Source: Candidatus Iainarchaeum sp. (lineage in GTDB: Archaea > Iainarchaeota > Iainarchaeia > Iainarchaeales > UBA10219). Taken from it: DNA of 64,000 nucleotides. The notes below the pieces were generated by a model. That model did no database searches, had not been told where the DNA came from, and saw nothing but the letters and a program-made list of their open reading frames with translations. The stretch is taken from NCBI GenBank assembly GCA_018304425.1, contig JAGVWE010000004.1:249189-313188 (forward strand), given 5' to 3'. This document shows, one piece after another, positions 1-64,000 of this stretch. Both the position numbers and the translations under genes were made by a program. Numbering within the stretch: position 1 is the stretch's first letter; each line of letters opens with the position of its first letter.

Positions 1-1055
1 TTCCCCGAAACCTTGTCCAAGACCTTGACGTTGATGACGGCCTGGACTTCCTTGGTCAGGGTCACGTCAACGGTCTTGGTCTGGTCCGCGTAGACCACGA
101 ACTTGTCGGACTGCGCGTTCGCATACGCCCCCGAAGTATCCGTTACCACCACGTAATAGGTGCCGGGCGTCGTCTTGAAGGCCTTCTCGCCGTAACTCGT
201 GAAACCCTGGTCCACGGAAACCCCCACCGCGTCCCTCAACTCGACCTGGGTGCCGTCCAAAGCCGGGTTCAACCGCACCAGGATTCCTCCCTCCCGGACA
301 ACGGCCTGCTGCAAGTGCAATACGCCCGAGCCGTCGTCGACAAACGAGTCCGAGGAAATGCCGCTGCCCTCCACGTTCACGAGCACGCTGCCACAGCCGT
401 CCGGCGGCACATAGGACAGCGTTCCATTGGTCACCGTGTAAGTGTCCTGCAGGAAGCTCACTCCCAGGTTCGAGCAACTCAGCCGCACCGTCAAGGGCTT
501 CAAAATCTTTTGCCCCGAGGCATCCGTGAAGGAAATGCTTTTGCCCAGCGCTTCCGGCCCCAGGCCCCCATTCCCGGTTCCCCCCGCTTTTTCGGCCAAG
601 GCCAGCCGTTGCTCGGCCGTGTCCTTGCCGAAGACAAACGACTTCTGCACGCCTTCAAAGCCGTCCCTGGTGACTATCAAGGCCACCTGGCTGCCCTCCG
701 GCAACTCAATGGATACCGCGCCCTGCGAGTCCGTGGTCAACGTGAACGTGTCCGCGTCCGCGGTCAAGGAAACCGAGGCATTGCCCAACGGGTTGCCGGC
801 CGCGTCCGTGACCTGCAGGCTCAAAACGGTTTTGGGCCCCAATGGGGGCGGCGTGAGGCCCGGCTGCAACAAGAAGAACGCGCCCACCGCGCCGACAACC
901 AGCAGCAGGACCAGCAACAGGAAGCTGGGCATGACCTGGTCGATGGGGTCCACGACCTTGTAAATCGGGATGACCTTGTTGAGGCCGTCCAGTACCTTGT
1001 AATAACCGTCTTCCAGGGAATAATAAAAGTCTTTGAGGTTCTGGCCCAAGCCCAT
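1..1055 (-). CDS. Giant N-terminally anchored surface protein, paralogue A (C-terminus cut off by window edge)
   Basis: Only the first 351 codons are visible; the frame is open to base 1. The protein starts MGLGQNLKDFYYSLEDGYY, followed by an IPIYKVVDPID stretch and a single transmembrane segment (about residues 43-66, PSFLLLVLLLVVG...). This is the same N-terminal module as in the three giant proteins upstream. After the membrane anchor come beta-rich domains of carboxypeptidase-regulatory/Ig-like type, with the typical 'DAAGNPLGNASVSLTAD ... TTDSQGAVSIELP' pattern. The start is the ATG that aligns with the paralogues, 12 bp after the stop of the 2,659-aa gene and preceded by a GGAG-like ribosome site, so it is probably the last visible gene of that operon. 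Role is inferred: an exported, membrane-anchored surface filament or adhesin. No enzymatic motif is seen. Confidence 0.85.
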   Translation of the reverse strand, partial: MGLGQNLKDFYYSLEDGYYKVLDGLNKVIPIYKVVDPIDQVMPSFLLLVLLLVVGAVGAFFLLQPGLTPPPLGPKTVLSLQVTDAAGNPLGNASVSLTADADTFTLTTDSQGAVSIELPEGSQVALIVTRDGFEGVQKSFVFGKDTAEQRLALAEKAGGTGNGGLGPEALGKSISFTDASGQKILKPLTVRLSCSNLGVSFLQDTYTVTNGTLSYVPPDGCGSVLVNVEGSGISSDSFVDDGSGVLHLQQAVVREGGILVRLNPALDGTQVELRDAVGVSVDQGFTSYGEKAFKTTPGTYYVVVTDTSGAYANAQSDKFVVYADQTKTVDVTLTKEVQAVINVKVLDKVSG

Positions 1056-1067
1056 GTCGTTCTACTC

Positions 1068-4000
1068 CTACTTTGACTCGATGCATGCCTTTTCAGGCGT
1101 GGTGGCCGTCGTAATCGCCAATTCCTCGGCTTTCATGAAGTCCGTGTCCGAGACCTTCTTGGGGTTCCACCAGAAGTCCGCCCGGGCATCCGTGCCCGAA
1201 ATGCAGACGAACTGTTTTGCCACCAGCTTCAAGACGTCTCCAATGCTTTCCACCTGGTGCCCGTCCAGCAAGCTGCTTACCTCAGGGACACCGTAGAGGA
1301 GGGCATCGCTTCCCCCGCCTGCCTGGGCAATGAATGATGCCTTGTCGTTGCCCACGTTCAAGTGGATTTTGCTTTCCTGGTTCTGGGGCGTATAGTAAAT
1401 GGTCTTCAGGTAGACGTTGCCGTAGTCCAGGGGCTTGCAGAACTCGAAGCCATAGCTGGTCGCGGCGATTTCCCCGCCCAACAACGCGCACTTGGTTTCC
1501 AGGCCGTGCTGGTCCGGCGTCTCGTAGAACGCTTCAATCATTCTCCTATCGTCGAAGCTCGAACAACTATAGCCTATGCCGTTCCACTTCGAGGAAACCG
1601 GGCCCAGGTTGGCGGCGTTGCCCCCGATGGCGAGGCTGTAGAACGCCCAGGCCTCGTCGTTGCGGTTGGTCATCTTCAGGATGAGGGGCGTGGCCTTGCT
1701 GGGGCTGTAGGTTATCTGGTTGATGGCTCCCCGGCTCACTTCGAGGATGGTGCCCCTTCGGTCGACGTTGAGGCGCTTGAAGTCATTGGACTTGTCGAAG
1801 ACCTCGATGACTCCGTTCTGCACCGGCGTGCTGCCCGGGATTTCCACGGTGTGAACGGCTTCCTCGGCCGGGTTCGCGTTCACCTTGATGCGGTCACCCT
1901 TGTAATTGACTCCATAGCCTACCCTCCCGTTGCTGACCCCGATGGGGCCATCGAAGGGCAGGTGGTAGAAGGGGCTGTCGGGTTCGGGGCTGTCCAAGCG
2001 GTCCAGCAACACCTCGATGCGGGCCGTCAACTTGTTGCCGTCGAACAGCTTCCAACGTGCATCGTCGTAGGTGATGTTGAGCGTGACATCGTAGATGCCG
2101 GGCCCCGGCAGCATATAGCCTTCGGGGTTCTGCTGGCCGAACCGGGGCTTGAACGTGAACCGTTCCGGGTCCCGGAAGTACTTGTACAAGCCGTCCACGG
2201 GGTTCTTGTATTCCGTGGGCGCGCCGAAGAAGCTCTGGGTCCGCGCGTACTCGTCGAAGTCGCGCTGGAAGTCGGCCGTGAAGCGGTCCTTGATGAGGTT
2301 GGCCTTGAAGTGGATCCGGTTCAGGAAGCCCTGCGCCGTTGGCCCAGTTATGCCGGAAGCCGCCAGGAAGTCCTCCATGCGGCTCGTCGAATACGGGGTG
2401 CACTGGGCCAGGGAATTGGTTCCCACCGAGAAACTGACTTCGAGGCTGTCCGAGCCCGCGTTGTTCTGGCAGCCCGGGCAAGCCAGGTTGGGCAGGATGT
2501 CGGCCCGCACCCGGTAATTGCCGTCAGGCAAGCCGGTGAGCTTGCATCCAACCGTGGTCGACTTGTTGACTTTCACGGTGAGGCTCTCGGGACTGCACTT
2601 GTAGTTCTTGCCGCTCAGCACTTCGACGGCGTAGGCCTTGACCTGGACCTCGACTTCGCCGGGGTTGTTGTTGGTCACTTCCATGGACACGTTGTAGTCG
2701 CTGCCCGTCCGCTTGGCTTCGAGGCGGCTCAAGCCGATGTCCTTGCCTCCGATGGTCGCGGTCCTGGTGCTGAGGGGCTCCAAGGCCGTTGGACACGAGT
2801 AGGGCGTGTTCCGCTCGATGAAGTCCTTTTGCAGGGTGTTAATCTTTTGCAGCAAGGCGATGCTGAACTGCGTGGCGTCGCAGAATATCGCGGTACCGTT
2901 GTCGGTGTCGCATTCGTTGGCGGTTATCGCTCTCCAGCCCCAGTCCAGTTTGATGCGGGGAATGGCGTCCGGCCCGGTTCTACCCGTCCTAACTCCCGAC
3001 TGGCAGTTCATGAGCTCGGGTTTGTAGTCGATTCGGGCCTCGGGGGGCACGGCGTTGAACTGCAACCGGAACTTCTGGTCCATGGGAACCGGTTTTTCCT
3101 CGTCCAACTTGGCCTTGTCGAAGTCTTTGGCGTCATAGGTCTTGTCCGCGTACTTGTGTTCGATGGCTTTCACGACCAGGTACTTGACTCTTGGGTTCTC
3201 GGGCTCGGTGGTGAAGCGCGGCGTCGAGTTGTTCGTGAACTTGAACTGCTGTTTTTCGGTCCTGGAATTGTTTTTCAGGTCCCGGCTCGTGCTGATGACG
3301 GGCTTGCCGTCGCCTTTCTCGCGGCTGACCAGGACTTCCGTGTCCTTGACTCCTTCTTCCTTGTCCGCGGGGAAGCCCGTGTACAACTCGAAGCCCTTGA
3401 TTTCAATGTCCTTCTGGATGGTGGGCATGTCTTCCTCGCCCTGGCCATAGTAGGAGACCACGGTTCCAATGGCCGTGGCCAGCAGGGCCTGCACGGCGCT
3501 GCCCTTGCTGCCCGTGATGGCACCCGTCAACGTGCCAATGATGTCAGTCGGGCTCACGCCTCCGCTACTGCCCCCGCTTCCCCCACTTGGCGCGGCCCTG
3601 CCCGTGGCCGGCAAGCCGGCGACGGCCGCGCCAACACTTCCACTCGGTTGTTGGCGCGAGTTGCCGCTTAAGGCCGGAGCAGCCGACAACGTATCTAGTT
3701 TTTTGCCGATGTCGGCAATGAGTTTATTAATTTCCTTTTTTTGGGTATCGGTTGCGGCCGGATTGTTCTTTAAGTCGCTCAAGTGTTGCGCCGTCTCCAG
3801 ATAGAAGCCTCTTTTCGTCTTTGCGTTGTCGCTTGAGTTATCCATTTGAGTTATTTGCTGGGTGTAAAGCCTAATGCTTTCCTGGATTAACGCAGTGGAG
3901 CCAGGTTGTGCCGCTGGTTGCGTTCCGCCCATTTTTTCTTCGATGGCCTTGGCTTTCACGCGCCATTCGCTGATTTTCACTTGTTGTTCCGTGGACGGGT

Positions 4001-7000
4001 TCGCGGCCGCGGCTACATCGAGTTTTTTCCTCGCTGTTTGGAGGTGGAGTAGCTTCTCGGCCTCTACTTTTGCGCTTTCAGCGGCCGCCACTTCCGTCCC
4101 GGCCTCGCTGAGCAGCGCGTCCACGTTAACGGTAGTCGTTTGCCCTTTAGCCTTTTTGGCGGCCAGTACCCTGTTATAGGCAGCCACTATGCGGTCGGCG
4201 GCATCTTTTCCAATGTCGCCGGTGAGCTTGTCCCCGTTTGCATTCAGCACGAAGTATTCGTCGCCTGATTTGACAAGGAAGGCAGCGCCGTCGGGCGCCG
4301 CGAGCTCGTCAATTATTTCGTCGTTTGAAAGCCCGGTAAACGTGGCGATGGTTGTGACGCTGTTATCGGAATCCAGGGAGCGCTGCGTTTTCGCAAGCTG
4401 AGCGGATTTGGCGGGGTCGACGCCGGCAGTGGACCCGCTTGTCGTAGTTGTGGGGGCCGTGGAGGCGGGTTGTTTCGCGAGGTCTGCTTCGAGGCTCTTG
4501 GCGAAGTCGTCGGTCACGGTTTCACCACTGCTTTTGACCACCCATTTGCCGGTGGGCTTTCGGATGTATTCCGTGCCATCCTTGGTCACGGTTTTCTCGT
4601 CCTTGGCCGCCACCTTGTCCTCGCAATGGTTTTTCCGGCAGACCTGGCCTTGCCCGCAGTCCTTGTCGTCCGTGCACTCCGGGCCGGTGATGGCTTCCGT
4701 GATGCTCTTGCCTTGGATGACGCCGGCCAGCGTCCCCAAGAGGAACGTTCCAATGCCTATTTTGAGGCCGTCCTTGAAGGCCTCGCCCCAGTCCTGGTAG
4801 TTGACGGTCACATCGACTCCTTTTTCGATGCACTTGTTGGTCAACTGCGCGGTGTCATAGCCGTCGAAGTCGTCTTTCGGCTGGTCGAGGACGTCGAACT
4901 CGTACTTGGAGAGCGCCAGGCAACCGATGGAGTCCACGCGCACGCGGATGTTTTTCAGCAACTGTTCTTGTTTCTCGTTCTGGGCCTTGGACTTCACGAC
5001 CACGCCGTACTGGCCGGGAACCTCTTCACCGGCGAAGACCTGCACCTGCTGCGAGCCATCGCCGTCCAACACGAATTCCTTGACGGAGAGTTCGAGGTCG
5101 GACTTCAACTCGAAGCCGGTTTTCCCGCCGCACTTCTTCGTGTTAATCGTGAAGGAGGCGTTGCCTTTCTCGGGCATGGCGATGAGGTGCCGGTCGAAGC
5201 TCACGCAGTCCTTGATGTTCACGATGTTGATTTGCGTGCCCAGCTTGGATTCCAGCAACTGGTCCTTGTCTTCCTTGGGGTTGCGCGCCGAAAAGGAGAC
5301 GTCGGCCTTTGCCTCGCCCATGGTGCCGCCGTAGGGCGTGAAGGTCAAAATCGCGTTCAGCGTTTCCCCGGCCTTCACTTCGCTGACGATGGCCCGGCTG
5401 TACGCGGAGCGCAACTCGACTTCGGTCTGGCCAATGGTGACCCGGTACTCGCCCAACTGGTTGCCTTGGAAGGCGAGCTGGGCTTCGAGCCTGCGCAGGG
5501 GCACGGGCTGGCCGTTAATCGTGCAATTGTTCTGGATCTGGAACTCGACGTTCACGGGGTTGCCTTCGGTGGTTGTCTCCCACTTGTTGCGGGTCAGGGT
5601 CAGGCAACCCGGGCTGTCAACATCGCCGGACAAGCCGATGCCGATTCTGGCCGGTATTTCGAACACCCATTCCTGGCCAAAGTTGGTCACGGTCACCAGG
5701 AACTTGCCGTCCAAGTCCACGCGGTCGGTCAAGGCCTTGCCGTCATCGCTTAAGAACACCCGGAGGGTGCCGTCCAGGGTCTGGCCCGGCTGGATGACGT
5801 AGTTATTGTAGTTCGAGACCAGCCAGTTCCTCGTCTGCTGCTCGTCCAAGAGGTTCTTGAAGTTGCCCACCAACTCGATGGACAGCACTTTCAAGGGGAA
5901 GTTGGCCACGTTCTTGGCGTGGAAGCCGGTCTCGGCTTCGGGCTTGGACTTCGCGTTCAGGCTCATGCCCAACTGGTTGGGCTGGATTTCCAGGATGTTG
6001 GAGGTAACGGTTATCTCGGCTTCCTCTTGGTCGAACTTTTCCTTCTCGCATTGGAGCACGAGTTGCACGCCCGGCAACTGCGCGGGCACGCGAATCACGG
6101 CCCTTCCCTTGGAATCGGTTTTCGCCTTGACGATGACGTTGCCCCGCTTGTCTTCCAGGCGGCAGGTGGCGTTGTCCACTTCGAGGTTGGTGCCGGAGTC
6201 GACGAGGTTGAAGACCAGGTCGTTTTCGATGCCGGAGGACAGCGTGCTCCGCTCTAACTGGATGAGCAGCTGCTTGGAGGCCGCCACCGCGACGTTGATG
6301 AACCGGTCGAAGGCAATCTGCTGGTCGGACACCAGGCGGAAGTTGATGACCCCGTTGATGGCGCGCTGGGTGGCGAACCGGAACCGGCCCGTTATCCGCT
6401 TGTTGGGGGCCAGGTTGCCGACGTCCAGCCGGGGGAACTCGGGGCCGTTGACGTTGCCCACGCGCGGCCTCCCGTCCGCGTCGTTGACCGTGTAGTCCAG
6501 GAAGATGAGCGACAGGTCGGGGTTGGTTACGCGGAGGTTGGCGTTGGTGTGGTACAAGGCCTTCGAGTTGTTGGTGAGCGTGAAAATCATCTCGTATTCC
6601 GTGAACACCTGGGCCTGGTAGGTGTCGGTTACGTTCTCCAAGAGGTCTTCCTGGAGGTTCCGGATGGACGCGTCAAAGCAGAAGTCCTGGTCGCAGAGGG
6701 TGCTGGCCCCGACTTGGTAGGTCTGCTTGTAGGCGTTGTCATACAATTCCGTGGTCTCGATGAAGTCATCCGCCGGGTCCCTGACCACGACCCCGTCAAC
6801 GGCCCAGGCCCGGTAATAGACGTTCAATTCGTCGCCCACGGAAGCCGTTTTCCGCACCTGCACCGTGGCCTCCAACTCGTAGATGCCGGGCTTGGGGTTC
6901 CGCCAGTAGGCGTTCAGCCACTTCGCGTCCCCGTTCGTGTAATCGTAGCCGGACTCGTCGAGGCCGCTGCGCTCGTCGAAGGCCGTTGACTTGATGAGGC

Positions 7001-9047
7001 TCGCGCCCGGGGCATTGACTCCCTTGAGGTAGAGGTCATCCTTTTCCATGATGAGGTCGTCGCCGGTGCGGATGTGGAGGCCGGCCTCCTTGTAGGGGAG
7101 CGCATCCGGCAGCCTCAACTGCCACCTCCCCGTGTACTCTTCGCCGGCCGCCAGGTTGGTGGCCAGCCTTTCTCCCTTGAACAAGCCCAGGAACTTGACT
7201 TCGGCCGGCCGGTCGATGATGCTGGGTTCGAGGACCGCGGTGAAACCCGTGTACCCGCTGGCCTGGATTTTCCGGCTCGGCGAAACATACGTTGAATAAC
7301 CGTCCTTGGCCGCGCTTACATAGACTTCCTTGTCGGCCTTGGTTTCAATGGAGAACGAGCCGTTCGCGTCCGTGTACGAGGCGCCGATTTTGCCGTTGGT
7401 CAGCGTGCTGTACACCGTCACCAGGGCAAAGGGAATGGCCTTGTTGTCCTTGTTGACCGCGTTCACGTAGAGGGTGCCCTTGCCCACCTGCATGGCCACC
7501 GTCACGTCAATGCCTCCACCGCTAGTGGTTCCGCCCCCGAACCGGAAGTCGTTGCTCCGGCCGGCGCCGAACTCGCGGAAGGCAAACGCGTAGTACAAGC
7601 CGGGTTTCACGCCCGCGAACCTTGCCAAACCGTTGGCGTCCGAGGTCTCGCTTTCATAGCCGGCCACGAAATTGGTTTCCGGCACGTACAAGGCCACGCT
7701 GGCATTGTCCACCGGGCTCCCGTCCTCGTCCAAAACCTGCACGGACAGCAACCCGCACTTCTGGGCCGAGCACTTTTCCAACGCGATTTCGGGGGTGTTC
7801 GCGGAAATCCGCGCGCTCGCCACTTTTTCGAGGACATAGCCTGCGGCTTCCACGGTCACCCGGTAGTCCACGTCGTCCGAGACGTTGAACACCACGACGC
7901 CGTCCGCACCCGTTTCAAGGGACTTGAATTCGCTGTCATCCGCGGCCAGCCTCAAGGTCACCCGCGCGCCGGCAAGGGCCTGGCGCGTGGCCTTGTCCAC
8001 GATTTTGAACGCGATTTTTCCCTTCACGTTCGAGGTCAGCTCGAGGTTGACGGTCGCGCTCTGCCCGGCGTACACCGTTATGCGCTCGGATTGCCGCAAG
8101 CCATAGTTGCCGGTGGAGTCATAGGCTTTCACGAGGTAACTGCCCTGGGGCTTGTTGAACACGGCCTGGCCGTCATAAGCAACCGTCGAGTCCACGGGCC
8201 CGACTTCCGGGTTCGCCAGCAGGTCCTCGTAGCGGAACAAGTCCACGTCCACGCCGCTCAGGGGCTGGCCCCGCGCGGAAACGTTGACGATGATCCGGCC
8301 GGCTTCGGCCACCACGCCTTCGAGGTAAACGGTTTTCACGTCCGAGTCCACGCTCACCGAGGCCAGGTTGGCCCACCGCTCGGAGTCGGAGATCGTTGCA
8401 ATCAATTGCCCGCAGCCGGCGGGTTCTTCCACGACGGCTTTCCCGTTGGAGACGACCATGGCGTCAGGCGCCTTCACGTAGGGGCTCTTGCACCGGAATT
8501 CCACGCGCAGTTCATCCGTAATCGGCTGGCCCAACTCGTTGAGGAACCGCAGGGTGCGCGTGCTCGCGCTCCCCGCCGCTGCCCCGCTTTTTTCGAGGGC
8601 AATGGTCTCGGTTTGCTCGTCCGCCGTGGCCTCCACGGACTTGGTCTGGCTCTTGTAGCCCTCGCCTCCCACGGTCAGGGTGACCTTGCCGCCCTTCGGC
8701 ACCCGCAACTGCACCTGGCCAAAGGCGTCCGTGGTCAGGGCCTCGGTTTTTCCGTCCGAGTAGGAGACGCTGACCAGCATGTTGGGCAAGCCAATGTCCT
8801 CCGTGTCCAGCACCCGCACCGTGAGGCTGGTGTTGAAGCCCTGGAAGGCCATCGTGAAAGCGAAGTTGGCGGCCACGGCCAGCGCCACCAGGAACAGCAG
8901 GGCCATGATGGGGAAGCTGGGCAGGATGCGGTCAATGGGGTCAATGATTTTGTAGACCGGGATGACCTTGTCTATCTTGTCGAGTAATGCGTAGTAGCCG
9001 TCCTCGAGCTGGAAATAAAACTCTTTCAATCCATCCAGGAAACCCAT
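1068..9047 (-). CDS. Giant N-terminally anchored surface protein, paralogue B (2,659 aa)
   Basis: The N-terminus (MGFLDGLKEFYFQLEDGYY, then IPVYKIIDPIDR and PSFP) precedes one transmembrane helix at about 46-70. Residues 73-600 hold at least five carboxypeptidase-regulatory-like beta modules ('G.pv.na.V.l ... T.a.G.a.f'). A CD..FC pair sits near residue 782, an NNCTINGQPVPL motif near 1171 and an FCDATQF motif near 2054; all recur in the paralogues. A hydrophobic stretch (about 1419-1449, GLKIGIGTFLLGTLAGVIQG) is followed by a small cysteine knot-like motif (CTDDKDCGQGQVCRKNHC, about 1456-1474), a long Ala/Lys/Glu/Thr-rich helical region to about 1860, and another hydrophobic stretch. Ten bp separate it from the upstream paralogue, so the two are probably co-transcribed. 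Extracellular location is inferred from the anchor and the cysteines. It could be an adhesin, filament or cell-contact protein. Confidence 0.88.
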   Translation of the reverse strand: MGFLDGLKEFYFQLEDGYYALLDKIDKVIPVYKIIDPIDRILPSFPIMALLFLVALAVAANFAFTMAFQGFNTSLTVRVLDTEDIGLPNMLVSVSYSDGKTEALTTDAFGQVQLRVPKGGKVTLTVGGEGYKSQTKSVEATADEQTETIALEKSGAAAGSASTRTLRFLNELGQPITDELRVEFRCKSPYVKAPDAMVVSNGKAVVEEPAGCGQLIATISDSERWANLASVSVDSDVKTVYLEGVVAEAGRIIVNVSARGQPLSGVDVDLFRYEDLLANPEVGPVDSTVAYDGQAVFNKPQGSYLVKAYDSTGNYGLRQSERITVYAGQSATVNLELTSNVKGKIAFKIVDKATRQALAGARVTLRLAADDSEFKSLETGADGVVVFNVSDDVDYRVTVEAAGYVLEKVASARISANTPEIALEKCSAQKCGLLSVQVLDEDGSPVDNASVALYVPETNFVAGYESETSDANGLARFAGVKPGLYYAFAFREFGAGRSNDFRFGGGTTSGGGIDVTVAMQVGKGTLYVNAVNKDNKAIPFALVTVYSTLTNGKIGASYTDANGSFSIETKADKEVYVSAAKDGYSTYVSPSRKIQASGYTGFTAVLEPSIIDRPAEVKFLGLFKGERLATNLAAGEEYTGRWQLRLPDALPYKEAGLHIRTGDDLIMEKDDLYLKGVNAPGASLIKSTAFDERSGLDESGYDYTNGDAKWLNAYWRNPKPGIYELEATVQVRKTASVGDELNVYYRAWAVDGVVVRDPADDFIETTELYDNAYKQTYQVGASTLCDQDFCFDASIRNLQEDLLENVTDTYQAQVFTEYEMIFTLTNNSKALYHTNANLRVTNPDLSLIFLDYTVNDADGRPRVGNVNGPEFPRLDVGNLAPNKRITGRFRFATQRAINGVINFRLVSDQQIAFDRFINVAVAASKQLLIQLERSTLSSGIENDLVFNLVDSGTNLEVDNATCRLEDKRGNVIVKAKTDSKGRAVIRVPAQLPGVQLVLQCEKEKFDQEEAEITVTSNILEIQPNQLGMSLNAKSKPEAETGFHAKNVANFPLKVLSIELVGNFKNLLDEQQTRNWLVSNYNNYVIQPGQTLDGTLRVFLSDDGKALTDRVDLDGKFLVTVTNFGQEWVFEIPARIGIGLSGDVDSPGCLTLTRNKWETTTEGNPVNVEFQIQNNCTINGQPVPLRRLEAQLAFQGNQLGEYRVTIGQTEVELRSAYSRAIVSEVKAGETLNAILTFTPYGGTMGEAKADVSFSARNPKEDKDQLLESKLGTQINIVNIKDCVSFDRHLIAMPEKGNASFTINTKKCGGKTGFELKSDLELSVKEFVLDGDGSQQVQVFAGEEVPGQYGVVVKSKAQNEKQEQLLKNIRVRVDSIGCLALSKYEFDVLDQPKDDFDGYDTAQLTNKCIEKGVDVTVNYQDWGEAFKDGLKIGIGTFLLGTLAGVIQGKSITEAITGPECTDDKDCGQGQVCRKNHCEDKVAAKDEKTVTKDGTEYIRKPTGKWVVKSSGETVTDDFAKSLEADLAKQPASTAPTTTTSGSTAGVDPAKSAQLAKTQRSLDSDNSVTTIATFTGLSNDEIIDELAAPDGAAFLVKSGDEYFVLNANGDKLTGDIGKDAADRIVAAYNRVLAAKKAKGQTTTVNVDALLSEAGTEVAAAESAKVEAEKLLHLQTARKKLDVAAAANPSTEQQVKISEWRVKAKAIEEKMGGTQPAAQPGSTALIQESIRLYTQQITQMDNSSDNAKTKRGFYLETAQHLSDLKNNPAATDTQKKEINKLIADIGKKLDTLSAAPALSGNSRQQPSGSVGAAVAGLPATGRAAPSGGSGGSSGGVSPTDIIGTLTGAITGSKGSAVQALLATAIGTVVSYYGQGEEDMPTIQKDIEIKGFELYTGFPADKEEGVKDTEVLVSREKGDGKPVISTSRDLKNNSRTEKQQFKFTNNSTPRFTTEPENPRVKYLVVKAIEHKYADKTYDAKDFDKAKLDEEKPVPMDQKFRLQFNAVPPEARIDYKPELMNCQSGVRTGRTGPDAIPRIKLDWGWRAITANECDTDNGTAIFCDATQFSIALLQKINTLQKDFIERNTPYSCPTALEPLSTRTATIGGKDIGLSRLEAKRTGSDYNVSMEVTNNNPGEVEVQVKAYAVEVLSGKNYKCSPESLTVKVNKSTTVGCKLTGLPDGNYRVRADILPNLACPGCQNNAGSDSLEVSFSVGTNSLAQCTPYSTSRMEDFLAASGITGPTAQGFLNRIHFKANLIKDRFTADFQRDFDEYARTQSFFGAPTEYKNPVDGLYKYFRDPERFTFKPRFGQQNPEGYMLPGPGIYDVTLNITYDDARWKLFDGNKLTARIEVLLDRLDSPEPDSPFYHLPFDGPIGVSNGRVGYGVNYKGDRIKVNANPAEEAVHTVEIPGSTPVQNGVIEVFDKSNDFKRLNVDRRGTILEVSRGAINQITYSPSKATPLILKMTNRNDEAWAFYSLAIGGNAANLGPVSSKWNGIGYSCSSFDDRRMIEAFYETPDQHGLETKCALLGGEIAATSYGFEFCKPLDYGNVYLKTIYYTPQNQESKIHLNVGNDKASFIAQAGGGSDALLYGVPEVSSLLDGHQVESIGDVLKLVAKQFVCISGTDARADFWWNPKKVSDTDFMKAEELAITTATTPEKACIESK

Positions 9048-9057
9048 GTTCTCGACC

Positions 9058-12000
9058 CTAGTTTGCGGTAAGCGTTGCCTTCATTCCCCCGTGGATGCTG
9101 CAGCTGGCCTCGTGTTGGCCGGCGGGCAGCGTCACGCTCATGGACTGTGAAGCGCCCTTTTCGAGGATGACTTCACTGCCCCCTATGGCGAACGTATGCT
9201 TATTATTCCCGTTATTGGTGATATTAAACCTAACCGTTCCCGCGTTCACCGTGGACGGGCTCAAGGCAATGGCGTTGTCGGTCAAAGTGGCGGTTACTTC
9301 CTGGACCTGCGCGGGCTGCGGGGGCTTTGGCTGCGCCGCCGTCCCCTGCTCGGTTTGCTTCAGCAGTTCCGCCTGGTTCCAGTAGAGGTTCATGCCGGGC
9401 CCCTTGACTTCCGAGCCCACTTTCACGGTCTGGTCTTCCTTCATTTCCACGCAGACCCTGCCCTGGCCCAGGAGCTTCACGAGGTTCTCGAACGTGTAAT
9501 CCGAGTTCAGCCGCTCGCCGCGCTGGTTGAGGGTAATCGCTTGCTCGCCTTCAATGGACTTGGCCTGGCCCTCGTCCCAGGCCGTGAGCTTGAACTTGTC
9601 CTTGCCGCAGTACACCTGGAGTTCGCTGGCCGTTACCTCTCCCGAGCGCGTGGGCACGAAGGTTACCGCCTTCAACACGGCCCGTCCATTCTTTGGCTGG
9701 TCGTCGAACATGACGGCATGGTACTTGTCGCTGCCCTTGCCCTTGCACAGCCGGCCCACGGCTTCCACGGTTTCCAGGAACTTGCCGGTCTTCCCGGTGA
9801 TGGTGTTTGCACTGGCTTCCCACTTGATGAACTCGTTGCCGGGCGTGGCTCCCTTGACGTTGAACTGGTAGATGAGGCCGGCCGGGGTGAACAAGTCCTT
9901 GCTGGTTTTCTCGACTTCCAACTGCAGGGGCACGGGATCCGAGGGCTGGTAGATTAGCGCGCCGGGCACGTACTGGTCGTTGACTTTGCCGGTCGGCAGC
10001 ACCAGGCTCAAGATTTTTCCAGTCTTGGTGTCGTCATAGCGGTTCACGTAATCGAACAACACGTGCCGGTAACCAGGTTTGTCGCCGCCAATGGCTTTCG
10101 CGACCCTGGCGCTCTCGCTGTCGGCGTAGGAGAAGAACATCTTGTCCTGCTCACCCGAATCCACCTTGTACGTGGTGCCATAGCCTTCCCGCAGCAACTC
10201 CGCACCCTTCAACCCGACCAGGTTGTCCAAGGGCAAGCCGAACAAGGGGTTCGAGGCAAACCGTTCGCGGATGGCCTTGAGGGGCTTCTCGAATTTCATG
10301 CGCACGATAACCATCCCGTCCCGGTACACCTGGAGCCTGACCCGGTACAAGCCACTATCGAACTTCGTGATTTGCTTGGGGTTCTTCTCGCATTCCTCGG
10401 AGTCGTCGCAGAACAGCCATTCCTTGAAGGGCTTCAACTCGCCCTTGGTGCCGCCGGCCGTCTTGCCCAGCTTGTCCTTGAAGGCTTCCTGGAAGTCGTC
10501 CTTGAAGTCGCTGCTCAACCCGTCCTCTTTCAGGTACGCGTTGAACTCGATGTTGTCCTTGTACAGCTTGTAAATGCCTTCCGAAGCGAACTTGTACCGG
10601 TCCTTGTAAGCGCTGACTTCCGCGACCCGGTCCAGGGAACCATCCCGCATGAGCTTCAGCTTTTCTTCTTCGGTCAAGCCCAGCTTGTCGCGGATGCCCA
10701 CCCGGAACTCCATGGAGTCCTTCAAGAGGTTCAAGGCCTTCAAGGTGAGGGCCTTCTGTTCCGCGGCCGGCCTGGACTTGAAGGTGTCGAACACGAAGGA
10801 CTCCGGGTTCGGCAGGCTGGCAACCGTTTGCTGGAACCGCTGGTATTCTTCGAGCGTCAACAAGTAGAAGCCGCCCTCGACGTCCACTCCATTGTAGGAG
10901 CCGGTGAACGAGTAACCCGTTTCCTCGAACGAGTGCGCGCCCAACTGCTTGAGCACGGCCTGGTACTCGGCGGGCGTGATTTTCAAGCCAATGGCTTTCG
11001 TGGGCGCGAACGGAATCTGGATGACCATGTCCCGCTGGATGTTCTGGAACTCGTCCAGCAGCAACCGGTTCGCCATGATTTCCCTCGTGCGGTCGACCAG
11101 GTTCTTGGCCTTGGCCGGGTCCCTCAGGCTTTCAATGGGGGCCTTTGCGGCCTGCAAGAACTGCAAGGCCAGCTGCTCCATGCGCGTGGTCAGCACGCCC
11201 AGGCTCTCGCCCCGCAGCAGGACGTTGTCCTGGGTGCCATCCCTTCCCACGAAGTAGAGCCTGTTCTGCATCGGGCTCTTGGAATCCTTGTCCACGCCCT
11301 TGAGGGTAACCGCCTTGATGAGGTGCTTGTACAAGTACAGGGAACTAATCCGTTCGCCCAACGCGTTCTCTTTGGGCAGGTTCTTCATGGCCTCGCTGAC
11401 CAGGGAAGCCTTTTGCGCCACGGACTCGCCGAACTGCACGGCGTCGCAGAACTTATAATTGGTTTCATCCGGCTTGGCCTTGCCCAGCTTTCCATCGGCT
11501 CCCGCCTCGTACTCGTACTGGCCGCACGTGAAGGGGTTCACGCCCTCCTTTTTCTCGCCGCCCCACCGCCAGTCGAACAACAGCTTGTCAAACCCGTAAT
11601 CGGTTACCACGCCCTGGCCTGACTTGCCGTTCTCGCACGCGAACTGGTCGGTTGCCTTGACCTGCACCTTCCTCGGCTCGCCTTGGTTGATGCAGAAGTT
11701 CAGGGGCAGGATGACATTGCCCCGCTTGCCGTTGATGGCCCTTTCCACGGTTACCGTCACGGTCTCCGAGAACTTCGTGGCCCGGCCGTTCCAGCCCCCG
11801 GCCTCGTTGTCCTCGCTCGCGTCCACCCGCATGATAATGTCGTGGCCGCCCTTCGGCATTTCGCCGCCCAACAGGCCGCCCAACGTGAAGATGGTCTGGC
11901 CCAGCGAGCGCAGGTTCTCTTCCAAGGAATAGCGGTTGATTTCAAAGCTCACCACGACGCCGTTCTTCTCGATGCGGTTGTCCTTGACCTGGATGCCGGT

Positions 12001-15000
12001 GATGCGGTCCATTCTCCCGCAGCCGCCGACTTCGCCTCCCGGGGTCTGCTTTGCGAACCGGAAGAAGGGCATCGGCATGTCCTTGGCCGTGTCGTACACG
12101 TACACCCCGCCGTTCTTTTCCAGGAGGTCAGCGGGAATGCAGTCGTTTTCGGTGCCCTTAAAGGTGTGGTTGCTCAGCTTGAAGGCGTCCGGGTTCAGGC
12201 AGGACTGGGGCGTCGCGTTGGGGTCTCCATAACTCATCCAGCGCTCCGCGAACTCGCCCAATGCGAGCAGGTCCTGGATGGTGACGTGGAAGACCCTGGA
12301 AGACCTGGAGCCCAGCCGGTTCGAGAAGAACACGACCAGGTCGGTGGGCGCGTTCACCCGGTAATAGCCGGCCGTGGCGAAGTAGCTGAGGTTGCCCAGC
12401 TTGGCCATGGGGCTGCCCTCGAAGGGGAAGGGCGGGGCGTTGTTCTGGTACTGCTGGGTGTTGGGAATCAAGTCAAAGGAAACGATTTGCGTGACCTTGC
12501 CCGTGGACTTGGTTTCAAGCCGCTCGCCTTTCACGCTCCACGACAAAATCATGTCCCGGTTCGAGAAGCTGATGGACGAGGGCACGGGCTCCACGCGGAT
12601 GCCTTCCGCGTAACACTTGTTGATGACCTCGAGTTTCTTGGGCTTGCCCACGAAGTTCTGCAGGCTGATGGTGCCGGCAGGGTCGATGTCGATGCAGTCG
12701 GAGTAGCTGCGGCTGAACTCGTTGTCCACCGTCACGGTGATGGTGCGCAGCGGCACGGAGGGCTCCTTCGAGTTCTTGAGCTTGCCCCTGGCCTCCACCG
12801 AGTAGTTGCCCAGCACGTAGGACGACTGCACGGAAACGGTTTGCTCGCTGTTGGGTTCGAGAACAACCGACCGCTGGGGGCTCACGAGCAGCCCGGCCTC
12901 GGGGTTGAAGTCGATGACCACCGCGGAAGCGCAGTTGTTTTTCACGCCGAAGTTGCTGCTGTTCCCCTTGGTCTGGCCCGTGGCCTGGCCGCCGTACACG
13001 TCGTAGTTGTAGTTGGGCGCGCGGTAGTCCGAGTACGGGTAAGCGCGGAGGTTGGCCGGGTAACTCGAATACTGGGAGTTATAGGTGGCCTGGTTATAGG
13101 GCTGGTTGTAGTAGCCGTAATTCGGGTTGTTGACCTGGTCGGGGTAGTTCTGGGGATAGGGCTGCCGCGTGCCCGGGTCAATGGGCACGCCTTGCTCGTT
13201 CACCACGTACTGGGAGCTGGACACCGGCACGTTGGATTGCGGGTTCTGGTAACCGGAAAACGGCTGCGTGACCCCCGTGCTATACCCGTAGGAATTCCGG
13301 TACGCGTCGGGGATGGCGTAATTGAAGGGGTCATACGTCGTGTTGGCATTGTATTGCCCGTAGCCGAGGTTGAAGGGGTTCGAGGAAACGACCAGCTTGT
13401 CGGCTCCAATGAATTCAACGCATTGCACGAGGTCGTTGATGCGGACCAGGGCCCGCACGTTCTGCGTCAGCCGTTCCTGGCCCGAAGCCGTGTTATGCGC
13501 CGCCGTGAACACGAGGGTCGGCTTCGACTCGCCGGAAGAAACCTCGGCCGGCTTGAATTCCAGGGTAAGCGGCACTTCCGCGTTCTCGGCCAACACGTTC
13601 AAGGCCTTGGCCGGCTGGTTGGTCAAGCGCACCCGGTTCGCGCCGCCCTCGGAGGCGTCCACCGAGAGGAAGAACTCCCCCAAGGGGTTCTTGTTGGCTT
13701 CCACGACCTTGACTTCAACATTCGTCAAGGGAATGGCCTGGCCGTTCACCGCACAGTTGTTTTTGAGCGTCAATTCATAGGTTTTCACGCCGGCGTTCGT
13801 GGAAATCTCGAGGTCCTGGGGGAAGACGCTGAAGCAGCCGGCCTCATCCACTTCGTCGCCGAACCCGATGCGCAACTCGACGGGGATGCTGGCCGTCCAC
13901 TGCCGGTTGAACTCCCGGTTGGACACCACGACGTCCAGGCTCCCGGAAACCTTCTTGGGCTCCAGGATGCGCGCAGCCGCGGGCGTCAAGCCGATGACGA
14001 ACTGCAGGTTCTGGTCGCTGTTGGTGGGAAGCTCGGTGCCCGCATAGCTGTCCGCGAAAGTGAATTTGAAGAACTCCTTGAAGGCCGTGCTCTCCCGGAC
14101 TTCTTCGACGACGAGGGGGATTTCGGTCTGGTTGCCGAGGAAGAGGGAGTGCTCTTTTTCGGGGTTCGAGCCGATGACCAGCAAGTCCTTTATCTGCCCG
14201 GGCCGCACCGTGAGGATGTTCTCCGAAACCGTGATGACCCTTTCCGTGGACCTATACCCCGGCTTTTCCACCAAAACCGTTATCTTGGAGCCGGCCCCGG
14301 TGGGGGTCAACTGGTAGACGAAGATGCCTTCCGAGTTCGTCTTCCCGCTGACGAGGGTAACGTCATTGCGCCGGATGGTCACGGTGGCATCCGAAATCGT
14401 GTTGTCGGTTCCCTTTTCCGTGACCTTGATGAGGAGGTTGTTGTTGATGAAGGGCACGATGATTTTCGGCAGCACTTCCAGCTCCATTTCGGCGGCGGCC
14501 AGGACGTTCAGCCTGATCCTCCGCTCGAACACCCTCTGCCCCTGGGACACCAGCGAGACCACGACATCCGTTACCCCCTCGCGCTTGGTCCGGAGTTTCA
14601 CGCTGCCGAACACGTCGTCGTCCCTTCCCATGTTCCCCACGGGAACCACCAGCTGCGAGCCGTCCAGGGTGCCCTTCTTCTCCATGCCCGAGACGTCCGT
14701 GACGCTGTACTCCGAGAACGAGACCGCGGAGGCCGCGTTCTCCACGTGGAGTTCCGTGCTGTTGAACTGCCGGTCCGAAATGCTGGTGACCGTGAAGCTC
14801 AGCTTGTAACTGCTCTGGATCCTGGCGGGATAGTCTTCGAGGACCGCCGTCTGGATGCCCGTGCCCAAATCCTCCAAGCCAAAGGTATAGCAGAAGGCGT
14901 CATCGCACAACGTGCTGGGGCCCGCGCTGAACGACCGGGTCTTCGTGTTCGCGTAGAGGTCATACCTTCCCGCGACCGACACCTTGCTGCCCAGGATGTT

Positions 15001-17241
15001 GTCGGCCGGGAACCGGATGAAGCCTCCCCCAGTCTTGGCCCAGCCCCGGTAATGCAGGGGCAATACCGTGCCGAGGGGCACGGTGTCCCGCACCATCACG
15101 TCGGCTTCGGCCTCGTAAATGCCGCCCATCGCGTTGGGGAACACGATGTTCGCCCACTTCCCGTTGCCGGTGGTAAGGCGCGTGGAGTCAATCGAGTACC
15201 CGTCGTAGGGCGTGAACGACTGCCCCCTCGTAATCTGGGAGGTCGCGGCCCGGACATTCGACAGGTACAGGCCATCGCTTTCAAACAAGTCGTTTTCCCC
15301 GGTCCGCAAGTGGATGCCGGCCTCTTCGAAGCTGCTGCCCGGCGGGAGCTTCAACCGCAGCCGCGCCGTGTACTTCTGCCCGGGGTTCAAGGCGTTCTTC
15401 ACCGCGTCCGCCCCGGAGTAGAGGCCCATCAACTCGATTTCGGTCTTTGAAACGGTTTTTCCCAGCATCACGGCAATCGTTTGCGTCACGTCCTTGACCG
15501 GCTGCACGGGAATCGTGGTGTACGGCAGATAGTCCTGCGCATTCACCACAAAGTAAACGGTCTTGTCGGCCCGCACTTCCACCCTGGCCACGCCGTCCGA
15601 GTCCGCCATCTGCTCGGCCAGGGACTCGTTCTTGGAAACCGACAGCGCGCGCACGGAGGCACCGGCCACGATTGCGCCCTCCTCGTTGGTCACCCTCACT
15701 TCGACGGCGCCCATGCCGATGGGCAAAACAATGGAGGCGCGGTTGACCTGCCTCCGGCTCATCTGCACGGGCAGCGAGGTGGCCTCGCCAAAGCCCGGCT
15801 TGTAAGCGTAAACGTAGTAGGTGCCGTCCTCGACCCGTGAAAACACGGCTTCGCCGTTCGCACCTGTTACTATCTCGCTGCCGATGGCCGTGCCATCCGC
15901 TTTCTTGAGCCGCAGCCTCGCGTCCTCGACCGGGTTGTTGCTTTCGTCCGCGACTGTTACCGTCAAGGAGCCCGCGTTCTGCGCCGTGGCCTTTTCCAGG
16001 CGCAGGTCCACGGCTTGTTCGCCGGGCATGATTCCCGATTTCTTGAACAACAAGTACTCCGCGTGGTCCACCAAAATCTCGTAGGCCACGTTCTCCCCCA
16101 CCGAGAACTCCGCGGAACCGTTGGCCGCGGTCAACTGGGAGGCAATGCTCTTGTCCCCCTTGGAAAGCGTGACCAGGGCGTTGGCGACGGGTTCCTGGCT
16201 CTGCGAGTCGCGGAGCACCAGCCGGATTTTCCCGACCGCTTTCTTCGCCAGCCGCACCGACAGGCCCGCGCTCTGCTTGGGCAGCACTTCCTTGACGTCT
16301 CCCGCGACCGAGGAATCGAATTCGGCGAAGGCCCCCGTGGGGTCATAAGTGGTAACGTAGTATTTGCCTGGGACGACGTCGTTGAAGACCACCGTTCCCG
16401 CCGACGTGGTCGTGGCCTCCGCGATTTGGCTGGTGGAACCGAAGGCCTTGAGGTAGACCGTGATGCCTGCCAGGGCCTGGCCGTCCGAGCTCAGCACGGA
16501 AACGGTTAACGCCCCGGCGTCCTGGGTTGGGGCGTCCAGGAAGACTTCCGCGGTCTCCGCCGTGCTCAAGTCAATGGAGTCGTTTTCCGTCTTGAAGCCG
16601 TTCAAGGGGCTCGCGTAGAGGATGCCGCAGTCCTTTGGAACCGACAGGTCCAGCCTTCCATTGGAAGTGGTCTTGGTCTGGTTGAAAGAGCTGTTGCCAC
16701 CGCAGGAAAACCGGACCGTGATTTCCCCTGTCACCAGCTCATTGGTCCCGGCCTTCAAGAACTTGACGGTTTTGAGGATTTCCTTGGCAGCGGACTTCAG
16801 GGTAATCGCATGGCTTGCCCGCGGCTCTTTCGCGGTGAACAATTCCTGCACGGTTTCGAACTCGTCTTTTTTCGCCGTCAACTCGACTGCCTGGTTGACC
16901 GGCACCCGCACTTCCACCAACCCCGTTTCACTGGTGTTGACCACAAAAGAATCCTTGCCCGCCACCTTCACGGTTACAATCGCGTTCCCCAACGGGTTGC
17001 CTTCCTCGTCCACCACGGAAAGCGAGAGCGTGGACTCGCCGGGAGCCACCGCGCCCAGCAAAAACCAGCCGGCCACGCCCAAGACGACGAGCAGCAAGCC
17101 GAGGACAATCGGGAAGGAAGGGATGTTCTGGGCTTCAATGGGGTCAATCAGCGAGTAAACCGGGATGCCGGCCTTGTCCAGCTTGTCCAGGAAACCATAG
17201 TAAGCGTCCTCCAGCTTATAGTAAAGGTCTTTCAGCCCCAT
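9058..17241 (-). CDS. Giant N-terminally anchored surface protein, paralogue C, with C-terminal cupredoxin domain (2,727 aa)
   Basis: It starts MGLKDLYYKLEDAYYGFLDK, with IPVYSLIDPIE and PSFPIVLGLLLVVLGVAGWF as the anchor (about 45-68). The ATG aligning with the paralogues was chosen over a TTG 12 bp upstream. Repeated carboxypeptidase-regulatory-like beta modules fill about 70-640. The shared cysteine motifs are TLCDDAFC near 775, NNCAVNGQAIPL near 1161 and FCDAVQF near 1929. Residues about 1292-1429 are extremely rich in Tyr, Asn, Gln, Pro and Ser, and probably disordered. The last 80 residues form a cupredoxin-like domain with the type 1 copper ligand set His (NKHTF), Cys and His (CSIHGGM) and Met. 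This is the first gene of the operon C-B-A, with AT-rich promoter-like DNA upstream. A copper-binding, electron-transfer or metal-storing surface role is inferred for the C-terminus only. Confidence 0.88.
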   Translation of the reverse strand: MGLKDLYYKLEDAYYGFLDKLDKAGIPVYSLIDPIEAQNIPSFPIVLGLLLVVLGVAGWFLLGAVAPGESTLSLSVVDEEGNPLGNAIVTVKVAGKDSFVVNTSETGLVEVRVPVNQAVELTAKKDEFETVQELFTAKEPRASHAITLKSAAKEILKTVKFLKAGTNELVTGEITVRFSCGGNSSFNQTKTTSNGRLDLSVPKDCGILYASPLNGFKTENDSIDLSTAETAEVFLDAPTQDAGALTVSVLSSDGQALAGITVYLKAFGSTSQIAEATTTSAGTVVFNDVVPGKYYVTTYDPTGAFAEFDSSVAGDVKEVLPKQSAGLSVRLAKKAVGKIRLVLRDSQSQEPVANALVTLSKGDKSIASQLTAANGSAEFSVGENVAYEILVDHAEYLLFKKSGIMPGEQAVDLRLEKATAQNAGSLTVTVADESNNPVEDARLRLKKADGTAIGSEIVTGANGEAVFSRVEDGTYYVYAYKPGFGEATSLPVQMSRRQVNRASIVLPIGMGAVEVRVTNEEGAIVAGASVRALSVSKNESLAEQMADSDGVARVEVRADKTVYFVVNAQDYLPYTTIPVQPVKDVTQTIAVMLGKTVSKTEIELMGLYSGADAVKNALNPGQKYTARLRLKLPPGSSFEEAGIHLRTGENDLFESDGLYLSNVRAATSQITRGQSFTPYDGYSIDSTRLTTGNGKWANIVFPNAMGGIYEAEADVMVRDTVPLGTVLPLHYRGWAKTGGGFIRFPADNILGSKVSVAGRYDLYANTKTRSFSAGPSTLCDDAFCYTFGLEDLGTGIQTAVLEDYPARIQSSYKLSFTVTSISDRQFNSTELHVENAASAVSFSEYSVTDVSGMEKKGTLDGSQLVVPVGNMGRDDDVFGSVKLRTKREGVTDVVVSLVSQGQRVFERRIRLNVLAAAEMELEVLPKIIVPFINNNLLIKVTEKGTDNTISDATVTIRRNDVTLVSGKTNSEGIFVYQLTPTGAGSKITVLVEKPGYRSTERVITVSENILTVRPGQIKDLLVIGSNPEKEHSLFLGNQTEIPLVVEEVRESTAFKEFFKFTFADSYAGTELPTNSDQNLQFVIGLTPAAARILEPKKVSGSLDVVVSNREFNRQWTASIPVELRIGFGDEVDEAGCFSVFPQDLEISTNAGVKTYELTLKNNCAVNGQAIPLTNVEVKVVEANKNPLGEFFLSVDASEGGANRVRLTNQPAKALNVLAENAEVPLTLEFKPAEVSSGESKPTLVFTAAHNTASGQERLTQNVRALVRINDLVQCVEFIGADKLVVSSNPFNLGYGQYNANTTYDPFNYAIPDAYRNSYGYSTGVTQPFSGYQNPQSNVPVSSSQYVVNEQGVPIDPGTRQPYPQNYPDQVNNPNYGYYNQPYNQATYNSQYSSYPANLRAYPYSDYRAPNYNYDVYGGQATGQTKGNSSNFGVKNNCASAVVIDFNPEAGLLVSPQRSVVLEPNSEQTVSVQSSYVLGNYSVEARGKLKNSKEPSVPLRTITVTVDNEFSRSYSDCIDIDPAGTISLQNFVGKPKKLEVINKCYAEGIRVEPVPSSISFSNRDMILSWSVKGERLETKSTGKVTQIVSFDLIPNTQQYQNNAPPFPFEGSPMAKLGNLSYFATAGYYRVNAPTDLVVFFSNRLGSRSSRVFHVTIQDLLALGEFAERWMSYGDPNATPQSCLNPDAFKLSNHTFKGTENDCIPADLLEKNGGVYVYDTAKDMPMPFFRFAKQTPGGEVGGCGRMDRITGIQVKDNRIEKNGVVVSFEINRYSLEENLRSLGQTIFTLGGLLGGEMPKGGHDIIMRVDASEDNEAGGWNGRATKFSETVTVTVERAINGKRGNVILPLNFCINQGEPRKVQVKATDQFACENGKSGQGVVTDYGFDKLLFDWRWGGEKKEGVNPFTCGQYEYEAGADGKLGKAKPDETNYKFCDAVQFGESVAQKASLVSEAMKNLPKENALGERISSLYLYKHLIKAVTLKGVDKDSKSPMQNRLYFVGRDGTQDNVLLRGESLGVLTTRMEQLALQFLQAAKAPIESLRDPAKAKNLVDRTREIMANRLLLDEFQNIQRDMVIQIPFAPTKAIGLKITPAEYQAVLKQLGAHSFEETGYSFTGSYNGVDVEGGFYLLTLEEYQRFQQTVASLPNPESFVFDTFKSRPAAEQKALTLKALNLLKDSMEFRVGIRDKLGLTEEEKLKLMRDGSLDRVAEVSAYKDRYKFASEGIYKLYKDNIEFNAYLKEDGLSSDFKDDFQEAFKDKLGKTAGGTKGELKPFKEWLFCDDSEECEKNPKQITKFDSGLYRVRLQVYRDGMVIVRMKFEKPLKAIRERFASNPLFGLPLDNLVGLKGAELLREGYGTTYKVDSGEQDKMFFSYADSESARVAKAIGGDKPGYRHVLFDYVNRYDDTKTGKILSLVLPTGKVNDQYVPGALIYQPSDPVPLQLEVEKTSKDLFTPAGLIYQFNVKGATPGNEFIKWEASANTITGKTGKFLETVEAVGRLCKGKGSDKYHAVMFDDQPKNGRAVLKAVTFVPTRSGEVTASELQVYCGKDKFKLTAWDEGQAKSIEGEQAITLNQRGERLNSDYTFENLVKLLGQGRVCVEMKEDQTVKVGSEVKGPGMNLYWNQAELLKQTEQGTAAQPKPPQPAQVQEVTATLTDNAIALSPSTVNAGTVRFNITNNGNNKHTFAIGGSEVILEKGASQSMSVTLPAGQHEASCSIHGGMKATLTAN

Positions 17242-17361
17242 ACCCGACCTCAACCCCTTAAATCACTAAATAATTTTACTCGATTAATATACTTTGTTGG
17301 GTGATTGTATATATATACTTATCCTCTATTTAAATTCTTCTTCTACCGCCTTTAACGCCCT

Positions 17362-17367
17362 AAAAAA
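17362..17367 (-). terminator. Possible oligo-T terminator after the 575-aa pilin-like gene
   Basis: On the minus strand a T6 tract, flanked by C and G runs able to pair, lies about 50 bp after the stop of the 575-aa gene. Oligo-T tracts terminate archaeal transcription. The 176-bp gap between 17242 and 17417 otherwise holds AT-rich promoter-like DNA for paralogue C. Confidence 0.35.
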
Positions 17368-17417
17368 GGGGGTTACGCGGGTTTCGGCTTCCCGCCCTTT
17401 TTTTGCCGGCTGCCTTG

Positions 17418-19145
17418 CTAGGGCTGCGTGAAACAACCGCTTTGCGCGCTCCCCCCGGTTGGCAGGGCCGGCATCCCCCCGGTTGGCGAGGGAGGCACGT
17501 TCACCGAGTAGCACGTCCAATCCGTGGCCACCACGGCCTGGCAATCGGCTTGCTCTTGGGGCGGGGCATCCAGGGCACAGGCATTGTCCTGGCCCATGAA
17601 CCGGTGCGTGAACCCGCTCAAGCCCCCATCATGTAACCGGATTACATACGTGTTTTCATTGTCCTTGTTGACCTTGTACTGGTCATCGTTTTCCACGAAC
17701 GAAAGGAAAGCGTCAAACTCCTTGGCCTCCGTGCACTCCACGTGCTCGGCCGCGCCCCCCTCGATGCAGGAACCAATCGGGACATACTGGGTCTTGGGCT
17801 CCCAGTTTTCCTCCGCGTCCCGCTCAAAGTAGGCCCCCACCCCCTCGACCAGGTTCGGGCACATGCCTCCCGACAGCAGAGGCGAATTAGGATAACCCGA
17901 GCTGCCCGTGAACGTGCCCGTAGAAGCGGTGCCGCTTTGGGCGTACTCGATTTTCTTGGAAATCTCGGACGCGGTTCCCACGTCCACCTGCGACAACACG
18001 CCTGGACCAATCCGCTTCACGTCAAAGCCCTCGTCCTCCCCCACCCCGTACTCCGCGGCCAACGCGTTCGCGACAAAGTTCAGGCGCTGCTTGATGATTT
18101 CCCGCAACATATCCCCCATGCTCTGCCGGTCCTTCACCCCATAGTTTCCCGCGAAATCGATTCCCATGCTCGCCAACCCGCTCAAGTCCACGTGCACGGG
18201 CGGTATGCCCGGAGGCCGGCTATCCCCGGGACAGGGGTCTCCCTGGCTGTGCCCCGCCGGCAGGTAGGGGTTGTTCCTTGCCCCGCAACTGCCGGGGTCG
18301 CACACGCCGAGCTTCAACTCCTCCAACTCATTGTGGATTCTGGCACTCAACAAGCCATAATCCGCCTCATTGCGGATGAAGTCGCTGTCCGTGGGCGCGG
18401 CGTCATTGGGCGTGTGCGCCAATGCCTTCGCCCCGGCCAGGGCCTTGAATATGCGGAGGGGCACGTAAATCCGGAAATTGCTGCGCGGCAGGATGGGCTC
18501 CTTGATTACGCGGCCCGTGTCCCGGTTGGTCACCCGGATTTGGGGCAGCATCTCATAGTCTTCGTCGCTTATCCGGGACATGTTGAGGTTCACGTAAAAC
18601 GTGCCCACGCACTCCTTGTACACGCCGTTCGGGCAGTCGATGACTTCGAAGAAGTCGTCCTGCTTCACGCTCTCCTGGAACAGTTTCTGCAGCACCACCC
18701 GCATCTGTTCGACGTTGCTCTCCAGGTCCAGGCGGAAGCTCTTGAAGTCCTGGCCCTTCCCCGAGCCCAGGATGTTCGTCAAGTGGTTCGCGGTGCGGTT
18801 CGCGAACTGTACCCCCGAGTCCGTTCCCCCAAAGTTAGCGATTGCGAAGTCCCTGACCAGCTCGTTCCAGGTCACGGTGTCCGGCGTAATCAAAATCGAG
18901 TTCTGGGGGTTCGTCAGGTACTGCTCGATCTGGTAGCGGATGCCGAAGTTGAACACCTGCATGGCGTCCGCCCGGGCCAAATCCGCCATGGCCTGCATTT
19001 CCTGCTGTTCCTGGATGTCCGAAATCGTGTCCGTGACGTTCCGCTCCGTCCGGATCATGGACTGCGCCAGCAGCACGGCCAACACGATGAGGATGATGGA
19101 GACCAGTGCCGTGAAAAGCGTGAAACCCTTTGCCGTGCCGCGCAT
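17418..19145 (-). CDS. Pilin-like exported protein with type IV prepilin-like N-terminus (575 aa)
   Basis: The N-terminus, MRGTAKGFTLFTALVSIILIVLAVLL, has a basic leader, the KGFTL cleavage context and a hydrophobic helix, as in type IV prepilins. The usual Glu5 is replaced (F-T-A). The helix continues as a charged alpha segment (RTERNVTDTISDIQEQQEM), typical of a pilin stalk. The rest is a large, Cys-containing, Gly/Pro-rich globular region without recognised domains, ending in a Pro/Gly-rich tail with a final Cys (SGCFTQP). Its ATG is about 27 nt from a TATA box, so it may have its own leaderless promoter although the next gene upstream ends only 32 bp away. Its position between giant surface proteins suggests a large minor pilin or tip protein, which is an inference. 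Confidence 0.8.
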   Translation of the reverse strand: MRGTAKGFTLFTALVSIILIVLAVLLAQSMIRTERNVTDTISDIQEQQEMQAMADLARADAMQVFNFGIRYQIEQYLTNPQNSILITPDTVTWNELVRDFAIANFGGTDSGVQFANRTANHLTNILGSGKGQDFKSFRLDLESNVEQMRVVLQKLFQESVKQDDFFEVIDCPNGVYKECVGTFYVNLNMSRISDEDYEMLPQIRVTNRDTGRVIKEPILPRSNFRIYVPLRIFKALAGAKALAHTPNDAAPTDSDFIRNEADYGLLSARIHNELEELKLGVCDPGSCGARNNPYLPAGHSQGDPCPGDSRPPGIPPVHVDLSGLASMGIDFAGNYGVKDRQSMGDMLREIIKQRLNFVANALAAEYGVGEDEGFDVKRIGPGVLSQVDVGTASEISKKIEYAQSGTASTGTFTGSSGYPNSPLLSGGMCPNLVEGVGAYFERDAEENWEPKTQYVPIGSCIEGGAAEHVECTEAKEFDAFLSFVENDDQYKVNKDNENTYVIRLHDGGLSGFTHRFMGQDNACALDAPPQEQADCQAVVATDWTCYSVNVPPSPTGGMPALPTGGSAQSGCFTQP

Positions 19146-19167
19146 CGAGCAATTAAAGGAATAAGTC

Positions 19168-19175
19168 CTTTAAAT
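19168..19175 (-). promoter_or_regulatory. TATA box for the 575-aa pilin-like gene
   Basis: The minus-strand sequence ATTTAAAG is centred about 26-27 nt upstream of the ATG at 19145, as in leaderless archaeal promoters. It overlaps an imperfect palindrome (AAAGGA-n5-TCCTTT, about 19155-19171). Confidence 0.5.
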
Positions 19176-19177
19176 AG

Positions 19178-20902
19178 CTATTTTTCCTTGCGCTCGGGCG
19201 CGGGCGCCCTTCCCTCGTCCAGGACGGCCTGCAGCTTCCGCCCCATCATGGCCAGGCACTCGGTAATGGTGAGGCAGGGCGCGTTTTCCGCGTCGCGCTT
19301 GAACGTCAAATGGATGGACTTGAACTCGCCGTCATCGTCGAGGACTCCCTCGGAGCCGTCGGCCTTGACGTCCGAGAACACGGTCAGGTACAGGTCCTTG
19401 GCCGCCACCAGGCTCGGCAACTCGATGTTGTTGAACTTGCCGACTTCCACGGGGCACTGTACTGCGGCAGAAACCGAACCCATGGTTCGGTTCACACAGT
19501 CGTTGGCCGTGACATAATAGTAGCCCGATGAAATGCCCAAGTCTTTCCCGCTGTTGAGGTTCAACGGCATGGTGGCCTGGCCCGGCACCTTTGCCTTGTA
19601 GCCCGTGAGTTCCGGAATTTTCCGGCCGGCCTTGACCTCGATGTCCATGACGTCGTTGTGGAACAAGCCGGTTCCACTCTTCTTCGCGTTGAAGTACACG
19701 GGCTTGTTCTCGATCACGGACTCGAAGAAGACCACGAAGTTCCGTGCGGAGAGCTCGCATTCCTTCTTGGCGTTGATGACCTCCGCGGAGCAAACGACGT
19801 CCGCGGGTTCCCCGTACACGCCCTGCTGCCAGATGGAGACGTCCAAGGGCTTGGCCTCGCGTTTCCCGAACTTGAGCGTGATGACCGCAATCTCGTTGGC
19901 GGACAAGACGCCCTTGCCGTCCTCCCCTGGCTCGAAGTTGCTGAACACCAAAACCTGCATTGCGTCGTCCGTCAACTGGTTCAAAGGCTTGCCGTTCACG
20001 GTGTCCACCAGTACCGTGCAGTCCACGACCTCGCCCCTCGCCACGCAGTTCCTGCTGACATCGTTGACCACGTAATAGCCGCCGGTGTCCTTCAAGTCCA
20101 TGGAAGTCGAAGTAAAGGGAATGGCTTTCCGCGCAATGGGGTCAAAGGGCGCGCCCGCGCCTGGCTGGCCCTGCAGGCCCTGCTGGAGGCGGTTGAGGTA
20201 AAAGTATACCCTCGGCGGCTTGGGGTTGGTCATGGGCACGCCTTCCAGCACCAGCTTGAAGGGCGCGCGCTCCAAGGGCTTCTGCTTCAACGACAACTCG
20301 ATGACTCCATCCGGCCCCAGCACAAAGGATTCGCTGCCCTGCTCGACTCCCTTGACCGTTACCTTGAGCCCCTTCTGGTTGAGCTGGGTGGCCTCCGGTT
20401 TGTTGGCCAGCTTGTTTTCGAGGAACGCCTTGCCCCGTGCGCTGACGATTATCCTCGCGCCATCGACGTCCACGGCATTGCCTTCCACGTCCAGGTCCAG
20501 CATGATTTTCGCGCTCTCCGTGCCCGGAACCACGTTCCAGGCATCCATGTCGCGTTTCTCAAACGTCAAAAAGTATTCCGCTTCGTCGTCTTCCTTCCAC
20601 GTCCGCATGGTGCCCCACAGGGCTTCCATTCCCGGGATGCCGAACGCGAAATCCCATTGGTCGGCTTTGTCGTAGACCCGCATGAGCGTGATGGACAACA
20701 CGTCGCGGCCGCCATAGGTTGCCTTCAAGGCCTGGCCCTGCTGCAGGGTGCAGCCGCCCCCGCCATACCAGTTCGTGAAATCGGCTTGGCCTTCCAAACC
20801 ACCCGCCGCCGACTGGTTCAAGGGCAACGCGCACTCCGCGGCCGCGTTGGCCGCGAACAAGGCCAGGGCCAGGAACGCCACCCAAACCATGCGTGCCCTC
20901 AT
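19178..20902 (-). CDS. Secreted protein with internally repeated beta domain (574 aa)
   Basis: A classical signal peptide is visible (MRARMVWVAFLALALFAANAAA, then ECALPL), with no other membrane helix, so the protein should be released or surface-bound. Two segments resemble each other. One reads GYYVVNDVSRNC...CTVLVD...LVFSNF...GVLSANEIAVITLKFGKR; the other reads GYYYVTANDC...CPVEVG...LTVFSDV...GVLDDDGEFKSIHLTFKR. This points to a duplicated domain with a conserved disulphide. The ATG abuts the stop of the preceding gene (TTTAAATG), so translation of the 208-aa and 574-aa genes is probably coupled. No enzyme family was recognised. It may be a partner of the neighbouring giant surface proteins. 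Confidence 0.82.
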   Translation of the reverse strand: MRARMVWVAFLALALFAANAAAECALPLNQSAAGGLEGQADFTNWYGGGGCTLQQGQALKATYGGRDVLSITLMRVYDKADQWDFAFGIPGMEALWGTMRTWKEDDEAEYFLTFEKRDMDAWNVVPGTESAKIMLDLDVEGNAVDVDGARIIVSARGKAFLENKLANKPEATQLNQKGLKVTVKGVEQGSESFVLGPDGVIELSLKQKPLERAPFKLVLEGVPMTNPKPPRVYFYLNRLQQGLQGQPGAGAPFDPIARKAIPFTSTSMDLKDTGGYYVVNDVSRNCVARGEVVDCTVLVDTVNGKPLNQLTDDAMQVLVFSNFEPGEDGKGVLSANEIAVITLKFGKREAKPLDVSIWQQGVYGEPADVVCSAEVINAKKECELSARNFVVFFESVIENKPVYFNAKKSGTGLFHNDVMDIEVKAGRKIPELTGYKAKVPGQATMPLNLNSGKDLGISSGYYYVTANDCVNRTMGSVSAAVQCPVEVGKFNNIELPSLVAAKDLYLTVFSDVKADGSEGVLDDDGEFKSIHLTFKRDAENAPCLTITECLAMMGRKLQAVLDEGRAPAPERKEK

Positions 20903-21529
20903 TTAAACGCCTCCACAAGCCGTTTCAAGGCCTTTCACGGCTTCCAGTCGCTGGACGTGCCGGGCTTCCTCGGCCGCGACATCCAAGCCCAACTCCGCGA
21001 ACCCCAATCGTTCGCTCTCGTTTGGGTACTCAGCCAAAAAGTTGCCGTACTGCAGGGCATAGCTTTTCAGCGCCTGCAACCGCTTCGCGCCAAAGCCATC
21101 GCGTTCCCTGAACAAGGCCAGGCTCGAACAGTAGTCGCTGAACGCGAGGCCATCGATTCGGGCCACGCGCGCGTTGTACGCTTCCTCGTTCAACCCAGCG
21201 TCCGCCATCGAAGCATACACCCCGGCCAGTTCAGCGGTTGCCTTGCTGTCCGCCTTGCCGGTTGCGGCCGAAAATTTTTCCTTCAACGCCTGCCACTCGC
21301 TTTCCGCCAAAGCGGCCGCCGAAAAGTCGAGGCCCACCGCCTGGATCCCTTTTTCCGACCAATAACCATTCAATTCATCCGTGGAAACGCTGCCCCCCAC
21401 CCTTGGAAGGTTGATGTCAGTCTTCACGTTCGCGCCCGTTCCCCCCGTGTCCTGCCTGGGAGCCGTGTTGTACAGGTAGGCGGCCACGGCCAGCAACCCC
21501 ACCACGAGCACGATTTTTCCCAGCTTCAT
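20903..21529 (-). CDS. Membrane-anchored extracytoplasmic protein (208 aa)
   Basis: A short N-terminal signal anchor (MKLGKIVLVVGLLAVAAYLYN) is followed by a low-complexity linker (TAPRQDTGGTG) and an alpha-helical, Ala/Glu-rich domain with one internal Cys and one near the C-terminus. It is the first gene of a probable 208-574 aa pair, and its stop codon abuts the next start. An AAAGGCGG stretch just upstream of the ATG may serve as a ribosome site, with strong TATA-like DNA beyond it. The family was not recognised. Confidence 0.75.
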   Translation of the reverse strand: MKLGKIVLVVGLLAVAAYLYNTAPRQDTGGTGANVKTDINLPRVGGSVSTDELNGYWSEKGIQAVGLDFSAAALAESEWQALKEKFSAATGKADSKATAELAGVYASMADAGLNEEAYNARVARIDGLAFSDYCSSLALFRERDGFGAKRLQALKSYALQYGNFLAEYPNESERLGFAELGLDVAAEEARHVQRLEAVKGLETACGGV

Positions 21530-21562
21530 CGTTTTCCGCCTTTAATAACATTACTTGGTGAA

Positions 21563-21578
21563 CTTATATAAATATACT
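21563..21578 (-). promoter_or_regulatory. TATA-like promoter element upstream of the 208-aa gene
   Basis: A long AT-rich box (minus strand GTATATTTATATAAGT) is centred about 41 nt from the ATG at 21529, giving a predicted leader of about 15 nt that could hold the AAAGGCGG ribosome site. Confidence 0.45.
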
Positions 21579-21598
21579 TCGGCTTTGCCCCTTGCCCC

Positions 21599-24500
21599 TC
21601 ACGTGGCCCGCGTGGCGTTCCACCGGGTATACGTGTCATATAACTCGTCCAGGTCCGGCTCGGCAGGCGCGCGGTACTTCTTGCCATAGGCTTGCAGGAC
21701 GCACGCAAACTGCTGGGCTTCTTCTCCGGGGCAAGCAGCCAGCAGGGACTTGACTTCCCCGGCCGCGCAGTCAAAGCTCTCGGCAAGGCCCTTGAACTTG
21801 GGGTCGGGCTTGCCGCACCCCGTGATGTACTCGTAATTGGTTTTCGCGCCCAGGTCCGTTTGCCAGATGCCGAGGACGATCAGCAGGGCCTCTGGCACCC
21901 CGGCTTTTGCCGCTATCTCCGTCGAGTGATGCCCAATGGCTTCGTAATAGGTTTTCACGTACCTTGCTTCCGTTTTTCCTTTTTCGCCCCACAACCCGGC
22001 GTTGGGCCGCAAATTGTGCAGGGCCTTGGAAACGTCCTTGTCAAACGCCTTGCCCGTGCAGTCCTCGAGCTTCTTGCTCTGGTCCACCGCTGCTAGGTCC
22101 GTTACGAGTGAAATCTTTTTCTCGACGAAGTCGCCCACGCGCTTCATGGTCACCTTGTAGGTCTCGCCCCGCTTGAACTTCTCGTCCGGCATCTCCGCCG
22201 TCACAACCTTTCCGTCCGGCGTCTTCACGGTCGCGGACGCGACAATGCTTTCCGTGGGAGTAATGGGTTCGGCGGCGAACTGCCAGTACGCTTCCCAAGC
22301 CAGCAACCCCATGAACTGCGCGAACAACCCGGAAACCACGCCGCCCAACAACTTCAAGGCGCCCTTGCCGCTCGCCTTCAAGATAGTGTCAGTAAAGAAT
22401 TTCTTGATGGCCCCCGAGCCCTTGCCCTTGACTCCGGTCTTCCGCATTTCCTCGAGGATGTCTTTCATGATTTTTTCCTCTTTTTCGCCGAGGGCAACGG
22501 ATTCCTTGGCTGAAAGGGTTTGAACACCGGCCAGCGCACTCCACACGGTTTTCTCGGCTTTCACCACATCAGCCACCCTTGCATTGACGGCGGCGGTGAG
22601 CTGGTTTTTGGCAATGCTGCCATTGCTGGTCCACACCGCGTCGCGCAAGGCATGCTCTACTTCCTGCCTCACCGCTGCCCTAAAGGGCGTTGCGCCAGGC
22701 GTTGGAATAAGGCCCCCACCTGCCTTGGTTTCAATGGCATCCACAATCTTGGGCGCAAGTTCATCCGACCACTGCATAATCTGGGCATTGCCGCCTGGAC
22801 TGAAATCGGTTACGTTCCAGCCACCCACGTTCCTTCCCGGCGTAAAAGTTCGCAGCATGTTCTTGGTGTTGATGTTGTCAGGAAGGATTGCACTCTTGAA
22901 CGCCGCTTCCACGTTCTCGCTCGTCAGCTTTTTCAACGCGGCTTCGTCGGCTTCCGTGATGAGTTTCCTCGCCTCTGCCCTGAGCGCCGTGTCGAAGTGA
23001 CCCGCCCTGAATGCGGGCCGGTTGAGAACCACGGGGGCCACTTCCTGCCGCGCCTTCAACAAGGCTTCCTGCAACTCCGTTTCAGTCAACTGCTTGCCTT
23101 TCGTGTAATAGTTGTCGAACAAGTATTTCTCGAGTTCTTCCGCGTACTCCCTGTTGAAAGTTTTCCTGGCGGTTTTGTCCAATGAATCCAGTTGCGCGGT
23201 CCACCGGGCGTTGCTTTCAGCGGTGGCAAGCTCTTCCGATACCTGGCCAAAGATTTTTTTGGCGCTTTTTTCGGTCAACGGCTTCTTCAGCTCCGGGATG
23301 ACCAATTCCTTGGCCGCGCCCTCGGCGCCAGCCAGTTTGGCCCCCTCTTCCACGGCTTCCTTGACCGCGGCCTCTCCGCCGCCGGCCGCAGCCGCCTTCT
23401 CCAATGCCGTGCCAGTAACCCTCCGGATGGTGGCCGGGATGGCCGGAATCACTACCTTGCCGGCCGAACTGCCAATGCCCACCGTCACCAGCATGTCCTC
23501 GGTCTTGCTCTTGAAGTCCTCCAAGTCCTTTCCGCTCGCCTTTCCGCTGGCAATCTGTTCGGCCTGCGCCTGGAAGTCCGCCACCTGTTTTTCGGTCACG
23601 GTTTCCGGCGAACCCAAACCAACGGTGCGCTTGGCAGTCGAGTAAACCCCGGAACCCGCCTTGGAAATCGTGGTTCCCACCTTGCCCAAGACGCCGGCGT
23701 AATCCAAGCCAGCGACGCCAACGGGAACTATGCAGTCCCAGAAGAAGCTAAAGGCCCCCACCGGGAAGCCGGCCGCAGCCGCAATGAACTTGGCGCTCCC
23801 GCACCCGACCAGGAAGACGCCCAGGCCGCCGAACTTCTGCAACGTGAACTTCTTGTCATACGCAGTCTGCCCCTCGGCCGGCGCGTCCGCCAAAATCTTG
23901 GTGGCGTCGTCCATCCGCGCCTTGGCGTCCTCGAGGTTCTTCAAGTTGCTCAACGTGATTTCGTCGGGGCCGCCCTTCCAGCCCAGGGTGGCATACAATT
24001 CCTTGGTCTCGCCATCCGCTAGCGGTTCCTTGGCGATGCGGTCCATGAAGTCATAGGGGTGCAGGGCGCACACCTGCAGGGAAACGGTTCCGTCCTTCGC
24101 GGCCTTCTTGGCGTGCACCGCGGACTGCGCGCCCAACACGAGCTTCTTGCCCTGCACCATCTGCGCGTGCGCGTCGCCCAACGCGCACACCTGGAAGTTC
24201 TTGTAATAGCGGCCCTTCAAGTCCTTTTCCTTCAAGTCCATGGCGGAAAACGCCTGCGCGCCCACTTCTTCCTTCCGGGTTTCCTCAAAGGGCTTGCCGC
24301 GGTACACCCGTTGCTCGCGGTTCTCCACCTGGGCCTGCACGTAGAATTCCTTCAAGCCGTTGAACGCCGTTTCCTGCTTCACCGACACCTTGACCGGCTC
24401 GGAGACGTCGCTGAACACGTTGAAGTCACAGCACGCGGTGTTCTGGCTGACCGTCAACGGGTTCGGGCAGGCGTTGAGCTCCAGTTGCCCGATTTTCTCG

Positions 24501-27500
24501 GTGGACTTCAACCAGAACGCGTTCTCGTTGTCCGTGATGCAGCCATCGATTTTGCGCTCGCTGAGCTCCCGCATGGCCAGCGCCGCGCTCTGCACGATTT
24601 GCTTTTCGACCTTGGCCTTCGCGGCCTCCTCGCCGCCCTCGAAGTCCTTCACCAACGCGTTAATCGTCATCTTCTGGCCGGCCTCCGTGGAGCGAATCAG
24701 GTCGAGTTTGACGAGGTAGCCCTGCGTGTCCCCGGTGGCCAAGCGCACCCGGTTGAATTCCGGCTCGCCTTTCCGGACCCGCTTGTCCGAGTTGAACAGG
24801 GAGGACGCGAACTCCTTGGCCAGGCCCTCCATTTTGTCGTCCGCATAAGTCACCAGGCCGGGCCAGGCGTTCCGCGTGTTGTCCGCCGAGTAGCCCGCGT
24901 CCAGGGGCAGGAACGCCATCGCGTTCTGGATTTTGTTCTCGCATTGCTGGGTCAACTGCCGCACGTTTTCGCCTTCCTCCAATTCAGAGCGCAAATCCAG
25001 GTAAACATCCATGGCATCTGTAATCATTCTCCCGCCCTGCACCTTGACCGCGCCCGACAGCCGGGCCTTGTAGAGGCCGCAGCCCTCGAAGGCGTCGGAG
25101 AAGAAGAGCTGCTTGCCGTAGCCCGTGGCCAGGCTCTGCCGGTACTCGTCTTCCGTGGCCGGGAACTTGACGTTGTAGGCGTTCAACTCCGGGGCCTTCT
25201 TCGCGAAGCCGTCCTTCAACGCTTCCACGCTGAGCACGTCGTTCGCGAAATAGACTTCGAACTTGTCGGGCCGCAAGCCCAGGTTCTCGAACAGGCAATA
25301 GCCTTCGTTGAGGGCCGCGTTGTCCGCATAGCAACCCGTGTTCGCGACCTCGTTCTTGTAGTGCGCGGTAATCTGCTTCTGCGCGTCCCGCAGCTTTTCC
25401 TGGATGCGCTTGGCCAGGAACTGGCCCAACTGCTCGGCATCGCAGTAAGCCTTGTCGCAGTCCGCCTGCTTCGCGATTTTGGGGAAGGAAACCTTTTTCC
25501 GCTCGTTTTTGTCGCACACCGGGATTTCCTCGGGCTCGGTGGCGGCCTCGCCTTTGAGCGTGGCCGACTTGCCCAACTCCAGCTGCACGCTGATTGGCTG
25601 CGAGGAAACGAATTTGTTGCTGCGCACCAGCAACGCGCGCAAGTACACCGGCACCGGGCTCGACGTGAAGTAGGCCTCGTTCTTCTTGAGCGTCAAATTG
25701 ACCGTGGTCGAGGCCCCGGGGAAGAGCACCGTGTCCTTGACCGCCAAATCCAGTTCGTTGGCGCCAATCCGCTTGGGTTCCGCGCCCAAAACCCGGACCT
25801 CTTCCGCGCAACTGTTCTTGACGGTCAGGGCTTCCTGCAAGGCCCCTTCCGTGGCCCGCTTGGACTTGAACTCAATAAACGCGGGACTGACCACCAGGCA
25901 TTGCTTGGGCGAGATGTGCACCGTGACAATTATGGGGCCGAAGTCATGGGTTTTCCCGTTGATGATGCCCCGCATCCCGATCTCCTGGACGTCCAGGGGA
26001 GTGGTCTTCTCGGTCCGCTGCGCCCTCGCCACCACGTAATAGGGGGGCATGAGGCTCTGGCCCCGCCGCAGCACCTGCACCGGGAACTTGGGCTCAATCT
26101 CGATCTTGGCGTTCCCGGACTGGAACCTTCCCCCCACCGAGAAGCTGAGGTTCTGGATGTCCGCGTACCCCACGTTGGTCGCATAAATGGGCACCGTGAC
26201 CTTGGCCTCTCCCACGCCAGTATCCGACAGGTAAACGTCGATGTTCCTGGACACCTGCAAGGCAGAGTCCTTGTTCCACAACACGACTTCCAAGGGCAGG
26301 GACTTCGACAACAAGTCGCTCCTGAACCACACGTCGTAGAGGAACCGCTGCTTTTCCGCGTAATTCCGTTCCAGTTCGTTGACCACGCTGACGTTGATGG
26401 TCCGGGTGTCGGTCTGGCTTCCCGCCGGCCCCAGCAAGAGGTTTTCAACGGCCACGCGGATGCTCTGGTCAGGCACCCCCACCGGCACCACGGCTGACTG
26501 CAACTCGACTTCCGTGGCGCACTTGTTTTTCGCCGTAATCTGCACGGCCTGCGTGCTCGCCGGCTCGGTCAACAGGTAGGTCACGAGCCGCGCCGAACTG
26601 AATTCCACGCAGTTGGGGTCCAGCGGCCGGTTGTAGTCCAGCACCACCCGCGTCTGCGCTTCGACGCGGAACTTGCCAAAAATCCGTCCCCTGAAAATCA
26701 CGTCGGCTTCGCCGTGCGCGCGCTCGGCCTTGCCGCTGTACTCGCCTGCCACCGTCACCTTGCCACTGGCATTGGGTTCAATCGCGTTCGGCGGCGTAAC
26801 CCGCAGGTCCAGGTCCTCCGGGAAGTCCCCTATCTTCACGACTTCAACGGTGAGGTCCTGCACGCGGTCCGAAGAGGTATTCCGCAAGTCGAACCGCTCG
26901 TCCGCGTTCTTCTGCCCCTTGGGGATGTTGACTTCCACGGCTTGCGGCGCCGTTAACACCCCGTCCCGGCCTATTTCGACCACGCCTTCCAGGGGCTTAT
27001 AGTCGGCCGCGTTGGCCGTGAACCGCAGGGTTCCCGCGGGAAAAGCGTTCTTGACTAGGTACAAGCCGTTCAAGCCCTTGTTCACGGTGCCCGTGCCCTG
27101 GATGACCCGCAGGGGCGCGTTGCCTTCGCCGTAGAACGTCAGGACCGCCCGCTCAACAAAGGAACCGTCCCCGGCCTTCAACAAGACCGTGAAGTCCTGT
27201 CCGACCAGGACGCGGTCGGGCGAGACCGTGGCCGTCATGCCCTGGTCCTGGCTGACCTCGAAGTTGAAGTTCTGCGTCACCGCGCTCACGGCCGAAATCA
27301 ATTGCACGGTCAAGGCCGCCGAACCCTTTTCCACGGCCTTGAAGTAGAGCCGCACCTGGACCGGGCCGCCCGGCAAGACCTTCAAGTCCTTGGCCGTGAG
27401 GTCCGTGTCCGTCGAATCCTTATCCGGGAAGTCCGCGAACTGTTCCACGCCGTAACCCGTGAAGAAAATCTTGGGCGCGTTCCTCGAAGTCGCGCCCTTG

Positions 27501-30010
27501 ACCGTGACGCTGACTTCCCGTGCGGGCGCGACCTCGACTTCCAAGGCATACTTGTTCCCCACCACCGCGTGGAAGTTGCCGGCCTCGAACACGGTCCCGT
27601 CTTCGGCGAGGAACCGGTAGGTCGCGCAGAACTCGTCCTTGCAGGTGGGCCGGGCGTTGAACACCGGCACGTCGACGCGGTTGGTTTCCGCGTACAAGCC
27701 CGTGCGCTGGGCGGAGAACTCCAGGCCCTCCAACAACGGATCCCTGGGCAGCCTATAATAGGCCGAGCCAATCCGGGTCCAGGCCCGGTAATACAGGGGA
27801 TACGAGCTGCTGGCAGCGGTTTCCTTGGCTTTCAACCGCACCTTGTACACGCGTTCCGCCGCGCCTCCCTCGTGATACAATTCCAGCCACCGGTTGTATT
27901 CCCCGGGCAAGCCCCGGTTCCGCAAGTCAATGCCTTCGAAGCCGGGACTCGGCTGCGGCGTGTAACTGCGTCCATACGCGAACCTGGGAGCCAGGCCCGT
28001 GAAGCCAATGATGCCCGCATCGCTGGAGTCCGCGAACCTGATTTCGTCGGGCCCGAACCGGAAGTGCATGCCGCCCACGTATTTCCCGTCCGGCCACGCC
28101 GTCTTGAACACCGCGTAATAGTCCTGGCCCTTGACGATTCCCTCCACCTTGTTCCCGTTGGGGTCCTCGAAGCCCATGAACTGGACTTCGGGGGCCAGGC
28201 CCGTGACCTTCTGCTCGCCAATCGTGAGGCTCAAGGCATTCTTGCCTTCCACGAAGACCTCTTCCTCGAACAACGCGCCATCCCGGCCCGTGTAACTCAC
28301 TTTCACGGTCTTCAAGCCGCCGGGGTTGAAGTACACCGTGCCGCCCGTTACCGGGCCCGAGTAGAGGACGTTGCCGCTCGTGGACGACACCACGATGTTG
28401 CCCGCCGCCATCGGCTGGCCCTGCGCGTCCACCAAGGACAAGGCGAACACGCCTCGGTCGGTTTTCATGAAGATTTCAAGCCGGTTCTCGGCCCTCGCAT
28501 CCGTTGCCAGGGAGGCCTCGCCTTTCTCGTTTTCCTTGACGGCCGTGACCAACAGCGTTTTGCCGACGGGAACCACCGCCTTGGCGTAGCCCGTGATGTC
28601 GGTCCTCGTCTGGGAAACGCCTAACGGCAACTCGCCCCCCGCCACGGACTCGTAGAAGGTCAGCACCGCGTCGTTGGCGGCATCGCCCTTGGAGTCGGAG
28701 ACGAACACGCTCAGGGTAGTCGAGTTGTCAGGCGCGGCCCGCGCCAACGGAAGGGTGTACTCGGTTTGCTGTTGGGCGTTGACCTCGATTCGGGCCGGCA
28801 GATACCGTTCCGCGTTGGCCGTGACGTAGTACTTTTGCTGCGCGTCCAGGTTCCGGAAGTAAACGTCTCCACCGAACTGGGTCAAGCCCGAGTCCATGAA
28901 CTCGGCTTGCGCGTCATACAATTCCACGGCCGCGTTGGACAACACGAGGCTGCTGTCCTGCGCCGTGACCGTGACGTGAATGGATGCGCCGCCCTTGCGG
29001 AGCTCGACTTGCACGACCTCGCTGTCGTCCCGCAGGGTCTTGCTGATGAGTTCAACCGAGGAGTCGAAGGCAATGTAGCCCTCCGCGGATACCACGTACC
29101 GGATGCTCGTGCCCTTGGCTATCTTCGTGAAGTATTCCCCGTCCTCGTCCACGTCGTCCAGGATGAGCTCGCCGCTCTTGGCGTCATACACCTTGACCGA
29201 GACCTCGGGCACCAGGGTCTTCGAGTCCGCGTCGAACACCCTGAAAATCGCGTTGGACAAGCCGATGGTGGCGCTGGCCTTGGGCGGAACCTCCAGTTCC
29301 GAGGTCGAGCCCTCGGAGAACCGCAGGACGAACGCCTTTTCCTCGTAGTTGTCCGCGTAGACCTTCAATTCCACGTCCTCGCCTTCGGGAACGCCGAGGC
29401 AGGACACCAGGCCGTTGCCTTCGACTTCGCAGGAGATTTCCTCGCCCGTGGAAAGCCGTGCCACGACCTTCGCGTTCTTTATCTGGTCCTTGGTCTGCGA
29501 GTCAACCAGGGAGAGCCTTCCCAGGATGGTGCTGACTTCCTTCTGCAACTGCACGGCCACGCTGGCAGACTTCTCGTTGACCTTGACTTCGCCGGAACCC
29601 GACAGGTAACCTTCCTTGGCGCCCACGACTATCAGGGTCGCGCCAATCGGCACGCCCTTAACGGCAACCGTTTCCCCGTCGCGTAGCACGTCTTTTTCGA
29701 GGGCAAACCGTTTGCCGTCCTCGCCCTTGACCTGGACTTGCACGCCGCTGACCGGCTGGCTGAACTGGTCCACGAAATGAGTGGTCAATTGCACGTCATA
29801 GCTGGTGCCCACGAAGACCAGGCCCAGCACCAGGCCCAACACCACCAAGAACAAGGCGGTGAACACGGGGAAGGCGGGAATGCCGCGTTGTTCCAACGCG
29901 TCAATCAAGCCGTAGACCGGGAGCCCCTTGCCGTCCAGGAAGTCGGCGAAGCCAAAGAACCGCTCCTCCAAGGCCGAGTAAAAGCCGCCTAACATCTCCG
30001 ACAAACCCAT
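21599..30010 (-). CDS. Giant N-terminally anchored surface protein, paralogue D (2,803 aa)
   Basis: It has the family N-terminus (MGLSEMLGGFYSALEERFF, LPVYGLIDALEQ, PAFP) and an anchor helix (about 45-70), then many carboxypeptidase-regulatory/Ig-like beta modules. The cysteine signatures fall at the same positions as in B and C: PTCKDEFC near 788 and NKCATEVEL near 1160. AYCDAEQL is near 1520. Residues about 2050-2120 are hydrophobic (FGGLGVFLVGCGSAKFIAAAAG...), followed by a roughly 400-residue Ala/Glu/Lys-rich helical region and a second hydrophobic patch (LLGGVVSGLFAQFMGLLAW). The C-terminal 110 residues form a small Cys-containing helical domain (GVPEALLIVLGIWQTDLGAK...), loosely reminiscent of lysozyme-like folds but without a clear catalytic Glu. 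The start is supported by a GGTGA ribosome site 8 nt upstream. Confidence 0.87.
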   Translation of the reverse strand: MGLSEMLGGFYSALEERFFGFADFLDGKGLPVYGLIDALEQRGIPAFPVFTALFLVVLGLVLGLVFVGTSYDVQLTTHFVDQFSQPVSGVQVQVKGEDGKRFALEKDVLRDGETVAVKGVPIGATLIVVGAKEGYLSGSGEVKVNEKSASVAVQLQKEVSTILGRLSLVDSQTKDQIKNAKVVARLSTGEEISCEVEGNGLVSCLGVPEGEDVELKVYADNYEEKAFVLRFSEGSTSELEVPPKASATIGLSNAIFRVFDADSKTLVPEVSVKVYDAKSGELILDDVDEDGEYFTKIAKGTSIRYVVSAEGYIAFDSSVELISKTLRDDSEVVQVELRKGGASIHVTVTAQDSSLVLSNAAVELYDAQAEFMDSGLTQFGGDVYFRNLDAQQKYYVTANAERYLPARIEVNAQQQTEYTLPLARAAPDNSTTLSVFVSDSKGDAANDAVLTFYESVAGGELPLGVSQTRTDITGYAKAVVPVGKTLLVTAVKENEKGEASLATDARAENRLEIFMKTDRGVFALSLVDAQGQPMAAGNIVVSSTSGNVLYSGPVTGGTVYFNPGGLKTVKVSYTGRDGALFEEEVFVEGKNALSLTIGEQKVTGLAPEVQFMGFEDPNGNKVEGIVKGQDYYAVFKTAWPDGKYVGGMHFRFGPDEIRFADSSDAGIIGFTGLAPRFAYGRSYTPQPSPGFEGIDLRNRGLPGEYNRWLELYHEGGAAERVYKVRLKAKETAASSSYPLYYRAWTRIGSAYYRLPRDPLLEGLEFSAQRTGLYAETNRVDVPVFNARPTCKDEFCATYRFLAEDGTVFEAGNFHAVVGNKYALEVEVAPAREVSVTVKGATSRNAPKIFFTGYGVEQFADFPDKDSTDTDLTAKDLKVLPGGPVQVRLYFKAVEKGSAALTVQLISAVSAVTQNFNFEVSQDQGMTATVSPDRVLVGQDFTVLLKAGDGSFVERAVLTFYGEGNAPLRVIQGTGTVNKGLNGLYLVKNAFPAGTLRFTANAADYKPLEGVVEIGRDGVLTAPQAVEVNIPKGQKNADERFDLRNTSSDRVQDLTVEVVKIGDFPEDLDLRVTPPNAIEPNASGKVTVAGEYSGKAERAHGEADVIFRGRIFGKFRVEAQTRVVLDYNRPLDPNCVEFSSARLVTYLLTEPASTQAVQITAKNKCATEVELQSAVVPVGVPDQSIRVAVENLLLGPAGSQTDTRTINVSVVNELERNYAEKQRFLYDVWFRSDLLSKSLPLEVVLWNKDSALQVSRNIDVYLSDTGVGEAKVTVPIYATNVGYADIQNLSFSVGGRFQSGNAKIEIEPKFPVQVLRRGQSLMPPYYVVARAQRTEKTTPLDVQEIGMRGIINGKTHDFGPIIVTVHISPKQCLVVSPAFIEFKSKRATEGALQEALTVKNSCAEEVRVLGAEPKRIGANELDLAVKDTVLFPGASTTVNLTLKKNEAYFTSSPVPVYLRALLVRSNKFVSSQPISVQLELGKSATLKGEAATEPEEIPVCDKNERKKVSFPKIAKQADCDKAYCDAEQLGQFLAKRIQEKLRDAQKQITAHYKNEVANTGCYADNAALNEGYCLFENLGLRPDKFEVYFANDVLSVEALKDGFAKKAPELNAYNVKFPATEDEYRQSLATGYGKQLFFSDAFEGCGLYKARLSGAVKVQGGRMITDAMDVYLDLRSELEEGENVRQLTQQCENKIQNAMAFLPLDAGYSADNTRNAWPGLVTYADDKMEGLAKEFASSLFNSDKRVRKGEPEFNRVRLATGDTQGYLVKLDLIRSTEAGQKMTINALVKDFEGGEEAAKAKVEKQIVQSAALAMRELSERKIDGCITDNENAFWLKSTEKIGQLELNACPNPLTVSQNTACCDFNVFSDVSEPVKVSVKQETAFNGLKEFYVQAQVENREQRVYRGKPFEETRKEEVGAQAFSAMDLKEKDLKGRYYKNFQVCALGDAHAQMVQGKKLVLGAQSAVHAKKAAKDGTVSLQVCALHPYDFMDRIAKEPLADGETKELYATLGWKGGPDEITLSNLKNLEDAKARMDDATKILADAPAEGQTAYDKKFTLQKFGGLGVFLVGCGSAKFIAAAAGFPVGAFSFFWDCIVPVGVAGLDYAGVLGKVGTTISKAGSGVYSTAKRTVGLGSPETVTEKQVADFQAQAEQIASGKASGKDLEDFKSKTEDMLVTVGIGSSAGKVVIPAIPATIRRVTGTALEKAAAAGGGEAAVKEAVEEGAKLAGAEGAAKELVIPELKKPLTEKSAKKIFGQVSEELATAESNARWTAQLDSLDKTARKTFNREYAEELEKYLFDNYYTKGKQLTETELQEALLKARQEVAPVVLNRPAFRAGHFDTALRAEARKLITEADEAALKKLTSENVEAAFKSAILPDNINTKNMLRTFTPGRNVGGWNVTDFSPGGNAQIMQWSDELAPKIVDAIETKAGGGLIPTPGATPFRAAVRQEVEHALRDAVWTSNGSIAKNQLTAAVNARVADVVKAEKTVWSALAGVQTLSAKESVALGEKEEKIMKDILEEMRKTGVKGKGSGAIKKFFTDTILKASGKGALKLLGGVVSGLFAQFMGLLAWEAYWQFAAEPITPTESIVASATVKTPDGKVVTAEMPDEKFKRGETYKVTMKRVGDFVEKKISLVTDLAAVDQSKKLEDCTGKAFDKDVSKALHNLRPNAGLWGEKGKTEARYVKTYYEAIGHHSTEIAAKAGVPEALLIVLGIWQTDLGAKTNYEYITGCGKPDPKFKGLAESFDCAAGEVKSLLAACPGEEAQQFACVLQAYGKKYRAPAEPDLDELYDTYTRWNATRAT

Positions 30011-30018
30011 TACCTATT

Positions 30019-30024
30019 TCACCC
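30019..30024 (-). promoter_or_regulatory. Shine-Dalgarno-like site for paralogue D
   Basis: The minus-strand sequence GGGTGA lies 8 nt before the ATG at 30010. This gene appears to have a leader, unlike the many leaderless genes in this window. Confidence 0.5.
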
Positions 30025-30050
30025 GCTATAATTAATGGCTGACGAAGTAG

Positions 30051-30058
30051 TATATTAA
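30051..30058 (-). promoter_or_regulatory. TATA box for paralogue D
   Basis: The minus-strand sequence TTAATATA is centred about 44 nt upstream of the start codon, giving a predicted leader of roughly 18 nt that contains the GGGTGA ribosome site. Confidence 0.45.
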
Positions 30059-30123
30059 AGTATTTAATAAACCCTTTGCCTGCCTGCTGCCTTGCTTTTG
30101 AGCCCCCAACGAATGCCCCGCTT

Positions 30124-31299
30124 TTAGTCCAGTTGCGCCGGGATTTCGTCCGCGGTTATCACGCTTATCTCGCATCCATTGAGGACCGTTTTCACTTTTT
30201 CACCTTCGTATGCCACGACCAGCGCTTTTTTGGGCTTGTATTTTTCGATGAACGAGCGGAGGCTTCTTTCGATTTTTCCGGCCGCAAACGTTTTGACTTC
30301 AATGGGGATGAGGCGTCCCTCTTTCTGCACGACGAAGTCGACTTCGGCCTTGCTCTTGCTTTTCCAGTAGTTTGGGGTGAAGCCGGCCTTCCGGATTTCG
30401 TTGAGCACGTAGTTTTCGAACATCTTTCCCTCGTTTTCGAGTTCGTTCGGGAAGGCATCCATGATCGCGTTTCTCATGCCAGTGTCGTTGAAGTAGAGCT
30501 TGGGTTGTTTGGCCAGCTCGAGGCCCTTGTTCGTGAAATAGGGCCTTACCCGCGTGATGAGGTAGCTTTTTTCGAGTGCATCCATGTATTTTTGGAGCGT
30601 GGGCGTGCTGATGCCGAGTTTTTTGGAGATGGCGCCATAGTTTATCTCCGTGCCGATGTTCGCGGCCAGGTATTTGGCGAGCCGTTCGAGTTTTTCCTGG
30701 TCGTTGATGCCGAATGCCATGAAAGTGTCCTTTAGAAGAGCCGTGGTGAAGAGGTTCTTCAGGAGGGTCTTCTTGGCTTCCGGCGATTCCGCCAGCACCA
30801 CCGCCGGGTAACCGCCGTACACCGCGTGCTCCCACACGTGCCGCCGAAGGATGTCGGCGACGAATGCTTTCTGGCCTTTCGCGGAGAGGAACTCGCCGAG
30901 GCTGAAGTTGGGAAGCGTGAGGATTCCGACCCGTCCCGTGAGGTGGGAAAGCACGCTTGCCTCCAAAAGCGCTTGCGAGGAGGCGCTCACCCAGAGCTTG
31001 TAACCCGCATCCGCCAGGTACTTCAGCTTGATTCCTGCTTCCTTCCCATATTGCACTTCGTCAATGATGGTTGGGCGGTCCTTGGCCAAGTACTGTTGCT
31101 CGAACCTTTTCACGTCGCCGTCGAACAGGGATTTGGCGCTTGGGTCGTCGAGGCTGACGTAAGACACGTCCCTCCCCTTGGCCATTTGCTCCCGGAGGAA
31201 AGTGGTTTTTCCGGCCTGCCGGGGGCCGATGACGGCCACTATCTTGTACAGCGCGTCCAACTGCCTGAAGCCAGGGCCTGCTTGCCTTTCAACCCACAT
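30124..31299 (-). CDS. DUF4143-type AAA ATPase with C-terminal PD-(D/E)XK-like domain (391 aa)
   Basis: The architecture is typical of the archaeal/bacterial 'AAA_14 plus DUF4143' family. It has a Walker A motif (GPRQAGKTTFL, about residues 26-36), a Walker B motif (TIIDEVQ), a sensor-like SSS region (VSASSQALL), a winged-helix part (INYGAISKKLGISTPTLQKYMDALEKSYLI) and a C-terminal nuclease-like core (AEVDFVV...LIPIEVK). Length is normal for the family. The ATG (MWVERQ) was chosen over a TTG one codon upstream because it lies close to the predicted transcript start. The biological role of this family is unclear, and members are often found beside mobile or accessory genes. It is a single-gene unit separating two surface-protein blocks. 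Confidence 0.9.
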   Translation of the reverse strand: MWVERQAGPGFRQLDALYKIVAVIGPRQAGKTTFLREQMAKGRDVSYVSLDDPSAKSLFDGDVKRFEQQYLAKDRPTIIDEVQYGKEAGIKLKYLADAGYKLWVSASSQALLEASVLSHLTGRVGILTLPNFSLGEFLSAKGQKAFVADILRRHVWEHAVYGGYPAVVLAESPEAKKTLLKNLFTTALLKDTFMAFGINDQEKLERLAKYLAANIGTEINYGAISKKLGISTPTLQKYMDALEKSYLITRVRPYFTNKGLELAKQPKLYFNDTGMRNAIMDAFPNELENEGKMFENYVLNEIRKAGFTPNYWKSKSKAEVDFVVQKEGRLIPIEVKTFAAGKIERSLRSFIEKYKPKKALVVAYEGEKVKTVLNGCEISVITADEIPAQLD

Positions 31300-31464
31300 C
31301 AACTACTACTAAACCCAAAGCATTATTTAAATTTAACCCTGCCGTTTTTAAAAAAGCCTGTTTTTCTCGCCTTTGGCTGGGGGTTGAATTCCACGGGCAT
31401 TTCCTTGACGCTTTGAGGTATCCGGCCGCATGGACTTAGAATGGGCCGTACCCCCTTCCAGCAA

Positions 31465-34400
31465 TCAGTTGGTGTACACGCCGGCGTTGTTCTCGAGGTG
31501 GCCTCCCGCGCACATGACGCCGTTGCCGAGTTTCTTGTACCAGGCCTCGTGCTGGTTCTGGTAGCCGCACTTCCAGGCAAACCAGTAGTCCTGGTCCTCC
31601 GGCAGCTTGACCAGCGAGAGGTAAGGATAGCCCTTGGGGTCGGGAGCTGCCGGGACATGGTAGACCTTGGTGAGCACGACCTTGGTGGCGGGCACACTCC
31701 AGTCACCCGGCATGTCCGTGAGGTTCTGGTTAAACCAGGCCGAGGGGTCCTTCAGCGTGATGCTCATCTCCATGGCATTGGTTCCATTGTAAATTCCATA
31801 GGTTGGGCTAAAGACAATGCCGTGGTTTTTCAGGACGTCGTCAATGACGGTGCCGACATCGGGGTCCAACTTCTTGAATTCTGCCAGCAATGTATAGAAC
31901 GACTGGTTGTTGCCTTGTTCACCGCCATCCACTTTGTCGTATTCCCTATCAAAGCCCTCGTCGAGTAGCCTTAACAGCTTGTACTCGTCTTTGAGTTTCA
32001 CCATTGCATCGCTGATGCGTTTCGTGTCGCTGTCCCTGCCCATGACATAGGCTTCCACGGCGTTCTTGTACTCGCCGTAGCTCGGCAAGCCGAAGTTGCT
32101 GCCAATCCATTCGTCGTCCGAGCCGGGGTTGACCTGCTTGTCGAGTTCGAGGTGGTAGGTCATGGACTTTTCGGGGTCATCGCCGTCCACTTCCAGGTCG
32201 TAAATGGCGAGGGTCGTGCAGGTGCCGTTGCCCATGCACGTGATGGGGTCGTTGCGTTCCTTGTCTATGAAGTAGTCCGCGTTCTCCTTGTAGAAGTCCG
32301 CGCAGTACGCGTAGGCCGGGTCCTTGTCCTTGCCCTCGTCAAAGGCTTCCGAGCAGGCAATCATTTTCCGGGCCTCGTCCAACCCATAGGAGTCGCCGCC
32401 GTTGCCGGCCTCGAGTTTCACGGACTTCTTGTTCAACGCGTAGTAGAACGGCTTATAGCAGTCCTCTGCATAGGCTTTGCCGTTGCATAAATCGTACAGG
32501 CCTTCGAACCGTGTGGGGCTCGCATTCTTTTGGCCTTGTGCGGGCGGCCTCAGTTTGAGGCTGTGGTCAATGGTTTTGCCGTCCAAGGCAGTGGCCTGCC
32601 GCTTCAAGGACAACGCGTCCAAGTAACCCGGGTCAGCCGCGTACGGTCGGCCGCTGAACGTATAGTACAGGGTCCGGCCCAGTTTCTCGGCTTCCTTGGC
32701 CCCGGCCTGGAACAACACGGTGTTGCCCGAGAACACGGTGGCATCCTCGTCGTTCAAGGGCATGGAGGGTTCTTTTTCCAGGGGGCGGAGGCCCGGGTGG
32801 ATGATTAAGTATGCGTTGCCTGCATTGACTCCATAGCTGGCCGCTACCTCGACCTGGTTGCCCCGGCCTCCCTTGAGGCCCGCAATCAAGTCATTGGCTT
32901 CGCTGCTGAACTGCCACCAGGCAATGCCTTGCTGGATGACTTCGCCTGCTGCCAGCGCCCATCCCACGAAGGGAACGGCTTTCACCAGCACCGAACCCGT
33001 CTTCGTGGTAGCGAATGCGCCAAACTTGCCTGCCACCCTCACCGCGGCAACGGCTCCGGCCTTGGCGCCCTTGGCGGCCCGGAATGCCTTCCAAGCCGTG
33101 TTTACCGTCTTCCAGTCCTGCGCCGTCTTAAACCATTTCGCGGCCGGCGCGAACTTGGCAGCTACTGCCTTGCCAGCCGCCTGAATCGGTTCGGCTACGC
33201 CAATCTTGTCCGCGCTCCAGGCAATGCCCTTGCCAGTGGCTCTCAGCATGTGGCCAATGCCTACCGCCACCCAGGTCGCGGGGTGCGCGTGGGCAATGAG
33301 TTGCGTGGCCCGTAACGCGCCCGCCCAGCCCTTGAAGTTGCTGAGCAATCGGGCCATGCTACCCCGCAACCGCGCCCAGGACCAGAACCGCACGGCGTCT
33401 CCCGTGGTCTTGGCCGCTGCCGCGGCGCCTGGAGCTGCACCCGTGCCTGGTGCCACGGTCGTGCCGCCGGTCGCCGGTGCTCCCCCTCCCACAGCAGCCC
33501 CGCCTTCCTTGGCCCCTCCGGGTTCCGCAAGCCTCGCGAGGGGCGGACCAATTGGTTCTGCAACGACTGGTTTGCTAGTGCCCGTCCACCAGTCAATGAT
33601 TCCCTGGTTTTCTACCGCTCGCGCGCGTGCCGCTTTCAAGTCGTCTTCAATTCTTGCCACGTTGCGTCGCGCGTTAGCCAGTTGCTCGGCCGAAGCCTTG
33701 GGGTCGTTGAGCCTTGCTTGGGCCGCCTTGAGGTCTCCGTCGAGTTTTGCGATTTCCTTTTGGTCTTCTGCCAGCCACTTCCTTGCCTCCGTGACCCCGG
33801 ATGGTTCCGCGCCGGCGCCCGGCATGGTTGCCGCCGGAGTTGCAGCCGCTTTCGCAGTCAATGCAGCAATTTCCTTTTCAAGGTCATCGATTTGCCTTGC
33901 CAGTGCCTGTTGTGCCCTTCTTGCTTCTGGGATAAGCTTTTGTTCGAGTTCCGGCACTTTTGCGCCACCCGAAGCCCGCAAGCTGTTCAATTCATCGGTC
34001 AGGTCAGCTATCTTCTTGGCCTGCGCTTCCGCTTGTTTCTTCAGGGCAGCCAACTGGGTCTTCGCGGCCTCGAGTCTTGTTGCTACCTCGACCGCCTCAG
34101 CTGAGCCTGCAGCCGCCTTCGGCGGCTCGGTAATCTTTTCCCTGTCAAGGGGCCGAATTTGGCCGTCCTGGGTTGATGTTAGGGGCTTGTCCACGGCGGC
34201 GGCCTGCAACCGGGCCAGCGTGGCCTCGGCATCAGCCACTTCCCTCATGGATTTAATGATTTGCGTGCCTCGTTCCGCGCCGTAAACTTGTTTGATGTCG
34301 GCCTCCATTCTCTCAATGCCTTTCTGTAGGGCCGCCTTTCGCCCGTCGACGACGGGTCGCTCTGGCTGGGAGATGATGGGTTGTTGCGTGAGTTCCCGGG

Positions 34401-37400
34401 TCTCCAAGGCCTTGAGTCTACGCAGCGTCTGCTGGTAAAAATTAATCAATGGGGCATTCAATCGCGCGGCGTCCTCGGCGCCCTGGGCCACGGCCTGCCT
34501 CAGCTTGGCCACGTAATCTGCTTCTGCTACCACGTCCTTGGCGGCGCCGGTAACGGCTTTCTCGGCTTCTGCGAGTCTGGTGGCCGCACCCCGTCCAATG
34601 GCGTCTTTCCTCATCGCTTGGATGCCCATTTCTTTGGCCAGAATTTCGTCGTCCAATTCAGCCAGCCTCTTCTGAAATTGTGCAATTCCTTTGTCATATT
34701 CTTCCAGGGTGCCGGTGCGGGGCCAGTCTATCTCGCCCCTAAACGCATCGAATTCCTTCTGCAAAGCATTCCGTGCCTCAACCAATTTATTGAGCTCGGC
34801 TTCCCGTTGGCTGATTCTAGCCAACAAGTCATCCACGCCAGTAACCGCTTTCGCTTCCGCCGCGGCCTTGGCTTCAAGGTCGGCCAAGCGCTTGGCGTAG
34901 GCCGCGACCTCCTTGCCTTCCGCGTTCAGGATGGCCTCGAATTCGTCGAGTTTGCCCATCGCGGCAAACCGGCCGCGGGCCCGTGCAATGCGGGCCTCGA
35001 CCTTCTGGATTTGCTCGTCAAGCATGGCCAGGATGCGTTGGCTCTCGGCTTTCTCGGCAGCAGACCATTCGACGCTGGCAATGCGTTGCTGGTGCACGGC
35101 CTTCCGCTCGTAGAGGTAACGCAACTGCAAGGCGTCGCCCCGCAACGCAGCGGATTCACGCGCCAAGGTAGTGGCAAGCGTTTCCGTTGCCGCTTTGACC
35201 GCTCCAGGTGCCACGCCTTTTATCTTGCCCAGCAAATCGTCCAAGAACGCTTTCACGCGCGAGTGGAGGCCCTTGGGGGCCAGCACTTCGTCGACGACTT
35301 CTTTGTTACCGGTTTTCAGCAACGCAGCTTCGGCGCTATCGCCTGCATCCAAGTACTTCCTTATAGTGCCAGTTGAGTCCTTGGCGGCCTCTCTTTCCGC
35401 GGCTTCCTGCATGGCCTTGCTGATATCAGCAGGCTTGACCGGCCTTTTCGCGATTTCCCCGAGTTGTGCCAACGCGTTTTGCTGGCCGAGTTCGTCTGCC
35501 AGCATGCCCACGCGCCGCTGGCCTTGTGCGATGGAAGCCTCGAGGTCCTTGATTTCGGCTTCAAGACTCGTAATCTTGCCCCGGTCTCCGGCGGACAACG
35601 GTCCACGAGGTCCTTTTCCCTCGTAAAGCGCCAACTCGCTTCTAGCCGAGTCCAACCGGGTCTCCAACTGGTTGAGGTTCTTTATCTCGCCTTCCAAGTC
35701 ATCCAGGAGTTTTTGGGGTGTTTTTGCCGGGGGCGCGGGCACCTTCACTGTATCGGGTTCCACGGGTGCCGGAATAGGGGTGGGGGTTGGCACTGGTGTG
35801 GGTGTGGGGGTCGGAGTAGGAACAGGAGTTGGGGTGGGCACGGGTGTGGGAGTGGGCACAGGTGTTGGGACTGGAGTAGGAACGGGAGTGGGTACGGGTG
35901 TTGGAACCGGAGTAGGAACCGGGGTGGGAACCGGCGTGGGCAACGGTGGTATGGGTTCCACGGCCCTCCATTTCAGGGGCGCGAGCGTGGTCCAGGGAAT
36001 CATGATGATGGGGATGAGGGCCTTCTTGTACTTGCTGAGCTCGGCTTGCTGGAAGTAGCTTGACACGCTCGTGGCGTTTTCGCCGATGTAGTAGGTGACG
36101 CCGTCTTGCACAACGGTTTGCCCGACGACTACTTGGCCGCTGGCCGGCGGCCAGTTCGCGACCGTGCTTTCCACGGTGAAGCAGTACACGGCCTCATGGT
36201 TGCCGATGGCAGCATAGCAGTTGCCGCCCGCGTCCAGCAATTGCTGGATGGGTTCGGGCAATTTCATGCCCTTGATTTTCGCGAGTTCCTCGTCGATGGG
36301 CTGGAAATTGTCCACGTACATTTCGTTGAGCAAGGGGTTGTTGCCCGCGACGTCTTTTAATTCGCTGAAGCTGATGCGCAGCTTGGAGGCCAAGGCCGCG
36401 GTTTCCCCGAACTTTCCGGCGGTCAAGGCGGTCTCGAGTTTGGTCGCGTCCGCCATCATGGAAGCCGACTTGGCGTCCAAGGCATCGCGTTTGGACATGG
36501 CTTCCTTGTATTCCTTGGCGTTGGCCGCCGTGTCTCCGACGAAGAGTTTTTCGAGGAACCGGTTATACCAGTCAACCGAGTTGAACAACATGGTCATGAA
36601 AGCCGTTGGATGCGTGGCGGCGTCGGTGGCCGGGATGGGGTTGCCGCTGTCGTCCTTGGCCTCGACTTTCGCGAAGGGCAGGGCCTGCACCGGGCTATAG
36701 CCATAGAGGCAGCCGAGCTTGGTGCCAATCATGCGCGCGAACATGTTTTGGACGCGCCAGTTCTTGATGGGTATGAAGTAGTCCATGCTTCCATAGAATT
36801 TCCGCTTGCCTTGCGCGGCGTTGTCAACGACTTGGTTGAGGACTTCCTCGAACTGGATGTTTTCCACCGAGCCCACGCAGACTTCCTTGGACAGGATGCT
36901 GGAATACATGGTGTCAAGGTTGACCGCATCCGGCCACAGGTCTTCGCGGATGATTCTCGCCACCGGTCCCAGGTACGCCGAGGCGTCCGGGGTAAAGCGT
37001 TGTGCGAACGTGTAAATCGTGGCCTGCTGGGCGTCTACCTTCACGCCTTCCGTGGAAGCATAGAGCCAGGCCTCGTTCATGGTCTTGCCCAAGTCCTTTT
37101 GCTTGGTTTCGTCGGCTGTGGGGGCCTCGACTTTCACGGTGTAGGGCGCCTGCTGGTCTGCCGCCACGCCTGGCGCGACTTCTTGCACGAACCGCACGTA
37201 ACTGGTCTTGCCCTGGGGCACCACCGTGTCTCCGAGGAAGGGCTTCAAGTCACAGGCCTCGGGCTTGCCATAGTCGGCCGCGTTCACGAGGACGCCGAAG
37301 CTGAAGGGCTTGCCTGGGAACGAGTCCACGTAGTTCTGGGAGTCCTCGAACACGATGCCGCGGTATTTTTCGAAGGTTTGCCGGAGTTCGGCCAGGGAAC

Positions 37401-38958
37401 CCGTCAAGGCCGGGCACGCGCAGTAACTGTCCATGCAGGGCTGGAACGGCGCGTCAAGGTCGTTCTGGATGTCAGGGTAATTATAGAGCGTGCCCTGGAT
37501 GGCGTCTCCCTTGTAGAGTTCCTTCAACTGGTCTCTTTCTTCTTTGGGGGTTGCCTCCGTCAATTCGATGAAATCGTTTTGCACGTCAACGGTGCGGATG
37601 GGTTGCACGGTGCTTTCCCGCAGGCGCGTGGGCGTGGTCACGGGACAGTTGTAACTATTGTGGGGGATGTCGTTCGGTGCCGACTCAATTTTTTGCCGGC
37701 TTGCGCGGGCGAACTCGGGTTGGATGAGGCCAGCCAAGGCGCTCTGGGCGTCCACGTCCACGTTGTCGAATGCGTCGCAGGTGTTGTCCCCGGTAGCCTT
37801 CGTGGTGAGGGTCAAGGGCACGCCCAGGTTGTTGACCACCAGTAGAGGCTTTTGAACGGGGTTCACGGTGTCCTCGGTGAACACCACTTTTTCCGTCACC
37901 AGATCGCCTTTGCCGAACACGACCATGGGGTGCTTGAAGTGGAACAGCCTGGACACCAAAAAGAAGTCTTGTTTCCTGACGTCGGGGTCGCGCTTGGCTT
38001 CCAAGGCCAGGTTAATGGGGCCCCCGTACTGGTTGATGATGGGCTCGTTGTTCGGCCCAAGGAAGGTGAGGCTGCCGCGCATGTCGTTGTCGAGGGCGGC
38101 CGCGTCCCGCTTCATTTTCTCGCGGAAGTCAATCGTTACCCGCAACAAGTACGGTTGTTCGTCCGGGTAATGGGGGTCGGCGTCCCTGACTTCCACTTTC
38201 ACGTAGTCTGTGAGGTCGCCCTGAACCGTGTAGTGCTTGAACCATCCTTTGGAGAGCTTTATTTCCTCGTCCTTGATGTCCTGTTGTGCCTTCGACTGGT
38301 CAATGCAAATCAACCGCTCGTGCACGCGCATGGGGTGCAGTTCCGACATCTCGTCAAAGACAATGGGTGCCTTCATTTCCTCGGGCGGGGGGCATAGAAC
38401 CGTCTTGGGTGGCTTCACGGTTTCAGCCGGCGGGCCGCCTGGCGGAGTTCCCGGTTCGGTCCCAGGCAGGGGGGGCGTGCCGTCCTTGCGTTCTTCTTCC
38501 AGAGGCGTGCATTCTTCGTCGGTGGCTTTTTTGTGTTCTTTAGGAGTCACGCGTTCTTCTGGAGGGCATTCCTTGCGTGGCTTGCCGTCCTTGTCGGGCT
38601 GGCAAGGGCACACCGGGGGTTTCTTGGCTCCTGCTCCGGGGGCCTTCTCCTCTTGAGTGTCCTCGGTGGCTTCCGCAGCGGTTTTCTCGACTGCCTTTTT
38701 TACCGCGACTGCCGCGTCCGCGGGCGCGCCCCCCACGATAATCGTTGCGCTGCCGCCTGAACTGGCAATCGCTTTCTGTCCCGCGTCTTCGCCGGCCTTT
38801 TTTTCGGCGGCCTTTTCCGCGTCCTTCGTGGTGCAGGCCTTGCTCCAAATCTGTTTGCTGGGTTGGCCGTTGGTGGGCGAGCAAAGCAGTTGGCCGGCCA
38901 GGAAGCCGATGGCCAGGATGCCGATGATGCCCAACATCAGGCCGTACTTGCGTTTCAT
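31465..38958 (-). CDS. Giant membrane-anchored protein with Pro-Thr linker and long coiled coils (2,497 aa)
   Basis: The start is the ATG (MKRKYGLMLGIIGILAIGFLAG) overlapping the stop of the upstream gene (ATGA), not a start 24 codons earlier. A single N-terminal signal anchor is followed by a Pro/Glu-rich stretch (PPVCPCQPDKDGKPRKECPP) and a large Cys-containing region with no recognised domain. Residues about 1004-1073 are a (PTPV)n linker. Residues about 1080-1800 are long heptad-like coiled coils (Ala/Glu/Lys/Leu-rich). A Gly/Ala/Pro linker, hydrophobic helices (VPFVGWALAAGEVIQQGIAWWQF) and a roughly 500-residue Cys-containing C-terminal domain follow. It lacks the N-terminal module of the four giant paralogues. 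It is probably an elongated surface or cell-contact protein; no enzymatic motif was found. Confidence 0.85.
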   Translation of the reverse strand: MKRKYGLMLGIIGILAIGFLAGQLLCSPTNGQPSKQIWSKACTTKDAEKAAEKKAGEDAGQKAIASSGGSATIIVGGAPADAAVAVKKAVEKTAAEATEDTQEEKAPGAGAKKPPVCPCQPDKDGKPRKECPPEERVTPKEHKKATDEECTPLEEERKDGTPPLPGTEPGTPPGGPPAETVKPPKTVLCPPPEEMKAPIVFDEMSELHPMRVHERLICIDQSKAQQDIKDEEIKLSKGWFKHYTVQGDLTDYVKVEVRDADPHYPDEQPYLLRVTIDFREKMKRDAAALDNDMRGSLTFLGPNNEPIINQYGGPINLALEAKRDPDVRKQDFFLVSRLFHFKHPMVVFGKGDLVTEKVVFTEDTVNPVQKPLLVVNNLGVPLTLTTKATGDNTCDAFDNVDVDAQSALAGLIQPEFARASRQKIESAPNDIPHNSYNCPVTTPTRLRESTVQPIRTVDVQNDFIELTEATPKEERDQLKELYKGDAIQGTLYNYPDIQNDLDAPFQPCMDSYCACPALTGSLAELRQTFEKYRGIVFEDSQNYVDSFPGKPFSFGVLVNAADYGKPEACDLKPFLGDTVVPQGKTSYVRFVQEVAPGVAADQQAPYTVKVEAPTADETKQKDLGKTMNEAWLYASTEGVKVDAQQATIYTFAQRFTPDASAYLGPVARIIREDLWPDAVNLDTMYSSILSKEVCVGSVENIQFEEVLNQVVDNAAQGKRKFYGSMDYFIPIKNWRVQNMFARMIGTKLGCLYGYSPVQALPFAKVEAKDDSGNPIPATDAATHPTAFMTMLFNSVDWYNRFLEKLFVGDTAANAKEYKEAMSKRDALDAKSASMMADATKLETALTAGKFGETAALASKLRISFSELKDVAGNNPLLNEMYVDNFQPIDEELAKIKGMKLPEPIQQLLDAGGNCYAAIGNHEAVYCFTVESTVANWPPASGQVVVGQTVVQDGVTYYIGENATSVSSYFQQAELSKYKKALIPIIMIPWTTLAPLKWRAVEPIPPLPTPVPTPVPTPVPTPVPTPVPTPVPTPVPTPTPVPTPTPVPTPTPTPTPVPTPTPIPAPVEPDTVKVPAPPAKTPQKLLDDLEGEIKNLNQLETRLDSARSELALYEGKGPRGPLSAGDRGKITSLEAEIKDLEASIAQGQRRVGMLADELGQQNALAQLGEIAKRPVKPADISKAMQEAAEREAAKDSTGTIRKYLDAGDSAEAALLKTGNKEVVDEVLAPKGLHSRVKAFLDDLLGKIKGVAPGAVKAATETLATTLARESAALRGDALQLRYLYERKAVHQQRIASVEWSAAEKAESQRILAMLDEQIQKVEARIARARGRFAAMGKLDEFEAILNAEGKEVAAYAKRLADLEAKAAAEAKAVTGVDDLLARISQREAELNKLVEARNALQKEFDAFRGEIDWPRTGTLEEYDKGIAQFQKRLAELDDEILAKEMGIQAMRKDAIGRGAATRLAEAEKAVTGAAKDVVAEADYVAKLRQAVAQGAEDAARLNAPLINFYQQTLRRLKALETRELTQQPIISQPERPVVDGRKAALQKGIERMEADIKQVYGAERGTQIIKSMREVADAEATLARLQAAAVDKPLTSTQDGQIRPLDREKITEPPKAAAGSAEAVEVATRLEAAKTQLAALKKQAEAQAKKIADLTDELNSLRASGGAKVPELEQKLIPEARRAQQALARQIDDLEKEIAALTAKAAATPAATMPGAGAEPSGVTEARKWLAEDQKEIAKLDGDLKAAQARLNDPKASAEQLANARRNVARIEDDLKAARARAVENQGIIDWWTGTSKPVVAEPIGPPLARLAEPGGAKEGGAAVGGGAPATGGTTVAPGTGAAPGAAAAAKTTGDAVRFWSWARLRGSMARLLSNFKGWAGALRATQLIAHAHPATWVAVGIGHMLRATGKGIAWSADKIGVAEPIQAAGKAVAAKFAPAAKWFKTAQDWKTVNTAWKAFRAAKGAKAGAVAAVRVAGKFGAFATTKTGSVLVKAVPFVGWALAAGEVIQQGIAWWQFSSEANDLIAGLKGGRGNQVEVAASYGVNAGNAYLIIHPGLRPLEKEPSMPLNDEDATVFSGNTVLFQAGAKEAEKLGRTLYYTFSGRPYAADPGYLDALSLKRQATALDGKTIDHSLKLRPPAQGQKNASPTRFEGLYDLCNGKAYAEDCYKPFYYALNKKSVKLEAGNGGDSYGLDEARKMIACSEAFDEGKDKDPAYAYCADFYKENADYFIDKERNDPITCMGNGTCTTLAIYDLEVDGDDPEKSMTYHLELDKQVNPGSDDEWIGSNFGLPSYGEYKNAVEAYVMGRDSDTKRISDAMVKLKDEYKLLRLLDEGFDREYDKVDGGEQGNNQSFYTLLAEFKKLDPDVGTVIDDVLKNHGIVFSPTYGIYNGTNAMEMSITLKDPSAWFNQNLTDMPGDWSVPATKVVLTKVYHVPAAPDPKGYPYLSLVKLPEDQDYWFAWKCGYQNQHEAWYKKLGNGVMCAGGHLENNAGVYTN
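35770..35945 (-). repeat. (Pro-Thr-Pro-Val)n coding repeat
   Basis: An imperfect 12-bp periodic repeat (plus-strand GGNGTNGGNACN) encodes about 58 residues of PTPV repeats inside the 2,497-aa protein. Codon variation between units shows it is held at the protein level. Such linkers form stiff, often O-glycosylated, extended spacers. Confidence 0.85.
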
Positions 38959-39533
38959 GCGGTCAACGCCCCTGACACGCGGGTGGCCAGTTTTTCTTCG
39001 GTGGCCCGCATTTCTTCGACTGGCAGCCACACCAGTTCAAAGCCCTTCAACTCGGTGAAGAGCGCGGTGCGCTGTTCTTCGGAAAGCGATTCGTAAAAGG
39101 GAGTGGGCAAGGCGAGGGTAACCGTTGAGAGGTTGCGGTGGGTGTTGGGCAAGCGCATGGACAGGGAGACCTGTCGGCCTTCCTTGGGTTTCACGACCAC
39201 GAGGCTGTATTCTTCGAGTTTCTCGACTTCGCCGGTGGCAGAGACCTCTGCCGTGGCAAGGGAGTCGGCCAAGGCGTTCGGGACCACCGTCAACAGCACC
39301 AGGTCCGCGTTTTCCGGGGCCAAAATCCGTTCCTCGTGTCCTTTCGCGGAAATCGAGACGTCCTTGTTGACTTGCAGGCCCGCATAGTCGATGGCATAGG
39401 AAGCGTTCAAGTTGAGGGGTTGCACGTACTGGCTCTGCGACCACAGGAAGGCGAGCACGCCTCCCCCGATGACGACCGCAACCACCAGCAATGCCAGGTC
39501 CCGCTTGGATATTTCCCCCTCTAAATTAGGCAT
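38955..39533 (-). CDS. Membrane-anchored protein, partner gene of the 2,497-aa protein (192 aa)
   Basis: A short cytoplasmic start (MPNLEGEISKRD) leads into one transmembrane helix (LALLVVAVVIGGGVLAFLW) and an extracytoplasmic beta/alpha domain without recognised motifs. The stop overlaps the start of the giant gene downstream (ATGA), so the two are translationally coupled and probably work together. The ATG is about 27 nt from a TATA box, predicting a leaderless transcript. Confidence 0.8.
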   Translation of the reverse strand: MPNLEGEISKRDLALLVVAVVIGGGVLAFLWSQSQYVQPLNLNASYAIDYAGLQVNKDVSISAKGHEERILAPENADLVLLTVVPNALADSLATAEVSATGEVEKLEEYSLVVVKPKEGRQVSLSMRLPNTHRNLSTVTLALPTPFYESLSEEQRTALFTELKGFELVWLPVEEMRATEEKLATRVSGALTA

Positions 39534-39556
39534 ATCTATTCTATACCAGCAGGAGC

Positions 39557-39564
39557 TATATTAA
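39557..39564 (-). promoter_or_regulatory. TATA box of the 192-aa/2,497-aa operon
   Basis: The minus-strand sequence TTAATATA, preceded by a purine-rich BRE-like AAAAGG, is centred about 27 nt upstream of the ATG at 39533. This predicts a leaderless mRNA. Confidence 0.6.
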
Positions 39565-39582
39565 CCTTTTCATGGGCCGGCG

Positions 39583-39639
39583 TTATTTAAACTGGTTTGT
39601 CGCCCGCCTGAACCACCACGCGTAGTAGCCCGCCACGTC
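39583..39639 (-). pseudogene. Displaced 3' end of the archaeosortase gene
   Basis: The minus strand encodes DVAGYYAWWFRRATNQFK followed by a stop, matching the C-terminus of the intact archaeosortase about 1.3 kb away (SIAGYYAWWFRRSTRQRTG). At DNA level 29 bp (39605-39633) are identical to 40937-40965. Nothing else of the sortase remains. It lies just upstream of the HicB gene. Confidence 0.75.
39605..39633. repeat. 29-bp direct repeat, left copy
   Basis: Identical to 40937-40965 in the same orientation. It falls in the codons for GYYAWWFRR of the archaeosortase C-terminus. The two copies bracket a block holding HicB, an acylphosphatase fusion and a decayed gene, like attachment-site repeats. 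Confidence 0.85.
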
Positions 39640-39648
39640 TCCAAAGAC

Positions 39649-39656
39649 TATATAAA
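39649..39656 (+). promoter_or_regulatory. TATA box for the HicB-like gene
   Basis: TATATAAA is centred about 27 nt before the ATG at 39680, predicting a leaderless mRNA. Confidence 0.6.
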
Positions 39657-39679
39657 ACTGCCGACCCATATTTTTCCAT

Positions 39680-39904
39680 ATGCTTAGAAAATTCAATGTC
39701 GTGGTTGAGCAAGGAGAAGACGGTTACCTTATTTCAGAGGTCGTGGAGCTTCCGGGCTGTCATACCCAGGCCAAGACTTATGATGCGTTAATCAAGAGAA
39801 CCAAGGAAGCCATTTCCCTGTACTTGAACGCCGGAAAAGATCTGTCCCTTCCTGTGCCCATCGGATCCATTTTTGCGGGGCCCAACGTTAGTGATTTGGG
39901 TTAA
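39680..39904 (+). CDS. hicB: HicB-family antitoxin-like protein (74 aa), without adjacent HicA
   Basis: The sequence fits the HicB fold: FNVVVEQGEDGYLISEVVELPGC, then an amphipathic helix (TYDALIKRTKEAISLYL), as in HicB antitoxins that neutralise HicA mRNA interferases. The C-terminal DNA-binding domain of long HicB forms is absent, so this is the short form. No HicA (a roughly 60-80 aa dsRBD-like toxin) is seen on either side: upstream is the archaeosortase fragment and downstream a convergent gene overlaps its 3' end by 17 bp. It may be an orphan antitoxin or act on a toxin elsewhere. Confidence 0.82.
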   Translation: MLRKFNVVVEQGEDGYLISEVVELPGCHTQAKTYDALIKRTKEAISLYLNAGKDLSLPVPIGSIFAGPNVSDLG

Positions 39905-40562
39905 TCGATTTGATTGCCTGTTGGATGGCCGTCGTCAGTTTTTCGAGGTTCTCATTGATTTTGTCCAGTGAACCCGAAACCGTGCCGTACTTGACGTCCA
40001 ACGAGGAAAAGTTTCCAACGGTTTGGTCCTTGAACCTGGTCATGGTCTGGTTTACATCGTCCAATTTCTGGTTTGCCTGGTTCTTGAACTCGGTGAGCGT
40101 GTGATCAACGCCGTGCATGGTTTTTTCCAGTTTTTCAAAGCTTGTTTTTGATTCGCCTTTGAATTCGTGCAGTGTGTTATTCATCCCGTGGAGGATGAGC
40201 CCACCTATTTCCGTTTTTTCGAGTATTTCTCTTTGAATGTCTGCCTTGCCGTAGTCGATCCAGAAGCCTTTGAAGGCGTTTTTGCCTGGCTTGAATTCTT
40301 TTGTTTTTTCTGAAAATTCCTGGATTCGTTCAACGTGCAATGAGAAAGGGTCTTCTGGGTTTCCTTTTAAGTCTATTTTTTTCTTGAATTCTTCGAGGGC
40401 TTTCTTGTTTGGAGCCTCACAGTAGATTTCAACGCCGCCATCGTCGAGGTTTCTGGCGTGCCCCCTAATGCCAAGGTTTCTGGCCACTTGTTTTACGTAG
40501 GCCCTATAGCCAACTCCCTGGACGTTGCCCCTCATCACCAGTCTGACTATAATACCCTCCAT
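39888..40562 (-). CDS. Acylphosphatase domain fused to a coiled coil (224 aa), copy 1
   Basis: Residues 1-95 are an acylphosphatase-like domain with both catalytic residues in place: the Arg in GNVQGVGYRAYV and the Asn in ARNLDDGGVE. Acylphosphatases are normally about 90-100 aa and stand alone. Here the domain is followed by a conserved linker (FKGFWIDYGKADIQREILEKTEIGG) and about 100 residues of Asn/Gln/Lys-rich coiled coil (TLTEFKNQANQKLDDVNQTM...). The 3' part of the gene (39953-40135) is nearly identical in DNA to the end of a second copy at 49556-50383. Substrate and role of the fused form are unknown. The coiled coil suggests oligomerisation or scaffolding. Confidence 0.85.
   Translation of the reverse strand: MEGIIVRLVMRGNVQGVGYRAYVKQVARNLGIRGHARNLDDGGVEIYCEAPNKKALEEFKKKIDLKGNPEDPFSLHVERIQEFSEKTKEFKPGKNAFKGFWIDYGKADIQREILEKTEIGGLILHGMNNTLHEFKGESKTSFEKLEKTMHGVDHTLTEFKNQANQKLDDVNQTMTRFKDQTVGNFSSLDVKYGTVSGSLDKINENLEKLTTAIQQAIKSINPNH
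39953..40135. repeat. 183-bp near-identical repeat, copy 1 (coiled-coil coding)
   Basis: By eye it matches 49618-49800 at all but one position (T versus C, giving Arg versus Gly in the protein), while the flanking coding DNA of the two genes is much more diverged. Confidence 0.9.
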
Positions 40563-40585
40563 GCCAACCCCTTAATGTCAAAACC

Positions 40586-40596
40586 CCTTTAAAAGC
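40586..40596 (-). promoter_or_regulatory. TATA box for acylphosphatase fusion copy 1
   Basis: The minus-strand sequence GCTTTTAAAGG is centred about 28 nt upstream of the ATG at 40562. Confidence 0.5.
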
Positions 40597-40650
40597 ATTG
40601 CCTTCAGCCAAACCGACAAAAGCCACTGCCTTTAGCCTTATTAATGATTT

Positions 40651-40903
40651 TTGGCACTATATGAATATTTGAACAACCAGCGGCTCGCCATTGAAGACAA
40701 CCCGAAAAACGCTACCGTGCTTTTAGGTATACGCGGGCATTATTGTTCCGACAACGAAATCAGGGAGTGGATACAACACGGCAAAAGCAGGGAACTCAAA
40801 AGACAGTAGTTTGCGGTGCAAAATTGTTTGCGAAGAACTGGAAGAATTCGGCAGACTGGTCAAAGGGCACGAAAAACTCTTGGAAGCAATAGGAAAATTG
40901 TGA
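40651..40903 (+). pseudogene. Decayed gene fragment with a frameshift
   Basis: The 349-bp gap 40563-40911 holds coding-like DNA in two consecutive frames. The first reads LALYEYLNNQRLAIEDNPKN...HYCSDNEIREWIQHGKSRELKRQ and stops at a TAG. Shifting frame, it continues SLRCKIVCEELEEFGRLVKGHEKLLEAIGKL to a TGA. Composition resembles a helical archaeal protein, and no start codon other than TTG is available. The parent family was not recognised. It is best read as a frameshifted remnant of a gene once complete in the inserted block. Confidence 0.5.
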
Positions 40904-40911
40904 AAAGCCAG

Positions 40912-41436
40912 TCAACCCGTCCGTTGCCGTGTGCTTCGCCTGAACCACCACGCGTAGTAGCCCGCGATGGAGAGGAACAGGAAGGCGCGGAAGAAGAGGT
41001 CATGCGTCAACTCTCCGAGGACGAGGCCCTGCGCCTTAATCATCAGGATAGTCCCATCAATCCTTATTATATTAAATATAAATGAAATAAGGATGCCCAG
41101 GCCAGCGCCCTTGACCCGCTCCCGCCACGGGATGCCAAAGCTGGCGAGGACGGCGGACACCAGCACAATCGTTTCCAGGAGGCCCGTGCACAAGTAGCTT
41201 ATCGCCACGGGCAAGGCCAGGCCCTCGACCTGGAGGAGGACCGGTTCACCGGCCAAGAGCACGCCGTTCACTCCGAAAAAATTCAGGCCCGCCAATGCCG
41301 CCCCTGCCACCAGGCCTTCGATGGCTTCCAAGGGCACGAGCCGCGCCAAAAAGTTCAAGGCAAAGAAGGCCGCGACGAACCCGGCCAAGAACTTGCCGGC
41401 CTTCCGGAGTTCGGCCTTCGAGAAACGGAACTGCAT
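40912..41436 (-). CDS. Archaeosortase/exosortase family protein (174 aa)
   Basis: An integral membrane protein with several transmembrane helices and the family's catalytic landmarks: Cys in SYLCTGLLE, Arg in FNIIRIDGTIL and His/Arg in THDLFFRAF. Archaeosortases are transpeptidase-like membrane enzymes that process C-terminal tripartite signals (short motif, transmembrane helix, basic tail) on exported proteins. The length suits the small archaeosortase subfamilies. The start is the ATG (MQFRFSKAEL) about 26 nt from a TATA box, not an upstream in-frame codon. A protein in this window (54999-59630) has a matching C-terminal signal. The gene's own 3' end is duplicated at 39583-39639. Confidence 0.85.
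   Translation of the reverse strand: MQFRFSKAELRKAGKFLAGFVAAFFALNFLARLVPLEAIEGLVAGAALAGLNFFGVNGVLLAGEPVLLQVEGLALPVAISYLCTGLLETIVLVSAVLASFGIPWRERVKGAGLGILISFIFNIIRIDGTILMIKAQGLVLGELTHDLFFRAFLFLSIAGYYAWWFRRSTRQRTG
40937..40965. repeat. 29-bp direct repeat, right copy
   Basis: Identical to 39605-39633. It lies inside the 3' end of the intact archaeosortase gene. Confidence 0.85.
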
Positions 41437-41457
41437 ACCCCTTTCCTGCACCAAACA

Positions 41458-41465
41458 ATTAAATA
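41458..41465. promoter_or_regulatory. Shared TATA element between divergent genes
   Basis: ATTAAATA (plus) / TATTTAAT (minus) is the only TATA-like element in the 58-bp gap between the archaeosortase (start 41436, about 26 nt away) and the membrane protein gene (start 41495, about 33 nt away). It could direct transcription both ways. Confidence 0.5.
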
Positions 41466-41494
41466 CTTCGTCGCCGTTAGTGTTTCGGGTAAGC

Positions 41495-42373
41495 ATGGGC
41501 AAAATCTGGTCGGCCTACGAGGCCATCATCGACAACTGCTTCAACGTCGAGTTAATCATTGGCGTGCTCGTGTTGTCGGTGGTGCAGCTCATCGCCTTCG
41601 GCGTCCTGTTCTTCCTCGGCCTGTTGTTGCTGGGGGTTTCCGCGTTCCTGGGCCCGCTGGCCCTGTTGCTGGCCGTCGTGGTCGCAGGCCTGGGCCTGGT
41701 CCTGTCCATGGCATTCTTCGGCGGCCTCTACTTCAACCTCGGCTACGCCAAACTCGAGCAAAACAAGGTGGACTTCGGTTCCGCATTCCAGAACACCCTG
41801 GCCCACCTCTTCCAGGCCTTCAAGCTGTGGCTGGCGTGGTGGGTGCTGCTGAGCCTCGTCGTAGGGGTTTTCGCACTCGTCGTCGGCCTGTCCTTCCTTC
41901 CAAGCCTGGCCTCCCTGGGCCAGCAAATCCAGGGAGGGGCCGCGCCCTCCGAGGAAGCCGTGTTGGGTTCCTTGGGCGGCGGCCTGGCCGTGTTCTTCTT
42001 GTTGTTCTTCGCCTTCCTCGTGTTGCTCATCGTGATAGCCCCCTTCACCACGGTCTTGTTCTCGTTGCCGTTCGTGGAAGGAACCGGGGTCAGGGCATCC
42101 CTTGCCCGCGCCCTCGAGTTGGGCAAGAAAAACTATTGGCCGAACTTCAAGCTCATGGTGTTGCACATGCTGGTCAGCTCGGCCACCTTTTCCGCTTTTT
42201 ACCTGGTGGCCTTGCTGCTCATGATTCCAGTCCTGGCCCTGGGCGGCGTGGCCGCGATGGGGTTCGGCTTCATGCTGGTCTACTATCTCTCCATGCTCTT
42301 GGCCAGCGTGTTCCTCGCCGTCCTGAGCGCCTTGTACCAGGCCCGCGTCTACTTGTACGACGTGCACGGCTGA
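41495..42373 (+). CDS. Polytopic membrane protein (292 aa)
   Basis: It has about six hydrophobic segments and few charged residues outside them: MGKIWSAYEAIIDNCFNVELIIGVLVLSVV..., then LGPLALLLAVVVAGLGLVLSMAFFGGLYF, and so on to the C-terminal SMLLASVFLAVLSALYQARVYLYDVHG. The overall pattern (helix hairpins separated by FNLGYAKLEQNKVDFGSAFQN and RALELGKKNYWPNFKLM motifs) resembles DUF4013/DUF7847-type archaeal membrane proteins, whose function is unknown. The start is the first ATG after the divergent promoter. The last codons and stop are the first unit of a three-copy repeat. Confidence 0.75.
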   Translation: MGKIWSAYEAIIDNCFNVELIIGVLVLSVVQLIAFGVLFFLGLLLLGVSAFLGPLALLLAVVVAGLGLVLSMAFFGGLYFNLGYAKLEQNKVDFGSAFQNTLAHLFQAFKLWLAWWVLLSLVVGVFALVVGLSFLPSLASLGQQIQGGAAPSEEAVLGSLGGGLAVFFLLFFAFLVLLIVIAPFTTVLFSLPFVEGTGVRASLARALELGKKNYWPNFKLMVLHMLVSSATFSAFYLVALLLMIPVLALGGVAAMGFGFMLVYYLSMLLASVFLAVLSALYQARVYLYDVHG

Positions 42374-42412
42374 ATCTCCCGTGCACGGCTGAATTTTCCG
42401 TGCACGGCTGAA
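42361..42412. repeat. Three tandem 19-bp units, each with an 8-bp palindrome
   Basis: CGTGCACGGCTGAA occurs at 42361, 42380 and 42399, with TYTYC spacers. Each unit contains the perfect palindrome CGTGCACG and a TGA. The first unit carries the stop of the membrane protein gene. The array ends 49 bp before the start of the MazF-type operon and about 20 bp before its TATA box. Confidence 0.85.
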
Positions 42413-42431
42413 AGCCCCAAACCCGAAAGCC

Positions 42432-42439
42432 TTAAATAT
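42432..42439 (+). promoter_or_regulatory. TATA box of the MazF-type operon
   Basis: TTAAATAT is centred about 27 nt before the GTG at 42462, which supports that leaderless start. Confidence 0.55.
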
Positions 42440-42461
42440 AGCTTTCTATATGTACCTATAG

Positions 42462-42734
42462 GTGATTATATTGGCTGCTACCACGACCATCATGGTTCCC
42501 GTGAAACTCAAGAAGGAACTCGACGCCCTCAAAGCGCATCACCGCGAGAGCTATGCGGAAGTCATTTCGAAGCTCGTCCACCCAACGAAGGAAGGCACCC
42601 GGTCGCTCTCCAGGAAGGCCCGGGACGCGCTCATGGTGGAAGGCTACAAGAAGATGGCCAAGTTGAGCCTCGAGTTGGCGGAGGAAGGCGCTGCGGCGGA
42701 TGCCGAAGTGGACAGGTTATTGGATGATTATTAA
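42462..42734 (+). CDS. Antitoxin of a MazEF-type toxin-antitoxin pair (90 aa)
   Basis: A small protein with an N-terminal beta strand and helix (TTTIMVPVKLKKELDALKAHHRESYAEVISKLV) of ribbon-helix-helix type, followed by a charged, acidic C-terminal tail (LAEEGAAADAEVDRLLDDY) suited to binding the toxin. The GTG start is placed by a TATA box 27 nt upstream; TTG at 42471 and ATG at 42492 are alternatives. Its 3' end overlaps the toxin gene by 11 bp, the usual layout of such pairs. Autoregulation through the palindromic repeats upstream is plausible but inferred. Confidence 0.78.
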   Translation: MIILAATTTIMVPVKLKKELDALKAHHRESYAEVISKLVHPTKEGTRSLSRKARDALMVEGYKKMAKLSLELAEEGAAADAEVDRLLDDY

Positions 42735-43068
42735 ACGTGGCGACGTGGTTTTGGCCGATTTCGACCCGGTGCAGGGCTCTGAGCAAGGGAAGCGCCGCCC
42801 TGCCCTGGTTATCCAGAGCGATTTTGGAAATGCGTCCAGCCCGACCACCATTGTCGCGTTGTTTACTTCGCAGACAAAAAAGGAATATCCGTTTACGGTC
42901 TTTGTCAGAACCGGGGAGGGCGGCCTCACCAAGGACAGCTTGTTATTGCTGAACCACATCCGTACCGTGTCCATTCAGCACCGGTTCGTAAAAAAACTCG
43001 GTTTCCTTACGGAAGCCACCATGCAGAAAGTGGACGCCGCCCTCAAGGCGAGTCTCGGCCTGGATTGA
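42724..43068 (+). CDS. mazF: MazF/PemK-family toxin, endoribonuclease (114 aa)
   Basis: The MazF/PemK signature is clear: [32 protein letters not shown] near the N-terminus, then [13 protein letters not shown] and a central [13 protein letters not shown] strand. MazF toxins cut single-stranded RNA at short motifs. The normal family length is about 110 aa. The ATG lies inside the 3' end of the antitoxin gene, so translation is coupled. It appears intact. Confidence 0.9.
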   Translation: [114 protein letters not shown]

Positions 43069-43077
43069 GGTGTTTTC

Positions 43078-43326
43078 ATGGTTAAAGTGGCTGTGCAGGT
43101 GACGAACCCCGAACTGGATGCATTGGAGGACCAAATAGTTGCCTGGAATCTGTGCAAAAAGCACCAGGCCGTTTGGCGTGCTTCCGAGGACGACCGCTGG
43201 CGCTTCACTCAAACGTGCAAAGCCTGCATTAAAGTTGGCAAGGAAATCCGCCGCAAATCCCTGCACTTGTGGACCAAGCTCGTAACCGCCTATGAGAAGG
43301 CCCGCAAACCCGCCAGCCGGCGATGA
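43078..43326 (+). CDS. Small protein with CxxH...CxxC zinc-like motif (82 aa)
   Basis: It begins 9 bp after the MazF-type gene and is probably its operon partner. The sequence MVKVAVQVTNPELDALEDQIV is followed by LCKKH (Cys-x2-His), about 20 residues later TCKAC (Cys-x2-Cys), and a basic helical C-terminus (AYEKARKPASRR). The four ligands could form a small zinc finger. The family was not recognised. As a third gene after a toxin-antitoxin pair it could be a regulator, but this is only positional. Confidence 0.65.
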   Translation: MVKVAVQVTNPELDALEDQIVAWNLCKKHQAVWRASEDDRWRFTQTCKACIKVGKEIRRKSLHLWTKLVTAYEKARKPASRR

Positions 43327-43404
43327 GTATTAATATAACATTAGCCTAATTTAATCGCGAAAAGCCTTCCAGGGGTGGAAGGGATTGGGCAAGGGGTTGT
43401 TGGC

Positions 43405-45684
43405 GTGAAGATTGGCGGGTTTGAGGTCGGGCCCTACGTGGTCAAGGAGTCGGGGGGAAAGAAGCACCTGCTGATTGACTGCCGGGACTGCGTGTACAGT
43501 TCGAACATCGCCGGGGACTGGGCGTGCCGGAACCACGTCCTGCGGGTGTTCGCGGAAGTCGAGGCCGACCTGATCGTCTTGGCCGAAGTCTATGAGCGGG
43601 TGTACAACGAGGACCAGACGAAGATGCTCCTCGAAGTCAGCCAGCTCATCCAGAAGTTCGAGGTCGAAAGCATCTGGGGCCCGCAGCACCTCGGGGACGC
43701 GAAAGTGGAAGGCGAGTCGGCTTTCGGCTTGCGCCATGACGCCATCGTCACCATTTCCCACGAGTTGCTGGCCATCGACCCCATCGCGGCCTACATCCGC
43801 TGCCTCCAGGAATTGAAGCGCGAAAAGGAGGAACTCGAGAAGCGGCCCCCGGCCCAGCAATGCGAGGTCTACCTCAAGACCCTCCTGCACCTCAAGGACG
43901 GGTTGGAGGCCACCACCCTCATCCGGAAGGCCAAAAACATTCTGTTGCAACTCAAGAAGACCCCGGAGACCGCTGAAGTCTACCGCGTCTTCTTCGAGGC
44001 CCAGGTGAAGCCCAGCTTCATCGGCTCGCGGCTCCTCTTCGAGGAAACCGAGAAGCTCGAGTTGTTGGACGAGTACCAGGTCGCCGACTCCGTCGTCCAG
44101 ATTTTCTCGCACCCCGCGAAGACCGAGAAGATGTACGTCATCAACCCCCCCGAATACTCGCTCCCGCCCGAAAAATACTTCGTCCTGAGCAAGACGCGCG
44201 AAATCGTCGCCACGTACAAGCCCGGCAAGACCTCCCTGAGCGCGCTGGCGAAGAGCCGGAAATACTTCGAACGCGTGTACCAGGCCACCATCCGGGAAAT
44301 CGCGCGCGCCAGCAACATCGCGCTCTCCACCGAGGAAATCATCGAGTTGAGCCAGCTCGTCGCGCGGTACACGGTGGGCTATGGAATCCTCGAAATCCTG
44401 TTGAACGACCGGCGGCTGACCGACATCTATCTGGACGCGCCCATCGGCCGCAAACCCATTTACGCCGTGCACTCGGACTTCGGCAGCTGCCAGACCAACG
44501 TCATTTACACCGAGGAAGAAGCGGACTCCCTGATTTCCAAGATGCGCGCCATGTCCGGCCGGCCGTTCGACGAAGCCCACCCCGTGCTCGACTTCGACTT
44601 GCCGGACCTGGAAACCAGGGTCGCGGTCATCGGGCCCCCGTTGAGTCCGGATGGACCTGCCTTTGCCTTCCGCCTCCACAAGACGACTCCTTGGACCCTG
44701 CCCCAGTTCATTGACGTGAAAATGCTTTCCCCGTTGTGCGCCGGCCTCCTGTCCTTTTTCATCGACAACCAAGCCACCATGCTGGTGACGGGTTCCAGGG
44801 GCTCCGGAAAGACCTCGCTGATGACGGCCTTGATGCTGGAAATCCCCCAGAACTCCCGCATCCTCGTCCAAGAGGACACCCTGGAAATCCCGGTGCCCTA
44901 CCTGAAGGACATCGGCTTCAACATCCAGCGGCTTAAAACCAGGTCCCCCATCGGCGTGAGCATGACCGAGTCCGAGGTGGCCCCCGAGGAATCGCTGCGC
45001 ACCGCGTTGCGCCTCGGCGATTCCGCGTTGATTCTGGGAGAGGTCCGGAGCAAGGAGGCAAAAGTCTTGTACGAGGCCATGCGGGTGGGCGCGGCCGGAA
45101 ACATCGTCATGGGCACCATCCACGGCGACTCGGCGTACAGCGTCTGGGATAGGGTGGTGAACGACTTGGAGGTTCCGAACACGTCCTTCAAGGCAACCGA
45201 CATCGTGGTCGTGGCGCGGCCCATCCGCTTCGCCGGCTCCCTGAAGCGGAACCGCCGCGTCGTGCAGCTCACCGAAGTCAAGAAGCACTGGACGCATGAC
45301 CCCGAGGAAGAGAATGCCCTGCTGGACCTGATGCTGTTCGACGCCAAGAAAGACGAACTCGAGTTGCTGGAGGACAGCCTCAAGGAATCCGAGTTGTTCT
45401 CCAAAATCGGGGCCACCAGTGGCCTGACCATGAAGCAGATGTGGGAGCAAATCAAGATGGACGCGTCCTCCAAGGCGTTCCTCGTGGAGATGAAGAACAA
45501 GTACTCCCTTCCCGAGCTCCTGGAAGCCGAGAACGCCATCATCGCCAAGAACAAGCTGCTGCTCATCAAGGAAAAACAGCTCGAAGAAGAGGGGAGCGCG
45601 GACTGCGAGGCCGCGCTCGGCCAGTGGAAGAACTGGCTCCAGCAGCAGTTCATCAAGCGGCTGCTGGCGAGGAAGAAAAGTTGA
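43405..45684 (+). CDS. Type II/IV secretion system ATPase, FlaI/TadA-like (759 aa)
   Basis: The C-terminal half holds the secretion-ATPase core. It has a Walker A motif (GSRGSGKTSLM, about 463-473), an Asp-box region (ILVQEDTLEIPVPY), a Walker B motif (ALILGEVRSKEA, about 541-552) and a His box (GTIHGDSAYSVWDRVV). The N-terminal domain (ICMD-like, about 300 aa) and a C-terminal extension of about 130 residues rich in Lys/Glu make it longer than typical FlaI (about 550 aa). It should power filament assembly from the cytoplasmic membrane face with the platform protein encoded 5 bp downstream. The GTG at 43405 is preceded by AGGGG at good spacing. An in-frame GTG at 43375 is an alternative start. 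Confidence 0.9.
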   Translation: MKIGGFEVGPYVVKESGGKKHLLIDCRDCVYSSNIAGDWACRNHVLRVFAEVEADLIVLAEVYERVYNEDQTKMLLEVSQLIQKFEVESIWGPQHLGDAKVEGESAFGLRHDAIVTISHELLAIDPIAAYIRCLQELKREKEELEKRPPAQQCEVYLKTLLHLKDGLEATTLIRKAKNILLQLKKTPETAEVYRVFFEAQVKPSFIGSRLLFEETEKLELLDEYQVADSVVQIFSHPAKTEKMYVINPPEYSLPPEKYFVLSKTREIVATYKPGKTSLSALAKSRKYFERVYQATIREIARASNIALSTEEIIELSQLVARYTVGYGILEILLNDRRLTDIYLDAPIGRKPIYAVHSDFGSCQTNVIYTEEEADSLISKMRAMSGRPFDEAHPVLDFDLPDLETRVAVIGPPLSPDGPAFAFRLHKTTPWTLPQFIDVKMLSPLCAGLLSFFIDNQATMLVTGSRGSGKTSLMTALMLEIPQNSRILVQEDTLEIPVPYLKDIGFNIQRLKTRSPIGVSMTESEVAPEESLRTALRLGDSALILGEVRSKEAKVLYEAMRVGAAGNIVMGTIHGDSAYSVWDRVVNDLEVPNTSFKATDIVVVARPIRFAGSLKRNRRVVQLTEVKKHWTHDPEEENALLDLMLFDAKKDELELLEDSLKESELFSKIGATSGLTMKQMWEQIKMDASSKAFLVEMKNKYSLPELLEAENAIIAKNKLLLIKEKQLEEEGSADCEAALGQWKNWLQQQFIKRLLARKKS

Positions 45685-45689
45685 TGTAG

Positions 45690-47996
45690 ATGCCCCGGCC
45701 CAACCCCAACGCCTTGCGGGACATGACGCCCGGCCAGATGTACCGCGAGATAAAGGTGTCCATGCCGGAATTCGAGGCAGGGGAGACCGCGCTGGTCAGG
45801 GAAAAACAGGTCCCCTTCGTGTTGTTCTGCAAGCGCATGCATGCCTTGGCCCCGGGCCTTGGCCGGGGGGCCGTGCTGCAGCCCGTTTACAAGGAAGCCA
45901 TCGAATTCCTGGGGTGGAAGCTCTCCGCCGAGGAGTTCACGGCCGCCATCAAGGTTTCGCTCTACGCCAGCCTCTTCGTGGGCCTCATCCTGGGAGCCGC
46001 ACTCTACTTCAGCCCCCTCGCGCCCCTCGTTGACGGCTTTTTCGGCGTGGCCTACCTGACCCCCGTGCTGTTGTTCGCGCCCTTTGTCCTGGTCGGCATG
46101 GGCATCGGCTCGTTCATCCAGAACTTTCCCCTGGAAGCGGCCAAGGAAGAGCAGCTGCGCGCCCTGACCTACGTTCCGGACATCGTGGGCTACATGATCA
46201 TGTCCATGAAACTCGTGCCCAACCTCGAAAAAGCCGTCGAGTTCGCGGCCAACCACGGCCGCGGAAAAATCGCGGACGACTTCCGCCGCGTGCTCTGGGA
46301 AGTCCAGCTCGGCGTTCACGGCTCGCTGTCCGAGGCCCTCGACGAACTCGCCTACCGCTGGGGCAAGTTCAGCGACGAGTTCAAGCACGCCCTCATGATG
46401 ATCCGCGCCTCCGTGCTCGAAAACACGGAAGCCAAGCGCTATGCGTTGCTGGACAAGACCATGCAGGACATCCTGGACTCCATCAAGCTCAAGATGGAGA
46501 ACTACGCGCGCGCCCTCTCGCAGCCCACCACCATGCTGTTCTACATCGGCGTGCTGTTGCCCCTCATCCTCATCATTGTCTTGCCCGTGGGCTCGACCTT
46601 CAGCGGCGCGCCCCTTGCCAACCCCATTGCCCTGTTCTTAATCTACAACGTATTCATCCCCCTGCTCACCATCGTGTTCGCCTCCGGCCTCATCCGGCAA
46701 CGGCCCCCGACTTACATTTCGCCGGTCATCCCGGACAACTTTCCAGGGCTCCCCCCCAAGGGAGTCATCCGCACCAAGGGCGGGCAAATCAGCATTTACT
46801 TCGTGATGGCCCTGGTCCTGGTCCTCGGCATCGCCTTCTCCTACTTCCTTTCCGTGGAAGGCATTCCCCCCCTGAGCCTGGTCAAGGAACGGCCGCTGCA
46901 GGTGCTCAAGGCAGACCTCTCCGAGGCGGTGGCCCTCCAAAAAGACGGCAAGGCCCTGGACTACTTCGCGGAAGGCGGAACCCGTTACCGGGAACTGGTC
47001 GCGCTCGGCATCCGCAGGGAAAAGATTCCCACGCAATTGTCCGTCGAAAAGCAGACCTTCTTCTCGCGCTCGGAATTCGACGTCACGCCCTACAACTTCA
47101 TCTTCGGCATGCTGTTGACGTTCTCCCTCCTGGTCTACGTTTACTTGCACTACACGAGCATCTACAAGCGCCAGGCCCAGGAAACCATCGAGCGCATGGA
47201 ATCCGAGTTCAAGGACGCCCTGTACGTCCTTGCCTCCCGCATGGGGGAAAACAAGCCAGTCGAGGACGCGATGCGGCACACCCGCGAGTTCCTCCCCCAG
47301 TACGCGATCAGCGAAGCCGTGTTCGGAAAGGCCATCGACAACATCTCCCTGCTCGGCATGCCCCTGGAAGCCGCCGTCTTCGACTCAGGATACGGCGCGC
47401 TGAAGAACAACCCCAGCAGCCTCATCCGGGGCGGCATGCAGCTGCTCATCGACTCCGTGCAATTGGGCGTGAACGTGGCCGCGCGCACCCTGATTTCGCT
47501 GTCCATCCAGATGGACAACGCCGACAAGGTCAACCGCACCCTCACCCAGCTCGTGCAAGACGTTACCGGCGTCATGCGGAGCATGAGCACGTTCATCGCG
47601 CCCATCGTATTGGGAATAACCACCACCCTGCAAAAAATCGTCATCATCACCCTATTCAGCATTTCCTCTTCCAGCATCCTCCGCCAGACCCAGGAATCCG
47701 GTTCCGAGGCCGGGGCAGGCGGCCTTGGCTCGAGTTTTTCGGGCGTGAACCTCAATGCCTTGATAAACGCGGAAGCCATCGGCCAGATAGCCTCGCCCAC
47801 CCAATTCGTTTTCATCGTCGCCTTTTACATCATCGAACTGGTGTTCATCATGACCTACTTCACCACGCGCATCGAGCAGGACAACGAGTTGCTGGTGAGG
47901 CTGAACATCGCGAAAGCCATGCCCATCGCGGTCGTGGTGTTCGTGGGCAGCATGATTGCCAGCAACGCCTTGACCGGGGGATTCATCGGGGGTTGA
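45690..47996 (+). CDS. Double-domain FlaJ/TadC-like platform protein (768 aa)
   Basis: It contains two type II secretion F-type halves. The first is around residues 165-330 (LRALTYVPDIVGYMIMSMKL... then transmembrane FYIGVLLPLILIIVLPVG). The second is around 520-690 (FKDALYVLASRMGENKPVEDAM... then MSTFIAPIVLGITTTLQ). About nine transmembrane segments are visible in all. It is expected to form the membrane platform of a type IV filament machine powered by the ATPase just upstream; similar 'duplicated TadC' proteins occur in archaea. It begins 5 bp after the ATPase stop and is followed 4 bp later by the first prepilin-like gene, so one operon is likely. Confidence 0.9.
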   Translation: MPRPNPNALRDMTPGQMYREIKVSMPEFEAGETALVREKQVPFVLFCKRMHALAPGLGRGAVLQPVYKEAIEFLGWKLSAEEFTAAIKVSLYASLFVGLILGAALYFSPLAPLVDGFFGVAYLTPVLLFAPFVLVGMGIGSFIQNFPLEAAKEEQLRALTYVPDIVGYMIMSMKLVPNLEKAVEFAANHGRGKIADDFRRVLWEVQLGVHGSLSEALDELAYRWGKFSDEFKHALMMIRASVLENTEAKRYALLDKTMQDILDSIKLKMENYARALSQPTTMLFYIGVLLPLILIIVLPVGSTFSGAPLANPIALFLIYNVFIPLLTIVFASGLIRQRPPTYISPVIPDNFPGLPPKGVIRTKGGQISIYFVMALVLVLGIAFSYFLSVEGIPPLSLVKERPLQVLKADLSEAVALQKDGKALDYFAEGGTRYRELVALGIRREKIPTQLSVEKQTFFSRSEFDVTPYNFIFGMLLTFSLLVYVYLHYTSIYKRQAQETIERMESEFKDALYVLASRMGENKPVEDAMRHTREFLPQYAISEAVFGKAIDNISLLGMPLEAAVFDSGYGALKNNPSSLIRGGMQLLIDSVQLGVNVAARTLISLSIQMDNADKVNRTLTQLVQDVTGVMRSMSTFIAPIVLGITTTLQKIVIITLFSISSSSILRQTQESGSEAGAGGLGSSFSGVNLNALINAEAIGQIASPTQFVFIVAFYIIELVFIMTYFTTRIEQDNELLVRLNIAKAMPIAVVVFVGSMIASNALTGGFIGG

Positions 47997-48000
47997 ATGC

Positions 48001-48447
48001 ATGGCCCTGCTCTTCCACGTCGGCCAGCGCGGGCAGGCCTTCGAGGCCTTCAAGCTGCTCATCGGCGCCATCCTGGCCCTGCTCATCCTCATGATTATCT
48101 TGGGCGCGGTCCAGCAGTTGCGTGGCCTCGAAGACAAGATCAGTTACGACAAGCTCGTGCAGGCCGCGCAGTCAGCGAGAAAGCAGCCCAACGGCCAGGT
48201 GCTGAAGGTGGAGGACATCATCCTCAAGGAAGGGGGCTACTCGAGCGCGAGCTTCGCCGATAAGATGAATCTGCGGCCGGAATGCGTTTCCCTGGACGCC
48301 TTTGGCCAGGCCTTTTCCTCGAACGCCCCGGTCGCCGTCACCGTCAACCAACGCATGCTCACCTCGGTTTACTACCGTTGCTCGATTGCCGGCTCCCAGG
48401 ACTGCGAAGTCGAGTGCGAGATAAAGTTCGGCAAGGGCTTCGACTAG
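48001..48447 (+). CDS. Prepilin-like protein 1 (148 aa)
   Basis: A short basic leader (MALLFHVGQRG) is followed by QAFEAFKLLIGAILALLILMII, which matches archaeal class III prepilin signals (cleavage after Gly, Gln at +1, an acidic residue soon after, then a hydrophobic helix). The mature part has three Cys near the C-terminus (CSIAGSQDCEVEC). It starts 4 bp after the platform gene, so it is the first of the pilin-like series in that operon. Confidence 0.82.
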   Translation: MALLFHVGQRGQAFEAFKLLIGAILALLILMIILGAVQQLRGLEDKISYDKLVQAAQSARKQPNGQVLKVEDIILKEGGYSSASFADKMNLRPECVSLDAFGQAFSSNAPVAVTVNQRMLTSVYYRCSIAGSQDCEVECEIKFGKGFD

Positions 48448-48476
48448 CCGCCCGAAAGAAGCCCGCCGGAAGAAGG

Positions 48477-48484
48477 TTTATATA
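48477..48484 (+). promoter_or_regulatory. TATA box for prepilin-like protein 2
   Basis: TTTATATA is centred about 27 nt before the GTG at 48507, so the second prepilin gene likely has its own leaderless promoter. Confidence 0.55.
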
Positions 48485-48506
48485 TACCTTTGGCTTATCT
48501 ATTAGC

Positions 48507-49034
48507 GTGAAATCCATGCGTTTCCTGGGTCAGTCCGGTCAGGCCTTCGATGTCTTCAAGCTGCTCATCGCGGCCGTGGTTGCCTTGGCCATCCTCGGCA
48601 TCCTGTTCGGCATCCTCCGCAACGTCATGGTGGGCGTGCAAACCGAGCCCCAGGCCAAGGCCATTGAGTTCGTCAAGAGTTCCATCAACTCCATCGGCGA
48701 ATTGAAGGTGACGGACACGGTCACGTTTTCGGCTGGCAAGTCCCTGAACGCGAGGACGATTGCCATTGAGACCCGGCAGCTCGCCGAAGACCAGGTCTGC
48801 GTTTCCGGGGGAGACTTTGCGGACGACGAGAGCTTCAAGGTCGTGGGCCAGGGCATCGTCGTTTACTCGGGGAAATCTGACCGCACCACCAAGCTCGCGG
48901 TGGTCTGCGATTACGGCGACCGGATTGAGAAGACCCTCACCGAGGACTACGGCAAGGACTCCAGCTGGCTCGGCGAATGCGGTTGCTCGGGCCAGGAAGA
49001 CCGCTGCTGCTTGGTTGCCATCGTCCGCAACTAA
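48507..49034 (+). CDS. Prepilin-like protein 2 (175 aa)
   Basis: The class III-like signal is MRFLGQSGQAFDVFKLLIAAVVALAIL. The mature domain carries conserved Cys pairs and ends in a Cys-rich motif (CGCSGQEDRCCLV). It is closely related to the next gene: 53 bp (48750-48802) are identical to 49261-49313. The GTG at 48507 fits a leaderless transcript. The ATG at 48516 in the same frame is an alternative and would give 172 aa. Confidence 0.8.
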   Translation: MKSMRFLGQSGQAFDVFKLLIAAVVALAILGILFGILRNVMVGVQTEPQAKAIEFVKSSINSIGELKVTDTVTFSAGKSLNARTIAIETRQLAEDQVCVSGGDFADDESFKVVGQGIVVYSGKSDRTTKLAVVCDYGDRIEKTLTEDYGKDSSWLGECGCSGQEDRCCLVAIVRN

Positions 49035-49050
49035 GGTCGCGCTTACGCGT

Positions 49051-49548
49051 ATGCGCTTTCGCTCCCTGCTAGTCCCTGTGGTGGTCGGGCTTGTCCTCCT
49101 TGGCCTGCTGTTCTTTAGCCGCTTGCTGATATGTTGCTTCACGCCCGAGGACTTTACCCCCACTCAACATGCCATGGGGGCCGTGAAGAACTTGCTCAAC
49201 TCCATCGGCGAGTTGAAGGTAACGGACATGGTCCGGTTTTCGGTCGGCGAATCGTTGAATGCGAGGACGATTGCCATTGAGACCCGGCAGCTCGCCGAAG
49301 ACCAGGTCTGCGTGTCCCCAGGGGACTTCGCGGGAGACAAAAACTTCAACGTCGTTGAGGACGGCAAAGTCATTGAGTACCAGGGGGAACCGGGTCGGGC
49401 CGCCAGACTGGCGGTGCTCTGCGACTATGGCTCTAGGCTGGGGGACACGCTCAAAGCATATGGCAGGGACCCGGGTTGGGCCGCCCAGTGCGGCTGCGCC
49501 AGGGAAGAAGACCGTTGTTGCCTGGTGGCCCTTGCCAGGAACGCTTGA
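49051..49548 (+). CDS. Pilin-like paralogue 3 with altered N-terminus (165 aa)
   Basis: The mature part parallels protein 2 throughout (SIGELKVTDMVRFSVGES, RTIAIETRQLAEDQVCVS, CGCAREEDRCCLVALARN). The N-terminus instead reads MRFRSLLVPVVVGLVLLGLLFFSRLLICC, a plain signal anchor with no Gly-Gln prepilin cleavage site. So the duplicate may remain membrane-bound rather than be built into the filament. It follows its paralogue after a 16-bp gap. Confidence 0.78.
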   Translation: MRFRSLLVPVVVGLVLLGLLFFSRLLICCFTPEDFTPTQHAMGAVKNLLNSIGELKVTDMVRFSVGESLNARTIAIETRQLAEDQVCVSPGDFAGDKNFNVVEDGKVIEYQGEPGRAARLAVLCDYGSRLGDTLKAYGRDPGWAAQCGCAREEDRCCLVALARNA

Positions 49549-49555
49549 CTCGTTT

Positions 49556-50383
49556 TCACGCCGACAGGATTTTGGCCGCGATTCGCTTGAGGATCCCGTT
49601 CAATGCTTCTAATTGCGCATTGATTTTGTCCAGTGAACCCGAAACCGTGCCGTACTTGACGTCCAACGAGGAAAAGTTTCCAACGGTTTGGTCCTTGAAC
49701 CCGGTCATGGTCTGGTTTACATCGTCCAATTTCTGGTTTGCCTGGTTCTTGAACTCGGTGAGCGTGTGATCAACGCCGTGCATGGTTTTTTCCAGTTTTT
49801 TGAAGCTTGCCTTGGACTCGTCCTTGAACTCGGTGAGCACCTGCTTGGACTCGGACAGCGTTTTGTCGACGCCTTTCACGCCCGCGCCCACGCCTTTCAC
49901 GTCCATGCCCACACCTTTCACGTCTGCGCTCAGACCTTTCACGTCCATGCCCACGCCTTTCACATCTGCGCTCAGACCTTTCACGTCCGAGCCAACCCCC
50001 AAGAGCATGAGCCCAGCTATCTCCGTCTTTTCAATCATTTCCCGTTCCGCTAGGGAAAGCTTAGCCCCGAAGTCAATCCAAAAAGTCTTGAACACGTTTG
50101 CCTTGGGCTTGAATGCCTGGTCTCTTTCAGTGAAAACCGTGATGGCGGCCACGTGCGCGCTGAACGGGTTTTCGGCGTCGCCCTTGACGTATAGTTTCCT
50201 CTTGAAGGCGTCCAAGGCCTCCCTGGAAGGCGCCTCACAATAGGCTTCCACCGTGCCGTCATCCAGGTTCTTGGAACACCCTTTTATGCGGAGGCCCCGT
50301 GCCACCTGCTTGACGTAGGCGCGATAGCCTACTCCCTGCACGTTGCCTTCCACTACCAGCCGCACCCTAATAGGCAAGGTCAT
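49556..50383 (-). CDS. Acylphosphatase domain fused to a heptad-repeat coiled coil (275 aa), copy 2
   Basis: The N-terminal acylphosphatase domain has the catalytic Arg (GNVQGVGYRAYV) and Asn (SKNLDDGTVE). The linker (FWIDFGAKLSLAEREMIEKTEI) resembles copy 1. It then carries seven-residue repeats of the type D-V-K-G-(L/V)-(S/G)-(A/M), absent from copy 1, followed by a C-terminal coiled coil almost identical to copy 1. It sits on the opposite strand inside the pilin cluster. The ATG at 50383 (MTLPIRVRL) fits a TATA box at 50419-50426 with a short leader; a GTG at 50404 is less likely. Confidence 0.84.
   Translation of the reverse strand: MTLPIRVRLVVEGNVQGVGYRAYVKQVARGLRIKGCSKNLDDGTVEAYCEAPSREALDAFKRKLYVKGDAENPFSAHVAAITVFTERDQAFKPKANVFKTFWIDFGAKLSLAEREMIEKTEIAGLMLLGVGSDVKGLSADVKGVGMDVKGLSADVKGVGMDVKGVGAGVKGVDKTLSESKQVLTEFKDESKASFKKLEKTMHGVDHTLTEFKNQANQKLDDVNQTMTGFKDQTVGNFSSLDVKYGTVSGSLDKINAQLEALNGILKRIAAKILSA
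49618..49800. repeat. 183-bp near-identical repeat, copy 2
   Basis: Differs by one base from 39953-40135 by eye. It codes for the shared coiled-coil C-terminus of the two acylphosphatase fusions. Confidence 0.9.
49872..49995 (-). repeat. 21-bp coding repeats giving heptads
   Basis: Units built on CCTTTCACGTC(C/T) alternate in two flavours (encoding DVKGLSA and DVKGVGM), so the larger period is 42 bp. They lie within the acylphosphatase fusion copy 2 only. Confidence 0.85.
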
Positions 50384-50418
50384 GTCGTTTCCCCGTCCAA
50401 ACACTTATGCGTGAACCC

Positions 50419-50426
50419 ATTTAAAT
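50419..50426 (-). promoter_or_regulatory. TATA box for acylphosphatase fusion copy 2
   Basis: ATTTAAAT is centred about 40 nt upstream of the ATG at 50383, so a leader of about 12 nt is predicted. Confidence 0.45.
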
Positions 50427-50469
50427 GCCTTTCTGAACCGCATTTCCGGTGCGGGTTTGCCAGCAAACC

Positions 50470-50477
50470 TTTAAATA
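50470..50477 (+). promoter_or_regulatory. TATA box for the 72-aa gene
   Basis: TTTAAATA is centred about 27 nt before the ATG at 50501, predicting a leaderless mRNA. Confidence 0.55.
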
Positions 50478-50500
50478 ATTCTTCGGCCGTCTAACTGTAC

Positions 50501-50719
50501 ATGGCACGGGTTTCAGGGGCTCAGGCCCCCCATTTTCCGCAAACGCTTTTGCCCGCAGGCAAAAGGGTTTTGGGACTCGACGAGAAAGGCCAAAGCGAGT
50601 GGAGCTCCATTTACCTGCTGATTGTCTTCATGATCGCGGCCCTGCTCCTCATTACCCTCGTCAAGCAGATGTTCCGCAGGAGCCAGCCCATCCGGCAGAG
50701 CGCCGAAAAAATCCTGTGA
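50501..50719 (+). CDS. Small pilin-like membrane protein 4 (72 aa)
   Basis: After a 30-residue leader it has KGQSEWSSIYLLIVFMIAALLLITLV, a class III-like Gly-Gln junction with Glu at +3 and one transmembrane helix, then a short basic tail (KQMFRRSQPIRQSAEKIL). It is small enough to be a minor pilin or an assembly factor. It carries its own leaderless promoter. Confidence 0.68.
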   Translation: MARVSGAQAPHFPQTLLPAGKRVLGLDEKGQSEWSSIYLLIVFMIAALLLITLVKQMFRRSQPIRQSAEKIL

Positions 50720-50733
50720 AGCCGGCGCGCACG

Positions 50734-50741
50734 TTTAAATA
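50734..50741 (+). promoter_or_regulatory. TATA box for prepilin-like protein 5
   Basis: TTTAAATA is centred about 27 nt before the ATG at 50764. Confidence 0.55.
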
Positions 50742-50763
50742 CCTGAATGCCCTTCTACTTACC

Positions 50764-51324
50764 ATGCGTTCCTTTGGCCAAAAGGGGCAGGAGTCAGCTC
50801 CCTTCGAGTTGCTCGTGGCTGTCGTCATCATGACGTTCGTCATCCTCTTGGGTTACCGCGCGCTCGACCAGGTCGCGGAAATCAAGTGCAAGGGCGAAGT
50901 CGAGGGCGAGATGGAGAAGCTCAAGACGACGCTGGAGAACATCGTCAAGCAGAAGGGCAAGGAAAACCTGGGCCTGTATTTTCCCGCCTGCCAGGGGGAG
51001 AAGGACACCTCGGTGCGGATAAAGGGCTTTGAAGACGAACGCATCTGCGCGGCCTTCTGCGGCGGCTCGCGCAAGAGCTGCACGCTTTTGAGCTATTCGA
51101 GCCCCAAGTTCTCCATCAGCAAGTGCCTGCGCATCTCCATCAACACCACCTTCGGCTTGGGCGAGACCTGCACCGGCCAAGAGGTTTCCGACCCCGAAAA
51201 ATACGAGGCCCAGGACTTCAAGGCAGACATCGGCATCGACAATGGCAACTATGTCCTGGTCAGCAAATTCGATTTGACGGGGAGTTACCCCATTCTCTGC
51301 GCGTACAAGCGGAAGGCAGGGTGA
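50764..51324 (+). CDS. Prepilin-like protein 5 (186 aa)
   Basis: The leader MRSFGQKG is followed by QESAPFELLVAVVIMTFVILLG, a class III-like signal with Gln at +1 and an acidic residue before the hydrophobic helix. A Lys/Glu-rich helical stalk (EGEMEKLKTTLENIVKQKGK) and a Cys-containing globular domain (CAAFCGGSRKSC, CLRI, ETCTG) follow. It is probably a minor pilin and heads a run of four closely packed genes. Confidence 0.8.
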   Translation: MRSFGQKGQESAPFELLVAVVIMTFVILLGYRALDQVAEIKCKGEVEGEMEKLKTTLENIVKQKGKENLGLYFPACQGEKDTSVRIKGFEDERICAAFCGGSRKSCTLLSYSSPKFSISKCLRISINTTFGLGETCTGQEVSDPEKYEAQDFKADIGIDNGNYVLVSKFDLTGSYPILCAYKRKAG

Positions 51325-51328
51325 AGGC

Positions 51329-51970
51329 ATGCTGGGCTTCACGTTGAGCAAACTCAACCTCCTCATCTTCGTCACGGCCATCTTCGCCATCGTGGCCTTC
51401 TTTTCCTTCGTGCTCGTCAAGATAGTGACCACCAACGAGTTGAACCTCCTGCTGGACCGCGTCAAGGTGAAGTCCGAGGCCCTGGTGAACTCCCCCACCT
51501 ACTGCGACAGCACCTTCTACTATTTTCCCGCCGAGCTCCGGGTCTCCGGGGACACGTTTTTTTACACCGTGAAAATCTCGCAGCAGGCCACGGAAGTCAA
51601 CGGCAAAAACCTCAACTACCTCATCTTCAGCGCGTTCGCCCGCCGCGACAAGGAGTTCAAGAACTCCCTGGCAGCGAACTCCCTGAAAACCGACGCCGAC
51701 GTCGTGATTTTCTCCTCCGAGCCCCTGTTGCGCATCCTGGGCGACGAGGAGGGCGCGGTCATTGACCCCCAGGCCCGGCCCCCCATCAACGCCATCGCCA
51801 TGGTCAAGGAAATAGTGGGCGGCAAGGCCACCCTCTACATCGTTCCCTGCCTGGCCGAAGCCAACCAGTGCCTGGTCAGGCTCGAACAAGCCGGCTGCTA
51901 CGCGAAAGCCAACCGCGACCTCACCTGCGACAACGGAGACAAGAAGGGCTTCCTATGCCTGCCGGGATAA
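51329..51970 (+). CDS. Pilin-like membrane protein 6 (213 aa)
   Basis: The N-terminal helix (MLGFTLSKLNLLIFVTAIFAIVAFFSFVLV) has a pilin-like hydrophobic stretch after a very short leader. The extracytoplasmic domain contains Cys pairs (YCDSTF; CLAEANQCLV; CYAKANRDLTC; FLCLPG). It begins 4 bp after the previous stop and overlaps the next start by 16 bp, so it is co-translated in the minor pilin operon. Confidence 0.75.
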   Translation: MLGFTLSKLNLLIFVTAIFAIVAFFSFVLVKIVTTNELNLLLDRVKVKSEALVNSPTYCDSTFYYFPAELRVSGDTFFYTVKISQQATEVNGKNLNYLIFSAFARRDKEFKNSLAANSLKTDADVVIFSSEPLLRILGDEEGAVIDPQARPPINAIAMVKEIVGGKATLYIVPCLAEANQCLVRLEQAGCYAKANRDLTCDNGDKKGFLCLPG

Positions 51971-52482
51971 AGACCGCCAAGGGATTCATTGGCCCGCTGG
52001 GGGACGACCTGCCCTCGTTGATTCCCATCCTGGTCGGCCTCATCATCTTCTTTTCGTCGTTCACGTTCGCCTTCAACGCCTTCGACAAGCGGAACAGCGA
52101 CCTGGCCTCTGACCGTGCCGTCCTCGAAGTGGCGAGGGTCCTGCAGTCCAACGGCTACATCGTGGGCGTCGAAGACTTCGAACGGCTTTGCGCCAGCCTG
52201 AACATCGCGGAAGTCCAGTACCTGGCCGGCATCACCAACGCGTTCACGGCCCCCAACGGAAGCAGGCAAATCAACCCCTTCAACCTCGAATTCCACAAAA
52301 TGCCGGCCCTGGACGGCTCCAGGCAAAAGCTCTCCTGCCTGGCCCAGGGCATGGACCCCGACTTCGAGCTTTCGCCGGCCTTCGTCAAGGACAAGCGGTT
52401 GCTGCTCAAGGTCTTTCCCGTGGTCGTGGAAGAAGACAAAATCGTGAAACCCATGCACTTGGTGGTGGCGGCGTGGAAGTGA
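51955..52482 (+). CDS. Pilin-like membrane protein 7 (175 aa)
   Basis: The leader MPAGIKTAKGFIGPLGDDLPSLIPILVGLIIFFSSFTFAFNAF contains one transmembrane helix preceded by a Gly/Asp-rich segment. The mature part has two Cys and mixed alpha/beta character. The ATG lies within the 3' end of gene 6, and its stop shares a base with the next start (TGATG). The family was not recognised beyond the operon context and N-terminal topology. Confidence 0.75.
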   Translation: MPAGIKTAKGFIGPLGDDLPSLIPILVGLIIFFSSFTFAFNAFDKRNSDLASDRAVLEVARVLQSNGYIVGVEDFERLCASLNIAEVQYLAGITNAFTAPNGSRQINPFNLEFHKMPALDGSRQKLSCLAQGMDPDFELSPAFVKDKRLLLKVFPVVVEEDKIVKPMHLVVAAWK

Positions 52483-53303
52483 TGCAACGACAGCGAGCGC
52501 AGCGAGCGCAGCGAGCGGAGCGAGGGCAGCGGGGGCAGGCCGCCATCACGGACGCCTTGTTCTTCCTGGTCATCATCACCGGGCTTTCCTCGTTCCTCTA
52601 CTTCGTGGCCAACGGCTACGGCAACTCCGTGGCCGCCCAGCTCTCCAGGCAGTTCAGCATGGACTACTCGACCGCGGCGCTCAAGACCATCCTCTACAGC
52701 AGCACGCCCCGCAACCCCAACCAAAACCTCTACGACCCCAACGCGGAAATCGACCACCTCCTGGCCTTCGTCAAGGAAGACTACGCGGATGACGCGCAAA
52801 TCGATTTGATCACCCAAAAAGTCCTCTACGAGAACGTGCGCGACATCCTGGCCCCCATCGCGGACTCCTATGACTACGTCTTTTACCTCGCGAAATCCAA
52901 TGTCTCCAGCCTGGACAGCCCCTACCTATACGTCTTGATGCACTTCAGCAAGACGACTGCGGTGGCCACGGGCCGCACCAGCAAATTCACGCCCGGACAA
53001 CCGCCCCACGAAGACCTGATTTGCAACGTGCCCTTGCAGGCCACCGGCGAGCCCCCCCTGAAGGCGGACATGATTTCAAGGCTCATCAACACGGTGGGCG
53101 ACAGCGCGCAAAGCCAGGGCAACCTCATCCTCATGGAACAGGCGCCCGGCGAAGACCCCATCCAGGTCTCGGCGTTCGCGGAACTCATCCTATGGCAGGC
53201 CACCATGCTGGACCCCGAGGTCTTCAACTACGTGGACTGGGGCTGCAAGCCCGTGGACGACCTGTTCTCCAGCCTGGCCACTGGCTCGACCGGGGCACCC
53301 TAA
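52482..53303 (+). CDS. Pilin-like membrane protein 8 with Gln-Arg repeat leader (273 aa)
   Basis: The N-terminus is a very basic repeated leader (MQRQRAQRAQRAERGQRG), then QAAITDALFFLVIITGLSSFLYFVANGYG, a class III-like junction (Gly-Gln) and hydrophobic helix. The repeats come from a 9-bp DNA repeat at 52491-52535. The extracytoplasmic part (about 220 aa) has two Cys near the C-terminal half. It is the last gene of the minor pilin run, and its 3' end overlaps the convergent zinc-ribbon gene by 4 bp. Confidence 0.78.
   Translation: MQRQRAQRAQRAERGQRGQAAITDALFFLVIITGLSSFLYFVANGYGNSVAAQLSRQFSMDYSTAALKTILYSSTPRNPNQNLYDPNAEIDHLLAFVKEDYADDAQIDLITQKVLYENVRDILAPIADSYDYVFYLAKSNVSSLDSPYLYVLMHFSKTTAVATGRTSKFTPGQPPHEDLICNVPLQATGEPPLKADMISRLINTVGDSAQSQGNLILMEQAPGEDPIQVSAFAELILWQATMLDPEVFNYVDWGCKPVDDLFSSLATGSTGAP
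52491..52535. repeat. 9-bp tandem repeats (CAGCGAGCG)n in a leader coding region
   Basis: Five units, the first three perfect, encode the Q-R-A/E-R-G repeats before the pilin-like helix. Confidence 0.8.
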
Positions 53304-54280
53304 CCCTTTCCGGCCTTCGCCTTCACCTTGAACTGGGCCCTGCACTTGGGGCAGGTCCACTTGACCTGGTCCAGCAACTTCACGCGCTCGGGCGCGCATT
53401 GCTCGCACAGGCCGCTGCCACAATTCGGGCAATAAGCGATGTCCTTGGCCTGGCGCCGGCAATGCGGGCACGGCTGCGTCAACAACTCTTCTCCGCCGAG
53501 GCTCTCCAAGTCCTCCCCTTCCTCCCCGCCCAAGTCTTCTTCGCCGGCCAATTCATCCAGGCTTCCTTCGCCTTCTTCGCCGCCAAGCTCTTCCCCGCTC
53601 AAGTCCTCTTCGTCCAGGTCATCCACTGATTCAGCCGCTGCCTTGCCCTTCTTTTTCTTCTTGCCCGTGGACAACAAGTCGCCCACATCCAGGCCCGCCA
53701 GTTCCCCGGGTGATTCCGCGGCCGGCTGCGCTCCCCCCGATTGCGGGCCCACGGCCTGCGCGGTCCCCGGCTGTTTTTCTCTTTCCGCGAGCCGCTGCTG
53801 CCGACGCGTCAACCGCTGCGAGCCCGCAGGCGAGCCCGCAGGCGAGCCCACCGGCAAGCCAGGTGGCAAGCCCTCCGATGGAGCCGGTCCACCCGCCACC
53901 GGTTGCCCGGTCAACGGCGGCTTGCCCTCGCGTTCAAGCCTTCTCCGCTCGTGGTACGTCATGCCCTCGGCGGTCTGACCCGTTGCAGGCGTTGCCACCT
54001 GCTGGTCTTTTTTTCCGCCCTTCCTGGGCTTTGGCTCTGCCTCGGGCTCCATCTGCTCAAACAGTTCCTCGACTTCTTCTTCGAGCTCGGGTTTCACGGC
54101 CGGCTTTTTTTTGCCGAACCCGGAGCCAAACAAGGATTCAAGGAAGCCCGGCTTTTTCCCCGCTGCTGCCGGCGCAGCCCCTGCGGCAGGCGCGGCCGTG
54201 GAAGCCGGTGCTTCGGCCACCGGCTGCCCGCCCATCTTGCGTCGCAGCCTCCGCGGAATTTCTTCAGTCACCCAAACCAC
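53300..54280 (-). CDS. Acidic linker protein with C-terminal zinc ribbons (326 aa)
   Basis: The N-terminal half is low complexity: an Ala/Pro stretch, acidic (ELEEEVEELFEQMEPEAE), Pro/Gly linkers (GLPPGLPVGSPAGSPAGS), then another acidic run. The C-terminal 60 residues hold zinc-binding Cys pairs: CPHC, CPNCGSGLCEQC and CPKC, forming two or three small ribbons. There is no transmembrane segment, so it is cytoplasmic. Such ribbons mediate protein or nucleic acid contacts; no specific family was recognised. The start is GTG, and GTG at about 54268 is possible too. It converges on the minor pilin operon. Confidence 0.78.
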   Translation of the reverse strand: MVWVTEEIPRRLRRKMGGQPVAEAPASTAAPAAGAAPAAAGKKPGFLESLFGSGFGKKKPAVKPELEEEVEELFEQMEPEAEPKPRKGGKKDQQVATPATGQTAEGMTYHERRRLEREGKPPLTGQPVAGGPAPSEGLPPGLPVGSPAGSPAGSQRLTRRQQRLAEREKQPGTAQAVGPQSGGAQPAAESPGELAGLDVGDLLSTGKKKKKGKAAAESVDDLDEEDLSGEELGGEEGEGSLDELAGEEDLGGEEGEDLESLGGEELLTQPCPHCRRQAKDIAYCPNCGSGLCEQCAPERVKLLDQVKWTCPKCRAQFKVKAKAGKG

Positions 54281-54347
54281 ACACCATTAACGCTTTCCCG
54301 CAATTAAAGGTTTTGCCTTCCGGCCTCCCCCCCACGGCCTCAATACC

Positions 54348-54355
54348 TATATATA
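54348..54355 (+). promoter_or_regulatory. TATA box for the 179-aa membrane protein
   Basis: TATATATA is centred about 27 nt before the ATG at 54379, which selects this ATG over the out-of-frame ATG at 54371. Confidence 0.6.
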
Positions 54356-54378
54356 TTAGTTTCACCGTACATGATTTC

Positions 54379-54918
54379 ATGGCCCTGGAACTGGTTCCCC
54401 TGGTCGTAAACACGGTTTTCGACCTGTTGAGGCTGAGTGCCCTCACGGTTTTGCCTGCCTTTGTTTTGGCCCTGCTCACCAACGCCTTGCGCAAGCGGTT
54501 GGCCGCGGGCTTCCAGTGGACCTGGCTCAAGTCAGCCTTGGTTGCCCTCTTCCTCGTGGCCTTTGCTTTAATCAACCTCGTGTACTGGCCGGACTGGTTG
54601 TCCACCCTGGGCAAGGCCACCTATGGAGAGATTCCCCCCGAGTTCAGGCCCACGCTCCCTGAAACGGTTTTCGGCTATGTCATGGTGGAGGCCCGGCTCT
54701 TGTTTGTGGCCCTGGTCCTGGCCTTGCTGGCCCTGCCCCTGGCCTTCACGGCCTTGTACTGGAAGGAGCACTGCCAACGGAAGTGGGGTCTGCGGGGCTG
54801 GCTGTCCACCCTGGCCGGGCTTTATTGCACGCTGTTCCTGGCCTGGGCCGTGGTCTTGCTGGTGTTCCCCTGGAGCATTACGGGAATCCTTTACCTGGTG
54901 TACTTTGGCTTGGGCTAG
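54379..54918 (+). CDS. Membrane protein with four predicted helices (179 aa)
   Basis: Four hydrophobic segments are visible: VVNTVFDLLRLSALTVLPAFVLALL, ALVALFLVAFALINLVYW, VEARLLFVALVLALLALPLAF and LAGLYCTLFLAWAVVLLVF. Loops between them include YWPDWLSTLGKATYGEIPPEF. No family was recognised. It precedes the 1,543-aa exoprotein gene by 80 bp and could be part of the same unit. Confidence 0.72.
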   Translation: MALELVPLVVNTVFDLLRLSALTVLPAFVLALLTNALRKRLAAGFQWTWLKSALVALFLVAFALINLVYWPDWLSTLGKATYGEIPPEFRPTLPETVFGYVMVEARLLFVALVLALLALPLAFTALYWKEHCQRKWGLRGWLSTLAGLYCTLFLAWAVVLLVFPWSITGILYLVYFGLG

Positions 54919-54998
54919 GCGTATTTTGGCTAGGCGTAGGATTAAATAACCGGAATCAACGCAGTAATAGTAAGGGGTTTGCAAATAATATAAGGGGT

Positions 54999-57900
54999 AT
55001 GGGAATGCAGTCCGGCAAAAAACACGTTCAAGCCCTGTTCCTGGCTTGCCTGTTACTCAACACTGTTTTCGCGCCCCTCGCGTTCGCCGACCGTTCGGCG
55101 CCTTCCGCCGCGTCTCCCCCCGGAACCACGGTGCCTTCCTCTCCCCTGGCGAGGGCCGGCAACCTCGAACTCTTCTTCCAGGCCGCGCCTCCAGCCAAGG
55201 CCGCTGCGGTTCCTACTACTTCGCCGCAGCCTTCTGCTTCCGGAGCCACCACGCCACCGGGAGCCACCACCCAGTTTGCCTGCAAAACCGATTCCCTCTC
55301 GGCTCAGGAAACCCAGGCCATCCAGGAACTCCTACGCGAGGGAGTGGTCGGCAGCGAACTCTCCGCAGGAACCCCCAAGGACAAGGACCGCGACAAGCTC
55401 GACGCCAACCAATTGATTGTCACCAACCCCAGCCAGGACGAGAACGTGGCCGTGGCCGTGAAAATCCCCACCCAAAAAGTCGAGCCCATGGCCGTCGGCT
55501 TTCTCTTGAACCGCACCATTGCCGGGCCCTTCGCCTTTGGCTTGAGCCTCCAGGACAGCGTGCGCACGGCCCGCTGCGAGAGCCTGACCGGCAACTGCGC
55601 GGTGAACGCGGTCAACCTCCAGTACCGCAACTCGGGCGCGGGGGTCGTGGCCGACTTCAAGAACGTGGCCAACGACTTCCAGGAATTCATGGACGGCAAC
55701 CGGCACTTCCGCAACCTGACCGCCGAAGAAGACGACACGCTGCGCGGCTACATGAGCCTCGAAGACCGCAACGAGTTCCAGTACAAGGGCGGAGAGCGAA
55801 AGGAAATGGCCTTGATTCCCAACAGCATCCTGGCCGAGGACTTCGACGCCCGCATGCAGACCAATTGCATGAACTCCAAGTGCGTGATAAACACCTATTC
55901 CTTGTTCGACAAGTACTTCAACAGCTGGTATTCCGCGCAACTGGTCGTTGGAACGGCCGCGCCCACCCTGGTCGCGGAGTCCAGGCGTCTATGGGCCGTC
56001 GGCCAGACGAGGGGCTATCTGCCCAAGTTCGAGGACTTCCCCTTCATGCAAGCCATCCGCAAGTCCAGGCTCTTCCAGCCCTCTTCGTGGCTGACCCTGA
56101 CCCGCATGAAGGCGGCCACCAAGCGCATCCAGGACGCGGGCTACTTCGAGTCCCTTGTCCAGCCCATGACCAGCTGGGACCCGGTCAATCCCGCCATGGG
56201 CCGTTACCTGTCCAAGTCCGAGGTCTCCTACAACTGGTGGGGCAAGCTATGGGCCAAGGACGGGCTCCTCACCAAGGTCACGAGCGTCGAGGACCAGCGC
56301 GCCATCGTGAACTACATGAACGAGGCGCGGAAGTTCTCCAAGTCCATGAAGCTCCTCGAAGACGAGGCCGAGGATTCCATGCAGCAAGCCATCAAGCAAT
56401 TCGGCAATGGCAGCCCCGAGCACAAGGCGGCCCTCGTCGAGTACGGCCGCGTGGCTTCGAGCAACGCCTTGGAGTACGACGATGTGCTGGGCTATGACTG
56501 GCCCGACGAGTGGAGCCATAACAACCCCAACTTCAGCTGGCGCGACTTCGCAATGAAGGACGCCTTGACGGGAAAATACAGGCCGTTCCTCCAAGAGCAC
56601 CGGTATTACAGGGAAGTCATGCGCAAGTTCCGGAACGACGGGCACTGGGCGAACTGGAATGAGGCGCTCACGGATGGCTCGCGGATGGAGACCAGGGGAA
56701 GGAACCTCCTCATCTACGAGCCAAAGCCCACCGGCAAGGAGGTTGGGTACGTGGACGTGGCCAGCCTCCACAACGAGATACAGAAATACGAGACTGGGGA
56801 GTTCACGGTCCGGTTAAACGATGGAACGTTCATCCAACTCGACCACACCACCCTGCCCCTCATCCAGGAAAAGGCTTCCGGCCAGGTTCCCTATTACCGC
56901 ATGGGCTGGGCGGAAGCCCAGGAGATTACCCCGGAAATGTTCGCCGCCGACCTCACGGGCACGCGTGCCAGGTACTTCCGGGCAGACCGGGCGGCCCGGA
57001 ACTCCGAGGAATGGTATAGGGATTTGCTGACCAAGGGATACGGCGGCCGCCGCTACACCAGCATTTTAAGCAAGGCCCTGCAAGAAGAAGAGGACCTGCT
57101 CAAGACCTATTTCACGTTGAAGGGCGGCTTCAAGTGGACCGCGATTCCCTTTGCCTACAACTGGGCCAAGCGCGGCCTCGGCTCGGAGGACTTCTCCGTG
57201 TACATGCTTCCCGATGAGTGGAAGGACCTCCTGATTTATACCAAGGATGCGGCCATCTACAAGGACGCCTACATCGACTTCTTCGCCAACGAGGGCAGCG
57301 ACCAGGGAGACATCTTCAACCAGGTCCTGCAAAAGCTGCCCTGGAAGTTCGTGTACGACGAGGTCTCCCAGAAGTTCAATCCCTTGAAGGACCTCTACAA
57401 CGCGATTACCAGGCAGGAACTGCGCAGCGAAACCGAGAACCTCGCCTTTTTCCTGCACACCCAGGAGAACTGCCCGGGCTGCCTGGTCAGCATCAACCCC
57501 GGCAACCGGGAAGCGCCGCCCGAGCAATGGGAGTTCTCGCCCTACTTTTACCTCAACGAGCGCGCGAACTCGTATTTCCTGGAAGACCTGCAGACCCAGC
57601 GCGCGCGCGAGAAAGGCCAGACCCTGATTGCGTTCGCGCACCACACCAACCTCAAGGGAAAAACCGGGGACATCGACGGGGGCACCATTGACCTGGTCAA
57701 GGCCAAGAAGGACGAAACGACCTGCAGCCAGGTCATTTCCAAGAACTTCTTCGGCTTGGGCAAGGACTCCCTGTTCGGGGAGAGCCGCATCGGCCTCGCC
57801 TTGGGCACCATGGAGACCCTGTCCTATTTCACGTTCTTCTGGGCCGGGGTCTTCGTTTCCGCCGTCCAGCAAATCGTCTTGGCCCCCATACTGCAGGACT

Positions 57901-59630
57901 GCGTGGACGACGAGGAAGGCTACTACATCCACTACTTTGCCCCCACCGCGTCCGAGAAAAAGAAGGACGCCGCCAGCGAAAACGAGTTGTCCACCGAGAA
58001 AGTGGCCCACAAAATCGATGAATTCAAGGACAAGTACCTGGACGCCTTGAAGAGCGACACCAATTCCTTCACCCGCGAGGCCTTTGACGAGATAGGCGAC
58101 CAGGTCAGCGACTTCGTCGAGAAGGGCCTGAAGTACGACATCCTGCAGGCCACCCTGGCCCTGAAGACCGAGGCCCAGGGCCAGCTCCACGGCTCCAAGC
58201 TGTTCTCCTTCTGGTGTGGCAAGGGCTGCGAAATCCTGCCCAGCGAGTACATCATGGACGGGAAGAAGATCGTGAAGGATGATAAGACGGGTGCCGCCCT
58301 GGAATTCGACTTCGAGAAAGGCAAGCTGTCGTACACGGACAAGGACGGGAAGACCAGAGACCTGGTCACCAGCGAGGACCACGTGCGGCTCGAGGAAACC
58401 AACACGAAAATCCCGGCCGAGGAAATCCCGCAAACCATCACCAAGGTCACGGTGCCGGACAACAACAAGCTCCTCTTGGAAGTCAACGTGGACGGCATGG
58501 CCTACGTAAAACTCGACAACGTCTTGGACTGCATCCAGAAGGGCGTGGAAGAACAGACCGGGCTCGGCCTGAGCTCCAACAACCTCTACGACGCCTTCGG
58601 CCGCGTGCAACTGGTGGTAAGCGACTCGCACCCGGTCATCAAGCCCGTCAAGGACAGCAGGGAGCCGCGCATCATCGCCGAGGGCACCCCGCGGAAAATC
58701 GCGGAAGGCGCGGACGCCAGGCTCGAGGTCTACACCCCGGTCCCGGGCTCGAAGCTCTTGCCCGTCAAGCTGCCCCAGTCCTCGGATGGGCTGCCCAGCC
58801 TTGGAAACCTCAAGTCCATCCAGTTCGAGAACGGTTCGATTACCTATAAGACCACGACGGGAGAACTGCTGGTCTACCTCAAGCACCACAAGCAGGCCGT
58901 GCTCGAGCAAAACGACGTGGCCGGCTTGAAAGCCAAGCTCGAAACCACGCAGAACCCGGAGACCGGCTGCGAGGAACCCGCAGTCCAGTTCGAGGTGCAG
59001 GGCAACCCGGACTCGGATAGGGCCATGGCCGCGGCCGCGAACTTCAACAAGTCCCTGGACAAGCTGGGGCCCTTCCAGGTCTTCGAAACCGAGGAACACC
59101 GTTACATCCTTTACGCGGACAAGGACTGCAAGCAGCACCTGAAAGTCATCGACAAGAAGACCGGCAAGGCCCAGGACTTCGTCGGCAAAGCCATCCAGAC
59201 CCCGGATGGACTGAAGTTCGTGACCGACGATGGAAAAGAGCACACCCTCAAGTTCAGCGAAAAGGACGGCGTGCCTCAAATCCAGTTCGACAAGGAAAAG
59301 CCGGAAACCCTCAAAGCCGCGCAGGGCCGCAATGGCGCCTTCTACTATGACCCCGAGACCGGCTTATGGTACGCGGAAAACGGCCAATTGATTCCCTTGT
59401 TGGAGGCCTTCAAGCAGAACGGCATCAACGTCCAGGGCCGGGACGATGGCTCGGCGACCGCGAAAGCCGAGGGCAATGTCTTGAACGTCAGCCTCGGCGA
59501 CAAGGGAACAGGCGGAAGCCTCTTGAACCTGCCCTCGCTCCCCGAAGAGCCGCTGGCCCTGGCCTTGTTCGTGCTGGGCCTCTTAGCCGTTTTCGTGTGC
59601 GTGCGCGGGACGCGCGTCAACCGGGCCTGA
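54999..59630 (+). CDS. Large secreted protein with PEP-CTERM-like C-terminal sorting signal (1,543 aa)
   Basis: The signal peptide is MGMQSGKKHVQALFLACLLLNTVFAPLAFA, followed by a Ser/Pro/Ala-rich linker. The body has no recognised catalytic domain. It contains many aromatic and charged residues, internal hydrophobic segments around residues 940-970 (LALGTMETLSYFTFFWAGVFVSAV), and several Asp/Gly beta repeats near the end (YADKDCKQHLKVIDKKTGKA). The C-terminus is tripartite: LPEEP motif, transmembrane helix LALALFVLGLLAVFVCV and basic tail RGTRVNRA, as in PEP-CTERM/PEF-CTERM substrates of exo- and archaeosortases. The ATG at 54999 (or the one at 55005) was chosen for the signal peptide. It is the likely substrate of the archaeosortase at 40912-41436. 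Confidence 0.87.
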   Translation: MGMQSGKKHVQALFLACLLLNTVFAPLAFADRSAPSAASPPGTTVPSSPLARAGNLELFFQAAPPAKAAAVPTTSPQPSASGATTPPGATTQFACKTDSLSAQETQAIQELLREGVVGSELSAGTPKDKDRDKLDANQLIVTNPSQDENVAVAVKIPTQKVEPMAVGFLLNRTIAGPFAFGLSLQDSVRTARCESLTGNCAVNAVNLQYRNSGAGVVADFKNVANDFQEFMDGNRHFRNLTAEEDDTLRGYMSLEDRNEFQYKGGERKEMALIPNSILAEDFDARMQTNCMNSKCVINTYSLFDKYFNSWYSAQLVVGTAAPTLVAESRRLWAVGQTRGYLPKFEDFPFMQAIRKSRLFQPSSWLTLTRMKAATKRIQDAGYFESLVQPMTSWDPVNPAMGRYLSKSEVSYNWWGKLWAKDGLLTKVTSVEDQRAIVNYMNEARKFSKSMKLLEDEAEDSMQQAIKQFGNGSPEHKAALVEYGRVASSNALEYDDVLGYDWPDEWSHNNPNFSWRDFAMKDALTGKYRPFLQEHRYYREVMRKFRNDGHWANWNEALTDGSRMETRGRNLLIYEPKPTGKEVGYVDVASLHNEIQKYETGEFTVRLNDGTFIQLDHTTLPLIQEKASGQVPYYRMGWAEAQEITPEMFAADLTGTRARYFRADRAARNSEEWYRDLLTKGYGGRRYTSILSKALQEEEDLLKTYFTLKGGFKWTAIPFAYNWAKRGLGSEDFSVYMLPDEWKDLLIYTKDAAIYKDAYIDFFANEGSDQGDIFNQVLQKLPWKFVYDEVSQKFNPLKDLYNAITRQELRSETENLAFFLHTQENCPGCLVSINPGNREAPPEQWEFSPYFYLNERANSYFLEDLQTQRAREKGQTLIAFAHHTNLKGKTGDIDGGTIDLVKAKKDETTCSQVISKNFFGLGKDSLFGESRIGLALGTMETLSYFTFFWAGVFVSAVQQIVLAPILQDCVDDEEGYYIHYFAPTASEKKKDAASENELSTEKVAHKIDEFKDKYLDALKSDTNSFTREAFDEIGDQVSDFVEKGLKYDILQATLALKTEAQGQLHGSKLFSFWCGKGCEILPSEYIMDGKKIVKDDKTGAALEFDFEKGKLSYTDKDGKTRDLVTSEDHVRLEETNTKIPAEEIPQTITKVTVPDNNKLLLEVNVDGMAYVKLDNVLDCIQKGVEEQTGLGLSSNNLYDAFGRVQLVVSDSHPVIKPVKDSREPRIIAEGTPRKIAEGADARLEVYTPVPGSKLLPVKLPQSSDGLPSLGNLKSIQFENGSITYKTTTGELLVYLKHHKQAVLEQNDVAGLKAKLETTQNPETGCEEPAVQFEVQGNPDSDRAMAAAANFNKSLDKLGPFQVFETEEHRYILYADKDCKQHLKVIDKKTGKAQDFVGKAIQTPDGLKFVTDDGKEHTLKFSEKDGVPQIQFDKEKPETLKAAQGRNGAFYYDPETGLWYAENGQLIPLLEAFKQNGINVQGRDDGSATAKAEGNVLNVSLGDKGTGGSLLNLPSLPEEPLALALFVLGLLAVFVCVRGTRVNRA

Positions 59631-59638
59631 CGGCAAGC

Positions 59639-60583
59639 CTAGTGTTCGCTGCCCATGGCCACGTGGGCCATTCGCGGGTCTTGTTCCAGGATTCGGCGCT
59701 TGCGCTCCGCTATTTCCATCTTTCTTCTCGCCTGTTCGTCGGAGATGCCGAGATACCGCATCGCATCGGTGTCCTGGTAGGAGGGCGCAAGGTATCCCGG
59801 TGACCGCAATCCGAACTGTCCCTGCCATTTGCCGCCGAATGCTTCCTCCATGCTGAGGGGTGCCATCCCGGTCACCTTGTTTAGCCACCGGGACGGGAAG
59901 GTTAGGAGGTTGTAGAGCGGTTTGCCAATGAAGGGAACTGATTTGAGGTGGAGGCGGTCCAGGATTGTTTCTGGAAGCTTCAAAAGGGAGCGGACCCCGG
60001 TCAGGTACATGAACCGGTTCTTCCACGCGGTCAACCGCATGTTCCTCCGGACTTCCGGCGGAAGGTTCTGCATCTCTCCCGCCATGGCTTGCCGTTGGGC
60101 GCGCACGTTCAAGTCGTACACTCTTTTAATCAATTCGGCCCTGCGCGGGTCGGTGGGGGACATGCGCCTGAGTTGCCTCCAGGCGGCTTCAAATTCCTTA
60201 TTGGTTATTCCATACTGGTACGAGCCCCCGTACGAGCCAGGCTCGTCCTGCAACATGAACTTGATGGGAGCCACCCGCTCCATCTCCCCGGTCACAGGAT
60301 TTCTTCGTATCCCCATGGTAAGGTTCTTTCTGGCCTCGAATGCCTGGAGCGCGGCTGGTTGGTCAGCGGCGAGCCGGTCCAGTTCGTGGGCCAGCTTGTG
60401 TTCTTCTCTGGTGAGCTCCTTCCACTCGGAGGCGAGATGGATTTCTTCGGGCGTGTGCGGTTCCCAGTACTGGTGCGCGCCGTGCGCCCCGCTTGGCTGT
60501 CCGTGCGGTCGTGCTCTCCCTGTCCCGCGGGCGCGGACCGTGGCGCGGGCAGCCGGTGAAGGCCTGGTAGCAGTAGCAGTCAA
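59639..60583 (-). CDS. Uncharacterised basic protein (314 aa)
   Basis: A basic Ala/Arg-rich, probably disordered N-terminus (about 40 aa) is followed by helical segments (TREEHKLAHELDRLAADQPAALQAFEARKNL; RRAELIKRVYDLNVRAQRQ) and a C-terminal region ending RKMEIAERKRRILEQDPRM. There are no Cys and no transmembrane helix. The start is a TTG with AGGGA upstream, about 9 nt from the predicted transcript start. The family was not recognised. Its codon use and layout fit a real gene, and it converges on the exoprotein gene with an 8-bp gap. Confidence 0.65.
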   Translation of the reverse strand: MTATATRPSPAARATVRARGTGRARPHGQPSGAHGAHQYWEPHTPEEIHLASEWKELTREEHKLAHELDRLAADQPAALQAFEARKNLTMGIRRNPVTGEMERVAPIKFMLQDEPGSYGGSYQYGITNKEFEAAWRQLRRMSPTDPRRAELIKRVYDLNVRAQRQAMAGEMQNLPPEVRRNMRLTAWKNRFMYLTGVRSLLKLPETILDRLHLKSVPFIGKPLYNLLTFPSRWLNKVTGMAPLSMEEAFGGKWQGQFGLRSPGYLAPSYQDTDAMRYLGISDEQARRKMEIAERKRRILEQDPRMAHVAMGSEH

Positions 60584-60646
60584 GTGAATCCCTGATTAAC
60601 TATGCGCGGTTCAGGTATTTAAAGGTAAGGGGAAACTGTGTTATTG

Positions 60647-60934
60647 TTATTGCCCGCCTTGCCGGGCCTTGCGCTGGTCCTCGAGGTACTTATACTCCCA
60701 TGCCAGCCGTTTGTCCTCGATGGCCCGCAATTCCGAAGAGCTCGTCAGCCACATCCACAACTTGGCCCAAAAACCGATTTTGTGCGGGTTTTGCGGGTGG
60801 AACTGGCTTTCCCGCTCCCGGAGACCGCCACCAACCAGGCTGTGGCCCATTCTGGCACCGGTCTGCTTCCATCCCCGGGCGCGCTCGCGCACGAAGTCAA
60901 TGGGCCGGCGCAAACGCCTGCCTAGTGCACTCAT
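60647..60934 (-). CDS. Uncharacterised small basic protein (95 aa)
   Basis: The N-terminus is Arg-rich (MSALGRRLRRPIDFVRERARG), with a central aromatic patch (KIGFWAKLWMWLTSSSELRAIEDKRLAWEYKYLEDQRKARQ). It may contact membrane or nucleic acid. It is 63 bp upstream of the 314-aa gene on the same strand, and both are preceded by TATA-like DNA. No family was recognised. Confidence 0.6.
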   Translation of the reverse strand: MSALGRRLRRPIDFVRERARGWKQTGARMGHSLVGGGLRERESQFHPQNPHKIGFWAKLWMWLTSSSELRAIEDKRLAWEYKYLEDQRKARQGGQ

Positions 60935-61016
60935 CTGAATCCAAAAGAATTAAGGCCTTCCGACTATTTAAGGCTTGCTTTTTTGGGGGGCTTTTCGGGG
61001 GCGTTTGCCGGCCCGT

Positions 61017-61763
61017 TCAGGTAATCAGGGGGGGCTTGCCTTCGAACTTTTCGGAGGCGTCGTGGGCGTCCTTCATGCGCTCCATTTGCACGCGGAGTTC
61101 CTGCTCGGTTTCCTTGGCTTCCTTGAGCAGGGGGCTCACGTCGATGTCCAGGCCCAGGATTTCGTCGAGTTTCTTGACGAGTTCCGCGGAAGCCCGGTAG
61201 TCGGCCGCGATGTTGACGTTGCCCATGATGGAAAACGCTTCAATCTCCGAGTTCTTGAGTTGCAGTAAAATCATGGCGGTAACGCCCGTCGTAATCCCGT
61301 CCTCGATGATTTCCACGCCGTGTTGTTTGAGCAGCGCCTTGGTCTTGTCGCTGGTCGCAATGCCGTAAATGATGTTCTTCGCGTTCGCGTCGGGTTCCGT
61401 GTGGATGCCGGACAAGGAGATGATGCGCTTGATGCCCTTCTTGCGCACCCAGTCGACGACGGCTTTCGCGATTTTCGTGGTGTAGGCCTTGGGAATGATT
61501 TGCTCGGAGATGAGGATGATGAGTTTCAGCTTGTCGTGGACGTAAATCCGCGAGGGGTTGACCGGCATGCCTTCGTGGATGCGGATGACGGGCACGAAGA
61601 TGTCGGAGTCGAGGTAGCCGTGTTCCCGGAACTTCAACCGCTCGATGAGGTACTTGGCCCCGATGGTGCCAATCAAGCCCATGCCGGGGAAGCCCTCGAT
61701 GAGCGTGAAATCGCTGAAGTTCCGCGGCTCGGATTCCACGAGGTCGATCCGGATATCGGGCAT
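61017..61763 (-). CDS. PAC2-family protein, proteasome assembly chaperone-like (248 aa)
   Basis: The PAC2 signature is present (LIEGFPGMGLIGTIGAKYLIERL, about residues 19-41), followed by the conserved body (IRIHEGMPVNPSRIYVHDKLKLIILISEQIIP, RIISLSGIH) and a C-terminal helix. Archaeal PAC2 proteins are thought to help assemble 20S proteasomes; some relatives have other roles. The length is typical. The ATG (MPDIRI) lies 27 nt from a TATA box, predicting a leaderless mRNA. Confidence 0.92.
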   Translation of the reverse strand: MPDIRIDLVESEPRNFSDFTLIEGFPGMGLIGTIGAKYLIERLKFREHGYLDSDIFVPVIRIHEGMPVNPSRIYVHDKLKLIILISEQIIPKAYTTKIAKAVVDWVRKKGIKRIISLSGIHTEPDANAKNIIYGIATSDKTKALLKQHGVEIIEDGITTGVTAMILLQLKNSEIEAFSIMGNVNIAADYRASAELVKKLDEILGLDIDVSPLLKEAKETEQELRVQMERMKDAHDASEKFEGKPPLIT

Positions 61764-61786
61764 GCAGTCCAATAAAGCGCTGACTT

Positions 61787-61794
61787 GTTTTTAA
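61787..61794 (-). promoter_or_regulatory. TATA box for the PAC2 gene
   Basis: TTAAAAAC (minus strand) is centred about 27 nt before the ATG at 61763. The insertion sequence begins only about 16 bp further upstream. Confidence 0.55.
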
Positions 61795-61801
61795 GGGTTG
61801 C

Positions 61802-61810
61802 GGCAGGCCA
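61802..61810. repeat. Target-site duplication, left
   Basis: GGCAGGCCA, identical to 62707-62715, directly abuts the left inverted repeat of the insertion sequence. Confidence 0.9.
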
Positions 61811-62706
61811 GGCTCTGTTGAAAAAGTATTATTAACCACCCCAGCCGTTATTGGGCTGGGGTGGGGAAACCAATGGTGGTGGTTTCCGTATGCGGGATGG
61901 GCGTATAGTTAGAAAAATCAAGCGTTTGTTGTGGTTGGCGCGGGTGCCGCGGTTTTTGCATCGTTTTGGGCCCAAGAAGTACGCGTTTTGGCGGCATGCG
62001 TTGGCGTTGTTGTTGAAGCAGGAACTCCGCTTATCGTATAGGCGCGTGGCCGCGCTGTTGCGCGGCCTCGGTTTTAAAGTGCCAACGTATAGTGCGTTGG
62101 CGAAGATGTCAATGCGCTTGCCGTTGCGTTTGTGGCAGTGGTTGCTGCGTGTTGCCGCTGGACAACCCCTGTTCCGTGTGGGCGCCATGGACGGCACCTA
62201 TTTCTCGTTGACGAACCCGTCCTACCATTACTTGCACCGAATCGATGGAAAGATGCCGCGCGTGCCCGTGCAAGCTACCGTGTTGGTTGACGCGCGTTCC
62301 AAGCGCGTCATGAGTTTACGAGTGCGCGTGCGGCCACGCCGCGACTTTGTAGACACAGAGTACTTGCTGCGGCACGCGTACCGGTTCCCTTGCGTCCTCG
62401 TGGCCGACGCGGACTATGACGTGGAACGCGTGTACGCGTTTGCCAAACACCACGGGCTGACCGCCATGGTTCCCCGACGCAAAGGCACTGTCAAAGGCAT
62501 TAACCGCAAGTACATGCAACGCCAGTTCAACGAACGCGTGTACCACCAACGCTCCAACGTCGAAGCCGTGTTCTCCGCCATCAAACGCCGCAGCGGCAGC
62601 CACGTCCTCGCCCGCTCGGCCCGCAGCCAGCGGGCCGAACTCCACGCCCGCTACACCACCCACAACCTCAAACTAACCAAAAAAACACGAGATTTTCAAC
62701 AGAGCC
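61811..62706 (+). mobile_element. Complete insertion sequence, IS5 family, IS903-like (896 bp)
   Basis: Both ends carry the same 14-bp terminal inverted repeat, GGCTCTGTTGAAAA, close to the recalled IS903 end (GGCTTTGTTGAATAAATC), and the 9-bp target duplication also fits the IS903 group. Inside is a single DDE transposase gene. The clean ends and perfect target duplication suggest a recent insertion. It landed between the PAC2 promoter and the promoter of the winged-helix-like gene. Confidence 0.9.
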
Positions 62707-63083
62707 GGCAGGCCAGCGGCCACGTAAACCTTAAATTAACTACTATATCAACTGATATAGGTATGAAATCGGCTAAAACCCTGACCGTCTTCAAGCCCTC
62801 CAACGTTTTGCGTTACCCCCGGCTTGACACCGTTTTAATGGTCGAGGAAGCCATCCAGAAAGCCGAGGACTACCCGACCAAGGCCGCGCTCTACCGCAGC
62901 CTGCCCAAGAAGATGATGTACCAGACCTTCAACCTCATCCTCGACTATTTGGAGCACGCGGGAAAGATTCATATGGCCGAAACTGGAGGCATTATCTGGC
63001 TCTGGAACCCAAAACTGGTCGACTATTACATGAAGCACCCGGAATTACATTGGGATACCATCAAGCGCAAAATCAATACTTGA
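61890..63083 (+). CDS. IS transposase, DDE type, reading in frame into the next gene
   Basis: The transposase part (MRDGRIVRKIKRLLWLARV to about base 62700) has the DDE_Tnp_1 residues: first Asp in GAMDGTYF, second Asp in VADADYD, and the Glu in RSNVEAVFSAIKRR, with a following basic residue. It is about 270 aa, normal for IS5 elements. No stop codon is present before the right end of the element, so the frame continues through the inverted repeat (TRDFQQS) and joins the winged-helix-like gene. The natural protein is probably the transposase with a short host-encoded tail or this 397-aa fusion. Confidence 0.8.
   Translation: MRDGRIVRKIKRLLWLARVPRFLHRFGPKKYAFWRHALALLLKQELRLSYRRVAALLRGLGFKVPTYSALAKMSMRLPLRLWQWLLRVAAGQPLFRVGAMDGTYFSLTNPSYHYLHRIDGKMPRVPVQATVLVDARSKRVMSLRVRVRPRRDFVDTEYLLRHAYRFPCVLVADADYDVERVYAFAKHHGLTAMVPRRKGTVKGINRKYMQRQFNERVYHQRSNVEAVFSAIKRRSGSHVLARSARSQRAELHARYTTHNLKLTKKTRDFQQSRQASGHVNLKLTTISTDIGMKSAKTLTVFKPSNVLRYPRLDTVLMVEEAIQKAEDYPTKAALYRSLPKKMMYQTFNLILDYLEHAGKIHMAETGGIIWLWNPKLVDYYMKHPELHWDTIKRKINT
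62707..62715. repeat. Target-site duplication, right
   Basis: GGCAGGCCA, identical to 61802-61810. Confidence 0.9.
62731..62738 (+). promoter_or_regulatory. TATA box for the winged-helix-like gene
   Basis: TTAAATTA is centred about 28 nt before the ATG at 62763 and lies just outside the insertion sequence, so the gene keeps its own promoter. Confidence 0.55.
62763..63083 (+). CDS. Small winged-helix-like protein (106 aa)
   Basis: The sequence (FKPSNVLRYPRLDTVLMVEEAIQKAEDYPTKAALYRSLPKKMMYQTFNLILDYLEHAGKI, then a beta wing IHMAETGGIIWLW) matches the layout of archaeal winged-helix DNA-binding proteins. The ATG is about 28 nt after a TATA box, so an independent leaderless start is favoured over translation as a fusion to the transposase. 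Its last 11 bp overlap the convergent RelE-like gene. Confidence 0.7.
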   Translation: MKSAKTLTVFKPSNVLRYPRLDTVLMVEEAIQKAEDYPTKAALYRSLPKKMMYQTFNLILDYLEHAGKIHMAETGGIIWLWNPKLVDYYMKHPELHWDTIKRKINT

Positions 63084-63428
63084 ACCGTCGTTCATAATTT
63101 TTGTGGTCTAACCATTCAAGAATGGTGCTTACCGTGACAGCTTCGTTCTTCCCTATGAAGTAAATCAGACGCCAACCGTTCGGCAAATTGATTTTCCGCA
63201 GATTTTCCGCGCCATAAGTCTTGTACTTCCGTGGAATTAATCTTTTGAGGAGTTGGATGCCGCGCCAGGCATTTTCCTGTATGGCATCCATTGCCCGGCT
63301 GATTGCGCTCTGGAGCTCTTTGTCCTCCGTCGTCCCATGCCCCAATTTTTGAAAGGCCGATGCCCCAATTTTTGAAAGGCCGCCAGCAGTTTCGGGTCAG
63401 TTAAAACGGCTTTGCAGGGAAGTTTCAT
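63073..63428 (-). pseudogene. RelE/ParE-family toxin gene broken by a 23-bp duplication
   Basis: Start MKLPCKAVLTDPKLLAAFQKLGH and end GWRLIYFIGKNEAVTVSTILEWLDHKNYERRFKY belong to one gene but now lie in different frames. Removing one copy of the 23-bp tandem repeat at 63337-63382 restores a single frame of about 110 aa (…QKLGHGTTEDKELQSAISRAM…). The C-terminal half fits RelE/ParE-type ribosome-dependent toxins. As it stands, the 5' frame stops at 63237 and the 3' half can only start from TTG. No antitoxin gene is adjacent. Confidence 0.8.
63337..63382. repeat. Perfect 23-bp tandem duplication
   Basis: ATGCCCCAATTTTTGAAAGG plus CCG is repeated exactly, at 63337-63359 and 63360-63382, and shifts the RelE-like reading frame. 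Confidence 0.95.
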
Positions 63429-63436
63429 GGTGGGCC

Positions 63437-64000
63437 TCACGCCAAATTGTACACGGCGAGGCTCAGGGGCAGCAAGAACAACGCGTAGAGGACTGCTTTC
63501 CGCAGGTTGTTTTCCTGGTTGGCGATGAACAGGGAGGCGATGAGGGCATACTCCGCGATGTAGCCCTGGTTGCCCAGCAGGGCCGCGTTCAGCAATTCCT
63601 TTCTCGACCGCGCGTCCAGGCCGAGGTCGAGGCCGGTGAGGGCGTCAAAGTTGAGGCCCGAGACAATGCCCGAAATGAGGGCCAGCACCAGGGGAACGAT
63701 GACGCCGCCCGCCAGCAGCAACGTGTATTTTTCGACGACCAGGCTGGAAACCCGTTCGCGGAGGATGGACTGGGTTTCCAGCAGGTCCTCCGCGGCCTCC
63801 TTGAAGGTCTGGCTCATGTCGGCCCCCGAATTGTAGCCCTGCACCAGCAGGTTCAGGGCCCTGGAAAGGCTCTGGGAGCCGACTCGTTTGGCCATCCCGC
63901 CCAGGGCCTCCTCCACGGACGAGCCCAACAGCAACTCGGTGTGCGCCTTCCGAAACTCCTGGGAGAGTTCGCCGTAACTGGCTTCCCCCAGGTATTTCAC
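63437..64000 (-). CDS. FlaJ/TadC-like (T2SF) membrane protein, C-terminal part
   Basis: The visible 187 residues include a type II secretion F-type helical half (YGELSQEFRKAHTELLLGSSVEEALGGMAKRV, then SRALNLLVQGYNSGADMSQTFKEAAEDLLETQSILRERVSSLVVEKY) followed by transmembrane helices (TLLLAGGVIVPLVLALISGIVSGL; QGYIAEYALIASLFIA; AVLYALFLLPLSLAVYNLA). The gene continues past the right edge. It is a second platform protein, distinct from the one at 45690-47996. Confidence 0.85.
   Translation of the reverse strand: MKYLGEASYGELSQEFRKAHTELLLGSSVEEALGGMAKRVGSQSLSRALNLLVQGYNSGADMSQTFKEAAEDLLETQSILRERVSSLVVEKYTLLLAGGVIVPLVLALISGIVSGLNFDALTGLDLGLDARSRKELLNAALLGNQGYIAEYALIASLFIANQENNLRKAVLYALFLLPLSLAVYNLA

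Follow-up and report, generated by a model that had tools for sequence, protein, structure and literature searches.

The window analysed here, a 64,000-nucleotide stretch, corresponds to positions 249189-313188 of contig C3 in a Candidatus Iainarchaeum genome of 1.48 Mb and seven contigs. Four giant genes, named A-D by their position in an array, lie on its minus strand. Giant D (3..1055) contributes its N-terminal 351 residues, comprising an N-terminal module, a transmembrane (TM) helix, and CarboxypepD_reg domains, and encodes 2375 residues when the whole gene is read in the genome past the window's left edge. Giant C (1068..9047) encodes 2659 residues, giant B (9058..17241) follows it, and giant A (21599..30010) encodes 2803 residues. 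The open reading frame of giant B opens at 17253 with TTG (2731 residues), but the ATG at 17241, giving 2727 residues, is the more likely start. All four giants begin with the shared module and continue directly into one TM helix, as a first-pass annotation of this DNA had claimed and as the reading frames, BLASTP, and a module HMM confirm. That annotation had counted the gene at the left edge outside the complete giants; its module was correctly recognised, but the gene is a giant as well. The tandem of giants that it had placed at 1-30010 likewise stands, but the locus runs on to ∼53.3 kb, with an archaeosortase, motor genes, and putative pilins.

In BLASTP comparisons, giant C (2659 residues) and giant B (2731 residues) aligned at 28% over 1316 residues (E 5e-130), and giant A aligned with both of them over roughly its first 800 residues (E 3e-9 and 2e-21); on these alignments, the giants of the window are real paralogues. 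The three giants that are complete in the window share three cysteine motifs, namely (i) CDQDFC, CDDAFC, and CKDEFC (Cys 785-790, 783-788, and 790-795), (ii) an N-N/K-C motif (Cys 1175, 1167, and 1164), and (iii) FCDATQ, FCDAVQ, and YCDAEQ (Cys 2056, 1936, and 1523), all found where they had been reported at first pass. After the TM helix, the giants carry one to six CarboxypepD_reg domains each, scoring up to 122 bits against a cut-off of 32.3, and the remainder of each consists of tandem CarboxypepD_reg/Ig-like domains plus stretches that are harder to recognise. A cupredoxin-like domain (9058-9318, minus strand) ends giant B and is missing in the other aligned B proteins. Beyond giant A, a DUF4143/AAA_14 ATPase gene (30124-31302, minus strand) precedes a further, module-free giant of 2521 residues (31465-39030, minus strand), which sits between giant A and the archaeosortase and has an N-terminal TM segment, long charged regions resembling coiled coils, and a PTPVPT repeat. 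A DDE transposase gene (61851-63083, plus strand) lies near the right end of the window.

The N-terminal module

The module occupies 924..1055 in giant D, 8910..9047 in giant C (residues 1-46), 17101..17241 in giant B, and 29870..30010 in giant A, all on the minus strand. It has a long form in A and B (GIPVY..IEAxNIPSFP in giant B) and a short form in C and D, a distinction that is mostly kept. Across 82 aligned sequences, numbered as the giant C residue number plus 2, the columns E17, D25, P32, and Y34 are invariant, and Y13, Y21, D38, and P45 are nearly so; conservation per column is 2.8 bits in the module versus 1.7 bits in the TM helix and what follows. A scan of the 82 members against Pfam and NCBIfam returned only scattered, chance-level matches (best E 0.00085), any one family being hit by four members at most, and a search of the module against PDB sequences found nothing. 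The module thus matches no Pfam or NCBIfam family and is hence undescribed, which supports the first-pass claim.

The structure prediction that the first-pass annotation had proposed for the N-terminal region yielded, for the giant C module with 80 sequences, an AlphaFold2 model with a mean pLDDT of 94. Run as a single chain and numbered from 2 residues upstream of giant C Met1, it comprises (i) a helix at 3-30, (ii) a short helix at 34-43, and (iii) the TM helix at 46-71, followed by a β sandwich, and it is on this sandwich that the Foldseek matches fall (carboxypeptidase transthyretin-like domains, CnaB, and SlaB). In the amphipathic helix 1, a stripe is formed by the conserved residues Y13, E17, Y21, and D25, at every fourth position, with the conservation moment ∼81 degrees off the hydrophobic moment. 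As modelled, helix 1 would lie on the inner leaflet and display a conserved surface. Lys and Arg residues number 2.6 in the 20 residues before the TM helix versus 1.0 in the 20 after it, a bias that therefore argues for an N-in topology. From this positive-inside bias, and from the peptidoglycan-hydrolase domains found at the opposite end in relatives, we predict a cytoplasmic location for the module, in keeping with its first-pass placement. We also considered giants A-D as pilins and rejected the idea, since the TM helix comes only after ∼45 residues that form acidic and aromatic helices, in place of a short basic leader and a hydrophobic helix.

An HMM of the four modules recovered those four, along with a fifth copy in another part of the genome, at E 2.9e-20 or better, and a scan of genome contigs gave 65 module loci, mostly from Diapherotrites/Ca. 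Iainarchaeum, with a few from MAGs labelled Micrarchaeota, one Thaumarchaeota, and one Forterrea. The module is present in 81/87 Iainarchaeota (Diapherotrites) genomes, including 25/25 of those at least 90% complete, and in 14/19 genomes of a second phylum, including all five good ones; several second-phylum genomes bear the NCBI label Diapherotrites. Among the 389 archaeal genomes searched, only five outside both phyla gave a match, at an E value (0.004-0.01) that is chance level. Most genomes with the module have one to seven copies, which sit nearly always at the extreme N-terminus, beside the first TM segment, of proteins with a median length of 2198 residues (39 loci with the stop seen). 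The association of the module with giant proteins, claimed at first pass, therefore held almost always in the HMM search of archaeal genomes; neither a known Pfam family nor a predominance of unrelated soluble proteins, the two outcomes that had been named as speaking against it, was found. Short module proteins were considered as free-standing units in Iainarchaeota and rejected, because those examined run on in another frame with giant homology and are therefore frame-broken giants. The second phylum has real-looking short module proteins of 131-156 residues. A fifth giant paralogue (G000 C1:37223-45003, L164), with a signal-peptide-like, TM-containing extension before its module, is broken over three frames and may be a pseudogene or an assembly error.

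The conserved pilus-motor locus

Neighbourhoods were compared in detail for eleven genomes, with a few more added. In the shared order, putative pilins, a TadC-like platform gene, and an ATPase gene are divergent from an archaeosortase, giant A, a prepilin-like gene (h1), and giant B, after which come a small TM protein (in some genomes), giant C, giant D, small TM proteins, and then housekeeping genes. The window matches this order from the archaeosortase (40912-41502) through A, h1, B, C, and D, with extra local genes in between. Small proteins flanking the array (families F4/F5) resemble proteins found next to the pilus ATPase in other DPANN archaea, a match that, given their coiled-coil bias, is suggestive only. 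In a quick-search tree of the first 1300 residues (A from six genomes, B-D from nine), proteins A, B, C, and D are each monophyletic by position (SH-aLRT 100, 100, 100, and 98, respectively), with giants B, C, and D of the window in the corresponding groups. Since each position forms one branch across genomes, the four paralogues are older than the order's diversification. A separate array of four giants is present in the second phylum.

Counted as lower bounds among the matches listed, the ATPase and a module on one contig lie within 27 kb of each other in at least 28/28 genomes, the archaeosortase lies no more than ∼6 kb from the ATPase in at least 43/45, and neighbouring modules are spaced 6.5-11.5 kb apart in at least 38/42 cases. 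The link of the giants to FlaI/FlaJ-like genes suggested at first pass is thus supported, the co-occurring genes being a FlaI/TadA-like ATPase and a TadC-like platform. One genome (G007) is a counter-example, in which the giants are retained although the ATPase and the archaeosortase are encoded at a distance from them.

The ATPase (43375..45684, plus strand) is a FlaI/TadA-like assembly ATPase with an N-terminal domain of its own; it matches PF00437 (E 1e-16; 60.8 bits, cut-off 24.9), as well as the NCBIfam FlaI model, at E 3e-45 but under that model's cut-off. The TadC/FlaJ-like platform protein (45690..47996, plus strand) matches PF00482 at 27.9 bits (cut-off 25.2). The locus therefore holds both the PilB/FlaI/TadA-type ATPase and the T2SSF/FlaJ/TadC platform by which a type IV filament system is recognised. 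The prepilin-like protein h1 (KGFTLFTALVSIILIVLAVLLAQ; 17418..19145, minus strand; family F6, alignment A3) has a weak ComGF match, and its family, encoded between A and B in the arrays that were compared, occurs in 58 genomes of the order, with only weak matches outside the window's phylum, in the second phylum. Three more prepilin-like proteins are encoded on the plus strand, namely GQRGQAFEAFKLLIGAILALLIL (48001..48447), whose homologues (F11) neighbour the ATPase in other genomes, GQSGQAFDVFKLLIAAVVAL (48516..49034), recognised from its sequence, and GQKGQESAPFELLVAVVIM (50764..51324; F15). In these proteins, a GQ(R/S/K)GQ motif and hydrophobic segment, a possible class III prepilin signal, were spotted by eye, and a Pfam scan gave no match.

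The N-terminal domain of the ATPase is strongly matched (E below 1e-40) in both module phyla and in one more genome (G387). That the motor is exclusive to module genomes was considered and rejected, since distant relatives of this domain occur in many other DPANN genomes; we infer that the motor is a pilus motor widespread among DPANN and that the giants would have been built into its locus. In G387, the locus on contig C53 (L165) has the close ATPase relative, a 218-residue membrane protein, and a 919-residue prepilin-like protein, with no module match, and is possibly a divergent version. Elsewhere around the motor genes of the window, two acylphosphatase-domain proteins with near-identical coiled-coil tails flank them (39888-40562 and 49556-50404, both on the minus strand), and a PemK/MazF-like toxin gene (E 1e-31) lies at 42700-43068 on the plus strand. 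A second ATPase and T2SSF gene set starts at 63437-64000 (minus strand) and runs on to C3:316046.

The archaeosortase-family protein (40912..41502, minus strand) carries the family signature with its Cys (SYLCTG), Arg (FNIIRI), and His (LTHDLFFR), by which it is recognised as an archaeosortase/exosortase, and matches the locus-type profile at E 9.8e-42; two homologues from the locus in relatives score above the TIGR04178 cut-off. The giants were considered as its substrates and rejected, the listed giants having no C-terminal motif-TM-basic tail. A 1615-residue open reading frame (54783-59630, plus strand), whose true start is probably internal, ends in LPEEPLALALFVLGLLAVFVCVRGTRVNRA, an archaeosortase-type sorting tail (LPEEP-TM-basic), and its product is, from that tail, a better substrate candidate than the giants.

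Far ends of the giants and possible function of the module

A C-terminal domain of ∼400 residues (1071..2360, minus strand, in giant C) is common to B, C, and D. Across 39 sequences it has invariant Gly, Arg, Tyr-Gly, and Trp residues, and its model is confident (pLDDT 90.6). Against the PDB, the best Foldseek E value was 0.09, and the best VIA-align Z score was 2.9, covering ∼80-100 residues of MSCRAMM-like sandwiches for what is a large model; no match is clear, and we do not call the domain a new fold. The C-terminus of giant A differs between lineages and carries peptidoglycan-hydrolase domains in three, namely Amidase_2 (1.4e-29) with a weak glucosaminidase match in G058 (C1:301300-311634), Amidase_3 (6e-21) with glucosaminidase (1e-10) in G060 (C26:50920-61044; L181), and glucosaminidase in G069 (C47:18293-26635; L182). 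All three of these proteins have the module at the N-terminus. Hydrolase domains are a minority feature, with any glucosaminidase match in 11/87 genomes and any Amidase_3 match in 4/87. A lysozyme-like end of the window's giant A was suspected by eye, but Pfam and PDB-sequence searches gave no match, so it is not claimed; nor is an SLT-like tip in G006. Separate glucosaminidase genes lie beside the giant array in G036 (C1:655707-658757, also with Amidase_3) and G058 (C1:312314-314779).

We rate at even chances the reading that A-D are N-anchored parts of one type-IV-pilus-like surface machine, in which the module is a cytoplasmic foot that gathers the giants. Each giant would insert as a type II membrane protein with its first ∼45 residues in the cytoplasm, where an amphipathic helix on the inner leaflet would lead, through a short second helix and a Pro break (PSF), into the TM helix. 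The stripe of helix 1 (Tyr, Glu, Tyr, and Asp), together with the PxY and D-P-hydrophobic-D motifs, would bind a common site, most likely on the platform or on small membrane proteins encoded in the locus, or else on the other giants, and so bring the four giants together. The Ig-like stalks would extend far from the cell to tips formed by the shared ∼400-residue domain in B-D and by a variable end in A, a peptidoglycan hydrolase in some lineages. We infer the docking role, the joint assembly, and the role of the machine, which would likely lie in cell-cell contact or in organising the envelope where it surrounds the pilus.

Counted for this machine are (i) the distribution of the module, (ii) the monophyly of A-D, (iii) the kept gene order, (iv) the proximity of the ATPase and archaeosortase and the regular spacing of modules, (v) the restriction of h1 to the module phyla, (vi) the helical model with its conserved face and the higher conservation of the module than of its TM helix, (vii) the charge bias, and (viii) the hydrolase tips of giant A. 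Against it count the persistence of giants apart from the motor in G007 and the ATPase relatives in DPANN genomes without the module, and the common synteny could be ancestral instead of functional. The conservation and stripe of the module would fit a docking surface and an oligomerising anchor equally well. The first-pass proposal of a docking or targeting signal for a dedicated export or assembly route is supported in its tie to FlaI/FlaJ-like genes; the module itself may be either an export signal or an anchor.

If the module were such an oligomerising membrane foot, the giants could instead have a structural part in the envelope, as S-layer stalks or as spacers of a pseudo-periplasm, in an ancestral pilus neighbourhood. 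We consider this main rival less likely, although the module is universal in good genomes, as expected of housekeeping envelope proteins, the Ig-like domains are arranged in tandem, the β-sandwich fold matches include SlaB, an S-layer stalk protein, and the giants of G007 remain though unlinked from the motor; gene order preserved over many families despite great sequence divergence, the prepilin-like gene nested between A and B, and the hydrolase tips on giant A all argue against it. Still less probable is a mere topogenic or targeting signal, which would direct N-in insertion via the ribosome or the Sec pathway and bind nothing later: its position, in nearly all copies, at the start of the protein beside the first TM segment and the positive-inside bias would suit such a signal, but a signal anchor needs far fewer fixed positions than the four invariant and four nearly invariant residues seen across both phyla, and the long (A/B) and short (C/D) forms are mostly kept distinct. 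The archaeosortase, found beside the ATPase in nearly every genome, might also act on the giants, cutting or transferring them at the P-S-F before the TM helix and thereby releasing or lipid-linking them, and a Pro motif right before a TM helix does recall sortase signals. This we hold to be highly improbable, as P-S-F is at the wrong end of the protein and, by prediction, faces the cytoplasm, the giants have no C-terminal motif-TM-basic tail, and the 54783-59630 protein is a better substrate.

A membrane foot of the kind proposed for the surface machine has counterparts in PilN/PilM or GspL-type inner-membrane assembly proteins, which have a single TM helix and, ahead of it, a short N-terminal stretch in the cytoplasm that docks the membrane protein to a cytoplasmic assembly factor; the likeness is an analogy only, and the outer part of the giants is thousands of residues of Ig-like domains. 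Sulfolobus SlaB likewise combines a single-TM anchor with extracellular β-sandwich domains, and the first Ig-like domain matches it at fold level. The SlaB anchor is C-terminal, whereas the giants are anchored N-terminally, have a conserved cytoplasmic module, and form four paralogues.

Large surface proteins in archaeal type IV pilus loci are already known, including DUF2341 'PilY-like' proteins in Methanococci and large proteins in Thermoproteales (Makarova et al. 2016, PMC4858521). The present locus resembles these in joining a FlaI/TadA-like ATPase, a TadC/FlaJ-like platform, prepilin-like proteins, and large surface proteins, and differs in that its giants are four paralogues, 2.2-3.4 kaa long, each with an N-terminal TM helix and a module in the cytoplasm; the text of that paper mentions neither Diapherotrites, DPANN, nor archaeosortases. 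What is new here is the module and the four-giant array, of which the literature searched, covering few subscription journals or preprints, held no description. Archaeal peptidoglycan hydrolases that kill bacteria are also known (PLoS Biol 2025, PMC12352652), in a paper whose main text does not mention Diapherotrites/Iainarchaeota; those described here share the bacterial-wall hydrolase domains but carry them at the end of a membrane-anchored giant. A large surface structure for cell contact, the attachment organelle of Nanobdellota YN1, is described in another DPANN phylum (PMC11420986), in passages that name no genes for it.

Together, these data suggest an undescribed cell-surface machine, namely giants with a shared module in a conserved pilus-motor locus, in two archaeal phyla of tiny cells. 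Very little is known of the cell surface in Iainarchaeota (Diapherotrites), and it has long been asked how members of DPANN make contact with hosts or neighbours. The presence of the module in every good genome of both phyla, and of four paralogues predating the order's diversification, points to a core function, for which the module provides a 60-residue marker, with a defined gene set for testing. Tentatively, and as a bolder proposal, this could be a cell-contact machine core to both phyla, with the four giants recruited by the module to a pilus motor with its archaeosortase, and with an exchangeable giant A tip that digests bacterial walls in some lineages, in attachment to or attack on bacteria. 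The hydrolase tips of giant A make it a testable possibility that some Iainarchaeota may act on bacteria.
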